Source: Janthinobacterium sp. UMAB-56
GTDB taxonomy: Bacteria > Pseudomonadota > Gammaproteobacteria > Burkholderiales > Burkholderiaceae_D
DNA length: 64,000 bases
Assembly (NCBI RefSeq): GCF_900095265.1
Contig: NZ_LT607658.1
Location: 173,524-237,523 of the forward strand
Direction of reading: 5' to 3'
Positions 1-64,000 of the stretch are shown in pieces. Each line of letters opens with the position of its first letter. The first letter of the stretch is position 1. Both the position numbers and the translations under genes were made by a program. A model generated the notes under the pieces. The model searched no databases. It saw only the letters and a program-made list of their open reading frames with translations, and was not told the DNA's origin.

Positions 1-1720
1 AGCGGCGCCGGAAGCCGTGGCTGACAAGCCGGCCGAAGCTCGCACTACCCGTGGTCCGCGCCAGATGCGTGGCGTGCAGGCAGAACGCGCGCTGCGCCAG
101 CCGCCGCGCGCCGAAGCGCCGCAGGCAGCCGAAGCCGTTGCTGCAGCGCCTGCCGCAGAGCAAGTAGCTGCGCCTGTCGCCGATGTGTTCGATGCCGAAG
201 GCAACCTCGTTTCCGGCCCGCGTCTGCCGCGCGGTCCGCGCAACGACGTGCCGGGTGCTGGCAAGAATGCCGGCAAGAGCCGCAAAAAGGGCAAGGGCCG
301 CCAGGCTGCGCCCGGTAAACTCAGCGACGCTGACGCCGTGTTCTCGTTTGTCACCTCCGACGCTTTCGACAGCGAAGAAGGCGGCACGGGCCGCGTGCAA
401 AAGGTGGCCGTGCGCCGCGACCTGACGTCCGACGACGACGCACCGAAGCTGCACAAGGTGCTGGCTGAAGCCGGTCTCGGTTCGCGCCGCGACATGGAAG
501 ACCTGATTGTTTCGGGCCGCGTGTCCGTGAATGGCGAGCCGGCCCACATCGGCCAGCGCATCCTGCCGTCCGACCACGTGCGCATCAATGGCAAGTTGAT
601 ACAGCGCCGTGTCAGCAAGAAGCCGCCACGCGTGCTGGTGTACCACAAGCCGGCCGGCGAAATCGTCAGCCACAACGATCCGGACGGCCGTCCATCCGTG
701 TTCGACCGCTTGCCGACCATGAAAGCGGGCAAGTGGCTGGCCGTTGGTCGTCTCGACTTCAATACGGAAGGCTTGCTGCTGTTTACCACCTCCGGTGACC
801 TGGCCAACCGCCTGATGCACCCGCGCTACGGCATCGACCGCGAGTACGCCGTGCGTACCCTGGGCGAGCTGGAAGAGGGCATGCGCCAGAAGCTGCTGGC
901 CGGTGTCGAACTGGAAGACGGCCTGGCGCAGTTCTCGAAGATCGCCGATGGCGGCGGCGAAGGCATCAACAAGTGGTACCGCGTGGTGATCGGCGAAGGC
1001 CGTAACCGCGAAGTGCGCCGCATGTTCGAAGCCATCGGCCTGACCGTCTCGCGCCTGATCCGTACTCGCTACGGCGCCATGACCCTGCCGAGCGGCCTGA
1101 AACGCGGTCGCTGGGAAGAGATGGATGAAAACACCGTGCGCGACCTGCTGACCGCCTACGGCATCGAAAAGAAAATGCCGGCATCGGGTGACCCGCGTGC
1201 CGCTGGTGCCGCCAAGGGCCGCGAAGCGCGCAAGGCCAGCCGCGATGACGAGCCGAATGGCAACCGCATCGATGTGAGCAACCGCAACGCCGATCCTTTC
1301 CCTGTCGCGCCGCGCCGTGGCCAGCCGCAAGGCCAGTTTGCCCGTCCGCAAGGCCAGGGTCGCCCAGGCGGCGCGGGTCGTCCAGGCGAAGCGCGTGGTC
1401 CGGGCCGTGGCCAGCCGCAAGGTCCGTTCCAGGGTGGCCAGCCGCGCTCGTCGGCATCGTTCGAAGGCGCGCCGCAAGGCCAGGGTCGTCCGCCGCGCGC
1501 GGCCGGTCAGGGTCAGGGTCGTCCGGGTGGTGAAGGCCGCGCGCCGCAGCGCGGTCCGCGCCAGCCCGATCCGCTGCAAACGACCTTCGGCTTCGCTAAC
1601 ACGGGTCCGCGCCGCAATGCGGGCGGTGCCGGTGGTCAGGCGCGTTCCGGTGGCCAGCCGCGTGGCGGCATGGACCGTGGTGGCATGGATGGCATGCCGC
1701 GTCGTCGCAGCAAAGGTTAA
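1..1720 (+). CDS. rluB: 23S rRNA pseudouridine synthase RluB (5' end outside window)
   Basis: RsuA/RluB/RluE/RluF-type pseudouridine synthase; RluB makes pseudouridine in helix 89 of 23S rRNA. The frame is open to the left edge, so the true start lies upstream; the in-frame GTG at 17 need not be the start. After a low-complexity Ala/Pro/Arg leader comes an S4 RNA-binding domain (about 445-600, motif [19 protein letters not shown]), then the catalytic domain with [12 protein letters not shown], whose Asp (755-757) is the nucleophile. A long C-terminal tail rich in Gly, Arg, Gln and Pro (about 1200-1720) is typical of beta-proteobacterial RluB and is probably disordered RNA-binding sequence. 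Family call is firm; RluB rather than a paralogue rests on the S4 domain, the tail and the neighbourhood. Confidence 0.9.
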
Positions 1721-1739
1721 TCGGGAAGAGTTTCTTCTT

Positions 1740-1774
1740 GCGCGCCCGCCGAACTGCTGCGGGTGCGCGCTCTT
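1740..1774 (+). terminator. possible terminator after rluB
   Basis: GC-rich inverted repeat: GCGCGC (1740-1745) plus CCGC (1746-1749) pair with GCGG (1759-1762) and GCGCGC (1765-1770), with a two-base bulge. Only a weak T-rich tail (TCTTGT) follows, so efficiency is doubtful. Confidence 0.4.
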
Positions 1775-1812
1775 GTAACTGTTGTAAGCCGGGCCGCTCC
1801 TCGTGTGCGGCA

Positions 1813-1841
1813 TTGCGGCGAAGTTAATAAGAGGTTATAAT
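1813..1841 (+). promoter_or_regulatory. sigma-70 promoter for the rimP-nusA-infB operon
   Basis: TTGCGG at 1813-1818 and a perfect TATAAT at 1836-1841 are 17 bp apart. It lies after rluB and about 225 bp before the chosen rimP start, so it should drive rimP-nusA-infB and probably rbfA-truB. The predicted start near 1848 gives a long leader. Confidence 0.65.
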
Positions 1842-1916
1842 CTGCAGCCTAATAAAAGTTCTCCGCAGGGTTGTTTGGTGGGGAGTGCTTTCATCTGGCT
1901 GGGGAAATACAAGAAG

Positions 1917-1941
1917 ATGGGCAGATGCCCATTTTTTTTTT
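1917..1941 (+). terminator. leader terminator/attenuator upstream of rimP
   Basis: A perfect 6-bp stem (ATGGGC 1917-1922 with GCCCAT 1927-1932, loop AGAT) is followed directly by about ten T. It lies inside the leader, between the promoter at 1813-1841 and rimP, so it would end transcripts at about 95 nt unless read through. An upstream CATCTG (1892-1897) is complementary to CAGATG (1922-1927), which overlaps the stem and could form a competing antiterminator. Regulation of the operon by attenuation is inferred. Confidence 0.6.
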
Positions 1942-2065
1942 GTTGAACCGTTTGTAATGGCGCCAACAAGAGGCCATATATGACTTGCGCGTGTTTTTTT
2001 GCATGTTGTCGGCGCTCAGTGTGGCGCTGTCATGCCGAAAGCGGGCCTTATTTCTGGAGAATTTC

Positions 2066-4116
<2,051 letters not shown>

Positions 4117-4162
4117 TTTGAGTATCTTTATCATCTCCGCGACACATAGAAAAGAGGACTGA

Positions 4163-7021
4163 ATGGCGAGTAACAACGTAGCCCAATTTGCCACCGAACT
4201 GAAGATGCCTGCAGATTTGCTGCTGACGCAGCTGCGTTCTGCCGGCGTCGAGAAAAGTTCGACGTCAGATCCATTGTCGAAAGATGATAAGGACAAGCTT
4301 TTGGATCATCTGCGCCGCACACACGGCGCAGCGGCTGACACAGAAAAGAAAAAAATCACCGTGACCCGCAAGGAAACGACTGAAATCAAGCAAGCTGACG
4401 CCACCGGCAAATCGCGCACCATCCAGGTGGAAGTGCGCAAGAAACGCACTTTCGTCCAGCGTGACGAAGCTGCGCCGGTCGTAGCAGAACCGGTTGCGCC
4501 TGCCGCACCGGTGATCGATCCCGCCGACGTGGCGCGCCGTGAAGAAGATGCCCGTAAACAGGCTGAACTGATCGCCCGCCAGGAAGCCGATCTGCGCGAA
4601 AAGCAAGAACGTCTTGCCAAGCTCGACGCGGAAAAAGAAGCCCAGGCGAAAGCCACGCAACAGGCTGAACTGGCTGCGAAGAAAGAAGCTGAAGCGGAAG
4701 CCAAGAAAGCGGCTGCCAAGGCTGCTGCCGCACCTGTCGCCAGCGCCGCTGCACCTGTCGTTGACGACGCCGCCGCTGAAGCGAAAAAAGTGGCTGCCGC
4801 TGAAGAAGCGAAGAAGAAAGCCGCCGCCGCTGCTGTTGCCGCCAAGGAAGCCGCTGACAAAGCGGAAGCCACCGAGCGTGCACGCAAGGCTGTTGCCGAC
4901 GAAGTCGCCCAGATCAAGGCCATGATGAACGCGCCACGCCGCGCCATTAAGGCACCTGAACCCGTACCGGTTCCGGTCAAGCCGAAGGCGCCGGAAGGCA
5001 CCCTGCACAAGCCTGCTGACAAGAAACCTGGCGACAAGCCGGGCGACAAGAAGCCTGCTGTTGCAGACAAGAAATCCATCAAGTCGGCCAATGTGTCGTC
5101 CACCTGGTCCGATGACGCGAAAAAACGCGGCACCACCGGTGGTCCCAAGCCACGCGGCAATAGCGGCCCAGGCGGCCGTGACAGCTGGCGCGGTGGCGCG
5201 AAGGGCCGTCGCCCGACGCACCATGATGACCGTGAATCGAACTTCCAGGCTCCGACGGAAGCCGTCGTCAAAGACGTGCACGTACCGGAAACGATCACCG
5301 TGGCCGAACTGGCGCACAAAATGTCCGTCAAGGCATCCGAAGTCATCAAGCATTTGATGAAATTGGGCCAGATGTGCACGATCAATCAGGTGCTGGACCA
5401 GGAAACCGCCATGATTCTGGTGGAAGAAATGGGCCACAAGGCGTTCGCCGCCGAACAGGACGATCCGGAAGCGCTGCTGGCCGATGTGGGCGAACACGCG
5501 CACTTCGAAAGCAAGCCACGCGCACCGGTGGTCACCGTCATGGGTCACGTCGACCATGGTAAGACCTCTTTGCTCGATTACATTCGTCGCGCCAAGGTTG
5601 CTTCCGGCGAAGCGGGCGGCATTACGCAGCATATCGGCGCTTACCACGTCGATACGCCACGCGGCATGATCACCTTCCTCGACACCCCGGGTCACGAAGC
5701 GTTTACCGCAATGCGTGCCCGTGGCGCCAAAGCAACCGACATCGTTATTCTGGTGGTTGCCGCCGACGATGGCGTGATGCCGCAAACGAAAGAAGCGATT
5801 GCCCATGCGAAAGCAGCCGGCGTGCCGCTGGTGGTGGCGATCAACAAGGTCGACAAACCAGGTGGTAACGTGGACCGCGTGACGCAGGAACTGGTCGCCG
5901 AGCAAGTCGTGCCGGAAGAATACGGTGGCGAATCGCCATTCGTGCCGGTGTCGGCCAAAACGGGTCAGGGTATCGACGATCTGCTGGAACAAGTGCTGTT
6001 GCAAGCCGAGGTGCTGGAACTGAAGGCACCGGTCGATGCGCCTGCGCGCGGCCTGGTTGTCGAGGCGCGTCTGGACAAGGGCCGTGGTCCTGTCGCGACG
6101 ATCCTGGTGCAGTCCGGTACCTTGAAACGCGGCGACGTGATCCTGGCTGGCTCTTCGTATGGCCGTGTTCGCGCCATGCTCGATGAGAACGGCAAGTCCA
6201 TCGCTGAAGCGGGTCCTTCGATCCCGGTCGAAATCCAGGGCTTGACGGAAGTGCCGGTTGCCGGTGAAGAAGTCGTCGTCATGGCTGACGAGCGCAAGGC
6301 GCGTGAAATCGGTCTGTTCCGTCAAGGTAAGTTCCGTGACGTGAAACTGGCGAAACAGCAAGCTGCGAAACTGGAAAACATGTTCGACCAGATGGCCGAA
6401 GGCGAAGTGAAAAACTTGCCGCTGATCATCAAGACCGACGTGCAAGGTTCGCAAGAAGCGCTGGTCGGTTCGCTGCAGAAACTGTCGACCTCCGAAGTGC
6501 GCGTACAAGTTGTGCACGCAGCCGTCGGCGGCATCACGGAATCGGACGTCAACCTGGCAGTCGCCTCGAAAGCGGTCATCATCGGCTTCAACGCCCGTGC
6601 TGATGCCCAGGCACGCAAGCTGGCCGAGTCGAATGGCGTGGACATTCGCTACTACAACATCATTTACGATGCGATCGACGAGATCAAATCGGCGTTGTCG
6701 GGCATGTTGGCACCAGAGAAACGCGAAACCGTCATCGGCCAGGTCGAGATCCGCCAGGTTATCCTGGTCTCGAAAGTGGGCGCGATTGCCGGTTGCCTGG
6801 TCACCGATGGCGTGGTCAAGCGTGCTTCTTCCGTCCGCCTGTTGCGCAACAACATCGTGGTGTGGAGCGGCGAGATCGACTCCCTGAAACGCTTCAAGGA
6901 CGATGCGAAAGAAGTTCGCGCCGGTCTGGAGTGCGGCCTGTCGCTGAAGAACTACAACGACATTCAGGTTGGCGACACACTGGAAGTGTTCGAAGTCCAG
7001 GAAATCGCTCGTAGCCTGTAA
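4163..7021 (+). CDS. infB: translation initiation factor IF-2
   Basis: GTPase that places fMet-tRNA on the 30S subunit. Of 952 residues, the first 50 form the IF2-N domain ([18 protein letters not shown]). About 95-260 is a long Ala/Lys/Glu-rich coiled region, followed by a basic Gly-rich linker and a second IF2-N-like domain near 375. The G domain has GHVDHGKT (461-468), DTPGH (507-511) and NKVD (561-564). Domains II, III and C2 complete a full-length protein. It is preceded by GAGGA and lies in the conserved nusA-infB-rbfA order. Nothing appears truncated. Confidence 0.98.
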
Positions 7022-7038
7022 TCTCGGTAAGAACAATG

Positions 7039-7112
7039 GCGCGGACATATCGTTGTCCGCGCAAACACGTGGGGCGCATTGGTCAACGGGCAACCGTTTG
7101 ACCCATGCGCCC
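7039..7112 (+). other. two strong hairpins between infB and rbfA
   Basis: First hairpin: GCGCGGACA (7039-7047) pairs perfectly with TGTCCGCGC (7054-7062). Second: GGGCGCAT (7072-7079) pairs with ATGCGCCC (7105-7112), and inside it GGTCAACGG (7081-7089) pairs with CCGTTTGACC (7094-7103). Neither has a T tract, so they look more like mRNA processing or stability elements than terminators. Confidence 0.5.
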
Positions 7113-7137
7113 TGCGGCACTTAGGACAGCATATATC

Positions 7138-7560
7138 ATGGCTAAACATAGCAAAACCATGCCAGCGCGCGGCTTGCGCGTGGCAGACCAGATCCAGCGC
7201 GATCTGGCTGAAATCGTCGCCTACGAATTGAAAGACCCGCGCGTGGGTACGATGATCACCATCACCGAAGTGCAGATCACGCCCGATTACGCCCATGCCA
7301 AGGTGTTTTTCACGATGTTGAAAGACAGCAAGGAAGCCATCAAGAACACCACCGAAGGCTTGATGGCCGCGTCTGGCTTCATCCGTGGCTTGCTGGGCAA
7401 GCGCCTGCACATCCACACCCTGCCGATGCTGCATTTCGTGCACGACAGCTCGACCTCGCGCGGCATGGAAATGTCGCTCCTGATCGACAAGGCCAACGCC
7501 ACGCGCGCGGCCGACGCCGAGCCGGATGCGAAGCCTGAAGACAAAGCGGACGAGCAATAA
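7138..7560 (+). CDS. rbfA: 30S ribosome-binding factor RbfA
   Basis: Cold-shock factor that binds free 30S subunits and helps 16S rRNA 5'-end maturation. The ATG at 7138 follows AGGA (7123-7126) and gives [23 protein letters not shown], the usual N-terminus. An upstream in-frame start at 7105 lies within the intergenic hairpin region and is unlikely. The 140 residues hold the single KH-like fold ([22 protein letters not shown]) and a charged C-terminal tail. It sits between infB and truB as in most proteobacteria, two bases before truB. Confidence 0.93.
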
Positions 7561-7562
7561 AG

Positions 7563-8498
7563 GTGGCGGGTCCGAAGAAACCGCCCGGCATCAAGCGGGT
7601 GCGCGACCTGGTCGACGGTGTCTTGCTGCTCGATAAGCCCGTGGGCTGGTCCAGCAATGATGCCCTGATCAAGGCCAAGCGCGTGTTGAACGCGAAAAAA
7701 GCGGGCCATACGGGTACCCTGGACCCGTTCGCCACGGGCTTGCTGCCATTGTGTTTTGGCGAAGCCACGAAGTTCTCGCAAGACTTGCTGGAAGCCGACA
7801 AAACCTACGAAACTCTGGTGCGCCTGGGGCAGACGACGGATACGGGCGACACGGAAGGCGCAGTGCTGGAAACGCGCGACGTTAACGTCACTCAGGAGCA
7901 GATCGAAGCCGTGCTGGCGCAGTTCCGCGGGCCGATTCTGCAGACGCCGCCCATGTACTCGGCCTTGAAGCGAGATGGCAAGCCCTTGTATGAGTATGCA
8001 AGGGCAGGCATCACCCTGGAGCGCGAAGCGCGCCCGGTGACCATCCATAAGCTTGAGTTCCTCGGCTACGAGGCCCCGTTCCTGAAATTGTCCGTGATGT
8101 GCAGCAAAGGCACGTATATTCGCGTGCTGGGCGAAGACATCGGCCATGCCCTCGGTTGCGGCGGGCATCTGAACGCTTTGCGCCGCACGCAGGTGGGCGA
8201 TCTGACCTTAGACGGCGTCGTTACGCTGGACGAGCTGACGGCGCACGCTGCGCCCTTGAGCTTGCTGGCCCCCGTCGATGCTTTATTGTCGAGTTTCCCT
8301 GCCGTCCAGCTGACGGAAGAACTGTCCAAGCGTTTCCTGCACGGCCAGCGCATCGCGCTGGGCAAGGAAGACGTCGCCGTGCCGGCCGAGCCAGGCAGGG
8401 TGCGCGTGTATCACGACAGCAAGCTGCTGGGCACGGGCCAGTTGCAGGAATACAGCATCCTGGCGCCGGAGCGTTTGATCGCGACAGCACACGAATAA
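7563..8498 (+). CDS. truB: tRNA pseudouridine(55) synthase TruB
   Basis: Makes pseudouridine-55 in the T loop of tRNAs. A GTG start at 7563 follows the rbfA stop by two bases, with AAAGG overlapping that stop. The 311 residues contain the catalytic motif [16 protein letters not shown] with nucleophile Asp54, the KTYE motif (about 79) and a C-terminal PUA-like domain. It is the last gene of the operon, followed by a terminator at 8528-8556. Confidence 0.95.
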
Positions 8499-8527
8499 GT
8501 AAGTCACGCTCAAGTCATATTGATCAG

Positions 8528-8556
8528 CGACACTGCTAATCCGGTGTCGTATTTTT
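8528..8556 (+). terminator. terminator after truB
   Basis: CGACAC (8528-8533) pairs with GTGTCG (8544-8549), and a T tract follows at 8552-8556. It ends the rimP-truB operon. Confidence 0.6.
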
Positions 8557-8617
8557 AAACAAACCGTCCCCGACTGCGGGAGCCGCCAGCATTTTTAGAT
8601 AGCGTTGCAACGCAACA

Positions 8618-8626
8618 TGCTATACT
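8618..8626 (+). promoter_or_regulatory. extended -10 promoter upstream of typA
   Basis: TGCTATACT at 8618-8626 is an extended -10 element about 85 bp before the typA start; no good -35 sits at the normal distance. Confidence 0.4.
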
Positions 8627-8709
8627 ACGCGGTTCCGGAAATAGATTAGCATTCGGGTATCTCGTACACCTTGTACGCACTCCGCAGTTTTTCAGTAACT
8701 ACTACGACC

Positions 8710-10542
8710 ATGTCAAATACAAAACGCGCAATTCGTAATATCGCCATTATCGCCCACGTTGACCACGGCAAAACCACGCTGGTGGATCAGCTGCTGCGCC
8801 AGTCCGGCACCTTCCGTGAAAACCAAGCGGTCGACACCCGAGTCATGGACTCGAACGACCTGGAAAAGGAGCGCGGCATTACGATTCTGTCGAAGAACTG
8901 CGCTGTTGAGTACGAAGGCACCCACATCAACATCGTCGACACCCCAGGCCACGCCGACTTCGGCGGCGAAGTGGAACGTGTTCTGTCGATGGTTGACTCG
9001 GTTCTGCTGCTGGTCGATGCACAAGAAGGCCCGATGCCGCAAACCCGTTTCGTCACGCGCAAAGCGCTGGCACTGGGTCTGAAGCCTATCGTCATCGTCA
9101 ACAAGGTCGACCGTCCAGGCGCGCGCCCGGACTGGGCCATCAACCAGACGTTCGAACTGTTCGACAAGCTGGGCGCTACCGACGAACAACTCGATTTCCC
9201 TATCATTTACGCTTCGGGCCTGAACGGCTATGCCGGCCTGACCGAAGACGTGCGCAGCGGCGACATGAAGCCGATGTTTGACGCCATCCTGGAACACGTT
9301 CCAGTACGTGACGACAATCCTGAAGGCCCGCTGCAAATGCAGATCACCTCGCTGGATTACTCGTCGTACGTCGGCAAGATCGGCATTGGCCGCGTCAACC
9401 GCGGTACCGTCAAGGTCGGCCAGGACGTGCTGGTCATCAATGGCCCAGGCGCCACGCCTATCAAAGGCCGCATTAACCAGGTGCTGAACTTCAAGGGCCT
9501 GGAGCGCGTGCTGGTGGACGAAGCTGTTGCCGGCGACATCTGCCTGATCAATGGTATCGATGAAATCGGCATCGGTTCGACGCTGTGCGCAGTCGATACC
9601 CCGGATCCGCTGCCGATGCTGACCGTCGACGAGCCGACCCTGACCATGAACTTCATGGTCAACAACTCGCCACTGGCTGGCCGCGAAGGCAAGTTCGTTA
9701 CCTCGCGCCAACTGCGTGACCGTCTGGACCGCGAACTGAAAGCCAACGTTGCTCTGCGCGTTTCGCCAACCGACGACGACACGATCTTTGAAGTATCGGG
9801 CCGCGGCGAGCTGCACCTGACGATTCTGATCGAAAACATGCGTCGCGAAGGCTTCGAGCTGGCCGTATCGCGTCCACGCGTCGTGTTCAAAATGGTCGAT
9901 GGCGTGCGCCACGAGCCGTTTGAAAACCTGTCGGTCGACGTTGAAGAAGTCAACCAGGGCGGCGTCATGGAAGAACTGGGCCGTCGTCGCGGCGACCTGC
10001 AAAACATGGAATCGGATGGCAAGGGCCGCGTGCGTCTCGAGTACCTGATCCCTGCGCGTGGCCTGATCGGCTTCCAGGGCGAATTCATGACCCTGACCCG
10101 CGGCACCGGCCTGATGAGCCACGTGTTCCATGAATACGCGCCAGTCGACAACACCCGTGGCGAAATGGCTGGCCGTCGTAATGGCGTGCTGATCTCGCAA
10201 GACGACGGCGCCGCTGTTGCCTACGCTATCTGGAAACTGCAAGACCGCGGTCGCATGTTCGTGTCGCACAATGACCCGGTCTATGAAGGCATGGTCATCG
10301 GTATCCACTCGCGCGACAACGACCTGGTCGTCAACCCGATCAAGGGCAAGCAGCTGACCAACGTGCGTTCGTCGGGTACCGACGAAGCGGTGCGCCTGGT
10401 GCCACCAATTCAGATGTCGCTGGAATACGCAGTCGAATTCATCGAGGACGACGAACTGGTGGAAATCACGCCTAAATCGATCCGTCTGCGCAAGCGCTTC
10501 CTGAAAGAGCACGAGCGTAAAAAAGCGTCGCGTGATGCGTAA
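8710..10542 (+). CDS. typA: ribosome-dependent GTPase TypA/BipA
   Basis: EF-G-like translational GTPase involved in 50S assembly at low temperature and stress adaptation. The ATG at 8710 gives [24 protein letters not shown], the family N-terminus. The 610 residues include the P loop AHVDHGKT (15-22), switch [25 protein letters not shown] and [10 protein letters not shown], then domains II, III, V and the BipA-specific C-terminal domain. No clear Shine-Dalgarno is seen just before the start. It is monocistronic, with its own promoter, between truB and dusA. Confidence 0.96.
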
Positions 10543-10562
10543 TATGTTGTAGTGCATGGCCT

Positions 10563-10587
10563 GCGGGCCATGCCGCTCCCGGCCCGC
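10563..10587 (+). terminator. hairpin after typA
   Basis: GCGGGCC (10563-10569) pairs with GGCCCGC (10581-10587), 20 bases after the typA stop. No T tract follows, so termination would be weak or would need another factor. Confidence 0.3.
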
Positions 10588-10660
10588 TGCGCCGCGTCAC
10601 CGTCACTGGTGAGGCACGCAGCGGGTTTGTCATTTGCAGCTCCTGTTTTTTGTAGACACC

Positions 10661-11656
10661 ATGACTTCCTCTTCTTTGCCTTCCCGCCGCCTGTCCGTCG
10701 CCCCGATGATGGATTGGACCGACCGCCATTGCCGCAAGTTCCACCGCGAAATCACGCGCCACACCTGGCTCTACACCGAGATGGTGACGACGGGTGCGCT
10801 GGTGTACGGCGACGTGGAGCGCCATTTGCGCTTCAACGAGGAAGAGCATCCGGTGGCGCTGCAGCTGGGGGGCAGCGATCCGCAAGACCTGGCCACCAGC
10901 GCCAGGCTGGGCCAGCAGTGGGGCTATGACGAGATCAACCTGAACTGCGGCTGCCCGTCCGAGCGCGTGCAAAAGGGCGCGTTTGGCGCCTGCCTGATGG
11001 CCGAACCGCAACTGGTGGCCGACTGCGTGAAAGCCATGCGCGACGTGGTCGATATCGACGTTACCGTCAAGCACCGCATCGGCATCGATGACAGCGAGTC
11101 CTACGACTTCGTGCGCGATTTCGTCGGCACCGTGGCCGACGCCGGCTGCAAGACATTTATCGTGCATGCGCGTAACGCCATCCTGAAGGGCCTGAGCCCG
11201 AAGGAAAACCGCGAAGTACCACCGCTGAAATATGATTATGCCTATCGCTTGAAGCGTGATTTTCCCCAGTTCGAGTTCATCATCAATGGCGGCATCAAGA
11301 CGCTGGCTGAAATCGACCTGCACCTGCAGCACCTCGACGGCGTGATGCTGGGCCGCGAGGCTTACCACAACCCGTATGTCATGGCGCAGTTCGACCAGCG
11401 CTATTACGGCGACGATGCGCCCGTCAAAACGCGCGAACAGGTGCTCGAAGCGATGATTCCGTATATCAGTGCGCAGCTGGAAAAGGAAGCGGGGCGCTTG
11501 AAACTGAACAGCGTCACGCGCCACATGCTGGGTCTGATGCAAAACCTGCCCGGCGCGCGCGGTTTCCGCCAGACCCTGTCGGATTCGAAGAAGCTGGCCT
11601 CGGGCGACCCGCGCCTGTTGCTGGAAGCGGCGGCGCGCTTGTCCTTGCCTGCCTGA
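10661..11656 (+). CDS. dusA: tRNA-dihydrouridine(20/20a) synthase DusA
   Basis: FMN- and NADPH-dependent enzyme that reduces U20/U20a in the tRNA D loop. Start at ATG 10661 (MTSSSLPSRRLSVAPMMDWT). The 331 residues contain the FMN-barrel motif SVAPMMDWTDRHCR, the DusA-typical ALQLGGSDP, the active-site cysteine in EINLNCGCPSERVQKG, and VKHRIGIDD. C-terminal residues form the helical tRNA-binding domain. Its stop codon shares one base with the next ATG. Confidence 0.93.
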   Translation: MTSSSLPSRRLSVAPMMDWTDRHCRKFHREITRHTWLYTEMVTTGALVYGDVERHLRFNEEEHPVALQLGGSDPQDLATSARLGQQWGYDEINLNCGCPSERVQKGAFGACLMAEPQLVADCVKAMRDVVDIDVTVKHRIGIDDSESYDFVRDFVGTVADAGCKTFIVHARNAILKGLSPKENREVPPLKYDYAYRLKRDFPQFEFIINGGIKTLAEIDLHLQHLDGVMLGREAYHNPYVMAQFDQRYYGDDAPVKTREQVLEAMIPYISAQLEKEAGRLKLNSVTRHMLGLMQNLPGARGFRQTLSDSKKLASGDPRLLLEAAARLSLPA

Positions 11657-12120
11657 TGAGCTGCGATTGCCATGCCCATGCACAGCAGTTGCATGGCTAC
11701 CTGCAAGCCGTTAGCGCATTGAAGGATGATGGCAGTTTGTTTCTTTGCGATTATCTGGGGCCCATCGCAGCGCAGGCATCGTTAGACGCCCTGTGCCGCG
11801 CGCTGGGGCTGCCACCGGAGGGCTTGCGCCTGCAGCCACTCGGGACGGCCGCGTGCAACGGCGTCTTGTGCACGCCGCGCCAGTGGCTGCTCGAGCGCCT
11901 GAACCCGATGAGCGATGCCGATCGCCAGTCGCTGGACGGGCGCCTGTTCGACGGTTTCGCGCGCGAACTGGCCGAACTGCTGGGCGGCGAGCCGCACTGG
12001 TATCAACTGGTATCGTCTAGCCAGCGCAGCCTGGCCGCCCACTTGGGTGCCATCTGGAGCGTCTTTGTCTTTGGCACAGAGCGTCACGCCTATGTGATGC
12101 ATTGCAGCTGGGACCGCTGA
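11656..12120 (+). CDS. conserved hypothetical protein downstream of dusA
   Basis: A 154-residue protein whose ATG shares one base with the dusA stop, so it is likely co-transcribed and translationally coupled. The N-terminus is Cys/His-rich (SCDCHAHAQQ), with further cysteines along the chain; no signal peptide or membrane segment is visible. I do not recognise the family. Codon use matches neighbouring core genes, and the overlap supports it as real. Confidence 0.65.
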   Translation: MSCDCHAHAQQLHGYLQAVSALKDDGSLFLCDYLGPIAAQASLDALCRALGLPPEGLRLQPLGTAACNGVLCTPRQWLLERLNPMSDADRQSLDGRLFDGFARELAELLGGEPHWYQLVSSSQRSLAAHLGAIWSVFVFGTERHAYVMHCSWDR

Positions 12121-12344
12121 GCCAACTTGTCTATACCTGTGCCCTGGCGCACTGGTATTGTCTGTACTTCCCCTTCCTCTGCGTATCTCTCCCAAAACGC
12201 TGTCACCGGCTTTCCCATGTGTTGTAAATGCGCTGTTTCGGCGCACGCCCGCACTGTCGTGGGGCATTTCTATGGGCCAAGAAACGGCGTTGTTGCCATT
12301 TCCCCGAAGAAAGTTAATCAGGCATTTATTCAGGTACTTATTGC

Positions 12345-12374
12345 TTGCTTTGAGGCAAAATTTACACCTATAAT
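12345..12374 (+). promoter_or_regulatory. promoter for the chemoreceptor gene
   Basis: TTGCTT (12345-12350) and a perfect TATAAT (12369-12374) are 18 bp apart in an AT-rich stretch. The predicted transcript has a leader of about 255 nt before the ATG at 12639. Apart from this promoter and the hairpin at 12513-12580, I see no convincing gene in the 518-bp gap 12121-12638. Confidence 0.5.
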
Positions 12375-12512
12375 TGATTATAGACAAATATTTCTCATAT
12401 GAATGTTTGATGTTGATCTAATATCATCAGTGTCAAAAATTCAGTGTGTGGAAGAAATTTGCATTCGCAGTCACTGGCGTTTTCAGGGCTGTTGTGGATC
12501 AGGAAGTACCCC

Positions 12513-12580
12513 AGGCTGCGTGCGGCCGGATACCGCCAGCATACCAATGGGTATGGGCGGAACCCGGTGTAACGCAGCCT
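12513..12580 (+). ncRNA. nested long hairpin in the chemoreceptor 5' leader
   Basis: Four stacked stems close one element. AGGCTGCGT (12513-12521) pairs with ACGCAGCCT (12572-12580); CCGG (12526-12529) with CCGG (12564-12567); CCGCC (12533-12537) with GGCGG (12556-12560); CATACC (12540-12545) with GGTATG (12550-12555), capped by AATG. That is 24 base pairs within 68 nt, with small internal loops. No T tract follows. It could be a cis-regulatory RNA or a REP-like palindromic repeat; the c-di-GMP-I consensus is not present. Confidence 0.5.
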
Positions 12581-12638
12581 TCGTCTTGTCGTGCCGGGCA
12601 AAAATCCTTATCAATAGTTTCATTTACGAAGAGCCGAA

Positions 12639-14393
12639 ATGAATTTAGCAAAAATGAAGGTTGGTACCCGCCTGGGCCTGGGTTTCGCCCTGGTACTGGT
12701 TCTGCTGGTGGCCGTGACCGTCCTCGGCATCGCGCGCATGGCGCAAATCCAGGACCGTCTCGATCACGTGATCAATGTCAACAACGTCGTCACCCGCCTG
12801 GTGATCGATATGCGTGGCAACGTCAGCGACCGCATCACCTCGCTGCGCATCCTCACTCTGATGACCGACGCGGGCGATATGGAGCCGGAAATGGCGCGTA
12901 TCAAGACGCAGACCAGCACCTATCAGGAAACGCAGAAAAAACTCGAAGAGAAATTCGCCATCGAGTCGACTGCCGAAGAAAAAACCTTGCTCGCTTCGAT
13001 CAAGGAATATGAAGCGGCAGCCATGCCTGCCATCGCCAAGGCGTCCGCACTGTGGATGGCCAACGATGCGGAAGGCGCCACGCGCGTGATGATCAAGGAA
13101 ATCCGCCCGGTACAGAAAAAATGGATGGAGGCGCTGGAGCAGCTGGCCACCCTGGAAGACAAATTGAACGAACAGATGCAATCGGATGCCCGCAAGGCCT
13201 TCGACAGTGCGCGCCTGTTCATGATCATCCTCGGCGTGTTGGCCGTGGCGATGGGCGTGGCGGCAGCGCTAGTGATTACCCGCGGTCTGCTGAAACAGCT
13301 GGGCGGCGAGCCTGACTACACGGCATCGATCGCCGGCAGCATCGCCAATGGCGACCTGTCGATCGGCATCCACACCCAGCCTTCCGATACGTCCAGCCTG
13401 CTGGCGGAAATGAAGGAAATGCGCAACAGCCTGGTGGGCATCGTCGGCCAGGTGCGCGTCGGTACGGAAACCATCGGCACGGCGTCGCGCGAGATCGCCG
13501 ACGGCAATCTCGACCTGTCGTCGCGTACGGAAATGCAGGCGAGCGCGCTGGAAAAAACGGCGTCGGCCATGGAAGAGCTGACTTCGACCGTGAAACAGAA
13601 TGCGGACAATGCACGCGAAGCCAACAAACTGGCCGCCACCGCTTCGGACGTGGCCTTGAAGGGCGGCTCCGTGGTGTCGCAAGTGGTTGACACCATGAGC
13701 TCGATCAATGAATCGGCGAAGAAGATTGTCGACATCATCGGCGTCATCGACGGCATCGCCTTCCAGACCAACATTTTGGCGCTGAACGCGGCCGTGGAAG
13801 CGGCGCGTGCCGGCGAGCAAGGCCGCGGCTTTGCCGTGGTGGCCTCGGAAGTGCGCAATCTGGCCCAGCGTTCCGCTGGCGCCGCCAAGGAAATCAAGAT
13901 CCTCATCGATGATTCGGCCGAGAAGACCGAACGCGGCACGCGCCTGGTGGGTCAGGCTGGCGTGACGATGGGCGAAGTGGTCGACAGCGTGCGCCGCGTG
14001 ACGGACATCATGAGCGAGATCGCCAGTGCCAGCCAGGAGCAAAGCGCGGGCATCGAACAGGTCAATCTGTCGATCATCGAGATGGATGGCATGACGCAGC
14101 AAAATGCCGCCCTGGTGGAGCAGGCTGCCGCTGCGGCGCAAAGCTTGCAAGACCAGGCGTCCGAACTGGCCCACGTGGTCAGCATTTTCAAACTGGTTGA
14201 AGGCGAAGAGAAGCCGGCAGCGTATGTGCCTGCACCCGTGGCCACGGCACCAGTGGCCGTGCGCAAGCCGGCGTCGGTTTTGCGCCCGGTGAAGTCGCTG
14301 ACGCGCAAGGCTGAAGCGGCCGCGCCCGTGGCAGCTCCTGCGCCACGCAAGGCGGCAGGCGCTGGCAGCAATGATGAGTGGGAAGAGTTTTAA
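12639..14393 (+). CDS. methyl-accepting chemotaxis protein
   Basis: Transmembrane chemoreceptor of 584 residues. TM1 is near residues 11-31, followed by a periplasmic four-helix-bundle sensor (about 32-190), TM2 (about 191-213), a HAMP linker and a cytoplasmic signalling domain. The conserved tip [31 protein letters not shown] spans roughly residues 372-402, in pieces the CheA/CheW contact. An Ala/Pro-rich linker ends in EWEEF, which fits the W-x-x-F pentapeptide used to tether CheR/CheB in high-abundance receptors. The ligand cannot be told from sequence. It stands alone, without che genes, behind a long structured leader. Confidence 0.93.
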
Positions 14394-14453
14394 GCGCGGC
14401 CAACGGCGCACAGGAAATTGTAATTACCGTATCTGATAATCATGGGGAAGCAC

Positions 14454-14801
14454 ATGTTTGAGAATAAGCGTTTTATGAGTGTTGCAGCAGCCTTGCTGGT
14501 GTCCGTTTCTTCCGCCGCCTTCGCGGCCGAGGTGCCGGCGTCGTTCGATTCCAAGAGCTGCAAGGCCGACTATCCGAAAGCCTCGCTGATGAACGAAGAA
14601 CAGGGCACCGTGTCGATGTCCTTCCTGGTCAATGCCGATGGTAGCGTTGCCGATTCGAAAGTGGACAAGAGCAGCGGCTTCAAGAACCTGGACAAGGCCG
14701 CCATCAAGGCTCTGTCAGCGTGCAAATTCAAACCGGGCACCAAGGATGGCGCCGCAGCGCAAACCTGGACCAAGGTCGATTACGCCTGGAAGCTGGACTG
14801 A
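14454..14801 (+). CDS. secreted TonB C-terminal-domain family protein
   Basis: A 115-residue exported protein. The ATG at 14454 follows GGGGAAG (14444-14450). A signal peptide ending in AAFAAE (about residue 25) precedes one TonB-C-like domain with GTVSMSFLVNADGSVADSKV and the typical KPGTKDG turn. It lacks the transmembrane anchor and Pro-rich linker of a true TonB, so it is unlikely to energise receptors by itself; related small periplasmic proteins have no fixed function. It follows the chemoreceptor gene by 60 bp and is followed by two strong hairpins. Confidence 0.75.
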   Translation: MFENKRFMSVAAALLVSVSSAAFAAEVPASFDSKSCKADYPKASLMNEEQGTVSMSFLVNADGSVADSKVDKSSGFKNLDKAAIKALSACKFKPGTKDGAAAQTWTKVDYAWKLD

Positions 14802-14810
14802 TCCGCGCAT

Positions 14811-14879
14811 TGCCGGGAGCCAGGCTCCCGGCATGGTCGTCTCCGCTACGGGCGGCGCCTGCAAGGGTGCCGCCCGTAG
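14811..14879 (+). terminator. tandem perfect hairpins after the TonB-C-domain gene
   Basis: TGCCGGGAG (14811-14819) pairs with CTCCCGGCA (14825-14833), and CTACGGGCGGC (14846-14856) pairs with GCCGCCCGTAG (14869-14879). Both stems are perfect but lack T tracts. They may act as a weak or processed transcript end. Confidence 0.45.
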
Positions 14880-14969
14880 TGTTATGTGCGCCAGCCAACG
14901 GCGCTGTCGCCGCCGATTCTGTTACCCTCAAAACATACCTTCGGGATATCCCACCACAAGAGGCTCACC

Positions 14970-15542
14970 ATGCAGCGCATCCTGACACTTTCCTCCCTGG
15001 CCGCTACCGGCTTGCTGCTTTCCGCCTGCGCATCGCTGGGCACGCCTGCCGGCTTGCAGCCTGGGCAAACCGTGGCCGTCGTCAATAGCCTGAGCTGGGA
15101 CAATCCCCTGACGGGCAAGCGCGATGGCGTGCGTACCAGCTGGCCTGTCAAGGAAGGCAAGATTGCCCCTGAATATTTTCCGCTGGCGCAATTAAAGCAA
15201 TGCGAGGCCGGCGGCAAGCCTTGCGCCTGGGGCGTGATGCGGGCGCAGCGGGGCGCGCCCGCCATGGCCTATGTGGACGGCGGCGTGGACCTGGCCGTGA
15301 GCGTGTCCATCGACGTGGCGCGGCGCCAGGATGCGCGCCAGGGGGAGATGCAAACGGCGATGGCAATCCCGCAGGATGTGGCAGCGCTGGCTGGCCGGCA
15401 ACAGGTACAGCCCAGTTGGACATTGAAGTACGGCAAGGTCGAGCAGGTCGAGCTCGATTACGGCGTGCGCTATCAGGTGTGCGTGCAGCGCTACGATGCT
15501 ACCGGCAAGGCCATTGACACGTGCGCGATTCCGTTTATTTGA
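14970..15542 (+). CDS. putative lipoprotein
   Basis: A 190-residue lipoprotein. ATG 14970 is preceded by AGAGG. The N-terminus MQRILTLSSLAATGLLLSAC is a signal peptide with lipobox LSAC, so the mature chain starts at Cys20. The rest has a beta-rich look with conserved aromatic positions but no recognised domain. Further cysteines (KQCEAGGKPCAW, YQVCVQ, DTCAIPF) may form disulfides in the periplasm. The neighbouring lipoprotein at 15704 is on the same strand. Function unknown. Confidence 0.7.
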   Translation: MQRILTLSSLAATGLLLSACASLGTPAGLQPGQTVAVVNSLSWDNPLTGKRDGVRTSWPVKEGKIAPEYFPLAQLKQCEAGGKPCAWGVMRAQRGAPAMAYVDGGVDLAVSVSIDVARRQDARQGEMQTAMAIPQDVAALAGRQQVQPSWTLKYGKVEQVELDYGVRYQVCVQRYDATGKAIDTCAIPFI

Positions 15543-15703
15543 GGAAACATGCCGCGCCAGCCGTGTGTAGCGGCTTTGCCACAATGCATGTTGCAGCGTG
15601 CTTCGGGGTGTAACAATCGGTAAAAGCGCAGCAAAGCGCGGCGTAATTTCTTATAGTACTTAATTAAGCTAGTGCATAGCATTGGTACTCGAGGAGAATT
15701 GCA

Positions 15704-16087
15704 ATGAAAACCCTGTTGGCAGTAATCTCGCTGGCCGCCCTGGGTGGCTGCGCTGTGGCGCCGCCCGGTCCGGCGTATTACGGTTCGCGCGCGCCACAGG
15801 GCGCCTACAATCCCTATGAATGGCATACGGTCTCGTCCGAGCCGGCGCAGTCGGGTCGGGTAATGAGCGAGCCGCGCGTGGAATACACGAATGAGCCGGT
15901 GTATGTACAGCGGCAACCCGTGTACGTGCAGCAACCCGTGTACGTGCCGGCGCCTGTGTACGCGCCGCAACCGTATTATTACAATCCGCCCGTGACGATC
16001 GGCCTGGACTTCATGTTTGGCTTTGGGCGCTACGGTGGGCACCGCGGTGGCTGGGGCGGGCATGGACGCTACCACGGCCGCCGTTAG
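15704..16087 (+). CDS. small Tyr/Pro/Val-repeat lipoprotein
   Basis: A 127-residue lipoprotein with strong GAGGAG before the ATG. The signal peptide ends in lipobox LGGC (Cys16). The middle carries imperfect repeats of the type PVYVQ/PVYVP (roughly residues 65-90), then a Gly/His/Arg-rich tail (GGHRGGWGGHGRYHGRR). Such low-complexity envelope proteins are common in this group and have no defined role. The upstream 161-bp gap holds AT-rich sequence that may contain its promoter. Confidence 0.7.
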   Translation: MKTLLAVISLAALGGCAVAPPGPAYYGSRAPQGAYNPYEWHTVSSEPAQSGRVMSEPRVEYTNEPVYVQRQPVYVQQPVYVPAPVYAPQPYYYNPPVTIGLDFMFGFGRYGGHRGGWGGHGRYHGRR

Positions 16088-16148
16088 TCATCGGTCAGCG
16101 TTCATCTGGCGCGCCTGGTCGTATGGCGGGCAGTAGCGGGATGCTGTA

Positions 16149-16265
16149 TCAGTGGAAATAGACCGAACCCTGATGCAGCACGTCCGCCGAGCACAGGATA
16201 TACATCGCCGCCGCTGCCAGACCTATTTGCAAGGCGCCAAAGCTGATCGGGATGAGGCGGGACAT
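16149..16265 (-). CDS. 38-residue membrane protein
   Basis: A small gene on the minus strand. The ATG at 16265 is preceded by a clear CAGGAGT about seven bases away. The product has one hydrophobic helix (PISFGALQIGLAAAAMYILC, about residues 5-24) and a short polar tail ending HQGSVYFH, so it should be a single-span inner-membrane peptide. The frame extends upstream but without a better start. The family is not recognised; the strong ribosome site and the membrane segment are the support. Confidence 0.5.
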   Translation of the reverse strand: MSRLIPISFGALQIGLAAAAMYILCSADVLHQGSVYFH

Positions 16266-16402
16266 GTCGTACTCCTGAGTGGTGTGGGGTGTGTTCAGGC
16301 TTTCATCATAGTTTGAGTTGATGCTTTTGGGCATCAGATGAATGTCCGCCGCGATGTAGGACAACACCTCGTGCCTGGCTCCCCGCCTCGCTCTGCGGCC
16401 GC

Positions 16403-16852
16403 TTAGCGGTTTTTCCAGCGCACTACAGGCTCTTCCGGTGCCGTGTCCGGCACGTTCGAGATTGCCAGCCAGTGCGTCAGGCGTTCCGGGTGCTTGAGAT
16501 TGATGCCCATGCCATCGATGATGCCCACCTGTTCCAGCATGCGCGCATCGATCTTCGCCTTCGACACCGTGGGCGCACCCATGACCATGCGGTCATACGC
16601 CTTGCGCGCCTTGTGTTCCCACTTGTGCAGATTGCTTTCGTCGAAGCGGTTCGCTTCGAAATACACGGTCAGGGTGCCATCGAGATTGCCGAAGCCGACA
16701 ATGCCTGCGCCCTTGCGGATGGTGGTGGTGTTGTCGATGTCAAATTCCGCCGTGGGCACGAAAATGCCGGCCCGGCCATCGATATCGGGACGTCCCACGG
16801 GTGTTTCCTTGCCGTAGGAACTCGTTTCGGTAATGGTTTTTTCTGCAGACAT
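16403..16852 (-). CDS. conserved hypothetical protein
   Basis: A 149-residue soluble protein. I prefer ATG 16852 (MSAEKTITETSSYGKETPVG), because the upstream in-frame extension is Arg/His-rich and unlike protein. It contains GRAGIFVPTAEFDIDNTTTIRKG and a charged helix KWEHKARKAYDRMVMG, with no signal peptide or membrane segment. No known domain recognised. It sits on the minus strand before the PEP-CTERM gene with a 257-bp gap. Confidence 0.6.
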   Translation of the reverse strand: MSAEKTITETSSYGKETPVGRPDIDGRAGIFVPTAEFDIDNTTTIRKGAGIVGFGNLDGTLTVYFEANRFDESNLHKWEHKARKAYDRMVMGAPTVSKAKIDARMLEQVGIIDGMGINLKHPERLTHWLAISNVPDTAPEEPVVRWKNR

Positions 16853-17054
16853 GGTACGTGTGTGGTGGCCGTGCCGGGAGCGCAATCGGGCCCGGCAGCG
16901 CCAGTCATCCTGTTCAAAAAATGCGTGCTGATGAGCAGGGCGGGGTAGGGGCCCTGGCGGAGCGATGCTAGGCATTGCCTGATACCCCGCTATTGTAGCG
17001 CCAATTTAATTCTTTATGGCAACATTTCCTGCGGTAATGCCCCCGTTTTTCCAT

Positions 17055-17088
17055 GAAAAAAGCCGCCCGGCCAGGCGGCGGGGCGGCT
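17055..17088 (-). terminator. Rho-independent terminator of the PEP-CTERM gene
   Basis: Read on the minus strand, AGCCGCC and GGCGGCT (plus coordinates 17082-17088 and 17061-17067) form a stem followed by a run of T (A on the plus strand, 17056-17061). It lies just past the stop at 17110. Confidence 0.75.
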
Positions 17089-17109
17089 GTTGCGCGAGAC
17101 GGCCCGGAT

Positions 17110-17769
17110 TCAGGCGGCAGTCTTGCGGCGTGCCATGAAACCCAGCAAGCCCAGGCCCAGCAGCATCATGGCGTAGCTTTCCGGTTCCGGCACGGCAGCC
17201 AGCACCGAGACGTTATCCAGGTAGGAGCCATAGGTCGGTGCGGAGACGGGGCCGATCGACTCGAAGCGCAGCAAGGTCGACGAGTCGAGCGCGGTCACAT
17301 TCTGGCTGTAGGTTTGCCATACGCCGCTGTTGGTACCGACCAGTGCCGTTGGCGTGAGCAGGGTCGAACCCCAGTAGACGTTCATCAGGCTGCTCGCGCC
17401 GCCCGGCGTGTCGGGACGGCCAGAGTAGGCAAATGACAGCGCATACGTGCCGCCGGCCGTGGTGGCGAGCGATTGCGACACGGACGTCAGGCGCGCGGCA
17501 TTGAGTTCCAGGTATTGCATGCCATCGGCGGCGACGGGGTTGAAACCGCCCAGGCCGCCTTGCGTGGCGCCTTTCTGGATTTCAAAAGCCGTATTGCCGC
17601 TGACGGAAGAAGTCCAGCCCGTTACAGCACTCAACTGGGCGTAAGGCGAGGCAATGACATTGCTTTCAAAACTGCCGTTGACCACCAGTTCGGTCGCGGC
17701 GTGGGCGCCGCCGGCAGTGATCAGGGAGGCCAATGCGGCGATCTTGAAGAGAGTGGCAGGCGTTTTCAT
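17110..17769 (-). CDS. PEP-CTERM sorting-domain protein
   Basis: A 219-residue exported protein. It has a signal peptide (MKTPATLFKIAALASLITAGGAHA), a beta-sandwich-like body starting ELVVNGSFESN (DUF642-like in style), and a C-terminal PEP-CTERM signal: VPEPESYAMMLLGLGLLGF followed by MARRK. The signal is recognised by an exosortase (EpsH type) for cell-surface export in biofilm-forming Gram-negative bacteria. No exosortase is in the window. An AT-rich promoter region lies upstream and a strong terminator downstream. Confidence 0.85.
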   Translation of the reverse strand: MKTPATLFKIAALASLITAGGAHAATELVVNGSFESNVIASPYAQLSAVTGWTSSVSGNTAFEIQKGATQGGLGGFNPVAADGMQYLELNAARLTSVSQSLATTAGGTYALSFAYSGRPDTPGGASSLMNVYWGSTLLTPTALVGTNSGVWQTYSQNVTALDSSTLLRFESIGPVSAPTYGSYLDNVSVLAAVPEPESYAMMLLGLGLLGFMARRKTAA

Positions 17770-17988
17770 ATAGCGTCCATTTTATTGGTTAAAAGTTAAT
17801 TTGATTTCTTAAATGACATTTAAAGAATATCACTAAAACTCACATAACGAACAGGCGCTCGATAAAAATAAATGTAATTGTGAAATCATTTATGTCTACA
17901 TGGCAATTGGTTTCCATGATGAATTAAATGCGGCGTCGCGCCAGAGTGAACTGTGCCTTGGCGCGGCTTGCACCACAGTATTTTTGTG

Positions 17989-18000
17989 ACATCGCGATGT
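17989..18000. repeat. 12-bp palindrome in the 17770-18108 gap
   Basis: ACATCGCGATGT is a perfect palindrome in the 339-bp intergenic stretch between the PEP-CTERM gene and the receptor gene. The stretch otherwise holds AT-rich promoter-like sequence (17770-17900) and the terminator at 18002-18040. Function unknown. Confidence 0.3.
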
Positions 18001-18001
18001 A

Positions 18002-18040
18002 AAAAAACCTGCGCCGTTACAACAACGATGCAGGTTTTTT
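18002..18040 (-). terminator. bidirectional terminator after the receptor gene
   Basis: AAAAAACCTGC (18002-18012) pairs with GCAGGTTTTTT (18030-18040). The A/T-flanked stem works in either direction; its natural client is the minus-strand receptor gene ending at 18109. Confidence 0.75.
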
Positions 18041-18108
18041 CTTGCCGCAGACCTAGGTGGCGGCATATCGATTCGATAGGCACCGCCGCGCGCGTGGGGA
18101 TCTGGACA

Positions 18109-20229
18109 TCAGAACGCCAGGCGTCCCTGCAGATAGACCATGCGCGGCGCGCCCACCAGCTTGCCCAGGTTGCCATCCGAAGTGCGCGTGAAGAAACGCT
18201 TGTCGCTCAGGTTATTGACGCCGGCGACCAGTTCCAGACCTTTCTGGCCCGGCACTGCCCATTTCACTTGCGTGTTCCAGGTGCGAAAGCCGGGAATGAC
18301 GCCCAGGTTGCCCGCCGCATTTTCCGCCACGGTGTTGCTTTCGTCAGCGAACTGACGACTCTGGTGGCTGCTCGACAAGTCGAAGCCCCAGGCGCCCAGT
18401 TGGTAGTGGGCGCCGACGGTGTCCGTGGTGCGCGAATAAAACGGCACGTCATTGCCCGCGTTCGCGCCGTCCTGCAAAGTGGCTTTGGTGTAGGTGTAGG
18501 TGGCGTAGGCGTTCAAGCCGGCCAGCGGACCGGCCTGGTCGAAATGGTAGTCGATGGCCGTTTCCAGGCCCCGGTGATGCGTGGCGCCGACGTTGTAGAA
18601 GATGACGTTTTCGCCGCTGCCCACGGACTGGATCTGGTTGTCGAACTTGATGTTGAACAAGGTCGCCTCTGCCGACAGCTGATCGCTCTTCCAGCGCGCG
18701 CCCAGTTCGGCTGTTTTCGCCAGTTCCGGCTGCAACGGATTCTTGCTCGACTGCGCATTGAGCTGCGTGTTTTGCACGGCGCCAAACGAGCTGTTGTAGT
18801 TGCTGAACAGGGTGACGTGATGGTTGAGCAAGTAGGCCACGTTCAGCGACGGCAGGGCCTTGTTGTTGAGCAACTCGATCTTTTGCTCGGTCGGCAAGTG
18901 GTTATAGCGTTCCGTCTTGATGTGCTCGTAGCGCACGCCGGGTGTGATGCGCCAGGCATCGATGGCGATCTTGTCGTCGATATACACGGCCTGGGCATCG
19001 GTGGCATTGTTGGCGAAGCGCGTCGGCTTTTGTTGTACGCCGCTGGCAATGACCACGTTATAGATGCTTTCATCGGCCCGCTCGGCCAGGTAGCGGTAGC
19101 CGACGGTGACATCCTGCGAGACTTTGCCCGTGATGAAGCGCTGCGTGTAGCGCGGCTCGATGGCCGTCGTTTCATAATTGCGCGGCTGACGGCCCAGGCC
19201 TGTGCGGCCGGCATTGATCAGGGTGCTTTCGCGCGAACTCTTGTTGTAATAGGCGCGCACCTCGAATTCCTGCGTACCGGACAGGGCGTTCAGGTAGCCG
19301 ATGTCGAAGGCCTTGCGCTCGCCGCTCCAGAAGTCGGTCGGGCGCGTGTTCTGGAACGGGTCCTGCTTGTACTGCGCGGCGCTCAAACCGCCCGGCGTGC
19401 GCGAGGTCACGTCGTAGTAAGACAGCTTGCCGTACACCTCGGCCGTCGGGCTCAGGTCGTAGCGCAATTTCAGGGCGAAGTCGTTGACTTTTTCATCGCT
19501 GCCGACGCGCCAGTCGCTGCCGCGTATGCCCGAGTACAGTACCGCCAGGCCCAAACCGCTGTCGAGCTGGGTGCCGGCAAAGACGCTGGCCTGGGTATTG
19601 TGGCCCACCTCGCTGTAAGCGTTATAGCGCACGCTGGCATCGTCCGTGATGCCAGGCGTGGTAGGCACGCGGCGCGTCTTGAAGTTGATGATGCCGCCCA
19701 CGTTTTGCGGGCCGAAGCGCACGGCGCCGCCACCGCGCACCACGTCGACCGTCTCGACATTGGCCAGGCTGACGGGCGCGAACGACAGCTGCGGTTGGCC
19801 ATACGGCGCCACCGACATCGGGATGCCATCGAGCAAGACCGTGCTGCGTGGCGAATAGCGCCCCGCCAGGCCGCGCACGCCGATATTCAGCGAGATGGCG
19901 CTGCCGGCGCTGCCCGAGTTGTCGCTGATCTGTACGCCGGGAATGCGGCGCATCACGTCGCTGAGGCTGGCCGCGCCCGAGTTCTCGATGTCGTCCTTTT
20001 GCACCACCGTGCGGGCGCCCGCGAAATTCTTCGTGCTGGCGGCCATGCTGGTGCCCAGCAAGTTGCCGCTGACCTGGATGGATTCCAGGATGGCACCGGC
20101 GTTATCGGCCGTACTTGCCGTATTGGCCTCCTGCGCCTGCGCGGCAAGGGAAGCGCCCAGACAGGCGACGGCGATGGCCAGCGCGCACGGGCGCAGCGAA
20201 AAGGGCAGTGTGGAAAGTGTGGCAGCCAT
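18109..20229 (-). CDS. TonB-dependent outer-membrane receptor, FecA-like
   Basis: A 706-residue ferric-chelate receptor. After a signal peptide (to about residue 33) a short linker leads into the plug domain, with GARTVVQKDDIENSG, LSDVMRRIPGVQISDN, STVLLDGIPMSVAPYGQPQ and VRGGGAVRFGPQNVGGIINF. These are close in style to E. coli FecA. A 22-strand barrel follows and ends in aromatic-hydrophobic LQGRLAF. There is no room for the N-terminal signalling (STN) domain of FecA, so it should not signal to an anti-sigma factor. A Fur box lies upstream. The substrate (citrate or another siderophore) is inferred only. Confidence 0.88.
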   Translation of the reverse strand: MAATLSTLPFSLRPCALAIAVACLGASLAAQAQEANTASTADNAGAILESIQVSGNLLGTSMAASTKNFAGARTVVQKDDIENSGAASLSDVMRRIPGVQISDNSGSAGSAISLNIGVRGLAGRYSPRSTVLLDGIPMSVAPYGQPQLSFAPVSLANVETVDVVRGGGAVRFGPQNVGGIINFKTRRVPTTPGITDDASVRYNAYSEVGHNTQASVFAGTQLDSGLGLAVLYSGIRGSDWRVGSDEKVNDFALKLRYDLSPTAEVYGKLSYYDVTSRTPGGLSAAQYKQDPFQNTRPTDFWSGERKAFDIGYLNALSGTQEFEVRAYYNKSSRESTLINAGRTGLGRQPRNYETTAIEPRYTQRFITGKVSQDVTVGYRYLAERADESIYNVVIASGVQQKPTRFANNATDAQAVYIDDKIAIDAWRITPGVRYEHIKTERYNHLPTEQKIELLNNKALPSLNVAYLLNHHVTLFSNYNSSFGAVQNTQLNAQSSKNPLQPELAKTAELGARWKSDQLSAEATLFNIKFDNQIQSVGSGENVIFYNVGATHHRGLETAIDYHFDQAGPLAGLNAYATYTYTKATLQDGANAGNDVPFYSRTTDTVGAHYQLGAWGFDLSSSHQSRQFADESNTVAENAAGNLGVIPGFRTWNTQVKWAVPGQKGLELVAGVNNLSDKRFFTRTSDGNLGKLVGAPRMVYLQGRLAF

Positions 20230-20320
20230 GCATGGATCTCCGTAGTGACAATGCTTGCGCGGGCAATCAGGCGGCGCGACAACATCGTGGCGTGGGCATC
20301 CGGCGCAAGGGGATAAGAAT

Positions 20321-20338
20321 GATAATGATTCTCATTAT
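20321..20338. promoter_or_regulatory. Fur box
   Basis: GATAATGATTCTCATTAT matches the Fur consensus of three GATAAT-type hexamers and lies about 90 bp before the receptor start. Iron-repressed transcription of the receptor is expected. The response-regulator gene on the other side starts at 20516 and is less likely to be controlled. Confidence 0.85.
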
Positions 20339-20515
20339 ATTCGTCAATTGCGAACCTTGTGCAGCGCCGACTTTGCACGGGAGAAGCGAGCAACTGTTGT
20401 TGATGCGGTACAGCGGGGGCATGGATTGCCGCACGGCAGCATGGCTTTCGTGCGGCGGCCTCGGGCGTGCTTCTTGTATACTGCCGCTTTTGCAGCCGTC
20501 AGACGTGAAGGTACA

Positions 20516-20962
20516 ATGAGCCAGACAACTGAAACGACATCAGGCGCTTCCTCTATTGAGCGCCGCCAGGGCGACGGGCAGCTTGCTGCCGCGCGCAAGC
20601 TCAATCTGCTGGTGGTCGACGACAACCAGGAAGTGGGCGAATCGCTGGCCATGTTGCTCGAAGCGCTGGGCCACCACGCGGTGGTGGTGCGCAATTGGCA
20701 GATGGCCGTCGAGCAAGTCAAGCTGTGCGTGCCCGACGCCGTCTACCTCGATATCGAAATGCCCGGCATCAGCGGCATCGAAATCGGCCGCCGCCTGCAC
20801 CACCATCCCGAGACGGCCAATGCCGTGCTGATCGCCGTCACCGGCCACAGCCTGCCCATGTATATGGACGATGCGCTGGCCGTGGGCTTCCGCCACTTCC
20901 TCGTCAAGCCCGTGCGCCTGGAAGACCTGGTGACGACGGTGCAGTCGGTGCTGGCGGGCTAG
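20516..20962 (+). CDS. receiver-only response regulator
   Basis: A 148-residue protein with one CheY-like receiver domain and no output domain. ATG 20516 follows GAAGG. After a 28-residue polar N-terminus come NLLVVDDNQEVGES (acidic pocket DD), the phosphoacceptor Asp in AVYLDIEMPGISG, Thr in AVTGHS and Lys in LVKPVRLEDL. All catalytic residues are present. No histidine kinase is adjacent, so the partner is unknown. It is divergent from the receptor gene. Confidence 0.85.
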   Translation: MSQTTETTSGASSIERRQGDGQLAAARKLNLLVVDDNQEVGESLAMLLEALGHHAVVVRNWQMAVEQVKLCVPDAVYLDIEMPGISGIEIGRRLHHHPETANAVLIAVTGHSLPMYMDDALAVGFRHFLVKPVRLEDLVTTVQSVLAG

Positions 20963-20972
20963 ATTCCCTGTC

Positions 20973-22331
20973 CTATGGCCGGCTCAGCGACCATTGCTGA
21001 TTGTTCGCATTGGTCAAATTCCACTGGATGATCTGCGCGTTTTCCGCCGTACTCAGATTGAATACGTCCAGGGTCAGGTTGCTGTAGCGGTTGCTGATCG
21101 TCTGGTAGCCAGTCGCCGGGCTGGCGAAACGCCATTGCTGGCCCAGTCCGCCCCAGTAAGTCCATTGCGCGATGTTGGTCCCGGCCGTGGTCGAGTTGTT
21201 ATAGTCGTCCAGGCCCAGCAGGCTGTTTGCATTGATCAGGCTGTAATACCCATCGCCATGCCCCACCACATACCATTGCTGGTGTTTTGCCCCTGTGTAA
21301 GTTTGCTGCTGCACCAGTGCGCCATTCGCCGTGCCGGCGCCCGCCACGGCCAGCGCCTTGCCGCTCAGGCGCGAGCGCAGCACGGTAGGGCCATCCGAGA
21401 TACCGCCGCAGCTGGCGACGGAGAAATTGCGCGTCAGGCTGGGCCAGCCATCGCTGTAAGTCATCTTCAAAATGTCGAGCTTGGCCGCGCCATTGTCGTT
21501 GACGTCGTAATAGTGGATCGAGGTGTAGTTGCAGCCATCCTGCTTGAGCACGCCGATATGGCCCGGTCCCTTATACCTGCCGTCGAGGTTGGGCAGCAAG
21601 GTGTGCGTGCCGCTGTACGGTCCCGTCACGCTGCTGGCGCGCTGCACTTCCACGTAATATGTGCTGGCGGCGCCCTGGCAGCATTTTCCCCGATTGACGA
21701 ACAGGTAATAATACTGGCCGTCATGTGTGATGTAGGGCGCTTCGATATCCTTGCCGCCGCCACCGAGAATGGTCGTGACGTTGCCGCTCGTCTTTCCCGT
21801 GGCCTGGTTGATTTCCGTCACGCCGATGCCGCCAAAGAAGGAGCCGTACGACATGTAGACCTTGCCGTCATGGTCGCGCAACAGGGCCGGGTCGATGGCA
21901 TTGATTTCCGCGCCGCCCCCATACGATTGCACGACGATGCCCAGGTCCGTCCAGTTGGGGTTTTTCAGCGAGGCCGAGCGGGCCACGCCGATGGCCGATA
22001 CGGACGTGCCGAAGGTGGAGACCGAGTAATACAGGTAATAGTAGCCATTCATGTGGATCACTTCGGGGGCCCAGTACGAGCCGCTGAAGTTGGGGATTTT
22101 ATTGGCGATCCAGGCCGGCGGCGTGCTGAATACGGGCGCGGGGCCGGCCGACCATTTCAGCAGGTCCGTCGAGGTGGAATACCAGATGCCGTCGCCTGTG
22201 GTGAAATTGAAATACGTGTCGCCGTCGCGCGTGAGTGTGCCGGGGTCGTGCGCGTTGGGCACGCCGGTCAGATTGAGCGCTTGCGCGTGGGCGCAGAATA
22301 TCAGGCAGAGTGCCGCCAGGATGTGCTTCAT
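20973..22331 (-). CDS. secreted GH43 arabinan endo-1,5-alpha-L-arabinosidase with ricin-type lectin domain
   Basis: A 452-residue secreted glycoside hydrolase. ATG 22331 has GGAG upstream and a signal peptide ending in AHAQA. The GH43 five-blade propeller shows the general base in NAHDPGTLT, the pKa-tuning Asp in INAIDPALLRDHDGKVYMSYG and the acid Glu in DIEAPYITHDGQYYYLF; SYWAPEVIHMNGYYYLYYS is also typical. Residues from about 320 form a ricin-B/CBM13 beta-trefoil with three QQW motifs, a carbohydrate anchor. It should cleave plant arabinan outside the cell. Confidence 0.88.
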   Translation of the reverse strand: MKHILAALCLIFCAHAQALNLTGVPNAHDPGTLTRDGDTYFNFTTGDGIWYSTSTDLLKWSAGPAPVFSTPPAWIANKIPNFSGSYWAPEVIHMNGYYYLYYSVSTFGTSVSAIGVARSASLKNPNWTDLGIVVQSYGGGAEINAIDPALLRDHDGKVYMSYGSFFGGIGVTEINQATGKTSGNVTTILGGGGKDIEAPYITHDGQYYYLFVNRGKCCQGAASTYYVEVQRASSVTGPYSGTHTLLPNLDGRYKGPGHIGVLKQDGCNYTSIHYYDVNDNGAAKLDILKMTYSDGWPSLTRNFSVASCGGISDGPTVLRSRLSGKALAVAGAGTANGALVQQQTYTGAKHQQWYVVGHGDGYYSLINANSLLGLDDYNNSTTAGTNIAQWTYWGGLGQQWRFASPATGYQTISNRYSNLTLDVFNLSTAENAQIIQWNLTNANNQQWSLSRP

Positions 22332-22473
22332 CGTTGTCTCCGTACTGTTTTTATGGGGCGGTCCAGGCCGCACCCCAGAGTAGGGCGATGGTCAAATTTG
22401 CACTAATGAATTTTTTACAGGAAGCGATACCGGGGCCGGTATCGGTGCAGAAATAAAAGTGGTTCTGGAATAG

Positions 22474-22499
22474 AAAAAGCCCGGCTCAAAAACCGGGCT
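22474..22499 (-). terminator. terminator downstream of the tRNA-His remnant
   Basis: On the minus strand AGCCCGG and CCGGGCT (plus 22493-22499 and 22478-22484) form a stem followed by a T run (A on plus, 22474-22478). It points away from the tRNA remnant and is probably the original tRNA-His terminator. Confidence 0.7.
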
Positions 22500-22512
22500 C
22501 TTCTTTATTCTG

Positions 22513-22560
22513 TGGGGTGGCTGATGGGGCTCGAACCCACGACAACAGGAATCACAACCC
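22513..22560 (-). pseudogene. 3' half of tRNA-His (GTG anticodon): prophage left attachment site
   Basis: Read on the minus strand this gives the anticodon loop TTGTGAT (anticodon GTG; CAC on plus at 22553-22555), the 3' side of the anticodon stem, the T arm GTGGGTTCGAGCCCCAT, the acceptor strand CAGCCACC and an encoded CCA (22513-22515). The 5' half (acceptor, D arm) is absent: AT-rich sequence replaces it. This is the classic remnant left when an integrase recombines into the 3' half of a tRNA gene. The intact copy should lie at the other end of the element, which is not in the window. The rest of the 594-bp gap 22332-22925 is AT-rich with no gene I can support. Confidence 0.8.
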
Positions 22561-22925
22561 TAGCGCTTAACATAAATTTATTCTTTTAAATCAATACTTT
22601 AAAAATTTTATCTTCCAACGCTGGGCCATTTTTTATCACCAGTCTATGCGGCCTGCAGCCTGCTCGTTGGAAGATCGAACGATTGTCATCCTCCCTTTTG
22701 TACCTATTTCCCTCAGTTGAGAAGGCATTCCATTTCGCCAATTTGAATCCAAAGGTATTAGACGGACGCCCGTTATTCGGAATAGCATTGACGCGTTACA
22801 CCTTTCAACTTGGCAAGATGCTATCCTGTCAAAAACTGCCGAGTTCGGCCACAAGTGGTCATCGCGCATTTAGAATATTCTGGCGTATTCAATCGTCGAA
22901 ACAAGCGAAGAAATAGGGGATTTAC

Positions 22926-24008
22926 ATGTCTGACCAAATTGAACCAATTGGTGAAATTTTGCTTTGCTCTGACTGTTTTAAAGATGAGGGACTGCGGATT
23001 GATGCTGCAAACCATGGCGCTGAGCAGCCCGGTAATTGTCCGAACTGTCAAAGTGCCCATGGGAGCAAGTTGACACTAAATCATGTTAGAAGTCTCGCAT
23101 GGCGCTTCTTCGTTAGTGGAACTACAGTTAGGGGAGAGTACGGCGCAGCTCCAGTCATTCAGGTGAACGAGCAGCATTACGGCCAAAGTGACATCGTCCC
23201 GTCAGCTTGGCTCGAGAACGATGTCAGGTTGATTGAGGAGGCCGCTAAAATTGGCATGTTCCATTATGGACCACGACTGTGGATGGTCGGTGAAGTCGAG
23301 CCCTTAAAGGCTCTTCAGAATCCAATAACTCGTCCTCAGATTATCGAACGTATTCTGAAGGAGTACCCTGAGAGTACTCTCAGCGTTGGCAGTAAATTCT
23401 ATCGGCTGCGATTAGACCCTGAGCGCCCAGCCGATTCTTCAGAGTACGACAGTCCGCCGGCGGCTTTTTCGGGTAAAGGGCGTATGGATTCTCCAGGTCT
23501 ATCTGTCATGTATGGATCGCAAGATCTAGACGTCTGTATTCACGAATGCAGAGCGTCGACGGAGGATGAAGTCTATGTTGCTACCTTGAAGTGTAAGCGC
23601 GATATCCGGTTATTGGACCTCACTCACCCCCTAGAGGAAAGTGATTCTGTGACGGAGTTCGAGAGTCTGGATATGGCTATTCACATGCTGTTTCTTGCCC
23701 GATCTCACTCATATGACATTACGCGCGATATCGCTCTCGCTGCGAAGGACGCTGGTTATGATGGCGTGATTTATTCGTCCTTCTTTAGCTTGATTCGCAC
23801 AGGTACCCATCCTTTCGAGACGGTTTACGGTATGTCGGTTCGTCGAATCCATCCAGACCGAAAACAATACGTGGATGCGACTACCATTCGCAATTTTGGC
23901 TTATTTGGTAGACCCGTGGAGAATGACTTGGTCAGTGTCGAGTGCGTTAATCGGCTGGTACTCACCCAAGTTGGATATCAAGGGAATTTCGGGCCTGTCG
24001 AGTATTAA
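22926..24008 (+). CDS. RES-domain protein with N-terminal zinc ribbon (toxin- or defence-like cargo)
   Basis: A 360-residue protein with AGGGGA five bases before the ATG. A CxxC pair (Cys14/Cys17) and a second pair (Cys38/Cys41) form a likely zinc ribbon. The C-terminal half is a RES domain: FYRLRLDP (Arg160), GRMDSPGLSVMYGS (Arg186, Tyr196) and IHECR (Glu207), then the Ser in IYSSFFS. RES toxins such as MbcT degrade NAD+ by an ADP-ribosyltransferase-like fold. No Xre/MbcA antitoxin gene lies beside it, so it is not a standard RES-Xre pair. Lower GC than its neighbours and its place between the attachment site and integrase mark it as cargo. NAD+ breakdown during infection is a hypothesis. 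Confidence 0.75.
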   Translation: MSDQIEPIGEILLCSDCFKDEGLRIDAANHGAEQPGNCPNCQSAHGSKLTLNHVRSLAWRFFVSGTTVRGEYGAAPVIQVNEQHYGQSDIVPSAWLENDVRLIEEAAKIGMFHYGPRLWMVGEVEPLKALQNPITRPQIIERILKEYPESTLSVGSKFYRLRLDPERPADSSEYDSPPAAFSGKGRMDSPGLSVMYGSQDLDVCIHECRASTEDEVYVATLKCKRDIRLLDLTHPLEESDSVTEFESLDMAIHMLFLARSHSYDITRDIALAAKDAGYDGVIYSSFFSLIRTGTHPFETVYGMSVRRIHPDRKQYVDATTIRNFGLFGRPVENDLVSVECVNRLVLTQVGYQGNFGPVEY

Positions 24009-24159
24009 AATCAATGTTGGATTGTCGGGAAAATGCTTGCGACCGCGATAGCCAAAGCAGAGGATTATGTATTTCCGGGAAAGAAAGTCACTGTTCAGGA
24101 TAGAAAGAAAATATCAATTTGGTTGACGCTCGGAACAAGTGACTTGCTAAGGAAAATAC

Positions 24160-25365
24160 TTACTCGGTGGCACCAGCCTTCTTGATTTTCCTGCGATCGT
24201 AGTGCTTGTGCGTGGTGCTGGGGTTCGCGTGAGCGGCAAAATCATACGCGTCGACGTTGCGCTGGTCGAACTTGGCCGTGATGGCCGCCGGCCGAATGTC
24301 CTGCAGTGAAAAATACTGTGCGTGGTCTGCAAGGCGGTAGCCGGCCTCATACTTCGCCACTTTCAGCCCCTTCTTGTACGCCAGGATATATTCCAGCTCT
24401 GCGGCGCGTTTGCGGGCAAGCGCGGCGGCCGCCTCGGTATCAAACGTGGCGATCCACTCGAACATGGCGTCTTGCCATACCGACCCCATCCCTGACCGTG
24501 TGTACGCCTGGCCTTTTGAATTGGCGAACAGGTATTGGCGCGGGACCGAGTGCGTTTGCTCAGCGCGCGCGACGACCACGCGCAACCTGGTCGACCACTC
24601 CCGCAGCTTCATCACCTCGGCCTGGCCCTTCTTGCGCTTGGCGCTGGTGACGATAACGCCTTCCTTTATCTTGCCTGAGATATGGAACGGCCGCACCTCG
24701 GCCGCGCGAAAGCCGGTCAAGTAGGTGAACATGGCGGCGCAGCCCAGGTTGCGGAAGGTGGCGGTCTGGCGCAGCGACCAAAGGTAAAAACGCACAACCT
24801 GGCTGCGGGTGATTGTCCGCACGTCCTTCTCGATGTCGTTCTGCATGATATCGGTGAACGGCATCGCCTCGATCACGCCCCAGCGCACGGCGTATTTGCA
24901 GATGGTCGACATCAGCGACAGTTCCTTGTTCGCCTTCGCCGGCGCGCCGGCTTTGGCGCGCGCGTCCAAGTACTGATAGCCGTGCAGCATGCGCAGCGAT
25001 TTTGGATCCATTTTGCCGAAGAACTTGGTCAGGTTCTTGTAGCCGGATTCCCGGACGGCCAGGCCATCCTTGGACTGGTCGAGGTAATGGGTGGGCGCGA
25101 TCTCGTCGCGGAACCGCTCGATCAGCTGCGCCACTGAGCCGGCGATGATCTTGCCCTCGATGATGTCGAGCGCCTTGCGCTTGGCCGCGCGATCAGCGTC
25201 AGCGATGCCTTTTCGATCGCCAACCATGGCCGTGGCCAGCGTCTCGCTGCTGCCGTCCGGGTGCTGGTAATAGAAGGATATTTTCCGGACGCCGACGCGC
25301 TTGTAAAGACGGTCGATGCCGGTGCGTTCTTTAGCAGAACGCTTGGAGGTTTGGTGCTTGATCAT
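24160..25365 (-). CDS. int: tyrosine-type phage integrase
   Basis: Site-specific recombinase, 401 residues from ATG 25365 (MIKHQTSKRSAKERTG). The frame continues upstream, but that region overlaps the excisionase-like gene. The N-terminal arm-binding part, a core-binding SAM-like domain (about 80-180) and the catalytic domain are present. Catalytic residues visible are Arg in YLTGFRAAEVRP, the second Arg in LQDIRPAAIT (Asp replaces the usual His of the HxxR box), His in AAHANPSTTHKHYDRR and nucleophile Tyr in HYDRR. It is the last gene of the leftward operon, and the tRNA-His remnant is the presumed target. Confidence 0.92.
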   Translation of the reverse strand: MIKHQTSKRSAKERTGIDRLYKRVGVRKISFYYQHPDGSSETLATAMVGDRKGIADADRAAKRKALDIIEGKIIAGSVAQLIERFRDEIAPTHYLDQSKDGLAVRESGYKNLTKFFGKMDPKSLRMLHGYQYLDARAKAGAPAKANKELSLMSTICKYAVRWGVIEAMPFTDIMQNDIEKDVRTITRSQVVRFYLWSLRQTATFRNLGCAAMFTYLTGFRAAEVRPFHISGKIKEGVIVTSAKRKKGQAEVMKLREWSTRLRVVVARAEQTHSVPRQYLFANSKGQAYTRSGMGSVWQDAMFEWIATFDTEAAAALARKRAAELEYILAYKKGLKVAKYEAGYRLADHAQYFSLQDIRPAAITAKFDQRNVDAYDFAAHANPSTTHKHYDRRKIKKAGATE

Positions 25366-25558
25366 ATTTGATTGAGGTTGCTTCTTCTGTGATGCCCATC
25401 TTGCGATCATGATAGGCCCGTGCCACTTTCGGTAGACCGCGCGCGTCGACTTCAAACTTCCAGCGGTTTTTCGTGAGCCAGGCCTGCATGCGGCAGCGCT
25501 GGCCAGGCTTGCATCCGACCAGCTCGGCCAGTTCGGATGCGCTTAAGTAGTTCGTCAT
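25331..25558 (-). CDS. DUF4224-type small protein, excisionase-like
   Basis: A 75-residue protein, MTNYLSASELAELVGCKPGQRCRMQ..., with the DUF4224 signature: a short winged-helix-like motif ending in RAYHDRKMG. It lies directly upstream of the integrase and overlaps its start by 35 bases. Proteins in this position are thought to bend att DNA for excision, although that is not proven for DUF4224. Start at ATG 25558; an alternative GTG lies nine bases upstream. Confidence 0.75.
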   Translation of the reverse strand: MTNYLSASELAELVGCKPGQRCRMQAWLTKNRWKFEVDARGLPKVARAYHDRKMGITEEATSIKYDQAPNLQAFC

Positions 25559-25794
25559 GGATACCACCAGTACAGACTGAACAGGGCGCTGGCCAGCGAT
25601 GCGAACGCGACGGCGATACGCAGACGGTAGGGCATAGGCTCGGCGCGGCCCTGGCGCCGTTTTGGTGGCTTACCGAGTGAGGCGCTGACGGCCGCCATGT
25701 ACGCGGCGATGGCTTTGTCTTCACGCTGCTCGACCCGGTCCGCCAAGCGCCTTTCCAAGCTGCGCAGCAGGCGCCGGAATTGGAGGCTGATCAT
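25555..25794 (-). CDS. small phage membrane protein
   Basis: A 79-residue protein, basic in its first 50 residues (RRLLRSLERRLADRVEQRED), with one C-terminal transmembrane segment (IAVAFASLASALFSLYWW). It overlaps the neighbouring genes by four bases on both sides, so it belongs to the leftward early operon. Function unknown. Confidence 0.6.
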   Translation of the reverse strand: MISLQFRRLLRSLERRLADRVEQREDKAIAAYMAAVSASLGKPPKRRQGRAEPMPYRLRIAVAFASLASALFSLYWWYP

Positions 25795-26846
25795 TCGCCC
25801 TCCGTTTTCTTAGCCCGGTCCAGGCGTTCGATCTCGGCGACCAAGAGCGCTGCGGCTTTAACGAGTTCCTGCCGTCGATCGCAGGGCTTTGGTGGTCCCC
25901 AGTCGGCAGGGATGATCGCTTGGCCCCAGGTCATGCCGTAGCCGGTTTCCTCTGCCGGCCAATCGCGGGCGGCTGGCGGCATAGCGTAGAACGTGGCGTA
26001 AGCAGCGATCTCGTCGTTTTGATGCACATCATCGTGTTCCAGGTCGTAGCCTTCCGACTTGATCTGCCGATCGCGCTCAGCAATCACATCGCGCGTGGCG
26101 GCACTGGTTGGCGGCAGCTTGTCGGCATACTCGATGATCGATGAGCGCAGCCATTCTGCGCCGCGATTGAAGCCGTCAGCATAGGCCGTAGCTGTCGTTT
26201 CCGTGTAGACCCAGCCGGTGACGCCAATATTTACCAGATGCACTGCAGCCAGCGGCCCAACGCCCTTGTCCAGCACCAGGCGAGCAGGCATGCGGGCCAT
26301 CATGGCCTTGCATACGCTTACTGGCTCCTCTAGCGGCGCGCCGTCGCGTATTGCGTCCAATAAAACACTGTGCCCCACGCTCACTTTAGGGGGCGCTGGG
26401 TGGGTGAAGAGTGGGACGAGGTCAGCAGTGTTGATGCCGGCTCGCGTGGCCCATTTGCTGGCACTGTCATAACTAGAAAACCATACGCGGACGATTCGAT
26501 TGTCCGTGGCGAACACAGCAAACCCTATGGCATCGTCTTGTTGGATGCGCGTTGGTGATACGCCGTTCGAGGAGTGGGCCTCTTCGATCAGCGCGCCGAC
26601 GATCTCGGCCGGGCTGCGCTTGAACTGGAACTGTGGGCGGTATGCCTGGATCTCCTGCAGCAGCTCGGCGCCGAGGTTGGCCATGGCGGCCACCTGGTGC
26701 GGGCCGTTGGGCAGGAAGTCCAGGGTGGCGGTGTCGATGGTGATCGATGCAGTTTGGCCGGCGCGCATTGCTTGCCAGTCCAGGCGTTCCTGCACTTCTA
26801 CGGCATCGATGCGCTCAGCGCCGGCGGCTGTTTGGGGCGTATTCAT
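25791..26846 (-). CDS. phage hypothetical protein with conserved C-terminal AERDRQ domain
   Basis: A 351-residue protein. The C-terminal 100 residues (DVIAERDRQIKSEGYDLEHDD, then WPAEETGYGMTWGQAIIPADWGPPKP and RRQELVKAAALLVAEIERLDR) match a domain often seen in small early phage proteins of unknown role. The N-terminal part is not recognised. It has four-base overlaps with both neighbours, no membrane segment and no obvious catalytic motif. Confidence 0.65.
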   Translation of the reverse strand: MNTPQTAAGAERIDAVEVQERLDWQAMRAGQTASITIDTATLDFLPNGPHQVAAMANLGAELLQEIQAYRPQFQFKRSPAEIVGALIEEAHSSNGVSPTRIQQDDAIGFAVFATDNRIVRVWFSSYDSASKWATRAGINTADLVPLFTHPAPPKVSVGHSVLLDAIRDGAPLEEPVSVCKAMMARMPARLVLDKGVGPLAAVHLVNIGVTGWVYTETTATAYADGFNRGAEWLRSSIIEYADKLPPTSAATRDVIAERDRQIKSEGYDLEHDDVHQNDEIAAYATFYAMPPAARDWPAEETGYGMTWGQAIIPADWGPPKPCDRRQELVKAAALLVAEIERLDRAKKTEGE

Positions 26847-27592
26847 GCTGCAGCTCCTTGCGTCGATGGCAGGATCTGCAGGGCAGTTGCTGGCCGGCCT
26901 GGCGCTGGCGCGTAGCTCGTCGACGAGCAGGCGTCAAAACTGCTCATGTCCAGTTCATGCATCAGAAAGTGGTTGAACTCGATCAGGCCGCCATTCTCGA
27001 TCTCATGGACGACGGCGGCAGCAAGTGCCACGGGCAGCGCCTGTTTGGGGTTGAGCACGAAGAAGCGGCGATCGCAGTTATCCGGGCTGAGTGCCTCGCG
27101 CGCGCCGGTCATGAAAACCACGTTGAGGCTGTTCGAAATGGCGATATCGGGCAGGCCGTGGCGATGGACCACAATGTTCGATGAGGTGATCAGGTTTTTC
27201 ACGCAGGCGGTGTCTAGGTCCGAATTCTTGAGGTCTGACAGCCCGGCATAGCGCTTGCCGATGGCCCATGCGTTAAATGTTCGGCGTGGCAAGACGCCCC
27301 CAAGCTGCGCCTGGTTGCCATACATCGGACCGATGACTTGCTCGAAGAGCAGGTGGCCAGCGCCGTCTTTGTTAGTCGTGAGGATTGCCGTGCGCATCTT
27401 TGCGCCACGGTTGCGCAGCGGGTAGGCCAGCCAGCGTGCCAGCCAAAGGGCCTTTGCTTCGTCCTGATCGCACAGGTGCAGCAACAGCATGCGGATATGC
27501 GGCGCGGTGACGGTGGCCACCGGCGCTGCAGGCTGGACGAGCGAGCCGAGGAGGGTGCGGATGTTGGCGATGATGGCTGTAATGAATTTCAT
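26843..27592 (-). CDS. helicase-like protein (DUF5906/SF3-type) with degenerate Walker A
   Basis: A 249-residue protein similar in layout to the ATPase domain of phage primase-helicases: WLARWLAYPLRNRGAKMRTAIL, then a site where GxGK(S/T) is expected but reads DGAGHLLFEQ, then TFNAWAIGKRY and the SF3 arginine motif DNCDRRFFVLN. The P-loop Lys is missing, so it may bind but not hydrolyse ATP, or may serve as a structural partner. A second, intact helicase lies at 33315-35849. It is placed between parB and the AERDRQ-domain gene. Assignment is by motif only. Confidence 0.55.
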   Translation of the reverse strand: MKFITAIIANIRTLLGSLVQPAAPVATVTAPHIRMLLLHLCDQDEAKALWLARWLAYPLRNRGAKMRTAILTTNKDGAGHLLFEQVIGPMYGNQAQLGGVLPRRTFNAWAIGKRYAGLSDLKNSDLDTACVKNLITSSNIVVHRHGLPDIAISNSLNVVFMTGAREALSPDNCDRRFFVLNPKQALPVALAAAVVHEIENGGLIEFNHFLMHELDMSSFDACSSTSYAPAPGRPATALQILPSTQGAAA

Positions 27593-27614
27593 GATTGCTC
27601 CGTTTTAGTGGTGG

Positions 27615-29789
27615 TTATTGAGGGGCTGCTTCGGTATCAGGCGTGGGCGTTGTGGTGCCGGCGGCCGGGGATTTGGGCCATGGCCATGGATCTGGTTTGG
27701 CGGTGGTTTTTGGCTTGCGTACGCGCGGTGCTGGCGTCTTGATTTCTGGTTCCGGCTGGTCGACCGCAGCTACTGCAGGCGCCTCGATCTCGGCTACTTC
27801 TACGCTTGAGGACAGGCCGATTTGGTCTGCCAGGTTGGCAGCGTCCTCGTCGTCGGACTCTTCCTGCGCCACGTGGGCCGCGCCTGGTGTGCTTGCTTCT
27901 CCGGCGCGCAGCCAGACTTGACCTGGTGCGTAATTCCAGCCAAGGGCTTTCGCGGCCCGATCGAGGGAATAGACCAAGAGCGGCCGCTCGGCGAGAATAA
28001 ATTTACTGAGGTCATTTAGGCGGTCTGGTGCGTTGGCGATGAGGTCACTCAACTGGTGCTCCTGCAGATCCTCAAACGCGATCGACGCCATTTCCAGCTG
28101 CAGGCGTACGGCATCAGGGTCTATGCCTTCATGCCTGGCCATGGCATGTATTGCGGCCTGCTGGTTTTCGAGGTCTTCGTTATCCCAGCCATTGGTAATC
28201 AGGCTGTCGCCTAGCAGCAGGTCGACCAGTAGCAACTGCAAATCGGACAGGCCAGCCTGATCGATATAGGCGTGAATGCTCTCGGTGCTGGAGGTGTCAA
28301 ACGTGTATACGCCGGCGAGAGCCTCGTCTGGCAGATCGCGGTCAATCAGCACCAGTTTGGTAAATTCGCGCAGCGAGGCCAGTGAGAAACCGTTGGCGCC
28401 GCGTGCGCGCAGGCGCTTGTAAAGCTCGATGCGGTACGCCTCTTCCTGTTCGGCTTTTTTCTCTTCCGCGCGTGCGATTTCCCGTTGCTTTTCGGCGGCC
28501 GCTTGCTTTTCCGGTGTATGTGCAGCGGCCTCCTTTTTTGCTTCTGCGGCGCGGAGTGCCGACATGCGCGCGTCATAGACTTCTTTTGTTTCGCACGCGC
28601 CGGCATCTTCCAAGAGTTTCTGGATGGTCGCCTTATCGTAAAAGGGGGTCAACAGGCCCTTCTCGTCCTTCACGTACCACGCTGGCTCGGGCAGCAGACC
28701 GCTCTCAAGGAATTTCTCTGTATTGCCTTCATTTTTTGTGCTGGGCGCGTTGCGTTCGAAGACCCACAACGGCGACGCCAGCGCTACAAACTGGCTGCTG
28801 GTTCTATATTCATTCTGGCGTCTTTTTGTCGCCCCATCCTCGCCTTCGTAGACAGGCACGCCGCCTTGGGATGCTGCTGCAATGGCTAATGCATCGTGCG
28901 CCTGGCGCTTTTCGGCGTAGCACGCCGGATCTGTGCAGACGTCTGCACTTTTGATGTCAGTGAATACGTCCGGCTGGTTACCTGTTTTCTTGGGGCACTT
29001 GGTACAGGCGCCGGCAAGAGGCAGTAAGGCGGCATCGCTGAGCTTAAACAGCGCGCGGGTCAGGTCGACCATATAGCGGGTCTGGATATGCTGTAACGCC
29101 GCGCGGTACGACATCGGCTCGCCAGTGCGCTGATCTGGCGCGCTGATCTCGGACAGCGCCTTGATCTGCAGGGCAGGGACAGGTACGCGTGCGATCAGCA
29201 GCGCTGTCGAGGCGGAAATCGCGTCATCGAGGAACTTCTCGCGCACCTCGGTCGTCAGTGCGCACAACTTCAGGCGGGCATAAATATAGGAGCGTGATAC
29301 TTCCAGTTTTACGACCAGCTGGTCGGCCGTGTATCCGGCCTGCAGCATGAGTTCCTGGAACCCTTCCGCCTCTTCCATCGGGTGCGGGTCTTCTCGCTGC
29401 AGGTTCTCCAGGATCTGTATTTCGCGCGCCTGGCTATCGGTCAGGTTGCGGGTAATGGTCGACACGACGTCCAGCGCGGCGATGCCGGCAGCGCGCCAGC
29501 GGCGTTCGCCAGCGACGATCTCGAACGGCTCGGGCGCTTCGGCGGTCGGCGTGACTGGTCGGATCAGGATCGGCTGGATGATGCCAACCTCTTTGATGTT
29601 CGCGGCCAGCTTCTGCAGTTTGACTTCGTCGAAGCGTTTGCGATTCGTGTAGCTGGGGCGGATATCTGCGCGGCGGGTGCTGCCGTACACAGGGCCGTCG
29701 ACCAGCTCGTCGACGACGATGGTTTTCGCTTTGCGTGCCGGCGCGGTTTTCAGGCCCCCGATGGTGGGGATTACGAGGTCGCTACTCAT
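27615..29789 (-). CDS. ParB/RepB/Spo0J-family protein without ParA
   Basis: A large (724 residues) ParB-like protein in the early leftward operon. The N-terminal CTPase/nuclease-like domain has GERRWRA (box II) and ENLQRED (box III), the motifs that bind CTP in ParB clamps. A helix-turn-helix region follows (LVVKLEVSRSYIYARLKLC). The middle has a zinc-like cluster CTKCPKK and VCTDPACY, then a long Ala/Lys/Glu-rich coil and a Pro-rich tail. No parA is nearby. A 16-bp palindrome found three times in the prophage, once inside this gene (28933-28948), is a possible cognate parS. The role may be segregation, replication or late-gene control. Confidence 0.8.
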   Translation of the reverse strand: MSSDLVIPTIGGLKTAPARKAKTIVVDELVDGPVYGSTRRADIRPSYTNRKRFDEVKLQKLAANIKEVGIIQPILIRPVTPTAEAPEPFEIVAGERRWRAAGIAALDVVSTITRNLTDSQAREIQILENLQREDPHPMEEAEGFQELMLQAGYTADQLVVKLEVSRSYIYARLKLCALTTEVREKFLDDAISASTALLIARVPVPALQIKALSEISAPDQRTGEPMSYRAALQHIQTRYMVDLTRALFKLSDAALLPLAGACTKCPKKTGNQPDVFTDIKSADVCTDPACYAEKRQAHDALAIAAASQGGVPVYEGEDGATKRRQNEYRTSSQFVALASPLWVFERNAPSTKNEGNTEKFLESGLLPEPAWYVKDEKGLLTPFYDKATIQKLLEDAGACETKEVYDARMSALRAAEAKKEAAAHTPEKQAAAEKQREIARAEEKKAEQEEAYRIELYKRLRARGANGFSLASLREFTKLVLIDRDLPDEALAGVYTFDTSSTESIHAYIDQAGLSDLQLLLVDLLLGDSLITNGWDNEDLENQQAAIHAMARHEGIDPDAVRLQLEMASIAFEDLQEHQLSDLIANAPDRLNDLSKFILAERPLLVYSLDRAAKALGWNYAPGQVWLRAGEASTPGAAHVAQEESDDEDAANLADQIGLSSSVEVAEIEAPAVAAVDQPEPEIKTPAPRVRKPKTTAKPDPWPWPKSPAAGTTTPTPDTEAAPQ
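28933..28948. repeat. palindrome copy 1 (parS-like), inside parB
   Basis: Perfect 16-bp palindrome GTGCAGACGTCTGCAC. The minus-strand flank continues AGATC, exactly as in copy 2. Same length and symmetry as chromosomal parS sites but a different sequence. Confidence 0.65.
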
Positions 29790-30040
29790 GGGTGGGCCTT
29801 GACGAATAATTTCCCTGATGGTCCGCAAAGGCCGGCAAAGTCGTTGTTGCTGCGGGCTTTAACGCAGACTATTGGCTGGTAGCCGTAAACAAGATCGATA
29901 AGCCGGACATCTGGCGACGTACACTGCGGAAAGCGTCGTGCTGGGGAGGTGGCGAAGTGCAAGCAATCCTTGCAAAACACCGGCTCTGCTGCTGGTGGCA
30001 TCGGTGGCCGTGCCAGTGGCATATCGGCTTTGAGTTCCAT
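29786..30040 (-). CDS. small Cys-rich phage protein
   Basis: An 84-residue protein. ATG 30040 has GGAGA six bases upstream. It has a Pro-rich N-terminus and then FCKDCLHF, QCTSP, VCVK and GLCG, five cysteines that may bind zinc. It overlaps the parB start by four bases (ATGA) and is probably translationally coupled to it. No known family. Confidence 0.65.
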   Translation of the reverse strand: MELKADMPLARPPMPPAAEPVFCKDCLHFATSPARRFPQCTSPDVRLIDLVYGYQPIVCVKARSNNDFAGLCGPSGKLFVKAHP

Positions 30041-30072
30041 ATAAATCTCCAGTGATGGGCATTCGCCCTTTG

Positions 30073-30276
30073 TTACTTCTTGATGAAATCGAATGGGGCG
30101 CTGTTGCCGATCGGGAGCAGTTCGTTTCCCTCGGCCAGCTGCGCGGCCAGGGCGTTTTTCGCCTGGCGTGGTGACATGGGTTTTCCGTCCGGGTGCGCGA
30201 ATCCGCGCAGTTCGTGCAGTGGCCTGGCCAGCACGCTGCGGACGTCGATCGCCAGGTGGACGAGCGGGGCGGTCAT
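30073..30276 (-). CDS. small phage protein
   Basis: A 67-residue soluble protein, MTAPLVHLAIDVRSVLARPL..., containing KPMSPRQAKNALAAQLAEGNELLPIG. Its start overlaps the preceding gene by four bases. It is part of the leftward operon; function unknown. Confidence 0.55.
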   Translation of the reverse strand: MTAPLVHLAIDVRSVLARPLHELRGFAHPDGKPMSPRQAKNALAAQLAEGNELLPIGNSAPFDFIKK

Positions 30277-30590
30277 GCCGGCACCCGGGGCAGTGGCACG
30301 GCCAGGCGCACGCCGGCGCCGGATGGCACGACGACGTCGAGCAGCCAGACGGTGTGCTGCGGCTGTGGCTGCGCTTTGGCGATGACAGGGGGCTCGATGC
30401 GGTATCCGCGTGCGCGCATGACATCGAGCACGCGCAGGATGTCGATGCTGCGGCCGCCGTCGGATGACAGGTCGGCCGGCGCGCAGCGGATCGAGGTGGC
30501 CAGGTGCTGCAGGCGCGCCAATGCGGTGGCCGCGGCGAGTGCCTGGCTGAGGTGCTGATCGTGTGCCAGCGACTTGGTGGCGGTTTTCAT
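30273..30590 (-). CDS. small phage protein
   Basis: A 105-residue protein starting MKTATKSLAHDQHLSQAL at 30590, with a helical N-terminal half and a beta-rich C-terminus (TVWLLDVVVPSGAGVRLAVPLP). It has four-base overlaps with both neighbours. An upstream in-frame extension is Arg-rich and improbable. Function unknown. Confidence 0.55.
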   Translation of the reverse strand: MKTATKSLAHDQHLSQALAAATALARLQHLATSIRCAPADLSSDGGRSIDILRVLDVMRARGYRIEPPVIAKAQPQPQHTVWLLDVVVPSGAGVRLAVPLPRVPA

Positions 30591-30748
30591 CGCGGGGCCT
30601 TGAACGGCTGGACGGAAACCAGGCAGATGCCGAAGCGGTCGATCATCGACATGGCCACAGGGGCAGCATCGGCGCCAATGGCGGACAGTGGCCGGCCTTC
30701 GCCGGGCAGCTGGCCGGGCAGGCGGATGATGACGTTGAAGGCGCTCAT
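30587..30748 (-). CDS. 53-residue phage protein
   Basis: MSAFNVIIRLPGQLPGEGRP... from ATG 30748. It overlaps the previous gene's stop and the next gene's start by four bases each, the main support that it is real. Hydrophobic N-terminal strand, no known domain. Confidence 0.5.
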   Translation of the reverse strand: MSAFNVIIRLPGQLPGEGRPLSAIGADAAPVAMSMIDRFGICLVSVQPFKAPR

Positions 30749-30993
30749 GCCAATTGCGCCTTTTCCCATGCTTGCCTGTAAATTGCCTTGCCCTCGTTCT
30801 CGCCGGCATAAAACGCATCGCGTTCAGCCGTTCCGGACGGGTACGGTACCGCGATTGTTTTGTTCTCGATTACACGAGCAAGGTGGGCCCGGGCGCCAGC
30901 TTTGTATGCGGCGCTGCGCGGATCGCGTGGGCGGTCAAATGCGGCTGCCATGAGGCTGTCGACCGTGGTTGCTGCTGGTTCGAGGTTTTCCAT
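30745..30993 (-). CDS. first gene of the leftward early operon, small phage protein
   Basis: An 82-residue protein from ATG 30993 with GGAG eight bases upstream: MENLEPAATTVDSLMAAAF, then SAAYKAGARAHLARVI and DAFYAGENEGKAIYRQAWEKA. It resembles small early proteins of temperate phages with a repeated Tyr/Gly spacing. It lies about 45 bp downstream of the predicted left promoter. Confidence 0.6.
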   Translation of the reverse strand: MENLEPAATTVDSLMAAAFDRPRDPRSAAYKAGARAHLARVIENKTIAVPYPSGTAERDAFYAGENEGKAIYRQAWEKAQLA

Positions 30994-31034
30994 CGTCTTT
31001 GCTCCATCGTTGTGGTTGCTACTTCGATGGTGGC

Positions 31035-31077
31035 AAGTATAGGTCAACTATACTTTTAATGTAAAGAAAAACTATAC
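31035..31077 (-). promoter_or_regulatory. left early promoter PL with two operators
   Basis: On the minus strand TTTACA (plus 31060-31065) and TATACT (plus 31036-31041) are 18 bp apart and point to the operon starting at 30993. Operator OL1 is GTATAG-N5-CTATAC at 31037-31053, flanked by extra AA/TT symmetry (31035-31055). OL2 is GTAAAG-N5-CTATAC at 31061-31077. The two centres are 24 bp apart, and both overlap the promoter. Confidence 0.75.
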
Positions 31078-31125
31078 ATTATGGTTTTTATGTTTTGGAC
31101 GACGTGATTGGCTGCTTGATGGACG

Positions 31126-31152
31126 TAAAAAAGGCTCGCGCTGGGCGAGCCT
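31126..31152 (-). terminator. terminator of the repressor gene
   Basis: On the minus strand AGGCTCGC and GCGAGCCT (plus 31145-31152 and 31132-31139) form an 8-bp stem followed by a T run (A on plus 31127-31132). It ends the cI transcript before PL. Confidence 0.8.
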
Positions 31153-31176
31153 GTATCGGGCAAAAGGAGTGGATGT

Positions 31177-31899
31177 TTAGCGTCTGCGGGTTTTCCTTCG
31201 TAGTTCCGCCAGAACGCCAATTATTGTGAGTGGCACTTCGTCGCTTCTCACTGTAGGGTAGTTTTCGTTAATTGGAACCAATTCAAATATGTCGTTACCT
31301 TGAGCGTTTGTGCCACGCAGTCGGTACTTTTTGAAGGTCGCTTCCTGCTTACCATTTTTGGCGGCAACGCAATCTCCAGGGCGCGGTTCCCATTCTGGCT
31401 CGATGATAACGATGTCCCCTGGTAAGTAATCGGGAGACATCGAATCACCTTCAATTTCTAGAGCAAATACCCACCGAGAGTAGCCCTCATCAACGTAAAT
31501 CGTGGCTGACCCGTCGCCTGGTGCGTATGGCGCAACAATTTCTTTTAACGCTCCAGCCTGAATGGATGATATGACTGGTATTGCCCGAGACCCAAGCTTT
31601 GCTGCCTTAGCGTTCTGGTCAAATGGGGCGGTGCTTACTAGCGATAGATGGGATGGCTCCGTCGACATGCCCTGGCGAATTTCATCAGGTAGCGACTGCG
31701 CGGTGATCTTGGCGATCGCTAGCAGTTGGCGCAAGTTGGGGCTGTGTTTACCTGTCTCCCAGTGAGAAATATTTGCCTTACTGTGCCCACGCTCGGACCC
31801 GAGCAGCAGCGCCATTTTTGCGCCTAGATCAGCTCCCGACATGCCTGCCGTGGCTCTTGCTGTCCGCACCCATTTAGCTATTACGTCTTTAATTTCCAT
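31177..31899 (-). CDS. CI-like phage repressor, S24 self-cleaving
   Basis: A 240-residue repressor. ATG 31899 gives MEIKDVIAKWVRTARATAGMSG. The N-terminal helix-turn-helix is ADLGAKMALLLGSERGHSKANISHWETG. The C-terminal LexA/S24 domain has cleavage site Ala115-Gly116 (SIQAGAL), catalytic Ser153 (EGDSMSPDYLPGD) and Lys190 (EATFKKY). It should keep lysogeny and be inactivated by RecA after DNA damage. It is divergent from the Cro-like gene across three operators, one of which covers its own promoter region, so autoregulation is likely. Confidence 0.9.
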   Translation of the reverse strand: MEIKDVIAKWVRTARATAGMSGADLGAKMALLLGSERGHSKANISHWETGKHSPNLRQLLAIAKITAQSLPDEIRQGMSTEPSHLSLVSTAPFDQNAKAAKLGSRAIPVISSIQAGALKEIVAPYAPGDGSATIYVDEGYSRWVFALEIEGDSMSPDYLPGDIVIIEPEWEPRPGDCVAAKNGKQEATFKKYRLRGTNAQGNDIFELVPINENYPTVRSDEVPLTIIGVLAELRRKTRRR

Positions 31900-31908
31900 T
31901 CCGCCATC

Positions 31909-31973
31909 GTATAGGTTCTCTTTACCAATAAGGTATAGAAGCGCTTGACGCAAATGTATAGAATACCTATACT
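31909..31973 (+). promoter_or_regulatory. right early promoter PR with three operators
   Basis: TTGACG (31945-31950) and TATACT (31968-31973) are 17 bp apart: a near-consensus promoter for the Cro-like gene. Three 17-bp sites of form GTATAG-N5-CTATAC are present. OR1 at 31956-31972 is perfect and overlaps the -10. OR2 at 31933-31949 (second arm CTTGAC) overlaps the -35. OR3 at 31909-31925 (second arm CTTTAC) lies next to the repressor start. Centres are 23-24 bp apart, as in lambda OR. Confidence 0.85.
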
Positions 31974-31993
31974 CAAGCGAATTCATCTACCGG

Positions 31994-32356
31994 ATGCAAA
32001 AAATGACACCAGAAAAAGCACTTGAAAACGCGATAGCGTTAGCCGGCTCTATGCAAGCGCTGGCTGATCACCTCGGGGTGACTAAAGGCGCTGTGAGCCA
32101 GTGGAAGCTTCCTGGTCGGCAGATCCCGGCAAAGCACTGCCGGTCAATTGAAAGCATGACTGGAGGTACATCGCGTTGTGTGGATCTGCGTCCAGACTTG
32201 TTCGCTTTGAGCCTGCCGGCTGCCCCCACTCATCGCGCTACTGATTTGATTCCCATACCGGGCCACGCGGGGCGCCAATTGCCTTCTCCATCAAACATTC
32301 TCGATACGGTGCCAGAGCGTGCGGTCGTCGGAATTGATGGTCCAAACGGTTCGTAG
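31994..32356 (+). CDS. Cro/YdaS-like DNA-binding protein
   Basis: A 120-residue protein with an N-terminal helix-turn-helix, ALAGSMQALADHLGVTKGAVSQW (about residues 15-37), typical of YdaS/Cro repressors, then a Pro-rich tail. It starts about 14 nt after the predicted PR start site; ATG 32003 is an alternative start. It should bind the same operators and favour lytic growth. Confidence 0.75.
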   Translation: MQKMTPEKALENAIALAGSMQALADHLGVTKGAVSQWKLPGRQIPAKHCRSIESMTGGTSRCVDLRPDLFALSLPAAPTHRATDLIPIPGHAGRQLPSPSNILDTVPERAVVGIDGPNGS

Positions 32357-32428
32357 GCACTTTTGTTTCATGCCGCAAGCGTAGCTAGATTGCTTGCGAA
32401 CAACAACCACCATGTAGAAGGAAATGTT

Positions 32429-32896
32429 GTGAAAATCAAAAAAGCGTACCTTGGCATGATCAAGGCTTTCCCTGGCGGATGGGATGCAATTTCAGCTGCG
32501 TTGGGCATGAGCCGCAATGGCCTGGAAAACCGCGTCTACGAACGCAAGGGCCAGGGGGTGACGGTCGACACGGCCCTGCAGCTGCAGGCGTTCTCTGGCA
32601 CTACGTTATTTGCCGAGGCGGTGGCCGCATCGAGCGGTGGGGCATTCGTCAAATTGCCGGCAGACCTATCGGACGGCAATGAAGTGCTGGCCAAGAAGTT
32701 TCGCGACATATACGTCCGCTTGGGGATCTTCGCCGCCCACTTCGAAGAGGCGACTGCAGACGAGGTGATTGATGCGCGTGAGCGCGCCTGCCTCGATGCC
32801 GATATGGATGGCTTGCAGCGGGGTCTGTCCGAGCTGATGGCGTTGACCATTCGCGTGTATTGCTTGCCTGACGGTGGTCAGGATGGTGCGGCATGA
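32429..32896 (+). CDS. YmfL-like phage regulatory protein
   Basis: A 155-residue protein. The GTG at 32429 has AAGGA six bases upstream and gives KIKKAYLGMIKAFPGGWDAISAALGMSRNGLENRVYERKGQGVTVDTALQL, the YmfL signature; an upstream ATG at 32363 has no ribosome site. It has a CII-like position, just after cro, and may act at early promoters. The C-terminal half is helical. It overlaps the next gene by four bases. Confidence 0.7.
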   Translation: MKIKKAYLGMIKAFPGGWDAISAALGMSRNGLENRVYERKGQGVTVDTALQLQAFSGTTLFAEAVAASSGGAFVKLPADLSDGNEVLAKKFRDIYVRLGIFAAHFEEATADEVIDARERACLDADMDGLQRGLSELMALTIRVYCLPDGGQDGAA

Positions 32897-33318
32897 GCGT
32901 ATACCGTGTACCACGCGCCGGCACGCGCCCCGACATCGCCGTGCGCAAACTCCTGCAGCTGGGAGGCCGTGCTGATCTAAACGACTGGATGCGTGCCATC
33001 GGCTGGAGCGGCACCATCACCTCGTTCGAGCGCGATATCGTCAATTCGTTGACTCGCTGCCACGTGGTGCGCATGGAGGCCGGCCAGTACACCGTCACGC
33101 AGCGCGGCCGGGACTATGCCGGCCCGGTCGTTGGCGCCGCGACGTCGACGGCAGGGCAGGTTGCGGGGCCGCGCCACGCGCCATCTAAGGCGTTATTGTC
33201 GGATCGCCACAGTGCGCGTGCAGGCCTGGTGCGCGAGGGCGCGCTCGATTACGCACAGATCCCGTCCCGCTACGGTAGTCAGCGCGTTGCGCACAAGGCG
33301 AAGGTGCGTACCGCGTGA
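32893..33318 (+). CDS. putative winged-helix phage early protein
   Basis: A 141-residue protein. The N-terminal part (IAVRKLLQLGGRADLNDWMRAIGWSG, then DIVNSLTRCHVVRMEAGQYTVTQRGRDY) looks like a winged helix; the tail is basic and low-complexity. It sits between the YmfL-like gene and the primase-helicase with overlaps on both sides. A role in replication initiation is possible but not shown. Confidence 0.6.
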   Translation: MSVYRVPRAGTRPDIAVRKLLQLGGRADLNDWMRAIGWSGTITSFERDIVNSLTRCHVVRMEAGQYTVTQRGRDYAGPVVGAATSTAGQVAGPRHAPSKALLSDRHSARAGLVREGALDYAQIPSRYGSQRVAHKAKVRTA

Positions 33319-35849
33319 CTCTCGACGATTTTGCCGCAGTCAACAGCGCGGCCATCCTTTCCATTGAATCGCTGCTGAATTCCTGGTTCCCGAACGGCGT
33401 GCGTGAAGGTATCGAGTTCTGTATTGGTTCTGCCTCCGGCGAAGCCGGCAAATCAATGCGTATCCGTCTCGAAGGCGATAAAGCCGGCGTATGGGCTGAT
33501 TTTTCCGACGACGGCGTAGCCGGCGCTGATCTCATTTCCCTCTATGCGCATATCCACAGTGTGAAGCAGGGCCGGGCGTGCGCCGACCTGGCCGCGCAGC
33601 TGGGTATCACGCTGACGCCATCCGATTTTTCCCCTCCTGGCGCAACGCGCCCTATCGTTTCGGCCAAGCCGAAAAACACCCCCAGTCGCGCGCCCGCGCA
33701 AGCGGACAAAGGGGTACAGGCAGTTTCCGAGGCAAAAATAAAGACGCCCTGGGCGCCAATTTTGCCCGTCCCGGCCGATGCAGGGCCTTATCCGAAGGCC
33801 CACGTGGTGCGCGGCAAGCCTGATATATCGTGGGAGTACCGCGACCAGGGTGGCCAGCTGCTGGGTGTGATCTATCGTTTCACCACCTCGGACGGTGGCA
33901 AGGAAGTGCTGCCGTGCGTGTTCGCGCAGCACCCGGTCTCGAACCACCGCGAATGGCGGTGGATGTCGTTTCCTGTTCCTCGCCCGCTGTACCTGCGCGG
34001 TGCGCTGCGGCCCGAATTGCCGGTATTGGTGCTGGAGGGCGAGAAGTGTACAGACCGCGCCCACGACATGTTGGCAGATGAGCTGGATGCCGTGTCCTGG
34101 GTCGGCGGCAGCAAGGCGGTCGACAAGGCCGACTGGACGCCGCTGGCAGGCCGCACGGTGATTCTGTGGGCCGATGCCGACGCCAAGCGCTACAAGGAAA
34201 AGCACAAGCGGGCCGGCGAGCTGATGCCGGAAGCGGACCAGCCCGGCATGGCGGCGATGATCAAGATCGGCGCCATTCTGCGCGGCCTGGGCTGCTCGGT
34301 GTTTTTTGTCGACATTCCCGCACCAGGTGAGGTGGCCGATGGCTGGGACGTGGCCGACCTGATCGATGGCGGCGCCGGCGTTGACGAGGTGATGTCCTGG
34401 GTGACGAGGCTGCGCGTGGACGAGATCGATTCAGTTGACCAGGCCGGGATCGTCGCGGCGCCGGCGGCGCCTGCAGATGACGTGCCTGGCTGGGTTGACG
34501 AGCAGATGGATTCACTGCCGGCAGACGGATCTACCCCTTTGCCAGCTGGCGCGGGCATGTCGCCAAAGCAGCTGCGGGCGGAATTGATCCAGACTGCTAA
34601 TGGCGGCGTAAAAGGCTGCCGCGAGAACGTCTACACCGTGATGCAGGGCGATCCGCGCTTGATTGGCTTGGTGGGCCTGGATCTGTTTTCCGGCCTGCAG
34701 GTGAAACGGCGCGCCACACCCTGGCGCAGTGAACCAGGCGAATGGACGGAGGGCGACGATTTCCACCTGGGCGTGTACCTGTCGCGCCACCATAGCCTGC
34801 TGCTGGCCAGCATAGGCGACATCGAGCGCGGTGTGGCACAGGCGGCGCGCGAGCATGCGTTCAACCCGGTGACGGACTACATGGATCGCTGCCGCGCCAT
34901 GTGGGACGGCAAACAGCGCGTAGCCGGTGCGTTCGGCCGGTACTGGGGCTGTGCAGATAAAGCCGAATACCTTGAGCTGGTGTCGACCATGTTTTTTGTT
35001 GGTGTTGTGGTGCGGGCCTATCGCCCAGGCGCCAAGCACGACTACGCGCCCGTATTCGAGGGCGGCCAGGGCGAGGGTAAGTCGACCGCGCTGAAGGTGC
35101 TGGGCGGCGACTGGTTTGCCGACACGCCTTTCCGTATGGGCGAGAAAGACGGGTACCTGTCGATCCAGGGCGTGCTGCTGTACGAGGTGGCCGAGCTGGA
35201 GCAGTTCAACAGGTCAGAGGTGACGGCCATCAAGGCGTTCATGTCGTCGACGGTGGACAGGTTCCGCGAGCCGTACGGCCGCCGCATGAAGAACATGCCG
35301 CGCCGCTGCGCATTTGCAGCGACGACCAACGAAGGCGAGTATTTCAAGGACTCGACGGGCAACCGACGTTTTTGGCCGGTGGCCACAGGGACTATCGATC
35401 TGGACGCGTTGATTGAGGACCGTGACCAGTTATTTGGCGAGGCCGTGGCGATGATGAATGCCGGCGTGCTGACGTATCCAACACGCGAACAGCAGACGCG
35501 CCTGGTATCGCCTGAACAGGAAAACCGCGAGATCCCCGACCCATGGCATGGCCATATCTACCGCTACCTGGAGGGGCTGGACGCCGATGGTAATGAGAAG
35601 GTCAATGGCAAGATCAACCGCGTCACGGTGCTGGACCTGTTGACGCGCGGCCTACACTTCGAGATATCGAAGCTTGGCCCGGCCAAGCTCGAAACGATGC
35701 GCATCGGCGCGATCATGCGCAAGCTGGGCTGGATCAAAGATCGAGAAACATCGGGCGCGCGCGAGCGGTTCTACGCGCGGCCAGCGCCGGCGCCACAGCC
35801 TGGCGCTGAACCAACACGGGAGGACGACGATGCGCCGCTTCCCTTCTAA
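33315..35849 (+). CDS. primase/VirE-type helicase fusion
   Basis: An 844-residue replication protein starting at GTG 33315 inside the previous gene's stop. The N-terminal third is primase-like, with a TOPRIM-type region LPVLVLEGEKCTDRAH (about residue 237) and VILWADADAK (about 283). The C-terminal third is a VirE/SF3 ATPase: Walker A EGGQGEGKSTAL (about 578-589), the acidic motif LLYEVAELEQF and the arginine motif STGNRRFWPV. It should prime and unwind phage DNA. The CCAACCT repeats directly downstream may be its origin. Confidence 0.85.
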   Translation: MTLDDFAAVNSAAILSIESLLNSWFPNGVREGIEFCIGSASGEAGKSMRIRLEGDKAGVWADFSDDGVAGADLISLYAHIHSVKQGRACADLAAQLGITLTPSDFSPPGATRPIVSAKPKNTPSRAPAQADKGVQAVSEAKIKTPWAPILPVPADAGPYPKAHVVRGKPDISWEYRDQGGQLLGVIYRFTTSDGGKEVLPCVFAQHPVSNHREWRWMSFPVPRPLYLRGALRPELPVLVLEGEKCTDRAHDMLADELDAVSWVGGSKAVDKADWTPLAGRTVILWADADAKRYKEKHKRAGELMPEADQPGMAAMIKIGAILRGLGCSVFFVDIPAPGEVADGWDVADLIDGGAGVDEVMSWVTRLRVDEIDSVDQAGIVAAPAAPADDVPGWVDEQMDSLPADGSTPLPAGAGMSPKQLRAELIQTANGGVKGCRENVYTVMQGDPRLIGLVGLDLFSGLQVKRRATPWRSEPGEWTEGDDFHLGVYLSRHHSLLLASIGDIERGVAQAAREHAFNPVTDYMDRCRAMWDGKQRVAGAFGRYWGCADKAEYLELVSTMFFVGVVVRAYRPGAKHDYAPVFEGGQGEGKSTALKVLGGDWFADTPFRMGEKDGYLSIQGVLLYEVAELEQFNRSEVTAIKAFMSSTVDRFREPYGRRMKNMPRRCAFAATTNEGEYFKDSTGNRRFWPVATGTIDLDALIEDRDQLFGEAVAMMNAGVLTYPTREQQTRLVSPEQENREIPDPWHGHIYRYLEGLDADGNEKVNGKINRVTVLDLLTRGLHFEISKLGPAKLETMRIGAIMRKLGWIKDRETSGARERFYARPAPAPQPGAEPTREDDDAPLPF

Positions 35850-36249
35850 CGTAACGGGCGTTGCTGCAGCAATCGTCTGCCAGGGATCGTGGGCGCCATG
35901 TGCGCAGGCGGAAAAGGCGGAATTGCATACGGCTGACATGCCCATTCCGGCCAGGCTGGACCATCCGTCCAACCTCGCCAATTTGAGGTTGGACGGCTGG
36001 AACCCGCATGAGCAGCGGCCCCGCCAACCTCCCAACCTCGCCAACCGAACCGCGCCCACACGCACGCACACGTGCGCACGTATACGTGCGTGTGCGGGGC
36101 CGTTTCCAACTTTTCCCCTTCCAGTAAAACCTAGAAATAGGTTGGGTAGGTTGGGAGGTTGGCAAAGCAAGCAACCATGCGGGTTTCAGCCGTCCAACCT
36201 TTTGCCCAACCTTTTTGAGGTCGGACGAAACAGCAGGAGAGTGGCATGA
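35830..36249 (+). CDS. hypothetical protein encoded across the heptamer-repeat region
   Basis: A 139-residue frame from ATG 35830 with strong GGGAGGA five bases upstream. It overlaps the helicase gene by 20 bases and the next gene by four (ATGA). The protein is odd: a signal-like start, then repeats such as PSNLANL, PPNLANR and GRLGRLGG that simply translate the CCAACCT DNA repeats. It may be a genuine small protein, a coupling frame keeping ribosomes moving, or a by-product of the repeats. Confidence 0.5.
   Translation: MRRFPSNVTGVAAAIVCQGSWAPCAQAEKAELHTADMPIPARLDHPSNLANLRLDGWNPHEQRPRQPPNLANRTAPTRTHTCARIRACAGPFPTFPLPVKPRNRLGRLGGWQSKQPCGFQPSNLLPNLFEVGRNSRRVA
35965..36212. repeat. cluster of CCAACCT heptamers, putative replication origin
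   Basis: Five copies of CCAACCT (starting 35969, 36024, 36032, 36194, 36206) and four of its complement AGGTTGG (35986, 36139, 36148, 36156) lie within 248 bp. Two form a perfect 11-bp inverted repeat (35965-35975 with 35986-35996). In the centre is a perfect 16-bp palindrome, CGCACGTATACGTGCG (36075-36090). Position directly after the primase-helicase suggests iterons of the phage origin; function is inferred. Confidence 0.55.
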
Positions 36250-36524
36250 GCAACGGCAACATGAGGGAACAGATGCCCCAGGTCGCGGCAATCATCGATG
36301 CGTTCCGCGAGGCATTCGGAGCGAAGGAGGTAGACGCGGCGATACGGCGCGGCATGCGTGGCGGGCAAGGATTCCACGCTACGGAAGGTGGGCATGAGGT
36401 GGGCACGCCGATCGCCCGGGGCGTGCGGATAGGAACGGATGAGCGGGGCAACAGGATCAACCTGGACGACCCGCAGGCAAATATTCCTGAGCCGTATGTG
36501 AGGCGGATGGGCGAGATGGGATAG
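36246..36524 (+). CDS. small phage protein
   Basis: A 92-residue protein, MSNGNMREQMPQVAAIIDAFREAFGAKEVDAAIRRGM..., with a helical N-terminus and a basic, Gly-rich C-terminus. Proteins of this style occur downstream of primase genes in prophages. It overlaps the previous frame by four bases and has AGGAG at its start. Function unknown. Confidence 0.6.
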   Translation: MSNGNMREQMPQVAAIIDAFREAFGAKEVDAAIRRGMRGGQGFHATEGGHEVGTPIARGVRIGTDERGNRINLDDPQANIPEPYVRRMGEMG

Positions 36525-36573
36525 CAGCAAGCATGGGATGAACAAACAGTGGACAACGAAAAGGGGTAGGACA

Positions 36574-36909
36574 ATGGGGACGATGGAAGTGGAAGCAGTG
36601 CACCAGGTAGCGCCACTGGACGTTTGCCTGAATATTTGGGCACGTTGGAACGCCCTAGGTGATTATCAGATCACCAGCGGGGAGGGCAATCAGCAGGATA
36701 CCAAGGAGTTCATGCAGGCGGGCGAGGCCATCGAGGTCATGATCAACTCGCTGAGCCGGATGCAATGGTGGGCGGTCCGCAAATCCAAGGGGATTTGCAC
36801 CGCTTGGATATTCAAGGATGTGCATTTTGCTGATGCCTTGGCGGAGGCTGAGGCAATCTTGGAGCCTAAATTGCGCAAACATGTTGCCACTAGGCGACAT
36901 TTCGATTAG
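36574..36909 (+). CDS. small protein in the late-antiterminator position
   Basis: A 111-residue protein. ATG 36574 follows GGGGTAGG; an ATG at 36538 is possible but has a poor ribosome site. Conserved-looking aromatic and charged positions (CLNIWARWNALGDYQ, RMQWWAVRKSKGICTAW) and a basic C-terminus (KLRKHVATRRHFD) fit a nucleic-acid-binding protein. It is the last early gene, followed by a promoter-like sequence and two terminators before the late operon, the place of Q in lambdoid phages. The Q role is an inference from position. Confidence 0.5.
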   Translation: MGTMEVEAVHQVAPLDVCLNIWARWNALGDYQITSGEGNQQDTKEFMQAGEAIEVMINSLSRMQWWAVRKSKGICTAWIFKDVHFADALAEAEAILEPKLRKHVATRRHFD

Positions 36910-36912
36910 GAT
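36884..36912 (+). promoter_or_regulatory. possible late promoter
   Basis: TTGCCA (36884-36889) and TAGGAT (36907-36912) are 17 bp apart. The predicted start near 36919 reads straight into the terminator at 36950-36975, as the lambda late promoter does. Confidence 0.35.
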
Positions 36913-36949
36913 GCGTCTGTTAGATGTACTTAGTGCGTCTTGAGCAGAT

Positions 36950-36975
36950 AGCCCGCCTTTAAAAGCGGGCTTTTT
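36950..36975 (+). terminator. first terminator before the late operon
   Basis: AGCCCGC (36950-36956) pairs with GCGGGCT (36965-36971), and a T tract follows. Confidence 0.8.
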
Positions 36976-37064
36976 GCGTTTTTGCGTAAAGATTTCTCAA
37001 CAGCGAAAGAGGTGATCTGTCTCGATCCGCTGCATAGCGGGGGATACATACGTTCCTTGTGCTT

Positions 37065-37086
37065 GCCCACTTCGGTGGGCTTTTTT
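37065..37086 (+). terminator. second terminator before the late operon
   Basis: GCCCAC (37065-37070), tetraloop TTCG, GTGGGC (37075-37080), then six T. A very strong Rho-independent terminator placed upstream of the late genes. Confidence 0.85.
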
Positions 37087-37158
37087 ATTTGTGTTGATGA
37101 TAGTGCGCCGCAGTGTGCGTATCAACCACCGGCCCACGATGTTTCTTGTGGGTCGTTT

Positions 37159-37174
37159 GTGCAGACGTCTGCAC
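37159..37174. repeat. palindrome copy 2 (parS-like), head of the late operon
   Basis: GTGCAGACGTCTGCAC, 16-bp perfect palindrome, between the terminator at 37065-37086 and the ribosome site of the first late gene. A five-base 3' flank (AGATC) is shared with copy 1. Confidence 0.65.
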
Positions 37175-37193
37175 AGATCTGAATGGAGCGGCG

Positions 37194-37871
37194 ATGGCGT
37201 TTGATATCTCGGTGCGCACCAACTTGGCGGACTTCGAGCGGGGCCTGAATGATCTCGCCCGGCGTCAGCTGCCGTATGCGACTGCACTGGCATTGACGTC
37301 GCTGGCCAAGATGGTGACGGTGGATGAGGTCAAGAACCTGTCGGCCAAACTGAAGAACCCGTCGCCCTTCACGCTGCGCTCGGTCAAATCCGTGGCGGCG
37401 CGCAAAGACAACCTGACGGCCAGGGTGTACGTGATGGACAAGACGGCCGCCTATCTTGAGCCGTACGAGCGCGGCGGTGTGCATAAGCTGGCTGGCAAGG
37501 CGCTGCTCAATCCCAAGGACATCACGCTCAACCAGTACGGGCAGTTGCGCAAGGGCGCGCTGGCCGCACTGAAGGGGCGCAGCGATATCTTCATCGGGCC
37601 GGTCAAGACGAAGAAGGGGATCGTCAACGGTGTGTGGCAACGCACGGCGGCAACGGCATCGATCACGAACAAGAAGACGGGCAAGACGCGCATCAGTTCG
37701 CGCGGCGTCAACACGTCCGGTGCGTTGAAGCTGTTGATACGCTTCGGTGATGCGCTGGCAGTCAGGACGCGGCTGGGGTACCAGGCGCGAGCAACGGCGC
37801 TGGTCAATGCCAACTTCAATGCCGAGATGGACAAAGGCATGGTCAAAGCGATGGGGTCGGCCCGGCCGTGA
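37194..37871 (+). CDS. phage structural-type hypothetical protein
   Basis: A 225-residue protein. ATG 37194 has GGAG five bases upstream and gives MAFDISVRTNLADFERGLNDLARRQLPYATALALTSLAK. It is basic, with no membrane segment. Proteins of this type are found near terminase genes in lambda-like prophages of Burkholderiales and may take part in head or tail completion; this is not established. First gene of the late operon. Confidence 0.6.
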   Translation: MAFDISVRTNLADFERGLNDLARRQLPYATALALTSLAKMVTVDEVKNLSAKLKNPSPFTLRSVKSVAARKDNLTARVYVMDKTAAYLEPYERGGVHKLAGKALLNPKDITLNQYGQLRKGALAALKGRSDIFIGPVKTKKGIVNGVWQRTAATASITNKKTGKTRISSRGVNTSGALKLLIRFGDALAVRTRLGYQARATALVNANFNAEMDKGMVKAMGSARP

Positions 37872-38016
37872 CCCATCGGTCGACCAGGGCGCAGGCCCTG
37901 CCGAAATGAGCGGGTCCTCCCTGGGGGGTTTGCTCCCGAGGGCATTGCGCGCCCCGGTTTGTTTCTAGCTGAGGAATTTTATAGCCTTCCTTCCTTTTTG
38001 ATTATCGGATACCGCC
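37872..38016. other. short gap upstream of terminase, possible cos region
   Basis: A 145-bp stretch with GC-rich inverted segments such as GGGCATTGCGCGCCCC (about 37938-37954). In lambda the cos site lies just before the small terminase gene, so the packaging site may be here. The position is the only strong argument. Confidence 0.25.
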
Positions 38017-38535
38017 ATGGGAAAACTGGTCGCCAAGCGCGAGCTGTCGGAAATCATCGGCGTATCGGAGCGCACATTCAGCGAGTGGCAAAAAGAGCCC
38101 GGCTTCCCTTTTGAGATCAACGGCGGGCGCGGCTCGGTCAACAGTTACGACACGGCGAAAGTCATCCAGTGGATGGTCGCCCGCGACATCGCGCGCCGCG
38201 TCGGTGAGAAACCGCGTGACCGGGTCGACCGGTTGAAGGCTGACTTGTTGGAGGTCGACCTGGCCGAGCGGCTGGGCCAGCTGGCGCCGGCCGCGCTGTT
38301 CGAGCGCGCTTGGTCGGATCATATCGTCGCGACAAAAACAGAATTGCTCTCGCTGCCGCTGCGCCTGGTCGGCGAGATTCACGCATTGCATGGCATCACG
38401 GTCGATACCGATCTGATCCTGGTGCAGATCGAGGCCTCGCTGGCCAAGCTGGAGAGTTTTGATGTCGACGCATTCGATTCTGATGAACCCGACCCTGAAG
38501 GCGATGATGCGCCAGACGGTGGCTACGACGATTAA
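38017..38535 (+). CDS. terminase small subunit, Nu1-like
   Basis: DNA-recognition subunit of the packaging motor, 172 residues. The N-terminal winged-helix motif KRELSEIIGVSERTFSEWQKEPGFPF is the Nu1 signature. A middle helical region (RVDRLKADLLEVDLAERLGQLAPAALFERAW) is typical of the family, and the C-terminus is acidic. It overlaps the large subunit gene by 74 bases. Confidence 0.85.
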   Translation: MGKLVAKRELSEIIGVSERTFSEWQKEPGFPFEINGGRGSVNSYDTAKVIQWMVARDIARRVGEKPRDRVDRLKADLLEVDLAERLGQLAPAALFERAWSDHIVATKTELLSLPLRLVGEIHALHGITVDTDLILVQIEASLAKLESFDVDAFDSDEPDPEGDDAPDGGYDD

Positions 38536-40606
38536 GGAAGTCCAGAAGCGCTGGGCGCCCGCCCCGAAAATCAGTACCCGCGCCTGGGCGCGGAAATACC
38601 GCTACCTGTCCGAGCTGGAGTCGCAGCTGCCGGGCAAGTACAACCTGGACGTGACGCCCTATCTGGCGTGGGAGAACGGGCCGCTCGATGCGATCGACGA
38701 TCCTACCGTGCGCAAAGTGGTCGGGCAAAAATCGGCGCAGATCGCATGGACGTCGGGAGTCATCGGTAACGCCCTGGCTAAGTGGGTCGACAGCGACCCG
38801 TCGCCGATCCTGGGACTGTTCCCGAAGGAGATGGCGGCTAAAGAATATATGGCCGAGAAGTTCGAGCCGATGGTCGACGCGACGCCCCGCTTGCGCGGCA
38901 AGATAGACCTGCGCAGCAGGAAGGCGCAGCAGCGCCAGTTGTTCAAGCGGTTCCCTGGCGGGTTCCTGAAACTGGTCGGCTCGAATTCGCCTTCTTCGGT
39001 GAAGTCGACGCCGACGCCGCGCGTGTTCGTGGAAGAGCCGGACGATTGCAACCTGAACCTGAGAGGGCAGGGGGACTCGATCAAGCTGGCCGAGGAGCGG
39101 GTCAAGACCTATGCGCGGCCGAAGCTGATCATTGGCGGCACGCCGACGATTGAAGGCGTTTCGGCTGTCGTCGCTGAAATGGAGAATTCGGACAAGCGCC
39201 GGGCGATGATCCCTTGCGGCGATTGCGGCGAGGAGCACCCGCTCGACTTCGATAATTTGCGCTGTCTGGACGACCCGCTGCAGAGCCACCCTGTCTTCGG
39301 CATCAAGCTGCCGGAGACGGCGTATTACGCATGCCCGGCTTGTGGCTGCGCCTGGACCGATGCACAGAAAAATCGGTATGTACGCAAGGGCCGCTGGGTT
39401 GCTACCGCACCGTTTCGTGGCGTAGCCGGCTTCTACTTCAATGAGTTGATGAGCCCGTTCCCAGGCTCGCGCATGGCGTTGTTGATGGAAAAATGGCTGA
39501 CCGCGCTGCATGCGTTCAGCCTTGGCGATGCCGGCCCGCTGATTGCCTTTGTCAATAGCAGCAAAGGCCTGCCATACACCTACAAGGGTGACATGCCGAC
39601 GATCGGGGCACTGCAGGAACGCGAGCTGGATTACGAGGGCAACACCGTGCCGATCGGCGGCTTGATCCTGGTCGCTGGCGTCGATATCCAGCACGACCGG
39701 ATTGAAGTGGTGTTGCGGGCATTCGGGCGTGGCGAAGAAAGCTGGCTGGTGCAGTACATCCGCATATTCGGCAATCCTGCTGTCTATGAAGATCCTGTGT
39801 GGGCCGACTTGAATACGATCCTGTATCACAAGTACCGGTCGGTGCGCGGCTACAAAATTGGCCTGTCCGCTGTCAGCCTGGATACGTCGGACGGCACCAC
39901 GTCCGACGCGACGTACAAGTGGGTGCGGAACAACCAGCGTAAGGGCATTCCGTTCGTCATGGCGATCAAGGGATCCAGTTTGAAGGATTCCGAGATTTTC
40001 GCGCGGCCGGTACCGACCAAGGAAACGAACAAGCGCAACACCAAGGCGGCGAAATATGGCTTGCAAGTGTTCATCGTCGGCACGTCGCGTGCCAAGGACT
40101 TGCTGATCGGCGAAAGCGGGCGCGTCTCGCTGGACGGTAGCGGGCCTGGCCGGTTCCATACCTACAGAAACACCAGCCCGGAGTATTACAGTCAGCTGCT
40201 GGAGTCTGAGGTCAAGGCGCCGATCCGGACCAGCAACGGCCATATCGTCAAGGCCTGGCAAAAGAAAGTCGGCCGCCGCAATGAGGTGCTCGATTGCGAG
40301 GTCTACGCGCTGCATGCCAGCCGCGCCGCGAAAGTGCATTTGCGCATGCCGGCACAATGGAGCTCCCTGGAGGCGCAATTGAGCCAGGCGCCATTGTTCG
40401 ATGACGATGACCTGCCGGATGTGCCGGTATTGCCGAGCGAAGGCGCGGCGCCGGTCAACAGCGCTCCTGGCGCTGCGGTAGAGGAGGTCTTGCCCACGGA
40501 GTCGTCGCATCTCGTGGAAGCCGTTGCTGCTTCTGAACCTGCTGCAGTGCGAGTTATATCCGTCGCCGCAGTACCGGCATTGAAAAAACGTAAACGCTTC
40601 GCGTAG
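38462..40606 (+). CDS. terminase large subunit, GpA family
   Basis: Packaging ATPase/nuclease of 714 residues. ATG 38462 has GGAGAG six bases upstream, inside the small-subunit gene. The N-terminal ATPase contains the modified P loop VGQKSAQIAWTSG typical of lambda GpA, and the Walker-B-like VFVEEPDDC. A Cys4 cluster (CGDCGEEHPL and CPACGC) follows. The nuclease part has AGVDIQHDRIEVVL with metal-binding Asp. The C-terminal 80 residues are variable, Ala/Pro-rich. GpA terminases cut at cos sites. Confidence 0.92.
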   Translation: MSTHSILMNPTLKAMMRQTVATTIKEVQKRWAPAPKISTRAWARKYRYLSELESQLPGKYNLDVTPYLAWENGPLDAIDDPTVRKVVGQKSAQIAWTSGVIGNALAKWVDSDPSPILGLFPKEMAAKEYMAEKFEPMVDATPRLRGKIDLRSRKAQQRQLFKRFPGGFLKLVGSNSPSSVKSTPTPRVFVEEPDDCNLNLRGQGDSIKLAEERVKTYARPKLIIGGTPTIEGVSAVVAEMENSDKRRAMIPCGDCGEEHPLDFDNLRCLDDPLQSHPVFGIKLPETAYYACPACGCAWTDAQKNRYVRKGRWVATAPFRGVAGFYFNELMSPFPGSRMALLMEKWLTALHAFSLGDAGPLIAFVNSSKGLPYTYKGDMPTIGALQERELDYEGNTVPIGGLILVAGVDIQHDRIEVVLRAFGRGEESWLVQYIRIFGNPAVYEDPVWADLNTILYHKYRSVRGYKIGLSAVSLDTSDGTTSDATYKWVRNNQRKGIPFVMAIKGSSLKDSEIFARPVPTKETNKRNTKAAKYGLQVFIVGTSRAKDLLIGESGRVSLDGSGPGRFHTYRNTSPEYYSQLLESEVKAPIRTSNGHIVKAWQKKVGRRNEVLDCEVYALHASRAAKVHLRMPAQWSSLEAQLSQAPLFDDDDLPDVPVLPSEGAAPVNSAPGAAVEEVLPTESSHLVEAVAASEPAAVRVISVAAVPALKKRKRFA

Positions 40607-40613
40607 GAACTTC

Positions 40614-40880
40614 ATGAAACCATTTGATCCATCCACCAGCTTGCTGGCCGGCATGCCCACGGCCGCGTTGCAAAAGACGCTGGCCGACGCGCAGCAGGCA
40701 TATATCGACCTGTCGACTGGCGCCAAGGGAACGTCCTACTCGTACACCCAGGGCGACGGCGCGCGCGCCGTGACATACACCCAGACGAATATCTCGCAGC
40801 TGATCGTGCTCATCCGGACGCTGCAGCAGCAGCTGGGTATTATCAGCCGATCGCGTCGACCAATGCGGTTCCGATTCTGA
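40614..40880 (+). CDS. head-tail joining protein gpW-like
   Basis: An 88-residue protein with the gpW pattern: helix ALQKTLADAQQAYIDLSTG, then a beta hairpin (SYSYTQGDGARAVTYTQTN) and a second helix (ISQLIVLIRTLQQQLG), ending in basic residues. It plugs the connector after DNA filling. Placed between terL and portal as in lambda. Confidence 0.85.
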   Translation: MKPFDPSTSLLAGMPTAALQKTLADAQQAYIDLSTGAKGTSYSYTQGDGARAVTYTQTNISQLIVLIRTLQQQLGIISRSRRPMRFRF

Positions 40881-42508
40881 TGGCCAGCCCCGTTAGAATC
40901 CTCGGGCCGAACGGCCAGCCGCTGCCGCCGCATCGTGACCGAGCATCGATGCTGTCCGGTGCCGGTGGTTCCCCATACGACGCCGCCGATATGTACGGCG
41001 ACCACATGGCTGACTGGACGCCGTTCCTGGGTTCGCCCGATGGCGACCTCAATATGCACCGCGACCGGATCGTCTCGCGCGTGCGTGACATGGTGCGCAA
41101 CGATGGCTGGGCATCCGGTGCCGTCACGCGCATCCTGGACAACGCGATCGGCGCTTCTTTCCGGCCGATCTTCAAGCCGGATTACGCCGCCTTGCGCGCC
41201 CACACGGGCATCAAGGAATTCGACCACGTGTGGGCCGATGAGTTCAGCCAGTGCCTGGGTGCCAGTTACCGAACCTGGTCGAACGATATCGGCCGCTACA
41301 GCGACACCCAGCGTGAAATGACGGTAGGCCAGCAAATGCGCCTGGGTTTTCGGCACAAAATTGTCGATGGCGATGCATTGGCCATGGTGCACTGGTTGCC
41401 AGACAGGCAGGGGCCAGGGCGTGCGCGGTATGCGACTGCCATCCAGATTCTGGACCCGGATCGTTTGTCGAATCCTCAGTTGGTATTTGATAGCAACGAC
41501 ATCCGGGGTGGGGTGGAAATTGACGCTTACGGCGCTGCGGTTGCTTATCACATCCGCCGTGCCCACCAGGGCGACTTCTTCGCCGGCGCCAAGTCGGTAA
41601 CGTGGGAGCGCATCGAGCGGGAAACCAGCTGGGGCCGGCCGATCATCATCCATGATTTTGACCATGAGCGCGCTGGCCAGCATCGAGGCGTAGGCATCTT
41701 TGCGCCGGTGCTGCAGCGGCTGAAAATGCTGGTCAAGTATGACAACGCCGAGCTCGATGCCTCGATCATCAATGCGATCTTTGCCGCTTACATCGAATCG
41801 CCGTATGACCCCGCTGTTGTCGAAGAAGCGATGGGTGGTGACGACCTGAAGGACTATCAGACTCAGCGCAGTGAGTTTCACGATGATCGCCGGATCAAGC
41901 TTGGCGGCGCCCGCATGCCAATTCTTTTCCCGGGCGAGAAAATCAATGCAGTATCCGCGACGCGGCCAAACGCCAATTTTCAGGCCTTTGAGTCTGCTGT
42001 GTTGCGGAACTTCGCGGCCGGGACTGGGCTGTCGGCGCAGCAGGTCAACAACGACTGGTCCGACGTGAACTACAGCTCGGCGCGTGGCGCCATGCTGGAA
42101 GCCTGGAAAACATTGTCGCGGCGTCGCAATGACTATGGGGTGGGTATGGGTCAGTCGGTTGTCAGTGTATTCGCCGAAGAAGCGATGGAAGTCGACAACT
42201 TACCCTTGCCACGGCGCGCGCCGCCTTTCCACGAACACCGCACGGCTTACTCTCGGGCCAAATGGATGGGACCAGGTCGCGGCATCATCGATCCTGTGAA
42301 AGAGCGCCAAGGCGCCATCCTGGGCATGGATGCCGGCCTATCCACGCTCGAAGATGAAGCCGCCGAACTTAGTGGTGTGGATTGGCGCGAAACGCTGGAG
42401 CAGCGCGCGATAGAAGTCAAACGGTTTGCCGAGCTGGGGCTGCCGTTGCCGGAATGGGGTGGTGGCTACGACGCATCCGAAATGATTGATGAACCGAAGG
42501 CTAAATGA
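40880..42508 (+). CDS. portal protein, lambda gpB-like
   Basis: A 542-residue dodecameric portal subunit of the lambda family. It has SRVRDMVRNDGWASGAVTRILDNAIGASFRP, a core with HWLPDRQGPGRARYATAIQILDPDRL, and the C-terminal GTGLSAQQVNNDWSDVNYSSARGAMLEAWKTLSRRR, which is highly typical. Its start overlaps the gpW stop by one base and its end overlaps the protease start by four. Confidence 0.93.
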   Translation: MASPVRILGPNGQPLPPHRDRASMLSGAGGSPYDAADMYGDHMADWTPFLGSPDGDLNMHRDRIVSRVRDMVRNDGWASGAVTRILDNAIGASFRPIFKPDYAALRAHTGIKEFDHVWADEFSQCLGASYRTWSNDIGRYSDTQREMTVGQQMRLGFRHKIVDGDALAMVHWLPDRQGPGRARYATAIQILDPDRLSNPQLVFDSNDIRGGVEIDAYGAAVAYHIRRAHQGDFFAGAKSVTWERIERETSWGRPIIIHDFDHERAGQHRGVGIFAPVLQRLKMLVKYDNAELDASIINAIFAAYIESPYDPAVVEEAMGGDDLKDYQTQRSEFHDDRRIKLGGARMPILFPGEKINAVSATRPNANFQAFESAVLRNFAAGTGLSAQQVNNDWSDVNYSSARGAMLEAWKTLSRRRNDYGVGMGQSVVSVFAEEAMEVDNLPLPRRAPPFHEHRTAYSRAKWMGPGRGIIDPVKERQGAILGMDAGLSTLEDEAAELSGVDWRETLEQRAIEVKRFAELGLPLPEWGGGYDASEMIDEPKAK

Positions 42509-43374
42509 TGAAATTTGAATTCTTGGCACAGCGCTTGTTCAACACGCCGCTGGCGATCGCGCCCGGCAAGGCCGAGGTGATCATGGCGGCGCTGGCCGAC
42601 CGGCTGGGCATCAGCCAGATCGCGCGGCTGAACCCGGCGCCGCTGTTGATGGAAGACGATGACGTGGTTTATTCGTCGCCTGGCCGCAATGGCCGCGCCG
42701 GCTATGAGGTGGTTGCCGGCGTGGCCATCATCCAGGTCTACGGCACGCTGGTGCAGAAACTCGGCTCGTTGCGTCCTTTTTCCGGCATGACCGGTTACGA
42801 CGGCATCCGGCAGAATTTCCTAATGGCGCTGAGTGATCCGGACGTGAAAGCCATCATGCTCGACATCGACAGCCCAGGCGGTGAAGTGGCAGGCTGTTTC
42901 GACCTGGTGGACGCAATCTACCGTGCGCGTGGCAAGAAGCCGATCTGGTCGATCCTGAACGAGTGCGCCTACTCGGCAGCGTATGCGATCGCCAGCGCGG
43001 CCGACCGCATTACTGTGCCGCGTACTGGCGGCGTCGGCTCGATCGGCGTTATCTGGATGCACATGGACTGGTCGAAGGCCCTGACGGGTGCCGGCTTCAA
43101 GGTGACGTTCATTACCTACGGCGAGTCGAAGGCGGATGGGCATCCTGAAATCCCGCTGTCTCCGGAGGCGCTGGCGCGCTTCCAGGGCGATATCGATTTG
43201 ATGGGCGAATTGTTTGTCACGACCGTCGCCCGCAACAGGAATATCTCGGCCAAGGTGGTCCGCGATACCCGGGCCGCAACCTACTTGGGGGCGGCCGGCG
43301 TCAGCCAGTCGCTTGCAGATGATGTACTGGCCCCTGATGCAGCATTTCGGGCATTGCTGGCCGAAATTACCTAA
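42505..43374 (+). CDS. S49-family prohead protease, lambda gpC-like
   Basis: A 289-residue serine peptidase of the SppA/ClpP fold that matures the capsid. Motifs: IMLDIDSPGGEVAGCFDLVDAIY, catalytic Ser in NECAYSAAYAIASAADRI, TGGVGSIGVIWMHMD, and the Lys of TYGESKADGHPEIPLS. The scaffold is encoded separately downstream rather than by an internal start. Confidence 0.9.
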   Translation: MMKFEFLAQRLFNTPLAIAPGKAEVIMAALADRLGISQIARLNPAPLLMEDDDVVYSSPGRNGRAGYEVVAGVAIIQVYGTLVQKLGSLRPFSGMTGYDGIRQNFLMALSDPDVKAIMLDIDSPGGEVAGCFDLVDAIYRARGKKPIWSILNECAYSAAYAIASAADRITVPRTGGVGSIGVIWMHMDWSKALTGAGFKVTFITYGESKADGHPEIPLSPEALARFQGDIDLMGELFVTTVARNRNISAKVVRDTRAATYLGAAGVSQSLADDVLAPDAAFRALLAEIT

Positions 43375-43391
43375 CTTTTTCTGGAGAATAC

Positions 43392-43982
43392 ATGAGCAGC
43401 AAAATCGCAAAAATGGTGGCATCCCTGTCGTTCGCCCACCTGTTGGGCCAGCCGGCCGGCGCCAAAGCCGACGGCGGCGAGGAAGACGACGACAAGAAGC
43501 AGCGCACCGACGAATCCGACGAAGACTATGCCCGGCGCATGGAAGAAGAGGAGGAGGAAGAGAAGAAGAAGGAAGATGCCCGGAAAGCCGAAGAAGAAGA
43601 AAAAGAAGAAAAGAAAAAGGAAGAAGAAGCCAAAAAGGCCAAGAAAGCCGAAGAAGACGAAGACGACAAGGAAAAGGCGGCGCGCGTGAACGAGCGTGCC
43701 CGCTGTGCCTCGATCTTCAAATGCGCAGCAGCTGCCACGCGGCCCGATGTCGCCGCGCACCTGGCCTTCAATACCAGCATGCCCAGCGCTGAAGCGATCG
43801 GCATGCTGGAGACCTTCGCGATGGGTGGCGCGCCGCAGCCGTCCAGCCTGGCCAGCCGCATGGCGAGCGTCAAAACGCCAAACGTCGGCGCCGGTGCCGC
43901 AGCTGCTCCTGCAGCTGGCAGTGATGCCGCTGTTACGGCGCAGATCATCGCAGCCGGCAAGGCTCGTCGCGGCGAAAAATAG
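43392..43982 (+). CDS. capsid scaffold-like protein
   Basis: A 196-residue protein between protease and decoration protein, the Nu3 position. Its middle (about 28-100) is an extreme Glu/Lys coil (runs such as EEEEEEKKKE), followed by a helical C-terminal part containing CASIFKCAAAATRPDVAAHLAFNTSM and a basic tail. Probably a scaffold that is cleaved by the protease. The coil makes homology difficult to judge. Confidence 0.7.
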   Translation: MSSKIAKMVASLSFAHLLGQPAGAKADGGEEDDDKKQRTDESDEDYARRMEEEEEEEKKKEDARKAEEEEKEEKKKEEEAKKAKKAEEDEDDKEKAARVNERARCASIFKCAAAATRPDVAAHLAFNTSMPSAEAIGMLETFAMGGAPQPSSLASRMASVKTPNVGAGAAAAPAAGSDAAVTAQIIAAGKARRGEK

Positions 43983-44013
43983 TTTTCAACCCGTCACTTA
44001 AAGGAAGTTCAAC

Positions 44014-44430
44014 ATGAGTCTCCCCGTCAACCAGGTGGGTGGTAGTCCGCAGATCCCTGGCATTTATGCCGAAACCTTTATCCCGGATCAGCTGATCGCG
44101 GGTCGCCATCCGCTTGTTACGGACACCGTGACCGTGCTGGCGGGCCAGGTGTTCCCGCGTGGCACCGTGCTGGGCCGTATTACCGCGTCGGGCAAATACG
44201 TCGTGGCGCTCGCTGCCGCTGCCGATGGTTCCCAGAATCCGGCAGTCGTTGCTGTCGACAACGTCGACGCGACCGCCGGCGACGTGAATGCTGGTGTGTA
44301 TCTCGCCGGCGAATTCAACGGTGCCGCCATGACCCTGGGTACCGGCATCACGATTGCTGCAGCGGCGGCTGCGCTGCGGCCCTTGTCGATCTATGTCAAG
44401 GGTTCGGTGTCCGCTGCCGACCCGACCTGA
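44014..44430 (+). CDS. head decoration protein gpD-like
   Basis: A 138-residue capsid-stabilising trimer protein. Typical gpD motifs: ETFIPDQLIAGRHPLVTDTVTVLAGQVFPRGTVLGRI, NPAVVAVDNVDATAGDVNAGVYLAGEFN. A good AAGGAAG site precedes the ATG and a strong terminator follows. Confidence 0.88.
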   Translation: MSLPVNQVGGSPQIPGIYAETFIPDQLIAGRHPLVTDTVTVLAGQVFPRGTVLGRITASGKYVVALAAAADGSQNPAVVAVDNVDATAGDVNAGVYLAGEFNGAAMTLGTGITIAAAAAALRPLSIYVKGSVSAADPT

Positions 44431-44446
44431 TCGGCAATGTCCAATG

Positions 44447-44472
44447 AAGCCCTCTGACGAGGGCTTTTTTTT
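44447..44472 (+). terminator. terminator between gpD and major capsid genes
   Basis: AAGCCCTC (44447-44454), loop TGAC, GAGGGCTT (44459-44466), then a T run. A partial stop here may tune gpD and gpE levels. Confidence 0.75.
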
Positions 44473-44495
44473 CGTCCAAATTTCTGGAGTAAATT

Positions 44496-45560
44496 ATGTC
44501 CTTTTTGTTCAACACCAACGTCCTGATCGGCGTGGTGCCCAACCTGAAGCGCCCGCAGAAATTTCTGCTGGATCGCTTTTTCCCGAACATCGTGATGGCC
44601 GATTCCGAGTATGTCTCGATCGACGTCGATGTCGGCCTGCGCCGCATGTCGCCGTTTGTATCGCCACTGGTGCAGGGCAAGCTGGTCGAACAGCGCCGCC
44701 TGCAGACCAACCAGTTCAAGCCAGCCTATATCAAGGACAAGCGCGCCCCTGACCTGCGCAAGCCTGTGAAGCGCATGATCGGCGAACGTATCGGCGGCGA
44801 ATTGACCGGTGCCGCGCGTGAAGCAGCCAACCTCGAAGCGGAAATGTCCGACCAGGTCGACATGATCGATCGCCGCCTGGAATGGATGGCAGCCTCGGCG
44901 CTGATGAACGGCACGGTGCTGATCGTGGGCGACGGCTTCCCTGCTGTACTGGTCGACTTCGGCCGCGACCCGAGCTTGTCGATCGCGCTGACCGGCGCCG
45001 ATAAATGGGATACGGCCTTCCAGGCGGTCGGCGCGAATGGCATCTACACCGCGCCGTCGGATTTCATCGAAGAAAGTGGCCACAACATCTTGAAGAAGTC
45101 TGGCGGCACTGCTACCGACCTGATTTTCACGACCACGTCGTGGAAGTACTTCAAGCTGGACAGCAATGTCAAAACGTCGCTGCATTACCCGCGTTCCGGC
45201 GAAGGCAACAACGTGAATATCGGCGCGCAGGTCCAACGGGGCGCCCAGTACAAGGGCAAATGGGGCCAGTACGATCTGTGGGTCTACAACGACTGGTACA
45301 TCGATGAGAACGGCGTCGAGCGTGCCATGGTGGATGACGGCAAGGTCATCATGAGCGGCCCCGACCTGATGGGCACGCGTGCCTTCGGCCAGATCCTGGA
45401 CCCGGAAGTTAACTACGCGGCGTTGCCCTATGCGCCGAAGACCTGGGTCGAAAAGGACCCGGCCCAGCGCCTGATCATGATGCAGTCCTCGCCGATTGTT
45501 ATCCCGTCCCGTGTCAACGCCTCGCTCTGCGCAACCGTAGCAACTCCGAAAGTATTCTGA
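44496..45560 (+). CDS. major capsid protein, lambda gpE-like
   Basis: A 354-residue HK97-fold capsid protein of the gpE family: LFNTNVLIGVVPNLKRPQKFLLDRFFP at the start, KPAYIKDKRAPDLRKPVKRMIGERIGGELT, and the C-terminal PKTWVEKDPAQRLIMMQSSPIVIPSRVNAS. GGAG precedes the ATG. Adjacent to gpD, as in lambda. Confidence 0.93.
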   Translation: MSFLFNTNVLIGVVPNLKRPQKFLLDRFFPNIVMADSEYVSIDVDVGLRRMSPFVSPLVQGKLVEQRRLQTNQFKPAYIKDKRAPDLRKPVKRMIGERIGGELTGAAREAANLEAEMSDQVDMIDRRLEWMAASALMNGTVLIVGDGFPAVLVDFGRDPSLSIALTGADKWDTAFQAVGANGIYTAPSDFIEESGHNILKKSGGTATDLIFTTTSWKYFKLDSNVKTSLHYPRSGEGNNVNIGAQVQRGAQYKGKWGQYDLWVYNDWYIDENGVERAMVDDGKVIMSGPDLMGTRAFGQILDPEVNYAALPYAPKTWVEKDPAQRLIMMQSSPIVIPSRVNASLCATVATPKVF

Positions 45561-45562
45561 TC

Positions 45563-45793
45563 ATGGCCGCCAAAATTGAAAAATTAGTCAAAGCGGTCGT
45601 CGCCCCAGGCCGCACCGTTAAATTCGAAGGTAGCAATGTCGGACCAGGTGGCGAAGTGTCACTGCCTGTAAGTGAAGCCGCCTGGCTGCGCAGTGGCGGC
45701 TACCTGCTCGACCCTGCGGCGACGGCGCCGACCATCGCGCCGGGCCCCGCGTTCGAGAAGGAGGGTGACGACAATCCTCCGTCGGCAGAGTGA
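45563..45793 (+). CDS. small head-region protein
   Basis: A 76-residue protein, MAAKIEKLVKAVVAPGRTVKFEGSNVGPGGEVSLPVSEAAWLRSGGYL. The beta-rich pattern with a conserved P-x-E-A-x-x-L is common in short phage connector-region proteins. It overlaps the next gene by four bases. Role unknown. Confidence 0.6.
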   Translation: MAAKIEKLVKAVVAPGRTVKFEGSNVGPGGEVSLPVSEAAWLRSGGYLLDPAATAPTIAPGPAFEKEGDDNPPSAE

Positions 45794-46122
45794 TCGACTG
45801 GGACCGCGTGGTGAACGGGCCGGTTATGGCCCAGTTCGGTGAGCCAGCGCAGTTCCAGCCGGCTGCAGGCGCCCCCTTCGGCATTCATGGCACGTTCCAT
45901 GAAGCCTACAAGTCCGTCGACCTGGTGGGCGGTACCGGCATTACAACGGAAATGCCCGCCCTGGGCGTCCGGTTGGCCGAGTTTGCGGTGCCGCCGCGCC
46001 AACGTGACCGGGTCGTGATCACCGCCACCAATCTGCATGCCGGCGGCACGTATGTCGTCAAAGAAGTGCAGTTGAATGGCGTCGGTGCCGCCATCTTGCT
46101 GCTTAACTATGCGGAGCCATGA
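45790..46122 (+). CDS. putative head-tail joining protein
   Basis: A 110-residue protein with a GTG start overlapping the previous stop. It has FGIHGTFHEAYKSVDLVG, then LGVRLAEFAVPPRQRDRVVI and a C-terminal TYVVKEVQLNGVGAAILLLNY. This matches the gpFII-type head-tail joining fold found after the capsid gene in lambda-like phages. Confidence 0.65.
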   Translation: MIDWDRVVNGPVMAQFGEPAQFQPAAGAPFGIHGTFHEAYKSVDLVGGTGITTEMPALGVRLAEFAVPPRQRDRVVITATNLHAGGTYVVKEVQLNGVGAAILLLNYAEP

Positions 46123-46769
46123 TGGCTGGTGAACTGATGCTTGCGCGCCGGCAGATTCGCCTGGCGGCACTGGCGGCGTTGACTGGTGAACAGTTCGCTG
46201 GCGTTACCGTTGATTCACCTGGTGACTGGAGCACGCCGCCTGAACTATTGCCAGCCATCTTGTTGCGTGCGCCGGACGATCGCAAGGAATCGATCGGAAA
46301 GGGCGCGCCGCAGTTCACCAGTACCTGCACGATCGAGATCGAGGCACGAGTAGAAGAGCGAACCGGTAGCGCCGCGCAGGATGCGATCGAGGCGCTTTGC
46401 TTGTGCATCGAAATGGCGCTGCTGACGAACAACGATCTGATCCGCATCATCAACCAGGTTGTGTCTGTGGAAAGCCGTACGGAGATTTCTTCGGAAGGGC
46501 GGACTCATTTTGGCGGCGCCCGCATGCTGTTCGCATTCGAAGTGCCTGAAATGTTCGATTCCTACGGCGCGCCTGGTGCGCCACCTGGTGAGCCGTTGAC
46601 CGGCCTGCCTATTCCTTTGCACAGTTTTGGTTTGCACCTTGATGCGGGCGCGCCTTTCGACTCCAGGGGCAACTATCCCGATGCGCGTTTTCCTGCGGCA
46701 CCTGCGCCGCGCACGGCCGGCCCTGACGGCCGCGACGAAGGTGCGCTGAACATCGATTTACCTCAATAG
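46119..46769 (+). CDS. minor tail/terminator-type protein
   Basis: A 216-residue protein between the joining protein and the tail sheath. The first 145 residues (ILLRAPDDRKESIGKGAPQFTSTCTIEIEARVEERTG, then AIEALCLCIEMALL) look like a gpU-type tail terminator. The rest is Pro-rich and low complexity. It sits at the junction between lambda-like and Mu-like modules. ATG 46122 is an alternative start. Confidence 0.6.
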   Translation: MMAGELMLARRQIRLAALAALTGEQFAGVTVDSPGDWSTPPELLPAILLRAPDDRKESIGKGAPQFTSTCTIEIEARVEERTGSAAQDAIEALCLCIEMALLTNNDLIRIINQVVSVESRTEISSEGRTHFGGARMLFAFEVPEMFDSYGAPGAPPGEPLTGLPIPLHSFGLHLDAGAPFDSRGNYPDARFPAAPAPRTAGPDGRDEGALNIDLPQ

Positions 46770-46778
46770 GAGATTCCC

Positions 46779-46964
46779 ATGTATGTAACGCCAGCGCCGG
46801 GTCTGACGATTCCGGACCCTGATTTACAGGACGTCCTGCCAGCCAATGGCCGGGAAGTGCCTGATACGCCGTACTGGCAGCGCCGCATCTTCGACCGTGA
46901 TGTATCGGTCAAGGCTGCTGTCGCTGAAAAGCCGCCGCGTTCGACCGGGAGTAATAAAGAATGA
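46779..46964 (+). CDS. DUF2635 protein
   Basis: A 61-residue protein with the DUF2635 pattern MYVTPAPGLTIPDPDLQDVLPANGREVPDTPYWQRRIFDRDV. It is found directly before the tail sheath gene in Mu-like phages and overlaps it here by four bases. Function unknown. Confidence 0.8.
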   Translation: MYVTPAPGLTIPDPDLQDVLPANGREVPDTPYWQRRIFDRDVSVKAAVAEKPPRSTGSNKE

Positions 46965-48442
46965 CCATCCCATTCAAAGGCGTCCCAAACAACATCCGGG
47001 TTCCGCTGTTCTATGCGGAAGTCGACAACTCCCGCGCCAACTCGGCGCAGGCGGCGCAGCGCGCGCTGATCATCGGCCAGATCACGGCGGCGGGCACGGC
47101 GGTGCCGAACGTGCCGATTATTTCCCAGGGCGCCGCTGACGCTGCACTGGCCGGTGGCCAGGGTTCGATGCTGGCGTTGATGACGGCAGCTTATCGCCTG
47201 AACGACACCTTCGGCGAGGTGTGGTACCTGCCGCTGCTCGATGACCCGGCTGCGGGCGCCGCGACTGGCACGCTGACCTTCAGCGCGGCTGCGACCGCGA
47301 GCGGCACGGTCTACGCGTACGTTGCCGGCGTTCGCTACGCGATGCCGGTCATGGCAACGCAGACGGTGGCACAGCTGGCAACGGCGCTGGCCGCCCTGGT
47401 CAATGCTGACGGTGCCTGTCCGGTCAAGGCGGCGGCTGCTGCAGGCGTGGTGACCTTCACCGCGGTGAACAAGGGCCCGTGCGGCAACGATATCGATCTG
47501 CAGCTGAACTACCAGGGTTCGCGTGGTGGCGAAGTGCTGCCGGCCGGCCTGACCGTGGCCATCGCACCAATGGCAGGCGGCGCCACGGCGCCATCGATGG
47601 CGGCGGCGTTTGCGAACCTGGGCGACCAGACGTTCGACTTCATCGTTTGCCCGTACACGGACGTGATATCGCTCGACGCCATCAAAGCGCTGATGAACGA
47701 TACGACCGGCCGCTGGTCATGGAACAGCCAGTTGTATGGCCACTTCTTCGGGGCCTACAAAGGCACGTTCGGCGCCCAGGTAACAATGGGTACCGCGCGC
47801 AACGACCAGCATGGAAGCGTGATGGGCGTGAACGGCTCGCCGACGCCGTCCTGGATCTGGGCGGCGGGGACGGCAGGTGCTGCGGCCGTCAGCCTGCGCA
47901 ACGATCCTGCATTGCCCCTGCAGACGGTGGCGATCCAGGGCGTGCTGCCGCCGCCGCTGCAGAGCCGTTTCCAGATGACGGACCAGAACATTTTGCTGCA
48001 CTCGGGCATTTCGACCTTTTCGGTAGCCGATGACGGCACGGTGTCGATCCAGAATCTGATCACGACCTATCAGAAAAACGCGTTCGGCAACCTGGACGAC
48101 AGTTACCTGCAGATCGAAACGATGTTCACCCTGGCCTACGTGCTGCGCGAGCTGCGCACCATGGTGACCAGCAAATACGCCCGCGTGAAGCTGGCGGCCA
48201 ACGGCACGCGCTTTGGCTCGGGCGCTGCGATTGTGACGCCAAACATCATCCGCGCCGACCTGATCGCCAAGTATCGCGAACTGGAAGACGCCGGCATCGT
48301 GCAAAACGCTGACGCGTTCAAAGCGGGCCTGGTGGTGGAGCAGAACAGCCAGAACCCGAACCGCGTCGACGTGCTGTATCCGGGCATCCTGATCAACCAG
48401 CTGCGGATCTTCGCGCTGCTCAATCAGTTCCGCCTGCAGTAA
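46961..48442 (+). CDS. contractile tail sheath protein, Mu gpL-like
   Basis: A 493-residue sheath protein: MTIPFKGVPNNIRVPLFYAEVDNSRAN and ALIIGQITAAGTA at the N-terminus, QTFDFIVCPYTD in the middle, and LQIETMFTLAYVLRELRTMVTSKYARVKLA and VLYPGILINQLRIFALLNQFR at the end. These are signature features of Mu-type sheath and show that the phage is a myovirus. A terminator follows. Confidence 0.92.
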   Translation: MTIPFKGVPNNIRVPLFYAEVDNSRANSAQAAQRALIIGQITAAGTAVPNVPIISQGAADAALAGGQGSMLALMTAAYRLNDTFGEVWYLPLLDDPAAGAATGTLTFSAAATASGTVYAYVAGVRYAMPVMATQTVAQLATALAALVNADGACPVKAAAAAGVVTFTAVNKGPCGNDIDLQLNYQGSRGGEVLPAGLTVAIAPMAGGATAPSMAAAFANLGDQTFDFIVCPYTDVISLDAIKALMNDTTGRWSWNSQLYGHFFGAYKGTFGAQVTMGTARNDQHGSVMGVNGSPTPSWIWAAGTAGAAAVSLRNDPALPLQTVAIQGVLPPPLQSRFQMTDQNILLHSGISTFSVADDGTVSIQNLITTYQKNAFGNLDDSYLQIETMFTLAYVLRELRTMVTSKYARVKLAANGTRFGSGAAIVTPNIIRADLIAKYRELEDAGIVQNADAFKAGLVVEQNSQNPNRVDVLYPGILINQLRIFALLNQFRLQ

Positions 48443-48453
48443 GACAACCCCAG

Positions 48454-48478
48454 GGCCGCTATCCAGCGGCCTTTTTTT
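48454..48478 (+). terminator. terminator after the sheath gene
   Basis: GGCCGCT (48454-48460), loop ATCC, AGCGGCC (48465-48471) and seven T. Likely partial termination inside the late operon, near the highly expressed sheath and tube genes. Confidence 0.8.
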
Positions 48479-48491
48479 ATAGGAGCCTGAA

Positions 48492-48860
48492 TTGGCAGAT
48501 ACCACCAACCGGTTGGCAGGCGTTGCATACCTGACGGTCGACGGAACGAATTACATGCTCGCCGGCGATTTCGCATACAGCGTGGCGAAGGTGGCGCGCG
48601 AAACGCTGGTCGGTCAGGACCGCGTACACGGCTACTCCGAGAAGCCGGCAGCGGGCAAGATGTCGTGCACCGTGCGCGACTCCGGCGGCCTGAGCGTCGC
48701 CAATTTCAACGCCATGACGAACGTGACCGTCACCGTTGAATTGGCAAACGGCAAGACGATTGTCGGCCGCAATATGTGGACCGTGGAGGCCCAGGAGGTG
48801 AAAACCGCCGAAGCTACTTTTGAAGTGAAATGGGAAGGTTTCAGCGTCGAGGAGGCGTAA
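48492..48860 (+). CDS. tail tube protein, Mu gpM-like
   Basis: A 122-residue tube subunit. TTG start at 48492 with AGGAG (48481-48485) six bases upstream. Motifs: NRLAGVAYLTVDGTNYMLAGDFAYSV, KPAAGKMSCTVRDSGGLSV, NGKTIVGRNMWTVEAQEVKTAEATFEVKWEG, typical of the Mu tail tube family. It forms the inner tube within the sheath. Confidence 0.88.
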   Translation: MADTTNRLAGVAYLTVDGTNYMLAGDFAYSVAKVARETLVGQDRVHGYSEKPAAGKMSCTVRDSGGLSVANFNAMTNVTVTVELANGKTIVGRNMWTVEAQEVKTAEATFEVKWEGFSVEEA

Positions 48861-48863
48861 AAA

Positions 48864-49190
48864 ATGATTGATCAAGAAAATTTGGATGGTGTGGACGGTG
48901 CAGGCTCTGCGGCTGAAATCGTAGACGAAAAGACGCTGCAGCTGCGTAAGCCGGTGGCGCTGGGCCACATCGAATACGCCACGCTTGACCTGCGTGAGCC
49001 GACTGCTGGCGACTTGTCGAAAGCGTCGAAGGCCGGCAGTGATGTTGACGTGGCGATCGCGCTGATTTCGATCGTGGCGAAGGTGCCGCGCGGCGCCATT
49101 GAAAAACTGTGCCAGCGCGACTTCCAGGAGGCGGCTGATTTTTTAGGCAGCTTTACTGTACTTGGCCCTCCAACTGGCGTGAAGTCGTAG
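48864..49190 (+). CDS. tail assembly chaperone, upstream frame (Mu gp41-like)
   Basis: A 108-residue product of unshifted translation, with KTLQLRKPVALGHIEYATLDLREPTAGDLSKAS as the family motif. It helps the tape measure protein assemble. The frame contains a slippery T TTT TTA at 49139-49145; a share of ribosomes should shift back one base and make a longer form. Unshifted reading ends at TAG 49188-49190. Confidence 0.88.
   Translation: MIDQENLDGVDGAGSAAEIVDEKTLQLRKPVALGHIEYATLDLREPTAGDLSKASKAGSDVDVAIALISIVAKVPRGAIEKLCQRDFQEAADFLGSFTVLGPPTGVKS
49139..49145 (+). promoter_or_regulatory. programmed -1 frameshift site
   Basis: T TTT TTA in the zero frame (codons TTT 49140-49142 and TTA 49143-49145) fits the X XXY YYZ heptamer. 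The -1 frame is open from here to TAA at 49307-49309. Confidence 0.8.
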
Positions 49191-49309
49191 CCGAGCTGAC
49201 CAAGTATTACGGCTGGGGGCCGCACGACGGGTGGTCCCTGACCTGGACCGAGCTTGACTGGTGGAGCGAGCAGGCGCAGCGAATGCTCAAAGCGGGAGAG
49301 GCTGAATAA
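49145..49309 (+). CDS. tail assembly chaperone, -1 frameshift extension (Mu gp42-like)
   Basis: A continuation in the -1 frame, about 54 residues: RQLYCTWPSNWREVVAELTK, then YYGWGPHDGWSLTWTELDWW and SEQAQRMLKAGEAE. The Trp-rich sequence is typical of the T part of tail chaperones. It has no independent start codon or ribosome site and should only be made as a fusion to the upstream protein. Its TAA overlaps the tape measure ATG. Confidence 0.8.
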   Translation, partial: RQLYCTWPSNWREVVAELTKYYGWGPHDGWSLTWTELDWWSEQAQRMLKAGEAE

Positions 49310-51225
49310 TGGCAAGCGTTTTTAATATTGTTATCACGGCCGTCGACCGTGCCACGCGAACAGTGCGGCAAATTAATGACACGTTCGAGCGGCTGGCCAG
49401 GCCGCTCGTTTTGATTCGCCGCTCGGTTCAGCAGCTCAGCACTGAACTGGGCCTGGACAAGGTGGCCAAGGCAATGGGCGGCGTCGGCCGGTCCGCGCTC
49501 GATGTCGCCGGCCGAGTGCGCTCGATCGTGGCGCCGATGGCCGCCGTGATCGGTGTCGGCTCGATCGCCGGCTTGCTGGCGTTGGCCACCAGTTGGGGTA
49601 CGGTCGGCATGGAAGTGAGCAAGGCCGGGGCATTGATCGGCATGTCGACGTCGACACTGATGTCGATGCGTGGCGCGGCCAAGCTGGCTGGCGTGACGGC
49701 GGAAGAGCTGACCGGAAGCTTGAAGTCGGTCGGCGATACGATGGAAGATGCGCTGTTCGGGCGGAACCAATCGGCGCTGATGCTGCTTAATAAAATGCGC
49801 ATCGGCATCCACAAGACGGCAGACGGCTCGATCGATGCCGCGCGTGGCTTCAAGGATATCGCCACCTACATTTCGGGTATCAAAAGCGCCCAGGTGCAGG
49901 GCGTCATTGCGCGCCAGTTCGGCATCGAGGCGGCTTTGCCGTTGCTGCGCAAGGGCGCCAAGGGCATCGAGGAGTTCCAGCAGAAAGTTGCCGAGTTTGG
50001 TGGTTCACGCACTGCCGGCGCGATCGCGGCCGCTGACCAGTTTGGTTTCAAGATGGTGTCGCTCAGCATGGCCACCGAGGGCGTGAAAATTTCGATCGGT
50101 GAGCGGCTGATTCCGGTACTGCAGCCGTTCATTGAAAAACTGATCACCTGGGTGACGGCCAACCGCGAGCTGATCGCTACCAGGGTGACCGAGTTTGTCG
50201 CGGCGTTTGCCACCTGGATCGAGCGCATCAATTTCAATGATGTGTTGAATGGCATGACCAGCTTTATCTCGGGCGTTGCCGGCGTGATCGATTCGCTCGG
50301 TGGCTGGAAAACTGCCGCCTTGCTGGTGATGGGCGTGATGGCCGGGCCGTTCCTGTTGAGCGTGGCCACATTTGGGGCCAGCCTGGTGCGCTTGGGCGTG
50401 ACCATCATCCCTGTGTTCATCCGCGCGCTGGGGCTGATGCGCCTGGCCATGCTGGCCAACCCGATCACCGCGATTGTGATGGCCATTGCGACAGTGGCGC
50501 TCTTTCTATATGAAAACTGGGACAAGGTCAAGAAGTGGTGGAAGGGCCTGTGGGGTGATATGTCCGACGACGCGGCCAAAAGTCAAAGCGCGATCGCCAA
50601 AACCACGGAAAAGCTGGCCAAGGGTACCAAGGGTCTTGGTGAAAAGCAGACCGGCGGTGCCTCGGGTGACTGGGGCGACCGCCGGGGCGGTGGTGCTTCG
50701 GGTGACTGGGAGGACGCATCTGGCACGCGCTCCCGCGCCCCACGCGGCATTCGCAATAACAACCCGGGCAATCTGCGGTCCTGGGGCGATATGCCGCGTG
50801 AGGATGGCTTTGCACGCTTTCCCACGCCCGAGGCCGGGCTTGCCGCGATGATCAAGAATTTGCAGGTCCAGCAAAGCAAGCATGGCCTGAACACGATCGC
50901 CGGCATCATTGGACGGTGGGCGCCACCAAAAGAAAACGATACGGCTGGCTATGTCGGCAACGTCTCAAAGCAGACAGGATTTGGCGCGCACCAGCCGCTG
51001 GACCTGACCGATAAAAAGACGGTGGCGCCGCTGATTTCCAGCATGATCCGGCAAGAGGGTAACAGCGCCGGCTACAGCAAGGACATGGTCGAAAAGGCGG
51101 TGACGCAGGTAGTGGTCGACTTCAAAAATGCGCCGGCGGGAACAACGGCGACAGCAAATATGAAAGGTGGGGATATGGTGCCTGTGCGAGTGAATCACTC
51201 GATGCCTACCCTGGCGGCGGGATGA
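49309..51225 (+). CDS. tail tape measure protein with C-terminal RNNNPGNLR domain
   Basis: A 638-residue protein. The first 450 residues have the tape measure pattern: an N-terminal MASVFNIVITAVDRATRTVRQ, Gly/Ala-rich helices, and hydrophobic segments near 80-105, 340-385 and 390-405. From about residue 478, RGIRNNNPGNLRSWGDM and FARFPTPEAGLAAMIKNL match a phage domain linked to peptidoglycan-degrading virion proteins. The fusion may help cell-wall passage. The relatively short length implies a short tail. Confidence 0.85.
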   Translation: MASVFNIVITAVDRATRTVRQINDTFERLARPLVLIRRSVQQLSTELGLDKVAKAMGGVGRSALDVAGRVRSIVAPMAAVIGVGSIAGLLALATSWGTVGMEVSKAGALIGMSTSTLMSMRGAAKLAGVTAEELTGSLKSVGDTMEDALFGRNQSALMLLNKMRIGIHKTADGSIDAARGFKDIATYISGIKSAQVQGVIARQFGIEAALPLLRKGAKGIEEFQQKVAEFGGSRTAGAIAAADQFGFKMVSLSMATEGVKISIGERLIPVLQPFIEKLITWVTANRELIATRVTEFVAAFATWIERINFNDVLNGMTSFISGVAGVIDSLGGWKTAALLVMGVMAGPFLLSVATFGASLVRLGVTIIPVFIRALGLMRLAMLANPITAIVMAIATVALFLYENWDKVKKWWKGLWGDMSDDAAKSQSAIAKTTEKLAKGTKGLGEKQTGGASGDWGDRRGGGASGDWEDASGTRSRAPRGIRNNNPGNLRSWGDMPREDGFARFPTPEAGLAAMIKNLQVQQSKHGLNTIAGIIGRWAPPKENDTAGYVGNVSKQTGFGAHQPLDLTDKKTVAPLISSMIRQEGNSAGYSKDMVEKAVTQVVVDFKNAPAGTTATANMKGGDMVPVRVNHSMPTLAAG

Positions 51226-52106
51226 GTATCGATGGCGCCCTGGGCGCGATAGGTTCCATCACCACCACCATCGGTAGTGCGGCAAATTTGGTGAAGCGTG
51301 TCAGCGGCGACAAGGGTGCGGCTGCACCTGGTGCCGCCTCCTGGTTCTCACAGCTGCGGCCGGCATCCTTTCGTGGTGTGCCATTCGGCGTGCTGGGCGG
51401 TTCAGGCAAATTCGGCCGGCGCCAGGTGGTGCATGAATACCCATTCCGGGACACGGTATGGGTGGAGGACTTGGGCCGGTCTGCTCGTCACGTCAGCGTC
51501 AGCGGCTTCCTGGTCGGTGATGATGCCATTGCCAAGCGTGACCGGCTGATTGCGGCGATCGAGACCGCCGGCGACGGCGATTTGATGCATCCCACGTATG
51601 GCCAGCTGCGTGTCAGCGTGATGGAGTTTTCAACGGAGGAGCGTTGGGACCAGGGCCGGGTGTTCATGGTCAATTTCAATGTGATCGAGTCTGGCCAGCG
51701 TGTTTTCCCGAGCGTGGCCACCTCGACCGGCAGCGCAGTCAAAACGGCAGCTAAGGCGGCGGACGCCGCCAGCGCGACCGATTTCGCATCGAAGGTGGGC
51801 GCGGCCCTGAAGCAGGGCGCTGTGACGGCAGCGCAGGCGGCCAGCACGGCCGCTGCCTGGGGGCGCAAGGCGCAGTCGCTGGCGAACGACGCGACCAACT
51901 TGTACAACATGGTGGGCACGCTGACAGGCAGTGTCGGCCGGTACGCAAAGAGCCCAGGCATCGGCAAGTTTGCCGTTCTCGCCGGCGCGGTGGCGTCGGC
52001 CGAGACGACGATCCCGAAGCTGATCGCATTGGGGGCGTCGGCGCGGACATCGGTAACTGGTGCGATTGCAAAATTGACGTCGACGGGATCGGGGCTGGGA
52101 CCATGA
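51222..52106 (+). CDS. DNA circularisation/baseplate protein, Mu gpN-like (N-terminal part)
   Basis: A 294-residue protein with the DNA_circ_N signature: LRPASFRGVPFGVLGGSGKFGRRQVVHEYPFRDTVWVEDLGR, then HVSVSGFLVGDD and RDRLIAAIETAGDGDLMHPTYG. In Mu, gpN is a baseplate hub protein. The C-terminal part is Ala/Thr-rich. The following gene seems to supply the rest of the usual longer family protein. Confidence 0.85.
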   Translation: MSIDGALGAIGSITTTIGSAANLVKRVSGDKGAAAPGAASWFSQLRPASFRGVPFGVLGGSGKFGRRQVVHEYPFRDTVWVEDLGRSARHVSVSGFLVGDDAIAKRDRLIAAIETAGDGDLMHPTYGQLRVSVMEFSTEERWDQGRVFMVNFNVIESGQRVFPSVATSTGSAVKTAAKAADAASATDFASKVGAALKQGAVTAAQAASTAAAWGRKAQSLANDATNLYNMVGTLTGSVGRYAKSPGIGKFAVLAGAVASAETTIPKLIALGASARTSVTGAIAKLTSTGSGLGP

Positions 52107-52666
52107 GTACTGCAAGCGATTTTGCCGTTGCGGCTCAGGACCTGGCGGCCGCCTTGTACGGTGCTGCAGTCAAGCGAGCCGACGCACTGCGGCTGCTATC
52201 GAGCCTGGCCGACTTCTTCCCCGACGAAGTGACGTCGACGTCGGTCATCGGCTCGGCGATGGCCGTGATGCAGGATGCGACCGGAGAGCTGTTCAGGCGC
52301 GCCGCCATCGTTGCGCTGGCCAGGGCCTCGGCCGAGTATGAGCCGACATCCGCTGACGATGCTGCAGCCGTCAGGCAGGCCGTCTGCGGGGCGCTGGACG
52401 CCGAGATCATCAGCGCAGGGGATCAGGGGCAGGACGCGACGTTCAACGCCTTGCGTGCCTTGCGCGCGGCCGTCTCGCATGACTTGGCGACGCGTGGCGC
52501 CCAGCTGGCCGGTGTTGCGAGCGTCGGCAGCAACCTGTCGATGCCAGCTCCGGTCATGGCGCAGCGGCTTTACCGGAGTCCTGTGCGGTCGGATGAACTG
52601 GTGTCGCAAGCGAACCCGATTCATCCGGCTTTTATGCCGACCAAGTTCAAGGCGTTGTCATCTTAA
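52103..52666 (+). CDS. gpN C-terminal-like protein
   Basis: A 187-residue helical protein containing YEPTSADDAAAVRQAVCGALDAEI, LRAAVSHDLATRGAQLAG, RSDELVSQANPIHPAFMP and KFKAL. These features normally end a single long gpN-like protein. Here they start a new frame with a four-base overlap, so the family appears split into two chains. Its stop overlaps the convergent gene by four bases. Confidence 0.65.
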   Translation: MSTASDFAVAAQDLAAALYGAAVKRADALRLLSSLADFFPDEVTSTSVIGSAMAVMQDATGELFRRAAIVALARASAEYEPTSADDAAAVRQAVCGALDAEIISAGDQGQDATFNALRALRAAVSHDLATRGAQLAGVASVGSNLSMPAPVMAQRLYRSPVRSDELVSQANPIHPAFMPTKFKALSS

Positions 52667-53076
52667 CCTGCTGGCAAGGTGTTGGACGATGAGTTGGTCG
52701 TTGGCTTAAACGGCTCGCAGACACCTTCAATGTAGTCGGTAGCGACGTAGTAAGCATCGCTGTCGTTCACCGCGACATGACTGATGGATACCCAGCCGTC
52801 AGGCGTAGCTACCCTGCCTTTTGAAAACAGCCTCAATGATGCTTCCTTAAACGTGCGGCCATATGGGCGGCCACATCCCGCTTCCTGCATCAGTTGTCGA
52901 TAGTGGGAGAGATTCGTCTTTTTGGCGTCAAAGCCTAGAGCTTGATAGGCATAGGCGGCCGGCTTGGGGGCCAGGCAAAAAACCGCGTTACCGGTCTTTA
53001 TATGGCACTCGGCGAAGGCGTTTCCGGATAAGGCGAGCATGGCGAAGCATATTGAATTTTTCATTTTTTGTTTCAT
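52663..53076 (-). CDS. secreted moron protein inside the tail module
   Basis: The only minus-strand gene among the tail genes. ATG 53076 has AAGGAG seven bases upstream. The 137 residues begin with a signal peptide (KNSICFAMLALSGNAFA), then ECHIKTGNAVFCLAPKP, GCGRPYG and EGVCEP, giving four mature cysteines that may form disulfides, plus VATPDGWVSISHVAVN. Its reversed orientation, own ribosome site and export signal fit a lysogenic-conversion (moron) gene, for example superinfection exclusion; the exact role is unknown. Confidence 0.7.
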   Translation of the reverse strand: MKQKMKNSICFAMLALSGNAFAECHIKTGNAVFCLAPKPAAYAYQALGFDAKKTNLSHYRQLMQEAGCGRPYGRTFKEASLRLFSKGRVATPDGWVSISHVAVNDSDAYYVATDYIEGVCEPFKPTTNSSSNTLPAG

Positions 53077-53111
53077 GCGTTCTCCTTTTAATTCAACTGA
53101 TTGTAAAAAAT

Positions 53112-54212
53112 ATGGCAGATGATCTCACATTAATTGTTGGCGGTCGGAAACTGTCGGGTTGGACCTCTATCCGTGTATCGCGCGGCATCGAGCGCTGCCC
53201 GAGCGATTTCGACGTGATGATGACCGAGCTTTATCCAGGCGACGTCGGCGCTTTCGTTATTCAGCCTGGCGATGCATGCCAGGTGCTGCTAGGCGCTGAC
53301 CTGGTCATCACAGGCTACGTCGACCGCCTGGTGCCATCGTTTAACGCCGGCCAGCATGCCTTGCGCGTAATGGGCCGCAGCAAGTGCGCTGACCTGGTCG
53401 ACTGTGACGCCGAGTGGCCTGGTGGTCAGATCACCGGGTCGAGCGTGCTGGAGATCGCCCGCAAGCTTGCATTGCCGTACGGCGTGTCCACTACTGGTGC
53501 AGATGCAGTGCCGATTACGGTGTCCACGGACGTGACCGATTCAGATCCGCCTATCCATCAATTTAACCTGATGCTTGGCGAGAAGGCTTTTGAGATCATC
53601 GAGCGGCTGTGCCGATATGCGGCGCTGCTGGCCTATGACGATCCTGCTGGCAACTTGTTCCTGACCCGCGTTGGAAAAGTTAGTGCGGCCAGCGGTTTTA
53701 CCCAGGGGAAGAACGTGCAGTCGGCTTCGCTGGAGTACTCGATGGACCAGCGTTATTCCGAGATCCTGGCATTTATCCAGAATGTCGATACATTCTCCGA
53801 TGCCGGTGATGGCGGCAATTTCGTCATGAAGGTAAATGACGAAAACGTGCCGCGTCATCGCCGCAAGGTGCTGATCGCCGAGAGTGGTGATGCCAACTTT
53901 AACGTACTGCGGCAACGCGCTGACTGGGAGCGTTCGCGCCGCTCGGGCCGATCGCGGCGGCTGCAGCTGGTGACGGATGGATGGCGTGACTCGGCTGGCA
54001 AACTTTACCAGCCAAACACGCTGGTGCCGGTCGATTTTCCTGCCCTGAAGCTGGCCCCTACAACCTGGCTGATCAGCGACGTGACATACAAGCGTGATGC
54101 GAACACAGGCACCACGTGCGAGCTGGTGATCATGCCGCCAACAGCTTTCGAGGTGCAGCCGATTCTGCTCGTCAAGGCGCTTGCTGAAGTTCCAGCAGCG
54201 GCGGGCAAATGA
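53112..54212 (+). CDS. baseplate hub protein, Mu gpP-like
   Basis: A 366-residue protein of the gpP/gpD hub family: MADDLTLIVGGRKLSGWTSIRVSRGIERCPSDFDV, PGDACQVLLGADLVITGYVDRL, and the C-terminal domain FEIIERLCRYAALLAYDD. ATG 53112 gives the family start. Longer in-frame reading from 52863 covers the antisense moron and is rejected. Its ribosome site is weak, possibly damaged by the moron insertion. Confidence 0.88.
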   Translation: MADDLTLIVGGRKLSGWTSIRVSRGIERCPSDFDVMMTELYPGDVGAFVIQPGDACQVLLGADLVITGYVDRLVPSFNAGQHALRVMGRSKCADLVDCDAEWPGGQITGSSVLEIARKLALPYGVSTTGADAVPITVSTDVTDSDPPIHQFNLMLGEKAFEIIERLCRYAALLAYDDPAGNLFLTRVGKVSAASGFTQGKNVQSASLEYSMDQRYSEILAFIQNVDTFSDAGDGGNFVMKVNDENVPRHRRKVLIAESGDANFNVLRQRADWERSRRSGRSRRLQLVTDGWRDSAGKLYQPNTLVPVDFPALKLAPTTWLISDVTYKRDANTGTTCELVIMPPTAFEVQPILLVKALAEVPAAAGK

Positions 54213-54709
54213 TCGGGGCCATCGAACGGTTGTACCGCTGCGTCATGCTGGCTTTCGGGCGTGGCCGCATCACCTTCGTCGATGATAGCGGCGCCGTGCA
54301 AAAGCTGCAGGTACGGTTTGGATCGATGGAAATCATCGACAACATGCCGGCGCCACACGACTACGGCTATACCTGCCACCCGCCGATCGGCTCTGATGTG
54401 TTTGCGTCGTTCCTGGGCGGGAATAGGTCAAACGGCCTGGTCGTGTCGATCGGTAGCCAGGCTTACCGCATGAAGAACCTGGCTTCGGGCGAGGTGGCCA
54501 TTTACGACGCGCTGGGCCAGTCGGTCCACCTGACGCAGGCCGGCATCGTGATCAACAGCGGTGGCTTGCCGATCACCATCAACGGCGATATCCAGCTGAA
54601 TGGCTCATTGAACGCCACGGGCGATATTGTGGCCGACGGTATCAGCCTGGACCACCACAAGCACGGCGGCGTGCGGGTGGGCACTGATGAGTCAGGAGAG
54701 CCGGTATGA
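54209..54709 (+). CDS. baseplate spike protein, Mu gp45-like
   Basis: A 166-residue membrane-piercing spike: N-terminal OB-like domain (GRGRITFVDDSGAVQKLQVRF, HDYGYTCHPPIGSDVFASFLGG), then a beta-helix of repeated ITINGDIQLNGSLNATGDIVADG. A C-terminal DHHKHGGV supplies the His-x-His iron site at the needle tip. It overlaps both neighbours by four bases. Confidence 0.9.
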   Translation: MIGAIERLYRCVMLAFGRGRITFVDDSGAVQKLQVRFGSMEIIDNMPAPHDYGYTCHPPIGSDVFASFLGGNRSNGLVVSIGSQAYRMKNLASGEVAIYDALGQSVHLTQAGIVINSGGLPITINGDIQLNGSLNATGDIVADGISLDHHKHGGVRVGTDESGEPV

Positions 54710-55149
54710 GCGACACCAGGACGATATGGATACGCGACATGGCGCGCGGCGACTGGGCGCACGACAACGCAAATCTGGCCAGCGGGGATGACCTGGAGAC
54801 GGCAATCCTGATTAGCCTGTTCAGCGATCGGGAGGCAAGTTCTGACGACGTCATCTCGGATGGTACTGGTGATCCACGTGGCTGGATTGGCGACGTCGAC
54901 CAAGACTACAAGATTGGCTCGCGCTTGTGGCTTCTAGAGCGCGCCAAGCAGACGCAGGAAACACTGCGGCTGGCAAACGACTACATCGCCGAGTCGCTGC
55001 AATGGCTGATCGATGACAGCGTGGTGGCCCGCTTCGACATCACGACTGAATGGACTCGTCCAGGCATGCTGGGAGCCAATTTGGTGGCGTATCAACAGAG
55101 TGGTGCGGCAATCGCATTTAATTTTAGCTGGGTATGGAGGGCAAACTAG
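54706..55149 (+). CDS. baseplate protein, Mu gp46-like
   Basis: A 147-residue wedge protein of the gp46 family: NLASGDDLETAILISLFSDREAS, GWIGDVDQDYKIGSRLWLLERAKQ, TLRLANDYIAESLQWLIDD. It connects spike and baseplate arms. Confidence 0.88.
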   Translation: MSDTRTIWIRDMARGDWAHDNANLASGDDLETAILISLFSDREASSDDVISDGTGDPRGWIGDVDQDYKIGSRLWLLERAKQTQETLRLANDYIAESLQWLIDDSVVARFDITTEWTRPGMLGANLVAYQQSGAAIAFNFSWVWRAN

Positions 55150-56274
55150 ATGCCATTTATTCGTCCTACATTGACCGAGATACGCAACCAGGTGTCGCAA
55201 GATATTGCATCAGGCTTTCCTGGAGCAGATCCGCTGCTGCGTTTTTCAAACCTCAACATTACTGGCGTGGCACAGGCCAACCTAGCCAACCTGCATTACG
55301 GCTATCTCGACTGGATCGCCAAACAGGCAGTGCCATTTACCGCTACTGACGAGTATCTGGAAGGCTGGGCGGCCCTGAAAGGAATTTACCGCCAGGCAGC
55401 GACCTCGGCCAGCGGCCGCGTGACGTTTAAAGGCGTTCCTGGAAGGGTGATCCCAAGCGATACGGGCCTGGTCCGCGGTGACGGCGTAACTTATACAACG
55501 AGTGAAGCCGCGCTCGTCGGCGAGGGAGGTACAGTTGAAGTGAACGCCGTTGCTGATCCTGACGCGGGTGGCCAGGCCGGCGCATTTGGCAATACGGTGG
55601 CGGGCAGTGTCATGACATTGGCGCAGGCCATCGAAGGTATTCAGGCCGGTGGGATCGTCACCACAGCATTTGTTGGAGGTTCCGATGTGGAGTCGTTCGA
55701 TAGTTTGCGCAGTCGCATGCTGGTCCAGTATCAAACGCCGCCGCGCGGTGGTGCGCGCGACGATTATGTGACGTGGGCCAAGGACGTTCCAGGCGTTACC
55801 CGTGCCTGGTCGGTAGCGAATGTGCTGGGTATCGGTTCCGTGGTGGTCTACATCATGCTGGACCGGAGCCAGGTTGCACACGGTGGCTTCCCGCAGGGGA
55901 TCAACGGTGCCGCGACTGACGAATCGCGTGGTACGCCTGCTACGGGCGACCAGTTGCGTGTAGCCAATCATATTTTGCAACTGCAGCCGGTAACTGCATT
56001 CGTTAACGTGGCGTCGCCGGCGCCAAACCCGGTGAATTTCATGATCCAAAATTTGCCGGTGGCGGCCAGGGCTATGGTGGAGGGCGCAATCGCTGATGTG
56101 TTTTTGCGCGATGGTGCTCCAGGCAAGCCGGTCGCTTTGGCGCATATTTGGTCAGCTATTTCCAGCATTTCTGGCGTCGATACTTTCGTCATCCTGGCAC
56201 CGCTCGGCACGATAACTAATCCATCTGGTGCGTTGCCAGTTATTGGCACCATCACCTATACACAAACCACATGA
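55150..56274 (+). CDS. baseplate J-like protein, Mu gp47-like
   Basis: A 374-residue baseplate wedge: FIRPTLTEIRNQVSQDIASGFPGADPLLRFSNL, SFDSLRSRMLVQYQTPPRGGARDDYVTWAKDVPGVTRAW, typical of the J family. It starts directly after the gp46-like stop and overlaps the next gene by four bases. Confidence 0.9.
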   Translation: MPFIRPTLTEIRNQVSQDIASGFPGADPLLRFSNLNITGVAQANLANLHYGYLDWIAKQAVPFTATDEYLEGWAALKGIYRQAATSASGRVTFKGVPGRVIPSDTGLVRGDGVTYTTSEAALVGEGGTVEVNAVADPDAGGQAGAFGNTVAGSVMTLAQAIEGIQAGGIVTTAFVGGSDVESFDSLRSRMLVQYQTPPRGGARDDYVTWAKDVPGVTRAWSVANVLGIGSVVVYIMLDRSQVAHGGFPQGINGAATDESRGTPATGDQLRVANHILQLQPVTAFVNVASPAPNPVNFMIQNLPVAARAMVEGAIADVFLRDGAPGKPVALAHIWSAISSISGVDTFVILAPLGTITNPSGALPVIGTITYTQTT

Positions 56275-56888
56275 CAGCCTCTTTTTCAGCCCAGGATTAC
56301 CTGGGGGCGCTGCAGGCATTAATGCCTCGCGGCCGGGTCTGGCCGCGCGACCTCGATGCCGCGCAGACCGGTCTTTTACTCGCCCTTGCGCAAGCGTATG
56401 AGCGCACTGATGCACGTTCCAGGGCCTTGCTTGTCGATGGTTTCCCTCTGACGGCGGTCGAGCTGCTGCCTGAATGGGAAGCAACTCTCGGCTTGCCTGA
56501 TAGCTGTGGTGGTAACCCGGAAACAATTTCTGAGCGTCAGGCGCGCGTCGTGGTCAAGCTGCAGGAGCCGGGTGGTATGTCGAGGGCTTACTTCCTCAAC
56601 CTGGCTGCCGTTCTTGGTTACGCGGACATGACTCTTACTGAGTTCGGTCCGACGAACTGCGAGATGACTTGCGAGGTAGCCGTGATGAATGAGCAGTTTC
56701 GCTTCCTCTGGAAAGTGAATATTCCGCACCAAGGCGACAACCATGCATTTTTCCGAGCCAGCACGCGGTGCGACGCCCGTATCGACAGCTATAGATTCGG
56801 CGCTTTGGAGTGCCAGCTGATGCGTCTCAAACCAGCGCACACACAAGTAGTTTTTACCTATATGGAGGTCGCTGATGCGGCGCATTGA
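56271..56888 (+). CDS. baseplate protein, Mu gp48-like (YmfQ/DUF2313)
   Basis: A 205-residue protein with DYLGALQALMPRGRVWPRDLDAAQTGLLLALAQ, FPLTAVELLPEWEATLGLPD and SERQARVVVKLQEPGGMSRAYFLNLAAVLGY, the DUF2313 pattern. Anchors fibres to the wedge. The next gene starts 14 bases before its end. Confidence 0.88.
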   Translation: MTASFSAQDYLGALQALMPRGRVWPRDLDAAQTGLLLALAQAYERTDARSRALLVDGFPLTAVELLPEWEATLGLPDSCGGNPETISERQARVVVKLQEPGGMSRAYFLNLAAVLGYADMTLTEFGPTNCEMTCEVAVMNEQFRFLWKVNIPHQGDNHAFFRASTRCDARIDSYRFGALECQLMRLKPAHTQVVFTYMEVADAAH

Positions 56889-57648
56889 TGGATTGGACCC
56901 GGCAGTGGATCTGTTCGGTCCTGGTCGGCATGGATTTCAAGAGCAAGTGCCAGGGGTGTCGCTGGCCACAGGTCTGACGGCGACATGGTTTAACGCTGTT
57001 CAAGAGTCGATCGTACGGACTATCGAGGCCGCAGGCCTGCAGTTGTCCGAGGCTGATATGGATCAGTTCGTGGCGGCATTGGCGGTGCTCGATGCGGCCG
57101 CCCGCGAGGCGGCCATTTTTGCAGCAGCTATTGATGCGACCAACAAAGCAGCGGGCGCGCGGGCCGCAGCCATCGACGCGGCGGCACAGGATGCAACCAA
57201 CAAAACGAATGCGGCGCGCATTGCAGCAGTAGCTGCAGCGGCCACCGATGCCACGGCCAAGGCCAACGCAGTGATTCCCAGTGGCACTCGCATGCTCTTC
57301 CAGCAGAGTGTTGCTCCAGTTGGGTGGACCAAGGACGTAACGCATAACGACAAGGCATTGCGGGTCGTCAGCGGCGCGGCCGGTTCCGGCGGTGCCATCG
57401 ATTTTAGCTCCGCGTTTATTGCAGGCAGTGTCGGTGCGACCACGCTGACTGTCGCGCAGATTCCGGAGCACGACCATGGCACCCCGGTATTTGCTCGAGA
57501 CGGCACGAGTGCCCATATCGGCGACGGGGGCGGGAGCGCAACCTATCCTGGTGTGCGCTCGGGCTCAAGCGGCGGGGGTGGCTCTCACACCCATACGCTC
57601 AATCTCGACATCAAGTATGTCGACATCATCATTGCAACCAAGAACTAA
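56875..57648 (+). CDS. tail fibre/collar protein 1
   Basis: A 257-residue fibre. The N-terminal 70 residues (MRRIDGLDPAVDLFGPGRHGFQ, TWFNAVQESIVRTIEAAGL) are an anchoring module shared with the second fibre. An Ala-rich coiled coil (about 80-130) follows. The C-terminal part resembles phage tail-collar proteins: SGTRMLFQQSVAPVGWTKD, Gly-rich and His-rich loops, ending NLDIKYVDIIIATKN. It probably sets host binding. No chaperone gene is seen besides the small Cys protein downstream. Confidence 0.8.
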   Translation: MRRIDGLDPAVDLFGPGRHGFQEQVPGVSLATGLTATWFNAVQESIVRTIEAAGLQLSEADMDQFVAALAVLDAAAREAAIFAAAIDATNKAAGARAAAIDAAAQDATNKTNAARIAAVAAAATDATAKANAVIPSGTRMLFQQSVAPVGWTKDVTHNDKALRVVSGAAGSGGAIDFSSAFIAGSVGATTLTVAQIPEHDHGTPVFARDGTSAHIGDGGGSATYPGVRSGSSGGGGSHTHTLNLDIKYVDIIIATKN

Positions 57649-57650
57649 AT

Positions 57651-57965
57651 ATGAAACTTGAACCCGGAAAATTCTGCCCTTTGATTAAAAAAGATTGTTT
57701 ACAGCTCGGCTGCAGCTGGTTCACGCAAGTGCGCGGCAAAAATCCACAAACAGGTGCTGATGTGGACGAGTGGGCCTGTGCGATTGTATGGATGCCCTTA
57801 TTAACGATTAACACAGCAGATGAAGTGCGGCAGTGCGCCGCCGCCACTGAGTCATTGCGAAATGAACTAGCAGTCGCGTCGGCTGGAGCTTCGGCCATTC
57901 AATCTTTCATGGATATCCATGGTGCCAATAAGCGGCTGGTGTTTAATCAGAAGGTCCCAGAATGA
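57651..57965 (+). CDS. small protein between the two fibre genes
   Basis: A 104-residue protein, MKLEPGKFCPLIKKDCLQLGCSWFTQVRGKNPQTGADVDEWACAIVWMPLLTIN in pieces, with five cysteines before residue 62 and helices after. It is conserved in style among Mu-like tail regions but has no known job; fibre assembly factor is possible. Two bases after the first fibre and overlapping the second by four. Confidence 0.65.
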   Translation: MKLEPGKFCPLIKKDCLQLGCSWFTQVRGKNPQTGADVDEWACAIVWMPLLTINTADEVRQCAAATESLRNELAVASAGASAIQSFMDIHGANKRLVFNQKVPE

Positions 57966-60325
57966 AACGCATCGACACAGTAAATCGGGAGATTGATAAA
58001 TTTGGTGCGGGAAAGGATGGGTTCCGGGCTGCTCGGCCAGGGGTCTCGGAGGCTACATATCTGTCTGCTGAATTTTTCAATGCTATCCAGGAAGCAATCG
58101 TACGTGTCATTGAACAAGCCGGATTGATCCCATCAAATGATCACAATCAGTTTGCTGATGCGATTGCATTGGGAAGTGCGACCGCCGTGCGATCCTTAAA
58201 GGAATCTCTTGTCGCGGAATCTGGTACTGAACTTATTGGCAATGGCGGTGAGACCGTCGCGCAATCTTTTCAGGCACTTCAACTTCCTGATTACGCAGCA
58301 CTGAAAGCCTATGAGGGACCACGCCAACGCGTTGATGTATCTGGTTACCGTGTCACTGCAAGGCCTGCCCCAATTGCTGGTCAATTTGTGCTAGACCCAT
58401 CCGATAACACTTCCATCACAGATGATGGCACCGTTTTCAGGGCTGCTGGCGGTGGGTGCTGGAAGCGAATATTTGAAGGTGGAATTTCAAGTGCTTGGTT
58501 TGGCTGTGACCATACCGGGCAGACAGACAGCACGGCAGCATTCCAAAAGTTCGCTAACTGCCTCTGGCGTGCGGTGAGTACCAACACGCCTTGGGCTGGG
58601 ATTGGTCAGGGCCACCCAGTGGGAATTGTTGAGCCTGGACGCTTGCGCGTGACCGGAACAACGACCTTCCCAACAAATATTTTGCTGACGGCGCGCGCGC
58701 ATCCGGCCAACACCGGTAGTCACACGCGAATCATCATGGATAGTACGGCGGTAACGCCCTCTGGCCGCTGGCAGGCTAGCTATCAGTTCCAGCAATTTAG
58801 CACGCGCCTCCCTACCACATCCAACGGGTTCTATTACCGCGCCAATACAAAGGGGGTATCCGGTGCGGTGGAGCCCGCTTGGCCTACTGCAGTGGGGGCG
58901 ACCGTCACTGATGGGGATGTGACGTGGACCTGCTTTGCCGTGGTTTCCGGTGATAATCGAAATAAACCCATCATCAAATGGAGCCGTGCGAGCCTGGATG
59001 GCGCGATCCTGTGCAATGCGGCTGTGAATAGCACTGTGCAGTGGATGGAATTCTGGTATGTGACGGTGGGCAGCACATTTGATCTGCCGTTATCCGGGAG
59101 CGGCATCAACTATGGTGATTATCCAGACGGCGGATCGCTCTATTTTGACGTCGACGCAACCGATTTCCGCATCGTGCAGTGCGTGTTCCAGAATGCCCCA
59201 GCTCACATCCGAATTGCAGGGGTGGGCACCACGCCGGCGATGCGTTCGGATGGGTTTATTGGTAGCCGAGGCGTGAATTTATTTTTGGTGGATTGCGAAC
59301 TTGACTCAGCTGGTGCGCATATCGACGCGAGTCTGAGTTATATCGATATTAACAACGCCAATGCTGAAATGTTCGGTGCCCGGAGTTACATCACCGGTTG
59401 TACTGGCCGCTACGTGCAAAACGGCGGGCGCATGTTCGGGGCACCCGGTGGTGTCTACGCCAGCATTCGTGCGCGCACCTCACACCTAGAATTATTCAAA
59501 ATGTCAGGTGTTGATATCCAGCGCCAGGGATTCACGGAGGCTATCGATATTGACAGGACGGATGTGGTGGATATCGACTGCACGTTTAGTGGTGCCACAA
59601 CCAGTAATGATGTCCGGTTGGTATTAGCGCGCGGCGGCCGGGTGACCGGTGTTTTCGACAATAGTGGATTCGACGCCCCTCCCGGCACTGGTCCATCGGA
59701 CTATGTTGCGGCCATAAAGCTGGATGGCTGCCGTGGAGTGACTTGCTCACCAGTGCTGATGGCTTCTGCCACAGGTGGCGCGTTCAATGGCCATGGTGTC
59801 CTTACGGTATCAATCGCCGGTATTAGCTCTGATAATCTGATTCAGGGCTACAACATAACAGCACCCTACAACGGTGCAGGGCATGATGGATATGACCGTT
59901 ACATAAATATCCAGCCTGCTGACCTGATTGGCCCCGGTAGTGAGGGAGGAGGAATTTTTCCCAAGCAGATTCTTCGTGGCTCAGGTGGTTTTTCGGTTCA
60001 GGGAACAAAACTCATCGCCGGCACGACGTATGGAGAAACGCAAAACATCAATTTAGCGGCCTTGATTATTTCCGATGGCGTGTATTTGGTGTATGCAAAT
60101 TCGTATGCAAATAGTAATGGAGCCCTGCTCAACACGGCCACATTCATTTTCACGCAGCGGCAATCCGGCGGATCGGTCCTGCAGACTCTGGCTGGACCAA
60201 CGAACAATGCAGGATCGGGTGCTATCAGCACGGGCGGGACCTCGGTCACGTATACCTATACTAATTTAACGCCATTCGTAGCCACACTTTCATACAACAG
60301 AATTTCAGATGGTAATTTCATCTGA
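57962..60325 (+). CDS. tailspike protein 2 with probable beta-helix
   Basis: A 787-residue protein. The first 70 residues (MKRIDTVNREIDKFGAGKDGF, EFFNAIQEAIVRVIEQAGL) repeat the anchoring module of the first fibre. After a head-binding-like linker (YAALKAYEGPRQRVDVSGY) comes a tailspike start, SSAWFGCDHTGQTDSTAAFQKFA, which resembles pectate-lyase-type beta-helix tailspikes. A long beta-rich body with short repeats follows. It could bind or cut capsule or O-antigen. Lower GC than the baseplate genes suggests exchange. Confidence 0.8.
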   Translation: MKRIDTVNREIDKFGAGKDGFRAARPGVSEATYLSAEFFNAIQEAIVRVIEQAGLIPSNDHNQFADAIALGSATAVRSLKESLVAESGTELIGNGGETVAQSFQALQLPDYAALKAYEGPRQRVDVSGYRVTARPAPIAGQFVLDPSDNTSITDDGTVFRAAGGGCWKRIFEGGISSAWFGCDHTGQTDSTAAFQKFANCLWRAVSTNTPWAGIGQGHPVGIVEPGRLRVTGTTTFPTNILLTARAHPANTGSHTRIIMDSTAVTPSGRWQASYQFQQFSTRLPTTSNGFYYRANTKGVSGAVEPAWPTAVGATVTDGDVTWTCFAVVSGDNRNKPIIKWSRASLDGAILCNAAVNSTVQWMEFWYVTVGSTFDLPLSGSGINYGDYPDGGSLYFDVDATDFRIVQCVFQNAPAHIRIAGVGTTPAMRSDGFIGSRGVNLFLVDCELDSAGAHIDASLSYIDINNANAEMFGARSYITGCTGRYVQNGGRMFGAPGGVYASIRARTSHLELFKMSGVDIQRQGFTEAIDIDRTDVVDIDCTFSGATTSNDVRLVLARGGRVTGVFDNSGFDAPPGTGPSDYVAAIKLDGCRGVTCSPVLMASATGGAFNGHGVLTVSIAGISSDNLIQGYNITAPYNGAGHDGYDRYINIQPADLIGPGSEGGGIFPKQILRGSGGFSVQGTKLIAGTTYGETQNINLAALIISDGVYLVYANSYANSNGALLNTATFIFTQRQSGGSVLQTLAGPTNNAGSGAISTGGTSVTYTYTNLTPFVATLSYNRISDGNFI

Positions 60326-60390
60326 CTTTGTTGGCCTAGCTGCGGCTGCCGATCATCGTCAAAGTCGCATAGGCTTCCACGCCTCACTAC

Positions 60391-60412
60391 AAACCCGCTT
60401 CGGCGGGTTTTT
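60391..60412 (+). terminator. terminator after the tailspike gene
   Basis: AAACCCGC (60391-60398), tetraloop TTCG, GCGGGTTT (60403-60410) and T residues. Confidence 0.8.
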
Positions 60413-60436
60413 CATTTCCATCACCTGAGAGGCCCT

Positions 60437-60769
60437 ATGGCAATTGAAACACCTGGTAGCACCGTGGCTGGCATTTCCTACGCGGTGCTGATCGGCGCAT
60501 TTATCGGCTCAGCCGCTTCGCTGAGCTACGCCAAGGAAATGACGAAGCGCCAAGCGATGACGGCGTTCCTGGTCGGCGGCGCTGTCGCCTGCGCGGCCAC
60601 GCCACTGGCCATCCACTACCTGAACGCACCGACCGAACTGGCCGGTGCTATCGCGTTTTTCTGGGGGCTGGGCGCCATGCGCGCTGTGCCCGTATTTTTT
60701 GCCCTGATCGACCGCACGCGCAATGCGAAATTGCCAACGCTGCCCGATCAACCTGATACAAAGGAGTAA
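60437..60769 (+). CDS. putative holin
   Basis: A 110-residue membrane protein with about three hydrophobic segments (ISYAVLIGAFIGSAASLSY, MTAFLVGGAVACAATPLAIHY, LAGAIAFFWGLGAMRAVPVFFAL) and a charged C-terminus. First gene of the lysis cassette, next to the endolysin, so a pore-forming holin is likely. Confidence 0.7.
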   Translation: MAIETPGSTVAGISYAVLIGAFIGSAASLSYAKEMTKRQAMTAFLVGGAVACAATPLAIHYLNAPTELAGAIAFFWGLGAMRAVPVFFALIDRTRNAKLPTLPDQPDTKE

Positions 60770-60771
60770 CC

Positions 60772-61011
60772 ATGTCGCTGATTTCAATTATCCAAGCCGT
60801 TATCTGGATCTACGTCCTGTACCTGTGCGTCATCGAGCTGAACAAAATGACGCGGCAAACAGCAATGGTCGCGCGCCTGGGGCATGTTGCACTGTCGTGC
60901 GGCGCAGCGGCCGGCATCATGTCGGCGATTTCCGACCGCCAATTGTTCGAGCTGCTGATTGCCGCCGGCGTGGCCCTTCACATGACGTTCAACCGCCGAG
61001 GTGCAAAATGA
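60772..61011 (+). CDS. second holin-like membrane protein
   Basis: A 79-residue protein with two hydrophobic segments (IIQAVIWIYVLYLCVIEL and LFELLIAAGVALHMTF) and a polar middle. It is two bases after the first holin and overlaps the endolysin start by four. It may be a second holin or an antiholin. Confidence 0.65.
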   Translation: MSLISIIQAVIWIYVLYLCVIELNKMTRQTAMVARLGHVALSCGAAAGIMSAISDRQLFELLIAAGVALHMTFNRRGAK

Positions 61012-61523
61012 CGCTCGACCAGTTGATCAAGATCATGCCCAATGCCCGCGCCAAAGCGGGTATTTTTTTGCTCGCGCTCAACGCCGCCATGGCCGAGTTC
61101 GGCATCAACACGCCGGCGCGCCAGGCGTCGTTCCTGGCCCAGCTTGCGCATGAGTCCGGCCAACTGTTGTATGTGCGCGAGCTGGCCAGCGGCGCGGCGT
61201 ACGAGGGGCGCCGCGACCTGGGCAACACGCAGCCCGGCGATGGCGTGCGCTTCCGTGGGCGCGGTCTGATCCAGGTGACCGGCCGCACGAACTACGCCGC
61301 ATGCGGCAAGGCCCTGGGCCTGGATCTGCTGGCCAAGCCGGAACTTCTCGAACAAACCGTCAACGCCTGCCGCTCGGCTGGCTGGTTCTGGCAGTCCCGT
61401 GGCCTGAACGCGTTGGCCGATGCCGGTGACCAAGTGGCGGTGACGAAGCGCATCAACGGGGGGGCGAATGGCCTGGCCGAGCGGCAGGCGTATTTCAAGG
61501 TGGCGCAGCGGGTGCTGGCATGA
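61008..61523 (+). CDS. endolysin, GH19 chitinase-like
   Basis: A 171-residue peptidoglycan hydrolase: FLAQLAHESGQLLYVRELASG (catalytic Glu in HESG), AYEGRRDLGNTQPGDGVRFRGRGLIQVTGRTNY, and RSAGWFWQSRGLNALAD. This is the GH19-type phage lysozyme pattern. No signal peptide, so it needs the holin. ATG 61008 overlaps the previous stop. Confidence 0.9.
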   Translation: MTLDQLIKIMPNARAKAGIFLLALNAAMAEFGINTPARQASFLAQLAHESGQLLYVRELASGAAYEGRRDLGNTQPGDGVRFRGRGLIQVTGRTNYAACGKALGLDLLAKPELLEQTVNACRSAGWFWQSRGLNALADAGDQVAVTKRINGGANGLAERQAYFKVAQRVLA

Positions 61524-61999
61524 GCGCGACCGTGTGGCGGGGAGTTGCCTTTGTACTGGCCACGCTGCTGGTAGCGGCCGGCGTCGGGATTGTTTGCGCC
61601 CACAGTGTTGGCGACCAGGAGGGATTCCAGCGGGCCACGTCCGAGCGCACCGCGCGCGATGCGGTCGCCATCGTCGCTCGCGTGCGCGATAACGCCGCGC
61701 TGTCGATCACGCAGGAAAACATCAACCAGATTATTACCAGGACTAAAAATGAAGAAACTGCCCCTGTTGTTCAGCGCATTTATGTTGACCGCGTGCGCGT
61801 CGGCGCCGGAACCTGTGGACCTGCCGGCGCGGCCAATGCCGACGGCGCCAGCGGCAGCGATGAAGCCGATCCATCCCGCCGGCTGGTACGCGACGACGTC
61901 GAGCGAGATACGCGAGCGCTGACCGAGGCGGTGGAGCAGGATCTGGCCACCGGCCGTGCATGTCAGGCATTTGTGCGGGAAAACGGCATGGCGCCGTAG
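61520..61999 (+). CDS. Rz-like inner-membrane spanin
   Basis: A 159-residue protein with an N-terminal transmembrane anchor (GVAFVLATLLVAAGVGIV), then a helical periplasmic part. It carries the Rz1 gene in another frame. Together they fuse inner and outer membranes at lysis. Confidence 0.75.
   Translation: MSATVWRGVAFVLATLLVAAGVGIVCAHSVGDQEGFQRATSERTARDAVAIVARVRDNAALSITQENINQIITRTKNEETAPVVQRIYVDRVRVGAGTCGPAGAANADGASGSDEADPSRRLVRDDVERDTRALTEAVEQDLATGRACQAFVRENGMAP
61749..61922 (+). CDS. Rz1-like outer-membrane lipoprotein, nested in Rz
   Basis: A 57-residue protein wholly inside the Rz gene in another frame. ATG 61749 follows AGGA. Signal MKKLPLLFSAFMLTAC has lipobox LTAC; the mature chain is Pro-rich (PEPVDLPARPMPTAPAAAMKP), as in Rz1 o-spanins. 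Confidence 0.8.
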   Translation: MKKLPLLFSAFMLTACASAPEPVDLPARPMPTAPAAAMKPIHPAGWYATTSSEIRER

Positions 62000-62004
62000 G
62001 GAGT

Positions 62005-62040
62005 GGCTGATTGTTGCTGCGCTAACAGCAGCAATCAGCC
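62005..62040 (+). terminator. long hairpin after the lysis cassette
   Basis: GGCTGATTGTTGCTG (62005-62019) pairs with CAGCAGCAATCAGCC (62026-62040), 15 bp with one G-T pair and a 6-base loop. No T tract follows. Confidence 0.45.
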
Positions 62041-62112
62041 GGTGCGCCGGGTGAGAAGGCTTGGATTACCTCGCGGGAGGGAATCCGACTCTATCACTAG
62101 GAGGTACACATT

Positions 62113-62901
62113 TTGGCTTTACCCATTATCCCCTGGATCGGCGGCAAACGACGCCTTGCCGATCGTATCATCCCCCAATTCCCGCCGCATACCTGCTACG
62201 TGGAGGTGTTCGCCGGCGGCGCCGCGCTGTACTTCATGCGGCCGCCGGCAGACGTCGAAGTGCTGAACGACGTCAACGGCGAGCTGATGAATCTTTACCG
62301 GGTCGTCCAGTGCCACTTGGAGGAGTTCGTGAAACAGTTTAAGTGGGCTTTGTCGAGCCGTGACATGTTTAAGTGGCTGCAGGAAACGCCGACGCAAACC
62401 CTGACCGACATTCGGCGCGCGGCCAGATTTTTCTACCTGCAGCAACAAGCCTTTGGCGGAAAGGTCGACGGGCAGACTTGGGGCACGGCCACTACGGCGC
62501 CACCGATCAACTTGCTGCGCATCGAGGAGAACTTGTCGGCAGCGCATCTGCGCCTGTCCAATGCCTATATCGAGAACCTGGACTGGTACAAGTGCATGGA
62601 GCGTTACGACCGGCCGCATACTCTGTTCTACCTGGACCCGCCGTATTGGGAGACTGCTGGCTATGGCGTTGAGTTCGAATTCGAGCAGTACGAGAAAATG
62701 GCCGAGTTGATGGGGCGATTGAAGGGCAAGGCCATTTTGAGCCTGAACGATCACCCTGATATTCGGCGTGTTTTTGAGCGCTTCCAGATGGATACGACCG
62801 GCATCCAGTACAACGTGGGCGGCGGCGGCAGAGCTGTCGAGCGCAGCGAGTTGATCATTTACAGTTGGGATAAGGCTGCGGAACCAGCAGGACTGTTCTA
62901 A
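62113..62901 (+). CDS. DNA adenine methylase, D12 (Dam) class
   Basis: A 262-residue N6-adenine methyltransferase. A TTG start at 62113 follows a perfect AGGAGG (62099-62104). SAM-binding motif FAGGAALYF (as YVEVFAGGAALYFMRPP) and catalytic DPPY (FYLDPPYWE) are present, with INLLRIEENLSAAHLRLSNA between. No restriction enzyme is adjacent, so it probably protects or marks phage DNA. The target site cannot be read from sequence. Confidence 0.88.
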   Translation: MALPIIPWIGGKRRLADRIIPQFPPHTCYVEVFAGGAALYFMRPPADVEVLNDVNGELMNLYRVVQCHLEEFVKQFKWALSSRDMFKWLQETPTQTLTDIRRAARFFYLQQQAFGGKVDGQTWGTATTAPPINLLRIEENLSAAHLRLSNAYIENLDWYKCMERYDRPHTLFYLDPPYWETAGYGVEFEFEQYEKMAELMGRLKGKAILSLNDHPDIRRVFERFQMDTTGIQYNVGGGGRAVERSELIIYSWDKAAEPAGLF

Positions 62902-62923
62902 CTTTTTGTCATCTTAGCGACCA

Positions 62924-62939
62924 GTGCAGACGTCTGCAC
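62924..62939. repeat. palindrome copy 3 (parS-like), after dam
   Basis: GTGCAGACGTCTGCAC again, here extended by three matching bases on each side (CCA before, TGG after). 22 bases past the methylase stop. Confidence 0.65.
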
Positions 62940-63010
62940 TGGCATGTGTAAGCGGTAGCTGCGACGTGGTCGGCGTGTCCAGCGTTTGTGCGTGAGAATG
63001 GTATGGCTGA

Positions 63011-63319
63011 CTACCAGGTGTCGACCACCTTTAGCTGCCCTGGCTCAAGGGTTGTTAGTGGAGTTCCGGCTGCGGCCTGTGACAAAAGCGCAGTAATCGC
63101 TCCCGTGTGAATCAGATAGACGGCCATAGCGGAGGCTTCGATCTCGGCAGCATGTGAGGATTTAAAAAGTATAGGGGTCTGGATTTGAATGCTAGGCTCA
63201 TAGGCCTCACCATTGTAGCCAGTGACGACGATCACTCCTTGATAGTGCCCGGTCTCAGTCGAGTTGACGAAGACCTGATACTCGTAGTCACCCAGCAGAG
63301 GCTGTTTTAGTTGTTTCAT
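63011..63319 (-). CDS. hypothetical protein
   Basis: A 102-residue soluble protein on the minus strand, with GGAG six bases before ATG 63319: MKQLKQPLLGDYEYQVFVNSTETGHYQGVIVVTGYNGEAYEPSI. A beta-rich front and a helical part (AAEIEASAMAVYLIHTGAI) are seen. No known family. Whether it is phage cargo or chromosome depends on the unseen right end. Confidence 0.6.
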   Translation of the reverse strand: MKQLKQPLLGDYEYQVFVNSTETGHYQGVIVVTGYNGEAYEPSIQIQTPILFKSSHAAEIEASAMAVYLIHTGAITALLSQAAAGTPLTTLEPGQLKVVDTW

Positions 63320-63613
63320 CGTTACTCCGTGAGATGATGCTTAATCATACACTGCCAAGTGAATACGTGAATTGTACATTAATGCTGTATTGAAAATATT
63401 GCATCAAAGTGGGAAAGTAACAGATGTGAAATATTCAAACATTGTGGCCGCAAGCTCACACCTCAGAGTCGATCTTTCGAATGGACTGTATAATTCCACA
63501 GTGCAACACAGCACCAAAAGTCATAACACCTGACTATAAAACATTCTCCCGCCCTGAACCTGCTGGCGTATTTGGTGTCCTATTGAGATGCATCAAATCT
63601 AAGGCAGATAATC

Positions 63614-63991
63614 ATGACAATAGAGCAATCATTGCTTCGCATTATGGTGGTCGACGACAACCGTGACGCGGCTGATTTAATAGCTCAGTTCCTCGAAATT
63701 TACGGCCATCATGCCATCCCTGTTTATGGTGGTGCTGAGGCATTGAAGACTGCAGAATCATTCGACCCAGATGTCTTTTTTGTTGATCTTGGTATGCCCG
63801 ACATGGACGGCCTGCAGGTCGTGTCAACTCTACGGCGATCGGCAAAATTCCAGACAACCAAAATAATTGCACTTACAGCGTGGGGCGATGACCTTGCAAG
63901 ATCGCAAACTAAAGCCGTAGGCTTTGACCATCACTTGGTGAAGCCGGCCAATTTGGATGAAATATTGAATTTGATCCAGAAAGCTGCTTGA
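63614..63991 (+). CDS. receiver-only response regulator
   Basis: A 125-residue CheY-like receiver: RIMVVDDNRDAADL, phosphoacceptor Asp in VFFVDLGMPDMDG, Thr in IALTAWGDD, Lys in HHLVKPANLDEIL. All active-site residues are present and no output domain. It has the same layout as the protein at 20516-20962. No kinase is visible. The 294-bp gap before it (63320-63613) is AT-rich, with nothing I can call besides a probable promoter region. Confidence 0.85.
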   Translation: MTIEQSLLRIMVVDDNRDAADLIAQFLEIYGHHAIPVYGGAEALKTAESFDPDVFFVDLGMPDMDGLQVVSTLRRSAKFQTTKIIALTAWGDDLARSQTKAVGFDHHLVKPANLDEILNLIQKAA

Positions 63992-64000
63992 TGTACCAGA

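What the first reader, a model, noticed from the sequence alone, without database searches (positions are those of the whole stretch)
27615..62939. Orphan ParB and three identical 16-bp palindromes: a candidate prophage centromere or clamp-loading system
GTGCAGACGTCTGCAC occurs at 28933-28948 (inside parB), 37159-37174 (head of the late operon) and 62924-62939 (just after dam). Any given 16-mer is expected far less than once in 64 kb, so three copies confined to the prophage are not chance. Copies 1 and 2 also share five flanking bases, and copy 3 extends the symmetry. Known parS sites are 16-bp palindromes, and the prophage encodes a ParB with the CTP-binding GERRWRA and ENLQRED motifs but no ParA in the window. 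Placement at the borders of the late operon suggests that a ParB-CTP clamp may regulate late transcription or organise DNA for packaging, rather than only partition it.
Basis: partly seen in the sequence, partly recalled or inferred. Interest (0 to 1): 0.87.

Follow-up and report, generated by a model that had tools for sequence, protein, structure and literature searches.

The report
Phage ParB clamp with scattered sites
A large group of bacterial viruses carries a ParB protein, a relative of the ring-shaped proteins that help segregate chromosomes, together with several copies of one 16-letter DNA mirror sequence that is probably its landing site, and the gene seems to be switched on during virus growth rather than used to keep a dormant virus in the cell.

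Summary
Confirmed: GTGCAGACGTCTGCAC occurs exactly three times in the 6.1 Mb genome, all in one 42.7 kb prophage. All 33 loci with a P0001 relative hold it within three mismatches; 31 records hold 111 copies within two mismatches, against 2 for the reversed palindrome. Conversely, 49 of 57 palindrome contigs of at least 30 kb encode a ParB_N protein, against 4 of 39 control contigs. Inside parB, Ser is AGT in 16 of 16 genes (background 8%), and the Val codon follows each phage group's site type. So it is very probably a parS-like loading site of a phage ParB. Partition is not supported: no ParA in 33 records, and in three of four phages tested the parB operon shares a putative CI operator beyond chance, implying lytic expression. 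Where a late-head copy was picked, it precedes the first late start by 9-33 nt in 24 of 26 loci (41% at random), but other copies are scattered. Best reading: a lytic ParB-CTP clamp that gates late transcription and/or organises phage DNA. Binding, CTP use and role are untested.

The parts
22507..22557 (.). attL, 51-bp direct repeat of attR (65156-65206, outside the window); attR overlaps the 3' end of a tRNA-His gene
   Evidence: repeat; tRNA-His at L163 8686-8761
24160..25455 (-). tyrosine integrase
   Evidence: PHROG integrase 4.7e-16
27615..29828 (-). orphan ParB (likely start ATG at 29789); ParB_N 59-144, HTH_ParB 146-229, CxxC...CxxxxC motif 275-303, long helical region, disordered tail
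   Evidence: Pfam PF02195 4.8e-21 and PF17762 6.4e-11; fold matches to ParB/Noc/KorB structures
28933..28948 (.). palindrome copy 1, inside parB
   Evidence: synonymous constraint on its codons
31036..31065 (-). promoter-like PL of the parB operon (TTTACA-18-TATACT)
   Evidence: consensus match only
31037..31053 (.). putative CI operator GTATAG-N5-CTATAC overlapping PL
   Evidence: beyond chance
31061..31077 (.). second putative CI operator at PL
31132..31152 (-). intrinsic-terminator-like hairpin after cI, separating cI from the parB operon
31177..31986 (-). CI-like S24 repressor
   Evidence: PHROG 2e-26, Peptidase_S24 3e-16
31909..31925 (.). putative CI operator between cI and cro
31956..31972 (.). 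putative CI operator between cI and cro
31994..32356 (+). Cro/YdaS-like regulator
   Evidence: PF15943 6.2e-19
32363..32896 (+). CII-like activator
   Evidence: PHROG 2.8e-22
33315..35849 (+). VapE-type primase-helicase
   Evidence: PF05272 7.4e-68
36538..36909 (+). last gene before the late region, in the place of a late regulator; unassigned
   Evidence: no PHROG or NCBIfam hit; position only
36950..36971 (+). terminator-like hairpin
37061..37080 (+). terminator-like hairpin with T run upstream of copy 2
37159..37174 (.). palindrome copy 2, between terminator and Shine-Dalgarno of the first late gene
37194..37871 (+). first late gene
   Evidence: phrog_1924 8.7e-44
38017..40606 (+). terminase small and large subunits
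62113..62901 (+). DNA methyltransferase, probably a DNA adenine methylase (dam)
62924..62939 (.). palindrome copy 3, near the right end of the prophage
   Evidence: conserved with dam in the Janthinobacterium SUN073 prophage

Best explanation
The palindrome GTGCAGACGTCTGCAC (sister form GTGCACACGTGTGCAC) is the parS-like loading site of a widespread family of phage-encoded orphan ParB proteins. During lytic growth (CI inactivated, or early infection) parB is made from the early leftward operon. ParB dimers bind the sites through their HTH, close as CTP clamps and slide onto neighbouring phage DNA. From several sites per genome, commonly one in parB and one between a terminator and the first late gene, the clamps coat the phage genome. 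The most likely use is control of when the late operon is read (a clamp sitting or sliding at the late head, as KorB does at plasmid promoters), with organisation of phage DNA as a second or alternative use. It is not a partition system for the lysogen. SHOWN by computation: site and ParB co-occurrence, selection on the site as DNA, no ParA of the PF13614 kind, ParB/CTPase fold, conserved late-head position. INFERRED: direct binding, CTP clamp cycle, lytic expression, effect on transcription.
For: Co-occurrence both ways: against controls; Fisher p 4e-14 for 49/57 against 4/39 (related phages counted as independent). 90 sites in 564 kb of relatives against mean 6.5, maximum 23, for up to 30 shuffled palindromes. 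DNA-level selection in parB: S294 AGT 16/16 against 8% background, the strongest of 398 columns; A295 GCA 22/24 against 22%, third. The Val codon in the same motif is GTC in 51 of 60 G-type genes and GTG in 15 of 17 C-type genes, following each group's site consensus. Where the motif codons are degenerate or lost, a site at <=1 mismatch sits in the 3' tail of parB in another frame (L014, L023, L025, L035). Behaves as two DNA half-sites: 76 of 90 sites keep one perfect 8-bp half, and only 17 of 74 changed stem pairs could still pair as RNA. Late-head copy within 33 nt of a start in 24 of 26 loci picked against 41% of random positions; with ATG alone 22 of 26 against 19%. Fold: ParB, Noc and KorB structures; box residues G82, G107, R110, R145 listed as invariant in the 66-row alignment. 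Shared cI/cro and parB-operon inverted repeats are equalled in only 1 (window), 2 (VarioGold) and 3 (Comamonas phage) of 150 random stretches of the same genome.
Against: No binding or CTP data. Late-operon placement is not exclusive: VarioGold, Aval and the Comamonas phage have sites in mid-late and early genes, which fits genome-wide loading better than a single late operator; seven further loci (L014, L015, L018, L021, L023, L026, L036) show no such late-head copy within 3 mismatches in the stretch held. 8 of 57 long palindrome contigs show no ParB; one (G132) is cut just beyond cI, the others are unexplained. G018, G031 and G041 hold a single copy without a phage-type ParB (G031's is a remnant). 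The CI operators are inverted repeats, not tested: in Aval the shared repeat is no better than chance (37 of 150 random stretches as good), in the Comamonas phage one of two gaps tested had none, and the window's own operator was not found in 8 close relatives, which probably have other immunities.
Confidence: 0.6

Rival explanations
1. ParB clamps loaded at the dispersed sites condense, protect or sort replicating phage DNA (against nucleases or defence, or for packaging); effects on transcription are incidental.
For: Sites are spread round complete phages (VarioGold 6 copies, largest gap 9.8 kb; Comamonas phage 6, 13.0 kb; Aval 5, 17.9 kb) and many lie inside genes; parB is inferred to be a lytic gene.
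Against: The late-head copy is held at 9-33 nt from the start of differing first late genes (24 of 26 loci picked), more than a structural role needs; this prophage has only three copies with a 25.8 kb gap.
Confidence: 0.3
2. A classical partition centromere: ParB and sites segregate the prophage or phage DNA with a host ParA.
For: ParB fold and 16-bp palindromic sites, one in parB; the Comamonas relative is deposited as a circular plasmid record; a chromosomal ParA exists in the host.
Against: Integrated at tRNA-His with an integrase; no PF13614 ParA in 33 relative records nor on this contig, though other partition NTPases were not searched; ParA-binding motif pattern in 1 of 33 relatives and 2 of the further ORFs; putative CI control would keep it off in the lysogen.
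Confidence: 0.06
3. VirB-like anti-silencing: ParB spreads from the sites and removes a host xenogeneic silencer from phage promoters.
For: VirB is an orphan ParB-like CTP clamp acting from virS sites that can lie more than 1 kb away (PMC10770331, abstract and passages).
Against: The window is 59% GC, no obvious AT-rich silencer target (not searched for).
Confidence: 0.1
4. The palindrome acts as an RNA hairpin or terminator element, unrelated to ParB.
For: The copy in parB is called terminator-like on the plus strand; the late-head copy would be transcribed just before the Shine-Dalgarno.
Against: Stem pairing is not maintained (17 of 74 changed pairs), the loop positions are as conserved as the stem, and ParB co-occurrence is strong.
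Confidence: 0.03
5. The in-gene copies only reflect the conserved protein motif SADVCT and codon usage, and the remaining copies are few.
For: The motif CxxC...ADVCTDPxC is conserved.
Against: Synonymous codons are constrained far beyond usage and follow the site type; late-head copies are conserved in position while flanks and genes differ.
Confidence: 0.03

Closest known systems
Orphan ParB-CTPase proteins of prophages (Kaljevic et al. 2025, PMC12704722; abstract, outline and passages seen)
   Same: Same fold and class: ParB-CTPase domain, HTH, no ParA, on mobile elements.
   Different: In the passages seen that survey deals with nucleotide binding and domain fusions; the word 'palindrom' does not occur in its main text. 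Here a site, its distribution and inferred expression timing are given.
KorB of plasmid RK2 (PMC11790492, abstract and passages seen)
   Same: ParB-type CTP clamp with a 16 bp operator OB, working over distance; structures 8qa8/8qa9 match the model.
   Different: KorB works with KorA at promoters; no KorA analogue was looked for here; only 19-21% identity; role in the phage unproven.
VirB-virS (PMC10770331, abstract and passages seen)
   Same: Orphan ParB-like CTP clamp that regulates genes from palindromic sites.
   Different: Activator against H-NS on a virulence plasmid; different context.
Noc-NBS
   Same: Orphan ParB relative with 16 bp sites (PMC8429893, search listing with start of abstract); fold match.
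   Different: NCBIfam Noc model scores 125.9 bits against a cut-off of 315; the site differs from NBS (recalled).
PRTRC-system ParB (TIGR03734)
   Same: Resemblance over residues 56-311, one of the two best NCBIfam matches.
   Different: Below the model's cut-off (125 against 278.6 bits); PRTRC cassette genes not searched for.
Stoperators of Cluster A mycobacteriophages (PMC6550527, passages seen)
   Same: Many copies of one binding site dispersed over a temperate phage genome.
   Different: 20-30 asymmetric sites bound by the immunity repressor; here 2-7 near-palindromic sites in the records of 35 kb or more, distinct from the putative CI operators, and the binding protein is probably made in the lytic phase.

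Membership tests
ParB-CTPase/HTH family (PF02195 + PF17762) | ParB_N domain followed by ParB HTH | tested here: met
   4.8e-21 and 6.4e-11, both above cut-off; TIGR00180 108 bits over cut-off 58
ParB-CTPase/HTH family (PF02195 + PF17762) | CTP-binding boxes (GERRxRA, ENxxR) | tested here: met
   invariant or near-invariant in the 66-row alignment
ParB-CTPase/HTH family (PF02195 + PF17762) | CTP binding, hydrolysis and clamp closure | not testable with these tools
   needs protein; nucleotide specificity is not reliably predicted from sequence (PMC12704722, section heading in the outline)
ParABS partition system | ParA ATPase encoded with ParB | tested here: not met
   PF13614: 0 of 33 records, many of them fragments; none on the prophage contig
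ParABS partition system | ParA-binding motif LGRGL type in the ParB N-terminus | tested here: not met
   pattern in 1 of 33 relatives anywhere in the protein; not in the P0001 sequence as printed
ParABS partition system | parS-like palindrome near or in parB | tested here: met
   (by sequence; binding untested)
Noc | Noc family model | tested here: not met
   TIGR04285 125.9 bits against 315
KorB-type long-range repressor | clamp-locking partner (KorA) bound near target promoters | not tested
   no candidate partner searched for
PRTRC ParB | score above TIGR03734 cut-off | tested here: not met
   125 against 278.6 bits
Stoperator-type repressor sites | sites bound by the immunity repressor | tested here: inconclusive
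   putative CI operators have a different sequence, but binding is untested

The most novel reading that the evidence does not exclude
A phage-encoded ParB sliding clamp, made early in the lytic cycle, loads at dispersed sites and times the switch to late transcription from a site between the late terminator and the first late gene: a CTP-clamp counterpart of KorB silencing, or of the T4 gp45 clamp in late transcription, shared by a large group of temperate phages.
Probability: 0.33. Interest if true: 0.88.

Novelty: new variant of a known kind. Interest (0 to 1): 0.72.

Why it matters
Orphan ParB proteins of prophages are common, but their DNA targets and function are unknown to me and not given in the survey passages seen (PMC12704722). 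This gives one large group of them a defined 16-bp site, a position map and a likely time of expression, including in an isolated mitomycin-induced phage (Variovorax phage VarioGold, PMC9658991; listing and passages seen). The question 'what does a ParB do without ParA in a virus' becomes directly testable by gel shift, CTPase assay, ChIP-seq and a gene deletion. It may also supply new orthogonal ParB/parS pairs for DNA labelling.

Tried and rejected
Partition with a phage ParA: rejected. RNA hairpin/terminator: rejected by the loss of pairing in variants. Pure protein-motif constraint: rejected. CI operators being the palindrome: rejected, they are a different inverted repeat.

A TerL-based two-by-two control failed: one search returned 6 loci, four of them in contigs already in hand. 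The single genome-contig scan gave only 2 relatives. Of 24 plasmid records with a P0001 match, three were opened: the Comamonas record is a phage with sites; Acidisarcina (41% identity) had no site in 24.9 kb; Myxococcus (33%) had one match at 2 mismatches in 17 kb. Among three control contigs with a ParB over cut-off, the one whose HTH carries AYIYASLKL (G221) had the exact palindrome at two different places in the loci held; the two with other helices had none in the loci held. G-type and C-type ParBs differ near the G201-equivalent (residues 206 and 208), but 26 of the positions 100-231 differ as strongly (score above 0.7), so this is confounded by ancestry. G031's single copy lies in a remnant of the late-head region beside an att core, and G033's third copy is the right end of the SUN073 prophage. 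G018's copy has no homology to this prophage in 40 kb; G041 was not followed beyond its 3 kb locus.

Rows dropped or chosen: one search used 29 of 34 parB sequences (frames of 500 codons or fewer, and the duplicate L032, removed). One search looked at 26 of 34 loci, the late-head site picked by me from the lists; L032 duplicates L005, and seven loci had none. Searches tested 100 of the 120 loci; the other 20 were second stretches of the same contigs or known P0001 relatives. Control contigs: 23 picked for length from the 80 listed, 20 unlisted ones of the same draw, and 7 of 30 kb or more; one of them (G221) proved to carry the palindrome. One search was given 37 loci, one per contig, of the 65; two of 66 rows (L268, L304) look like wrong reading frames and were left in. 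The G-type Val count includes genes drawn because of the palindrome; the unselected subset (GTC 22 of 26) gives the same answer. P-values count related phages as independent.


Full report
OBSERVATION. The 16-mer GTGCAGACGTCTGCAC is at 28933, 37159 and 62924, all exact, with no other match at up to three mismatches in the window. The whole genome (6.1 Mb, 82 contigs) holds just these three, and none of the reversed palindrome. They lie in one prophage bounded by a 51-bp repeat at 22507-22557 and 65156-65206; the right copy overlaps a tRNA-His 3' end.

ANATOMY. Leftward from the repressor: cI (31177-31986), a terminator-like hairpin (31152-31132), a promoter-like element (31065-31036), small genes, parB (27615-29828), more genes, int (24160-25455). 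Rightward: cro-like, cII-like, vapE, an unassigned gene at 36538-36909, two terminator-like hairpins (36950, 37061), copy 2 (37159), the first late gene (37194), terminase, head and tail genes, lysis, dam (62113-62901) and copy 3.

THE PARB. Pfam finds ParB_N and HTH_ParB. The AlphaFold2 model (mean pLDDT 84, pTM 0.60) matches ParB, Noc and KorB structures. In the 66-row alignment, G82, G107, R110 and R145 of the nucleotide boxes are listed as invariant, and C275, C278, C298 and C303 as nearly so.

FAMILY-WIDE CONSERVATION. P0001 relatives were found in 31 viral contigs and 2 genomes, down to about 45% identity; L005 and L032 are the same prophage. All 33 loci hold the palindrome within 3 mismatches. 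In 31 records (L004 and L032 not given; one record is a 4.5 Mb genome) there are 111 copies within 2 mismatches, against 2 for the reversed pattern. In 34 loci (564 kb; 32 of the 33 loci plus the phages Aval and VarioGold) there are 90 sites within 3 mismatches, against a mean of 6.5 and a maximum of 23 for up to 30 shuffled palindromes of the same composition.

CONVERSE TEST. Of 100 palindrome contigs not already known as relatives, 57 encode a ParB_N protein (28 of 50; 29 of 50). Among contigs of at least 30 kb it is 49 of 57 (24 of 27 and 25 of 30). Control contigs drawn by other patterns gave 4 of 50, or 4 of 39 at 30 kb or more (one of the four is below the family cut-off, and one, G221, itself carries the palindrome). 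The Fisher p for 49/57 against 4/39 is 4e-14 (relatedness not corrected). The sister palindrome's contigs gave 27 of 37, or 21 of 28 at 30 kb or more. The eight long misses remain ParB-less with an alignment search. One of them, G132, ends about 2 kb beyond cI, where parB would be expected. The rest are unexplained.

SELECTION ON THE DNA. The copy in parB covers codons for SADVCT of a Cys motif, so protein constraint had to be excluded. Over 29 genes and 398 columns, the column with the strongest codon bias is S294 (AGT 16/16, background 8%); second is G11 near the gene start; third is A295 (GCA 22/24, background 22%). Phages drawn by the sister form GTGCACACGTGTGCAC keep the same residues but write Val as GTG (15 of 17), where the GTGCAGACGTCTGCAC group writes GTC (51 of 60), which keeps one half-site in step with the group's own form (p 2e-9, or 5e-7 with the palindrome-unselected subset). 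General usage differs in the same direction but less (GTG 54% against 32%). In L014, L023, L025 and L035 the motif copy is weak or absent and a site with at most one mismatch sits in the 3' tail of parB in another frame.

NATURE OF THE SITE. 76 of 90 sites keep one perfect 8-bp half. Half-position 6 varies most (34 one-sided and 5 two-sided changes). Only 17 of 74 changed outer pairs could still pair as RNA (G-T allowed), and the central ACGT is as conserved as the arms. This is the pattern of a dimeric DNA site, not an RNA stem. The centre ACGT is shared with canonical parS (recalled). The recognition helix of the family, consensus SRSYIYGRLKL, differs from chromosomal ParB at contact positions (alignments; consensus; specificity residues from PMC7383237, passages seen; the numbering equation is recalled).

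LATE-HEAD COPY. In 24 of the 26 loci where such a copy was picked it lies 9-33 nt before a start codon that opens a frame of at least 60 codons; L007 and L010 have 85 and 113 nt (start codons assigned mechanically). Random positions on the same strand reach this in 41% of cases; with ATG alone it is 22 of 26 against 19%. Seven further distinct loci have no such copy in the stretch held. By eye the first late genes are of at least four unrelated kinds. Terminators with a T run directly precede the site in L009, L013, L022, L029, L033 and L034 by eye; in this window a weaker hairpin precedes it, with a T-run terminator about 80 nt further up.

OTHER COPIES. VarioGold (39.4 kb) has sites at 5756 (gap after the capsid gene), 15561, 21002, 29452 (parB), 31899 and 37753. 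Aval has 5488 (parB), 7662, 13369, 20625 (gap after the capsid gene) and 38568 (scored against both palindrome forms, <=2 mismatches). The Comamonas circular phage has 681, 13713, 20781, 29274, 31347 (parB) and 35200 (same scoring). So several sites per genome are usual, and in these three phages most are not at operon borders.

TIMING. In this window the inverted repeat GTATAG-N5-CTATAC (or one or two bases off) occurs twice between cI and cro and twice at the parB operon's promoter. VarioGold and the Comamonas phage each show their own, different inverted repeat at both places (in the Comamonas phage at the second of two gaps tested). A control with 150 random stretches of the same genome gave an equal or better shared repeat in 1 (window), 2 (VarioGold) and 3 (Comamonas) cases; for Aval it was 37, so Aval's is not beyond chance. 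By the lambda model this means CI represses the parB operon, so ParB should be a lytic protein. This is inference from operators. The window's operator was not found in 8 close relatives, whose immunity regions were not examined further.

MECHANISM. Shown: pairing of ParB and site by co-occurrence, DNA-level selection, fold, position. Inferred: binding, CTP clamp, sliding, function. A ParB that is off in the lysogen, has no ParA and loads at several places is unlikely to be a centromere. KorB is the best working model: a ParB-type CTP clamp loaded at a 16 bp operator that represses promoters up to 1.5 kb away with KorA (PMC11790492, abstract and passages). The same paper mentions the T4 gp45 clamp activating late genes (passage). 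An earlier idea that phage ParB-like proteins direct DNA modification during packaging is cited in PMC6536676 (passages), and PMC7556043 cites the suggestion that Serratia phage Eta uses its ParB with host factors to segregate a plasmid prophage (passages). I favour late-transcription gating at about 0.4 and DNA organisation at about 0.3.

NOVELTY. No paper in the library holds the palindrome, its 14-bp core or the sister forms (open-licence PMC only). The VarioGold paper names the gene only as a ParB-type protein in the passages seen, and 'palindrom' does not occur in its main text. The survey of orphan ParBs has no occurrence of 'palindrom' in its main text. Searches for phage ParB papers were. 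This is a new variant of the ParB clamp kind, not a new kind.

Noticed in passing
window 22507-22557; L163 8680-8730 (window 65156-65206): 51-bp attachment repeat: the prophage is 42.7 kb and ends 1.2 kb beyond the window, in the 3' end of a tRNA-His gene.
   Followed up: yes
L473 14564-15682 (genome G031): A same-genus genome has an att core followed by about 430 bp of the late-head region (84% identical, with the palindrome) and no other match to this prophage in 40 kb: a remnant or another element at the same att sequence.
   Followed up: partly
window 26843-27592 (-): Gene between parB and int that matches primase/helicase-type PHROGs and weakly DUF5906 although a full VapE gene lies at 33315-35849.
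   Followed up: no
P0001 residues 275-303: Nearly invariant CxxC...CxxxxC motif, possibly a zinc ribbon, overlapping the codons that carry the palindrome.
   Followed up: partly
L144 3869-3888 and L330 984-1003: The 'control' 16-mer GCATGCAGTCGACTGC turned up overlapping on both strands, as a 20-bp palindrome, in two contigs that both carry this ParB; possibly another shared operator.
   Followed up: no
window 63614-63991 (+): Receiver-domain (CheY-like, by eye) gene near the right end of the prophage, matching only PHROGs of unknown function.
   Followed up: no
L012-L036, mostly 0.2-1.1 kb upstream of the matched parB start (for example L013 9493): In the more distant subgroup the gene before parB carries GTGCACACGTCTGCAC in codons for SAHVCT, a motif like that in ParB itself.
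   Followed up: partly
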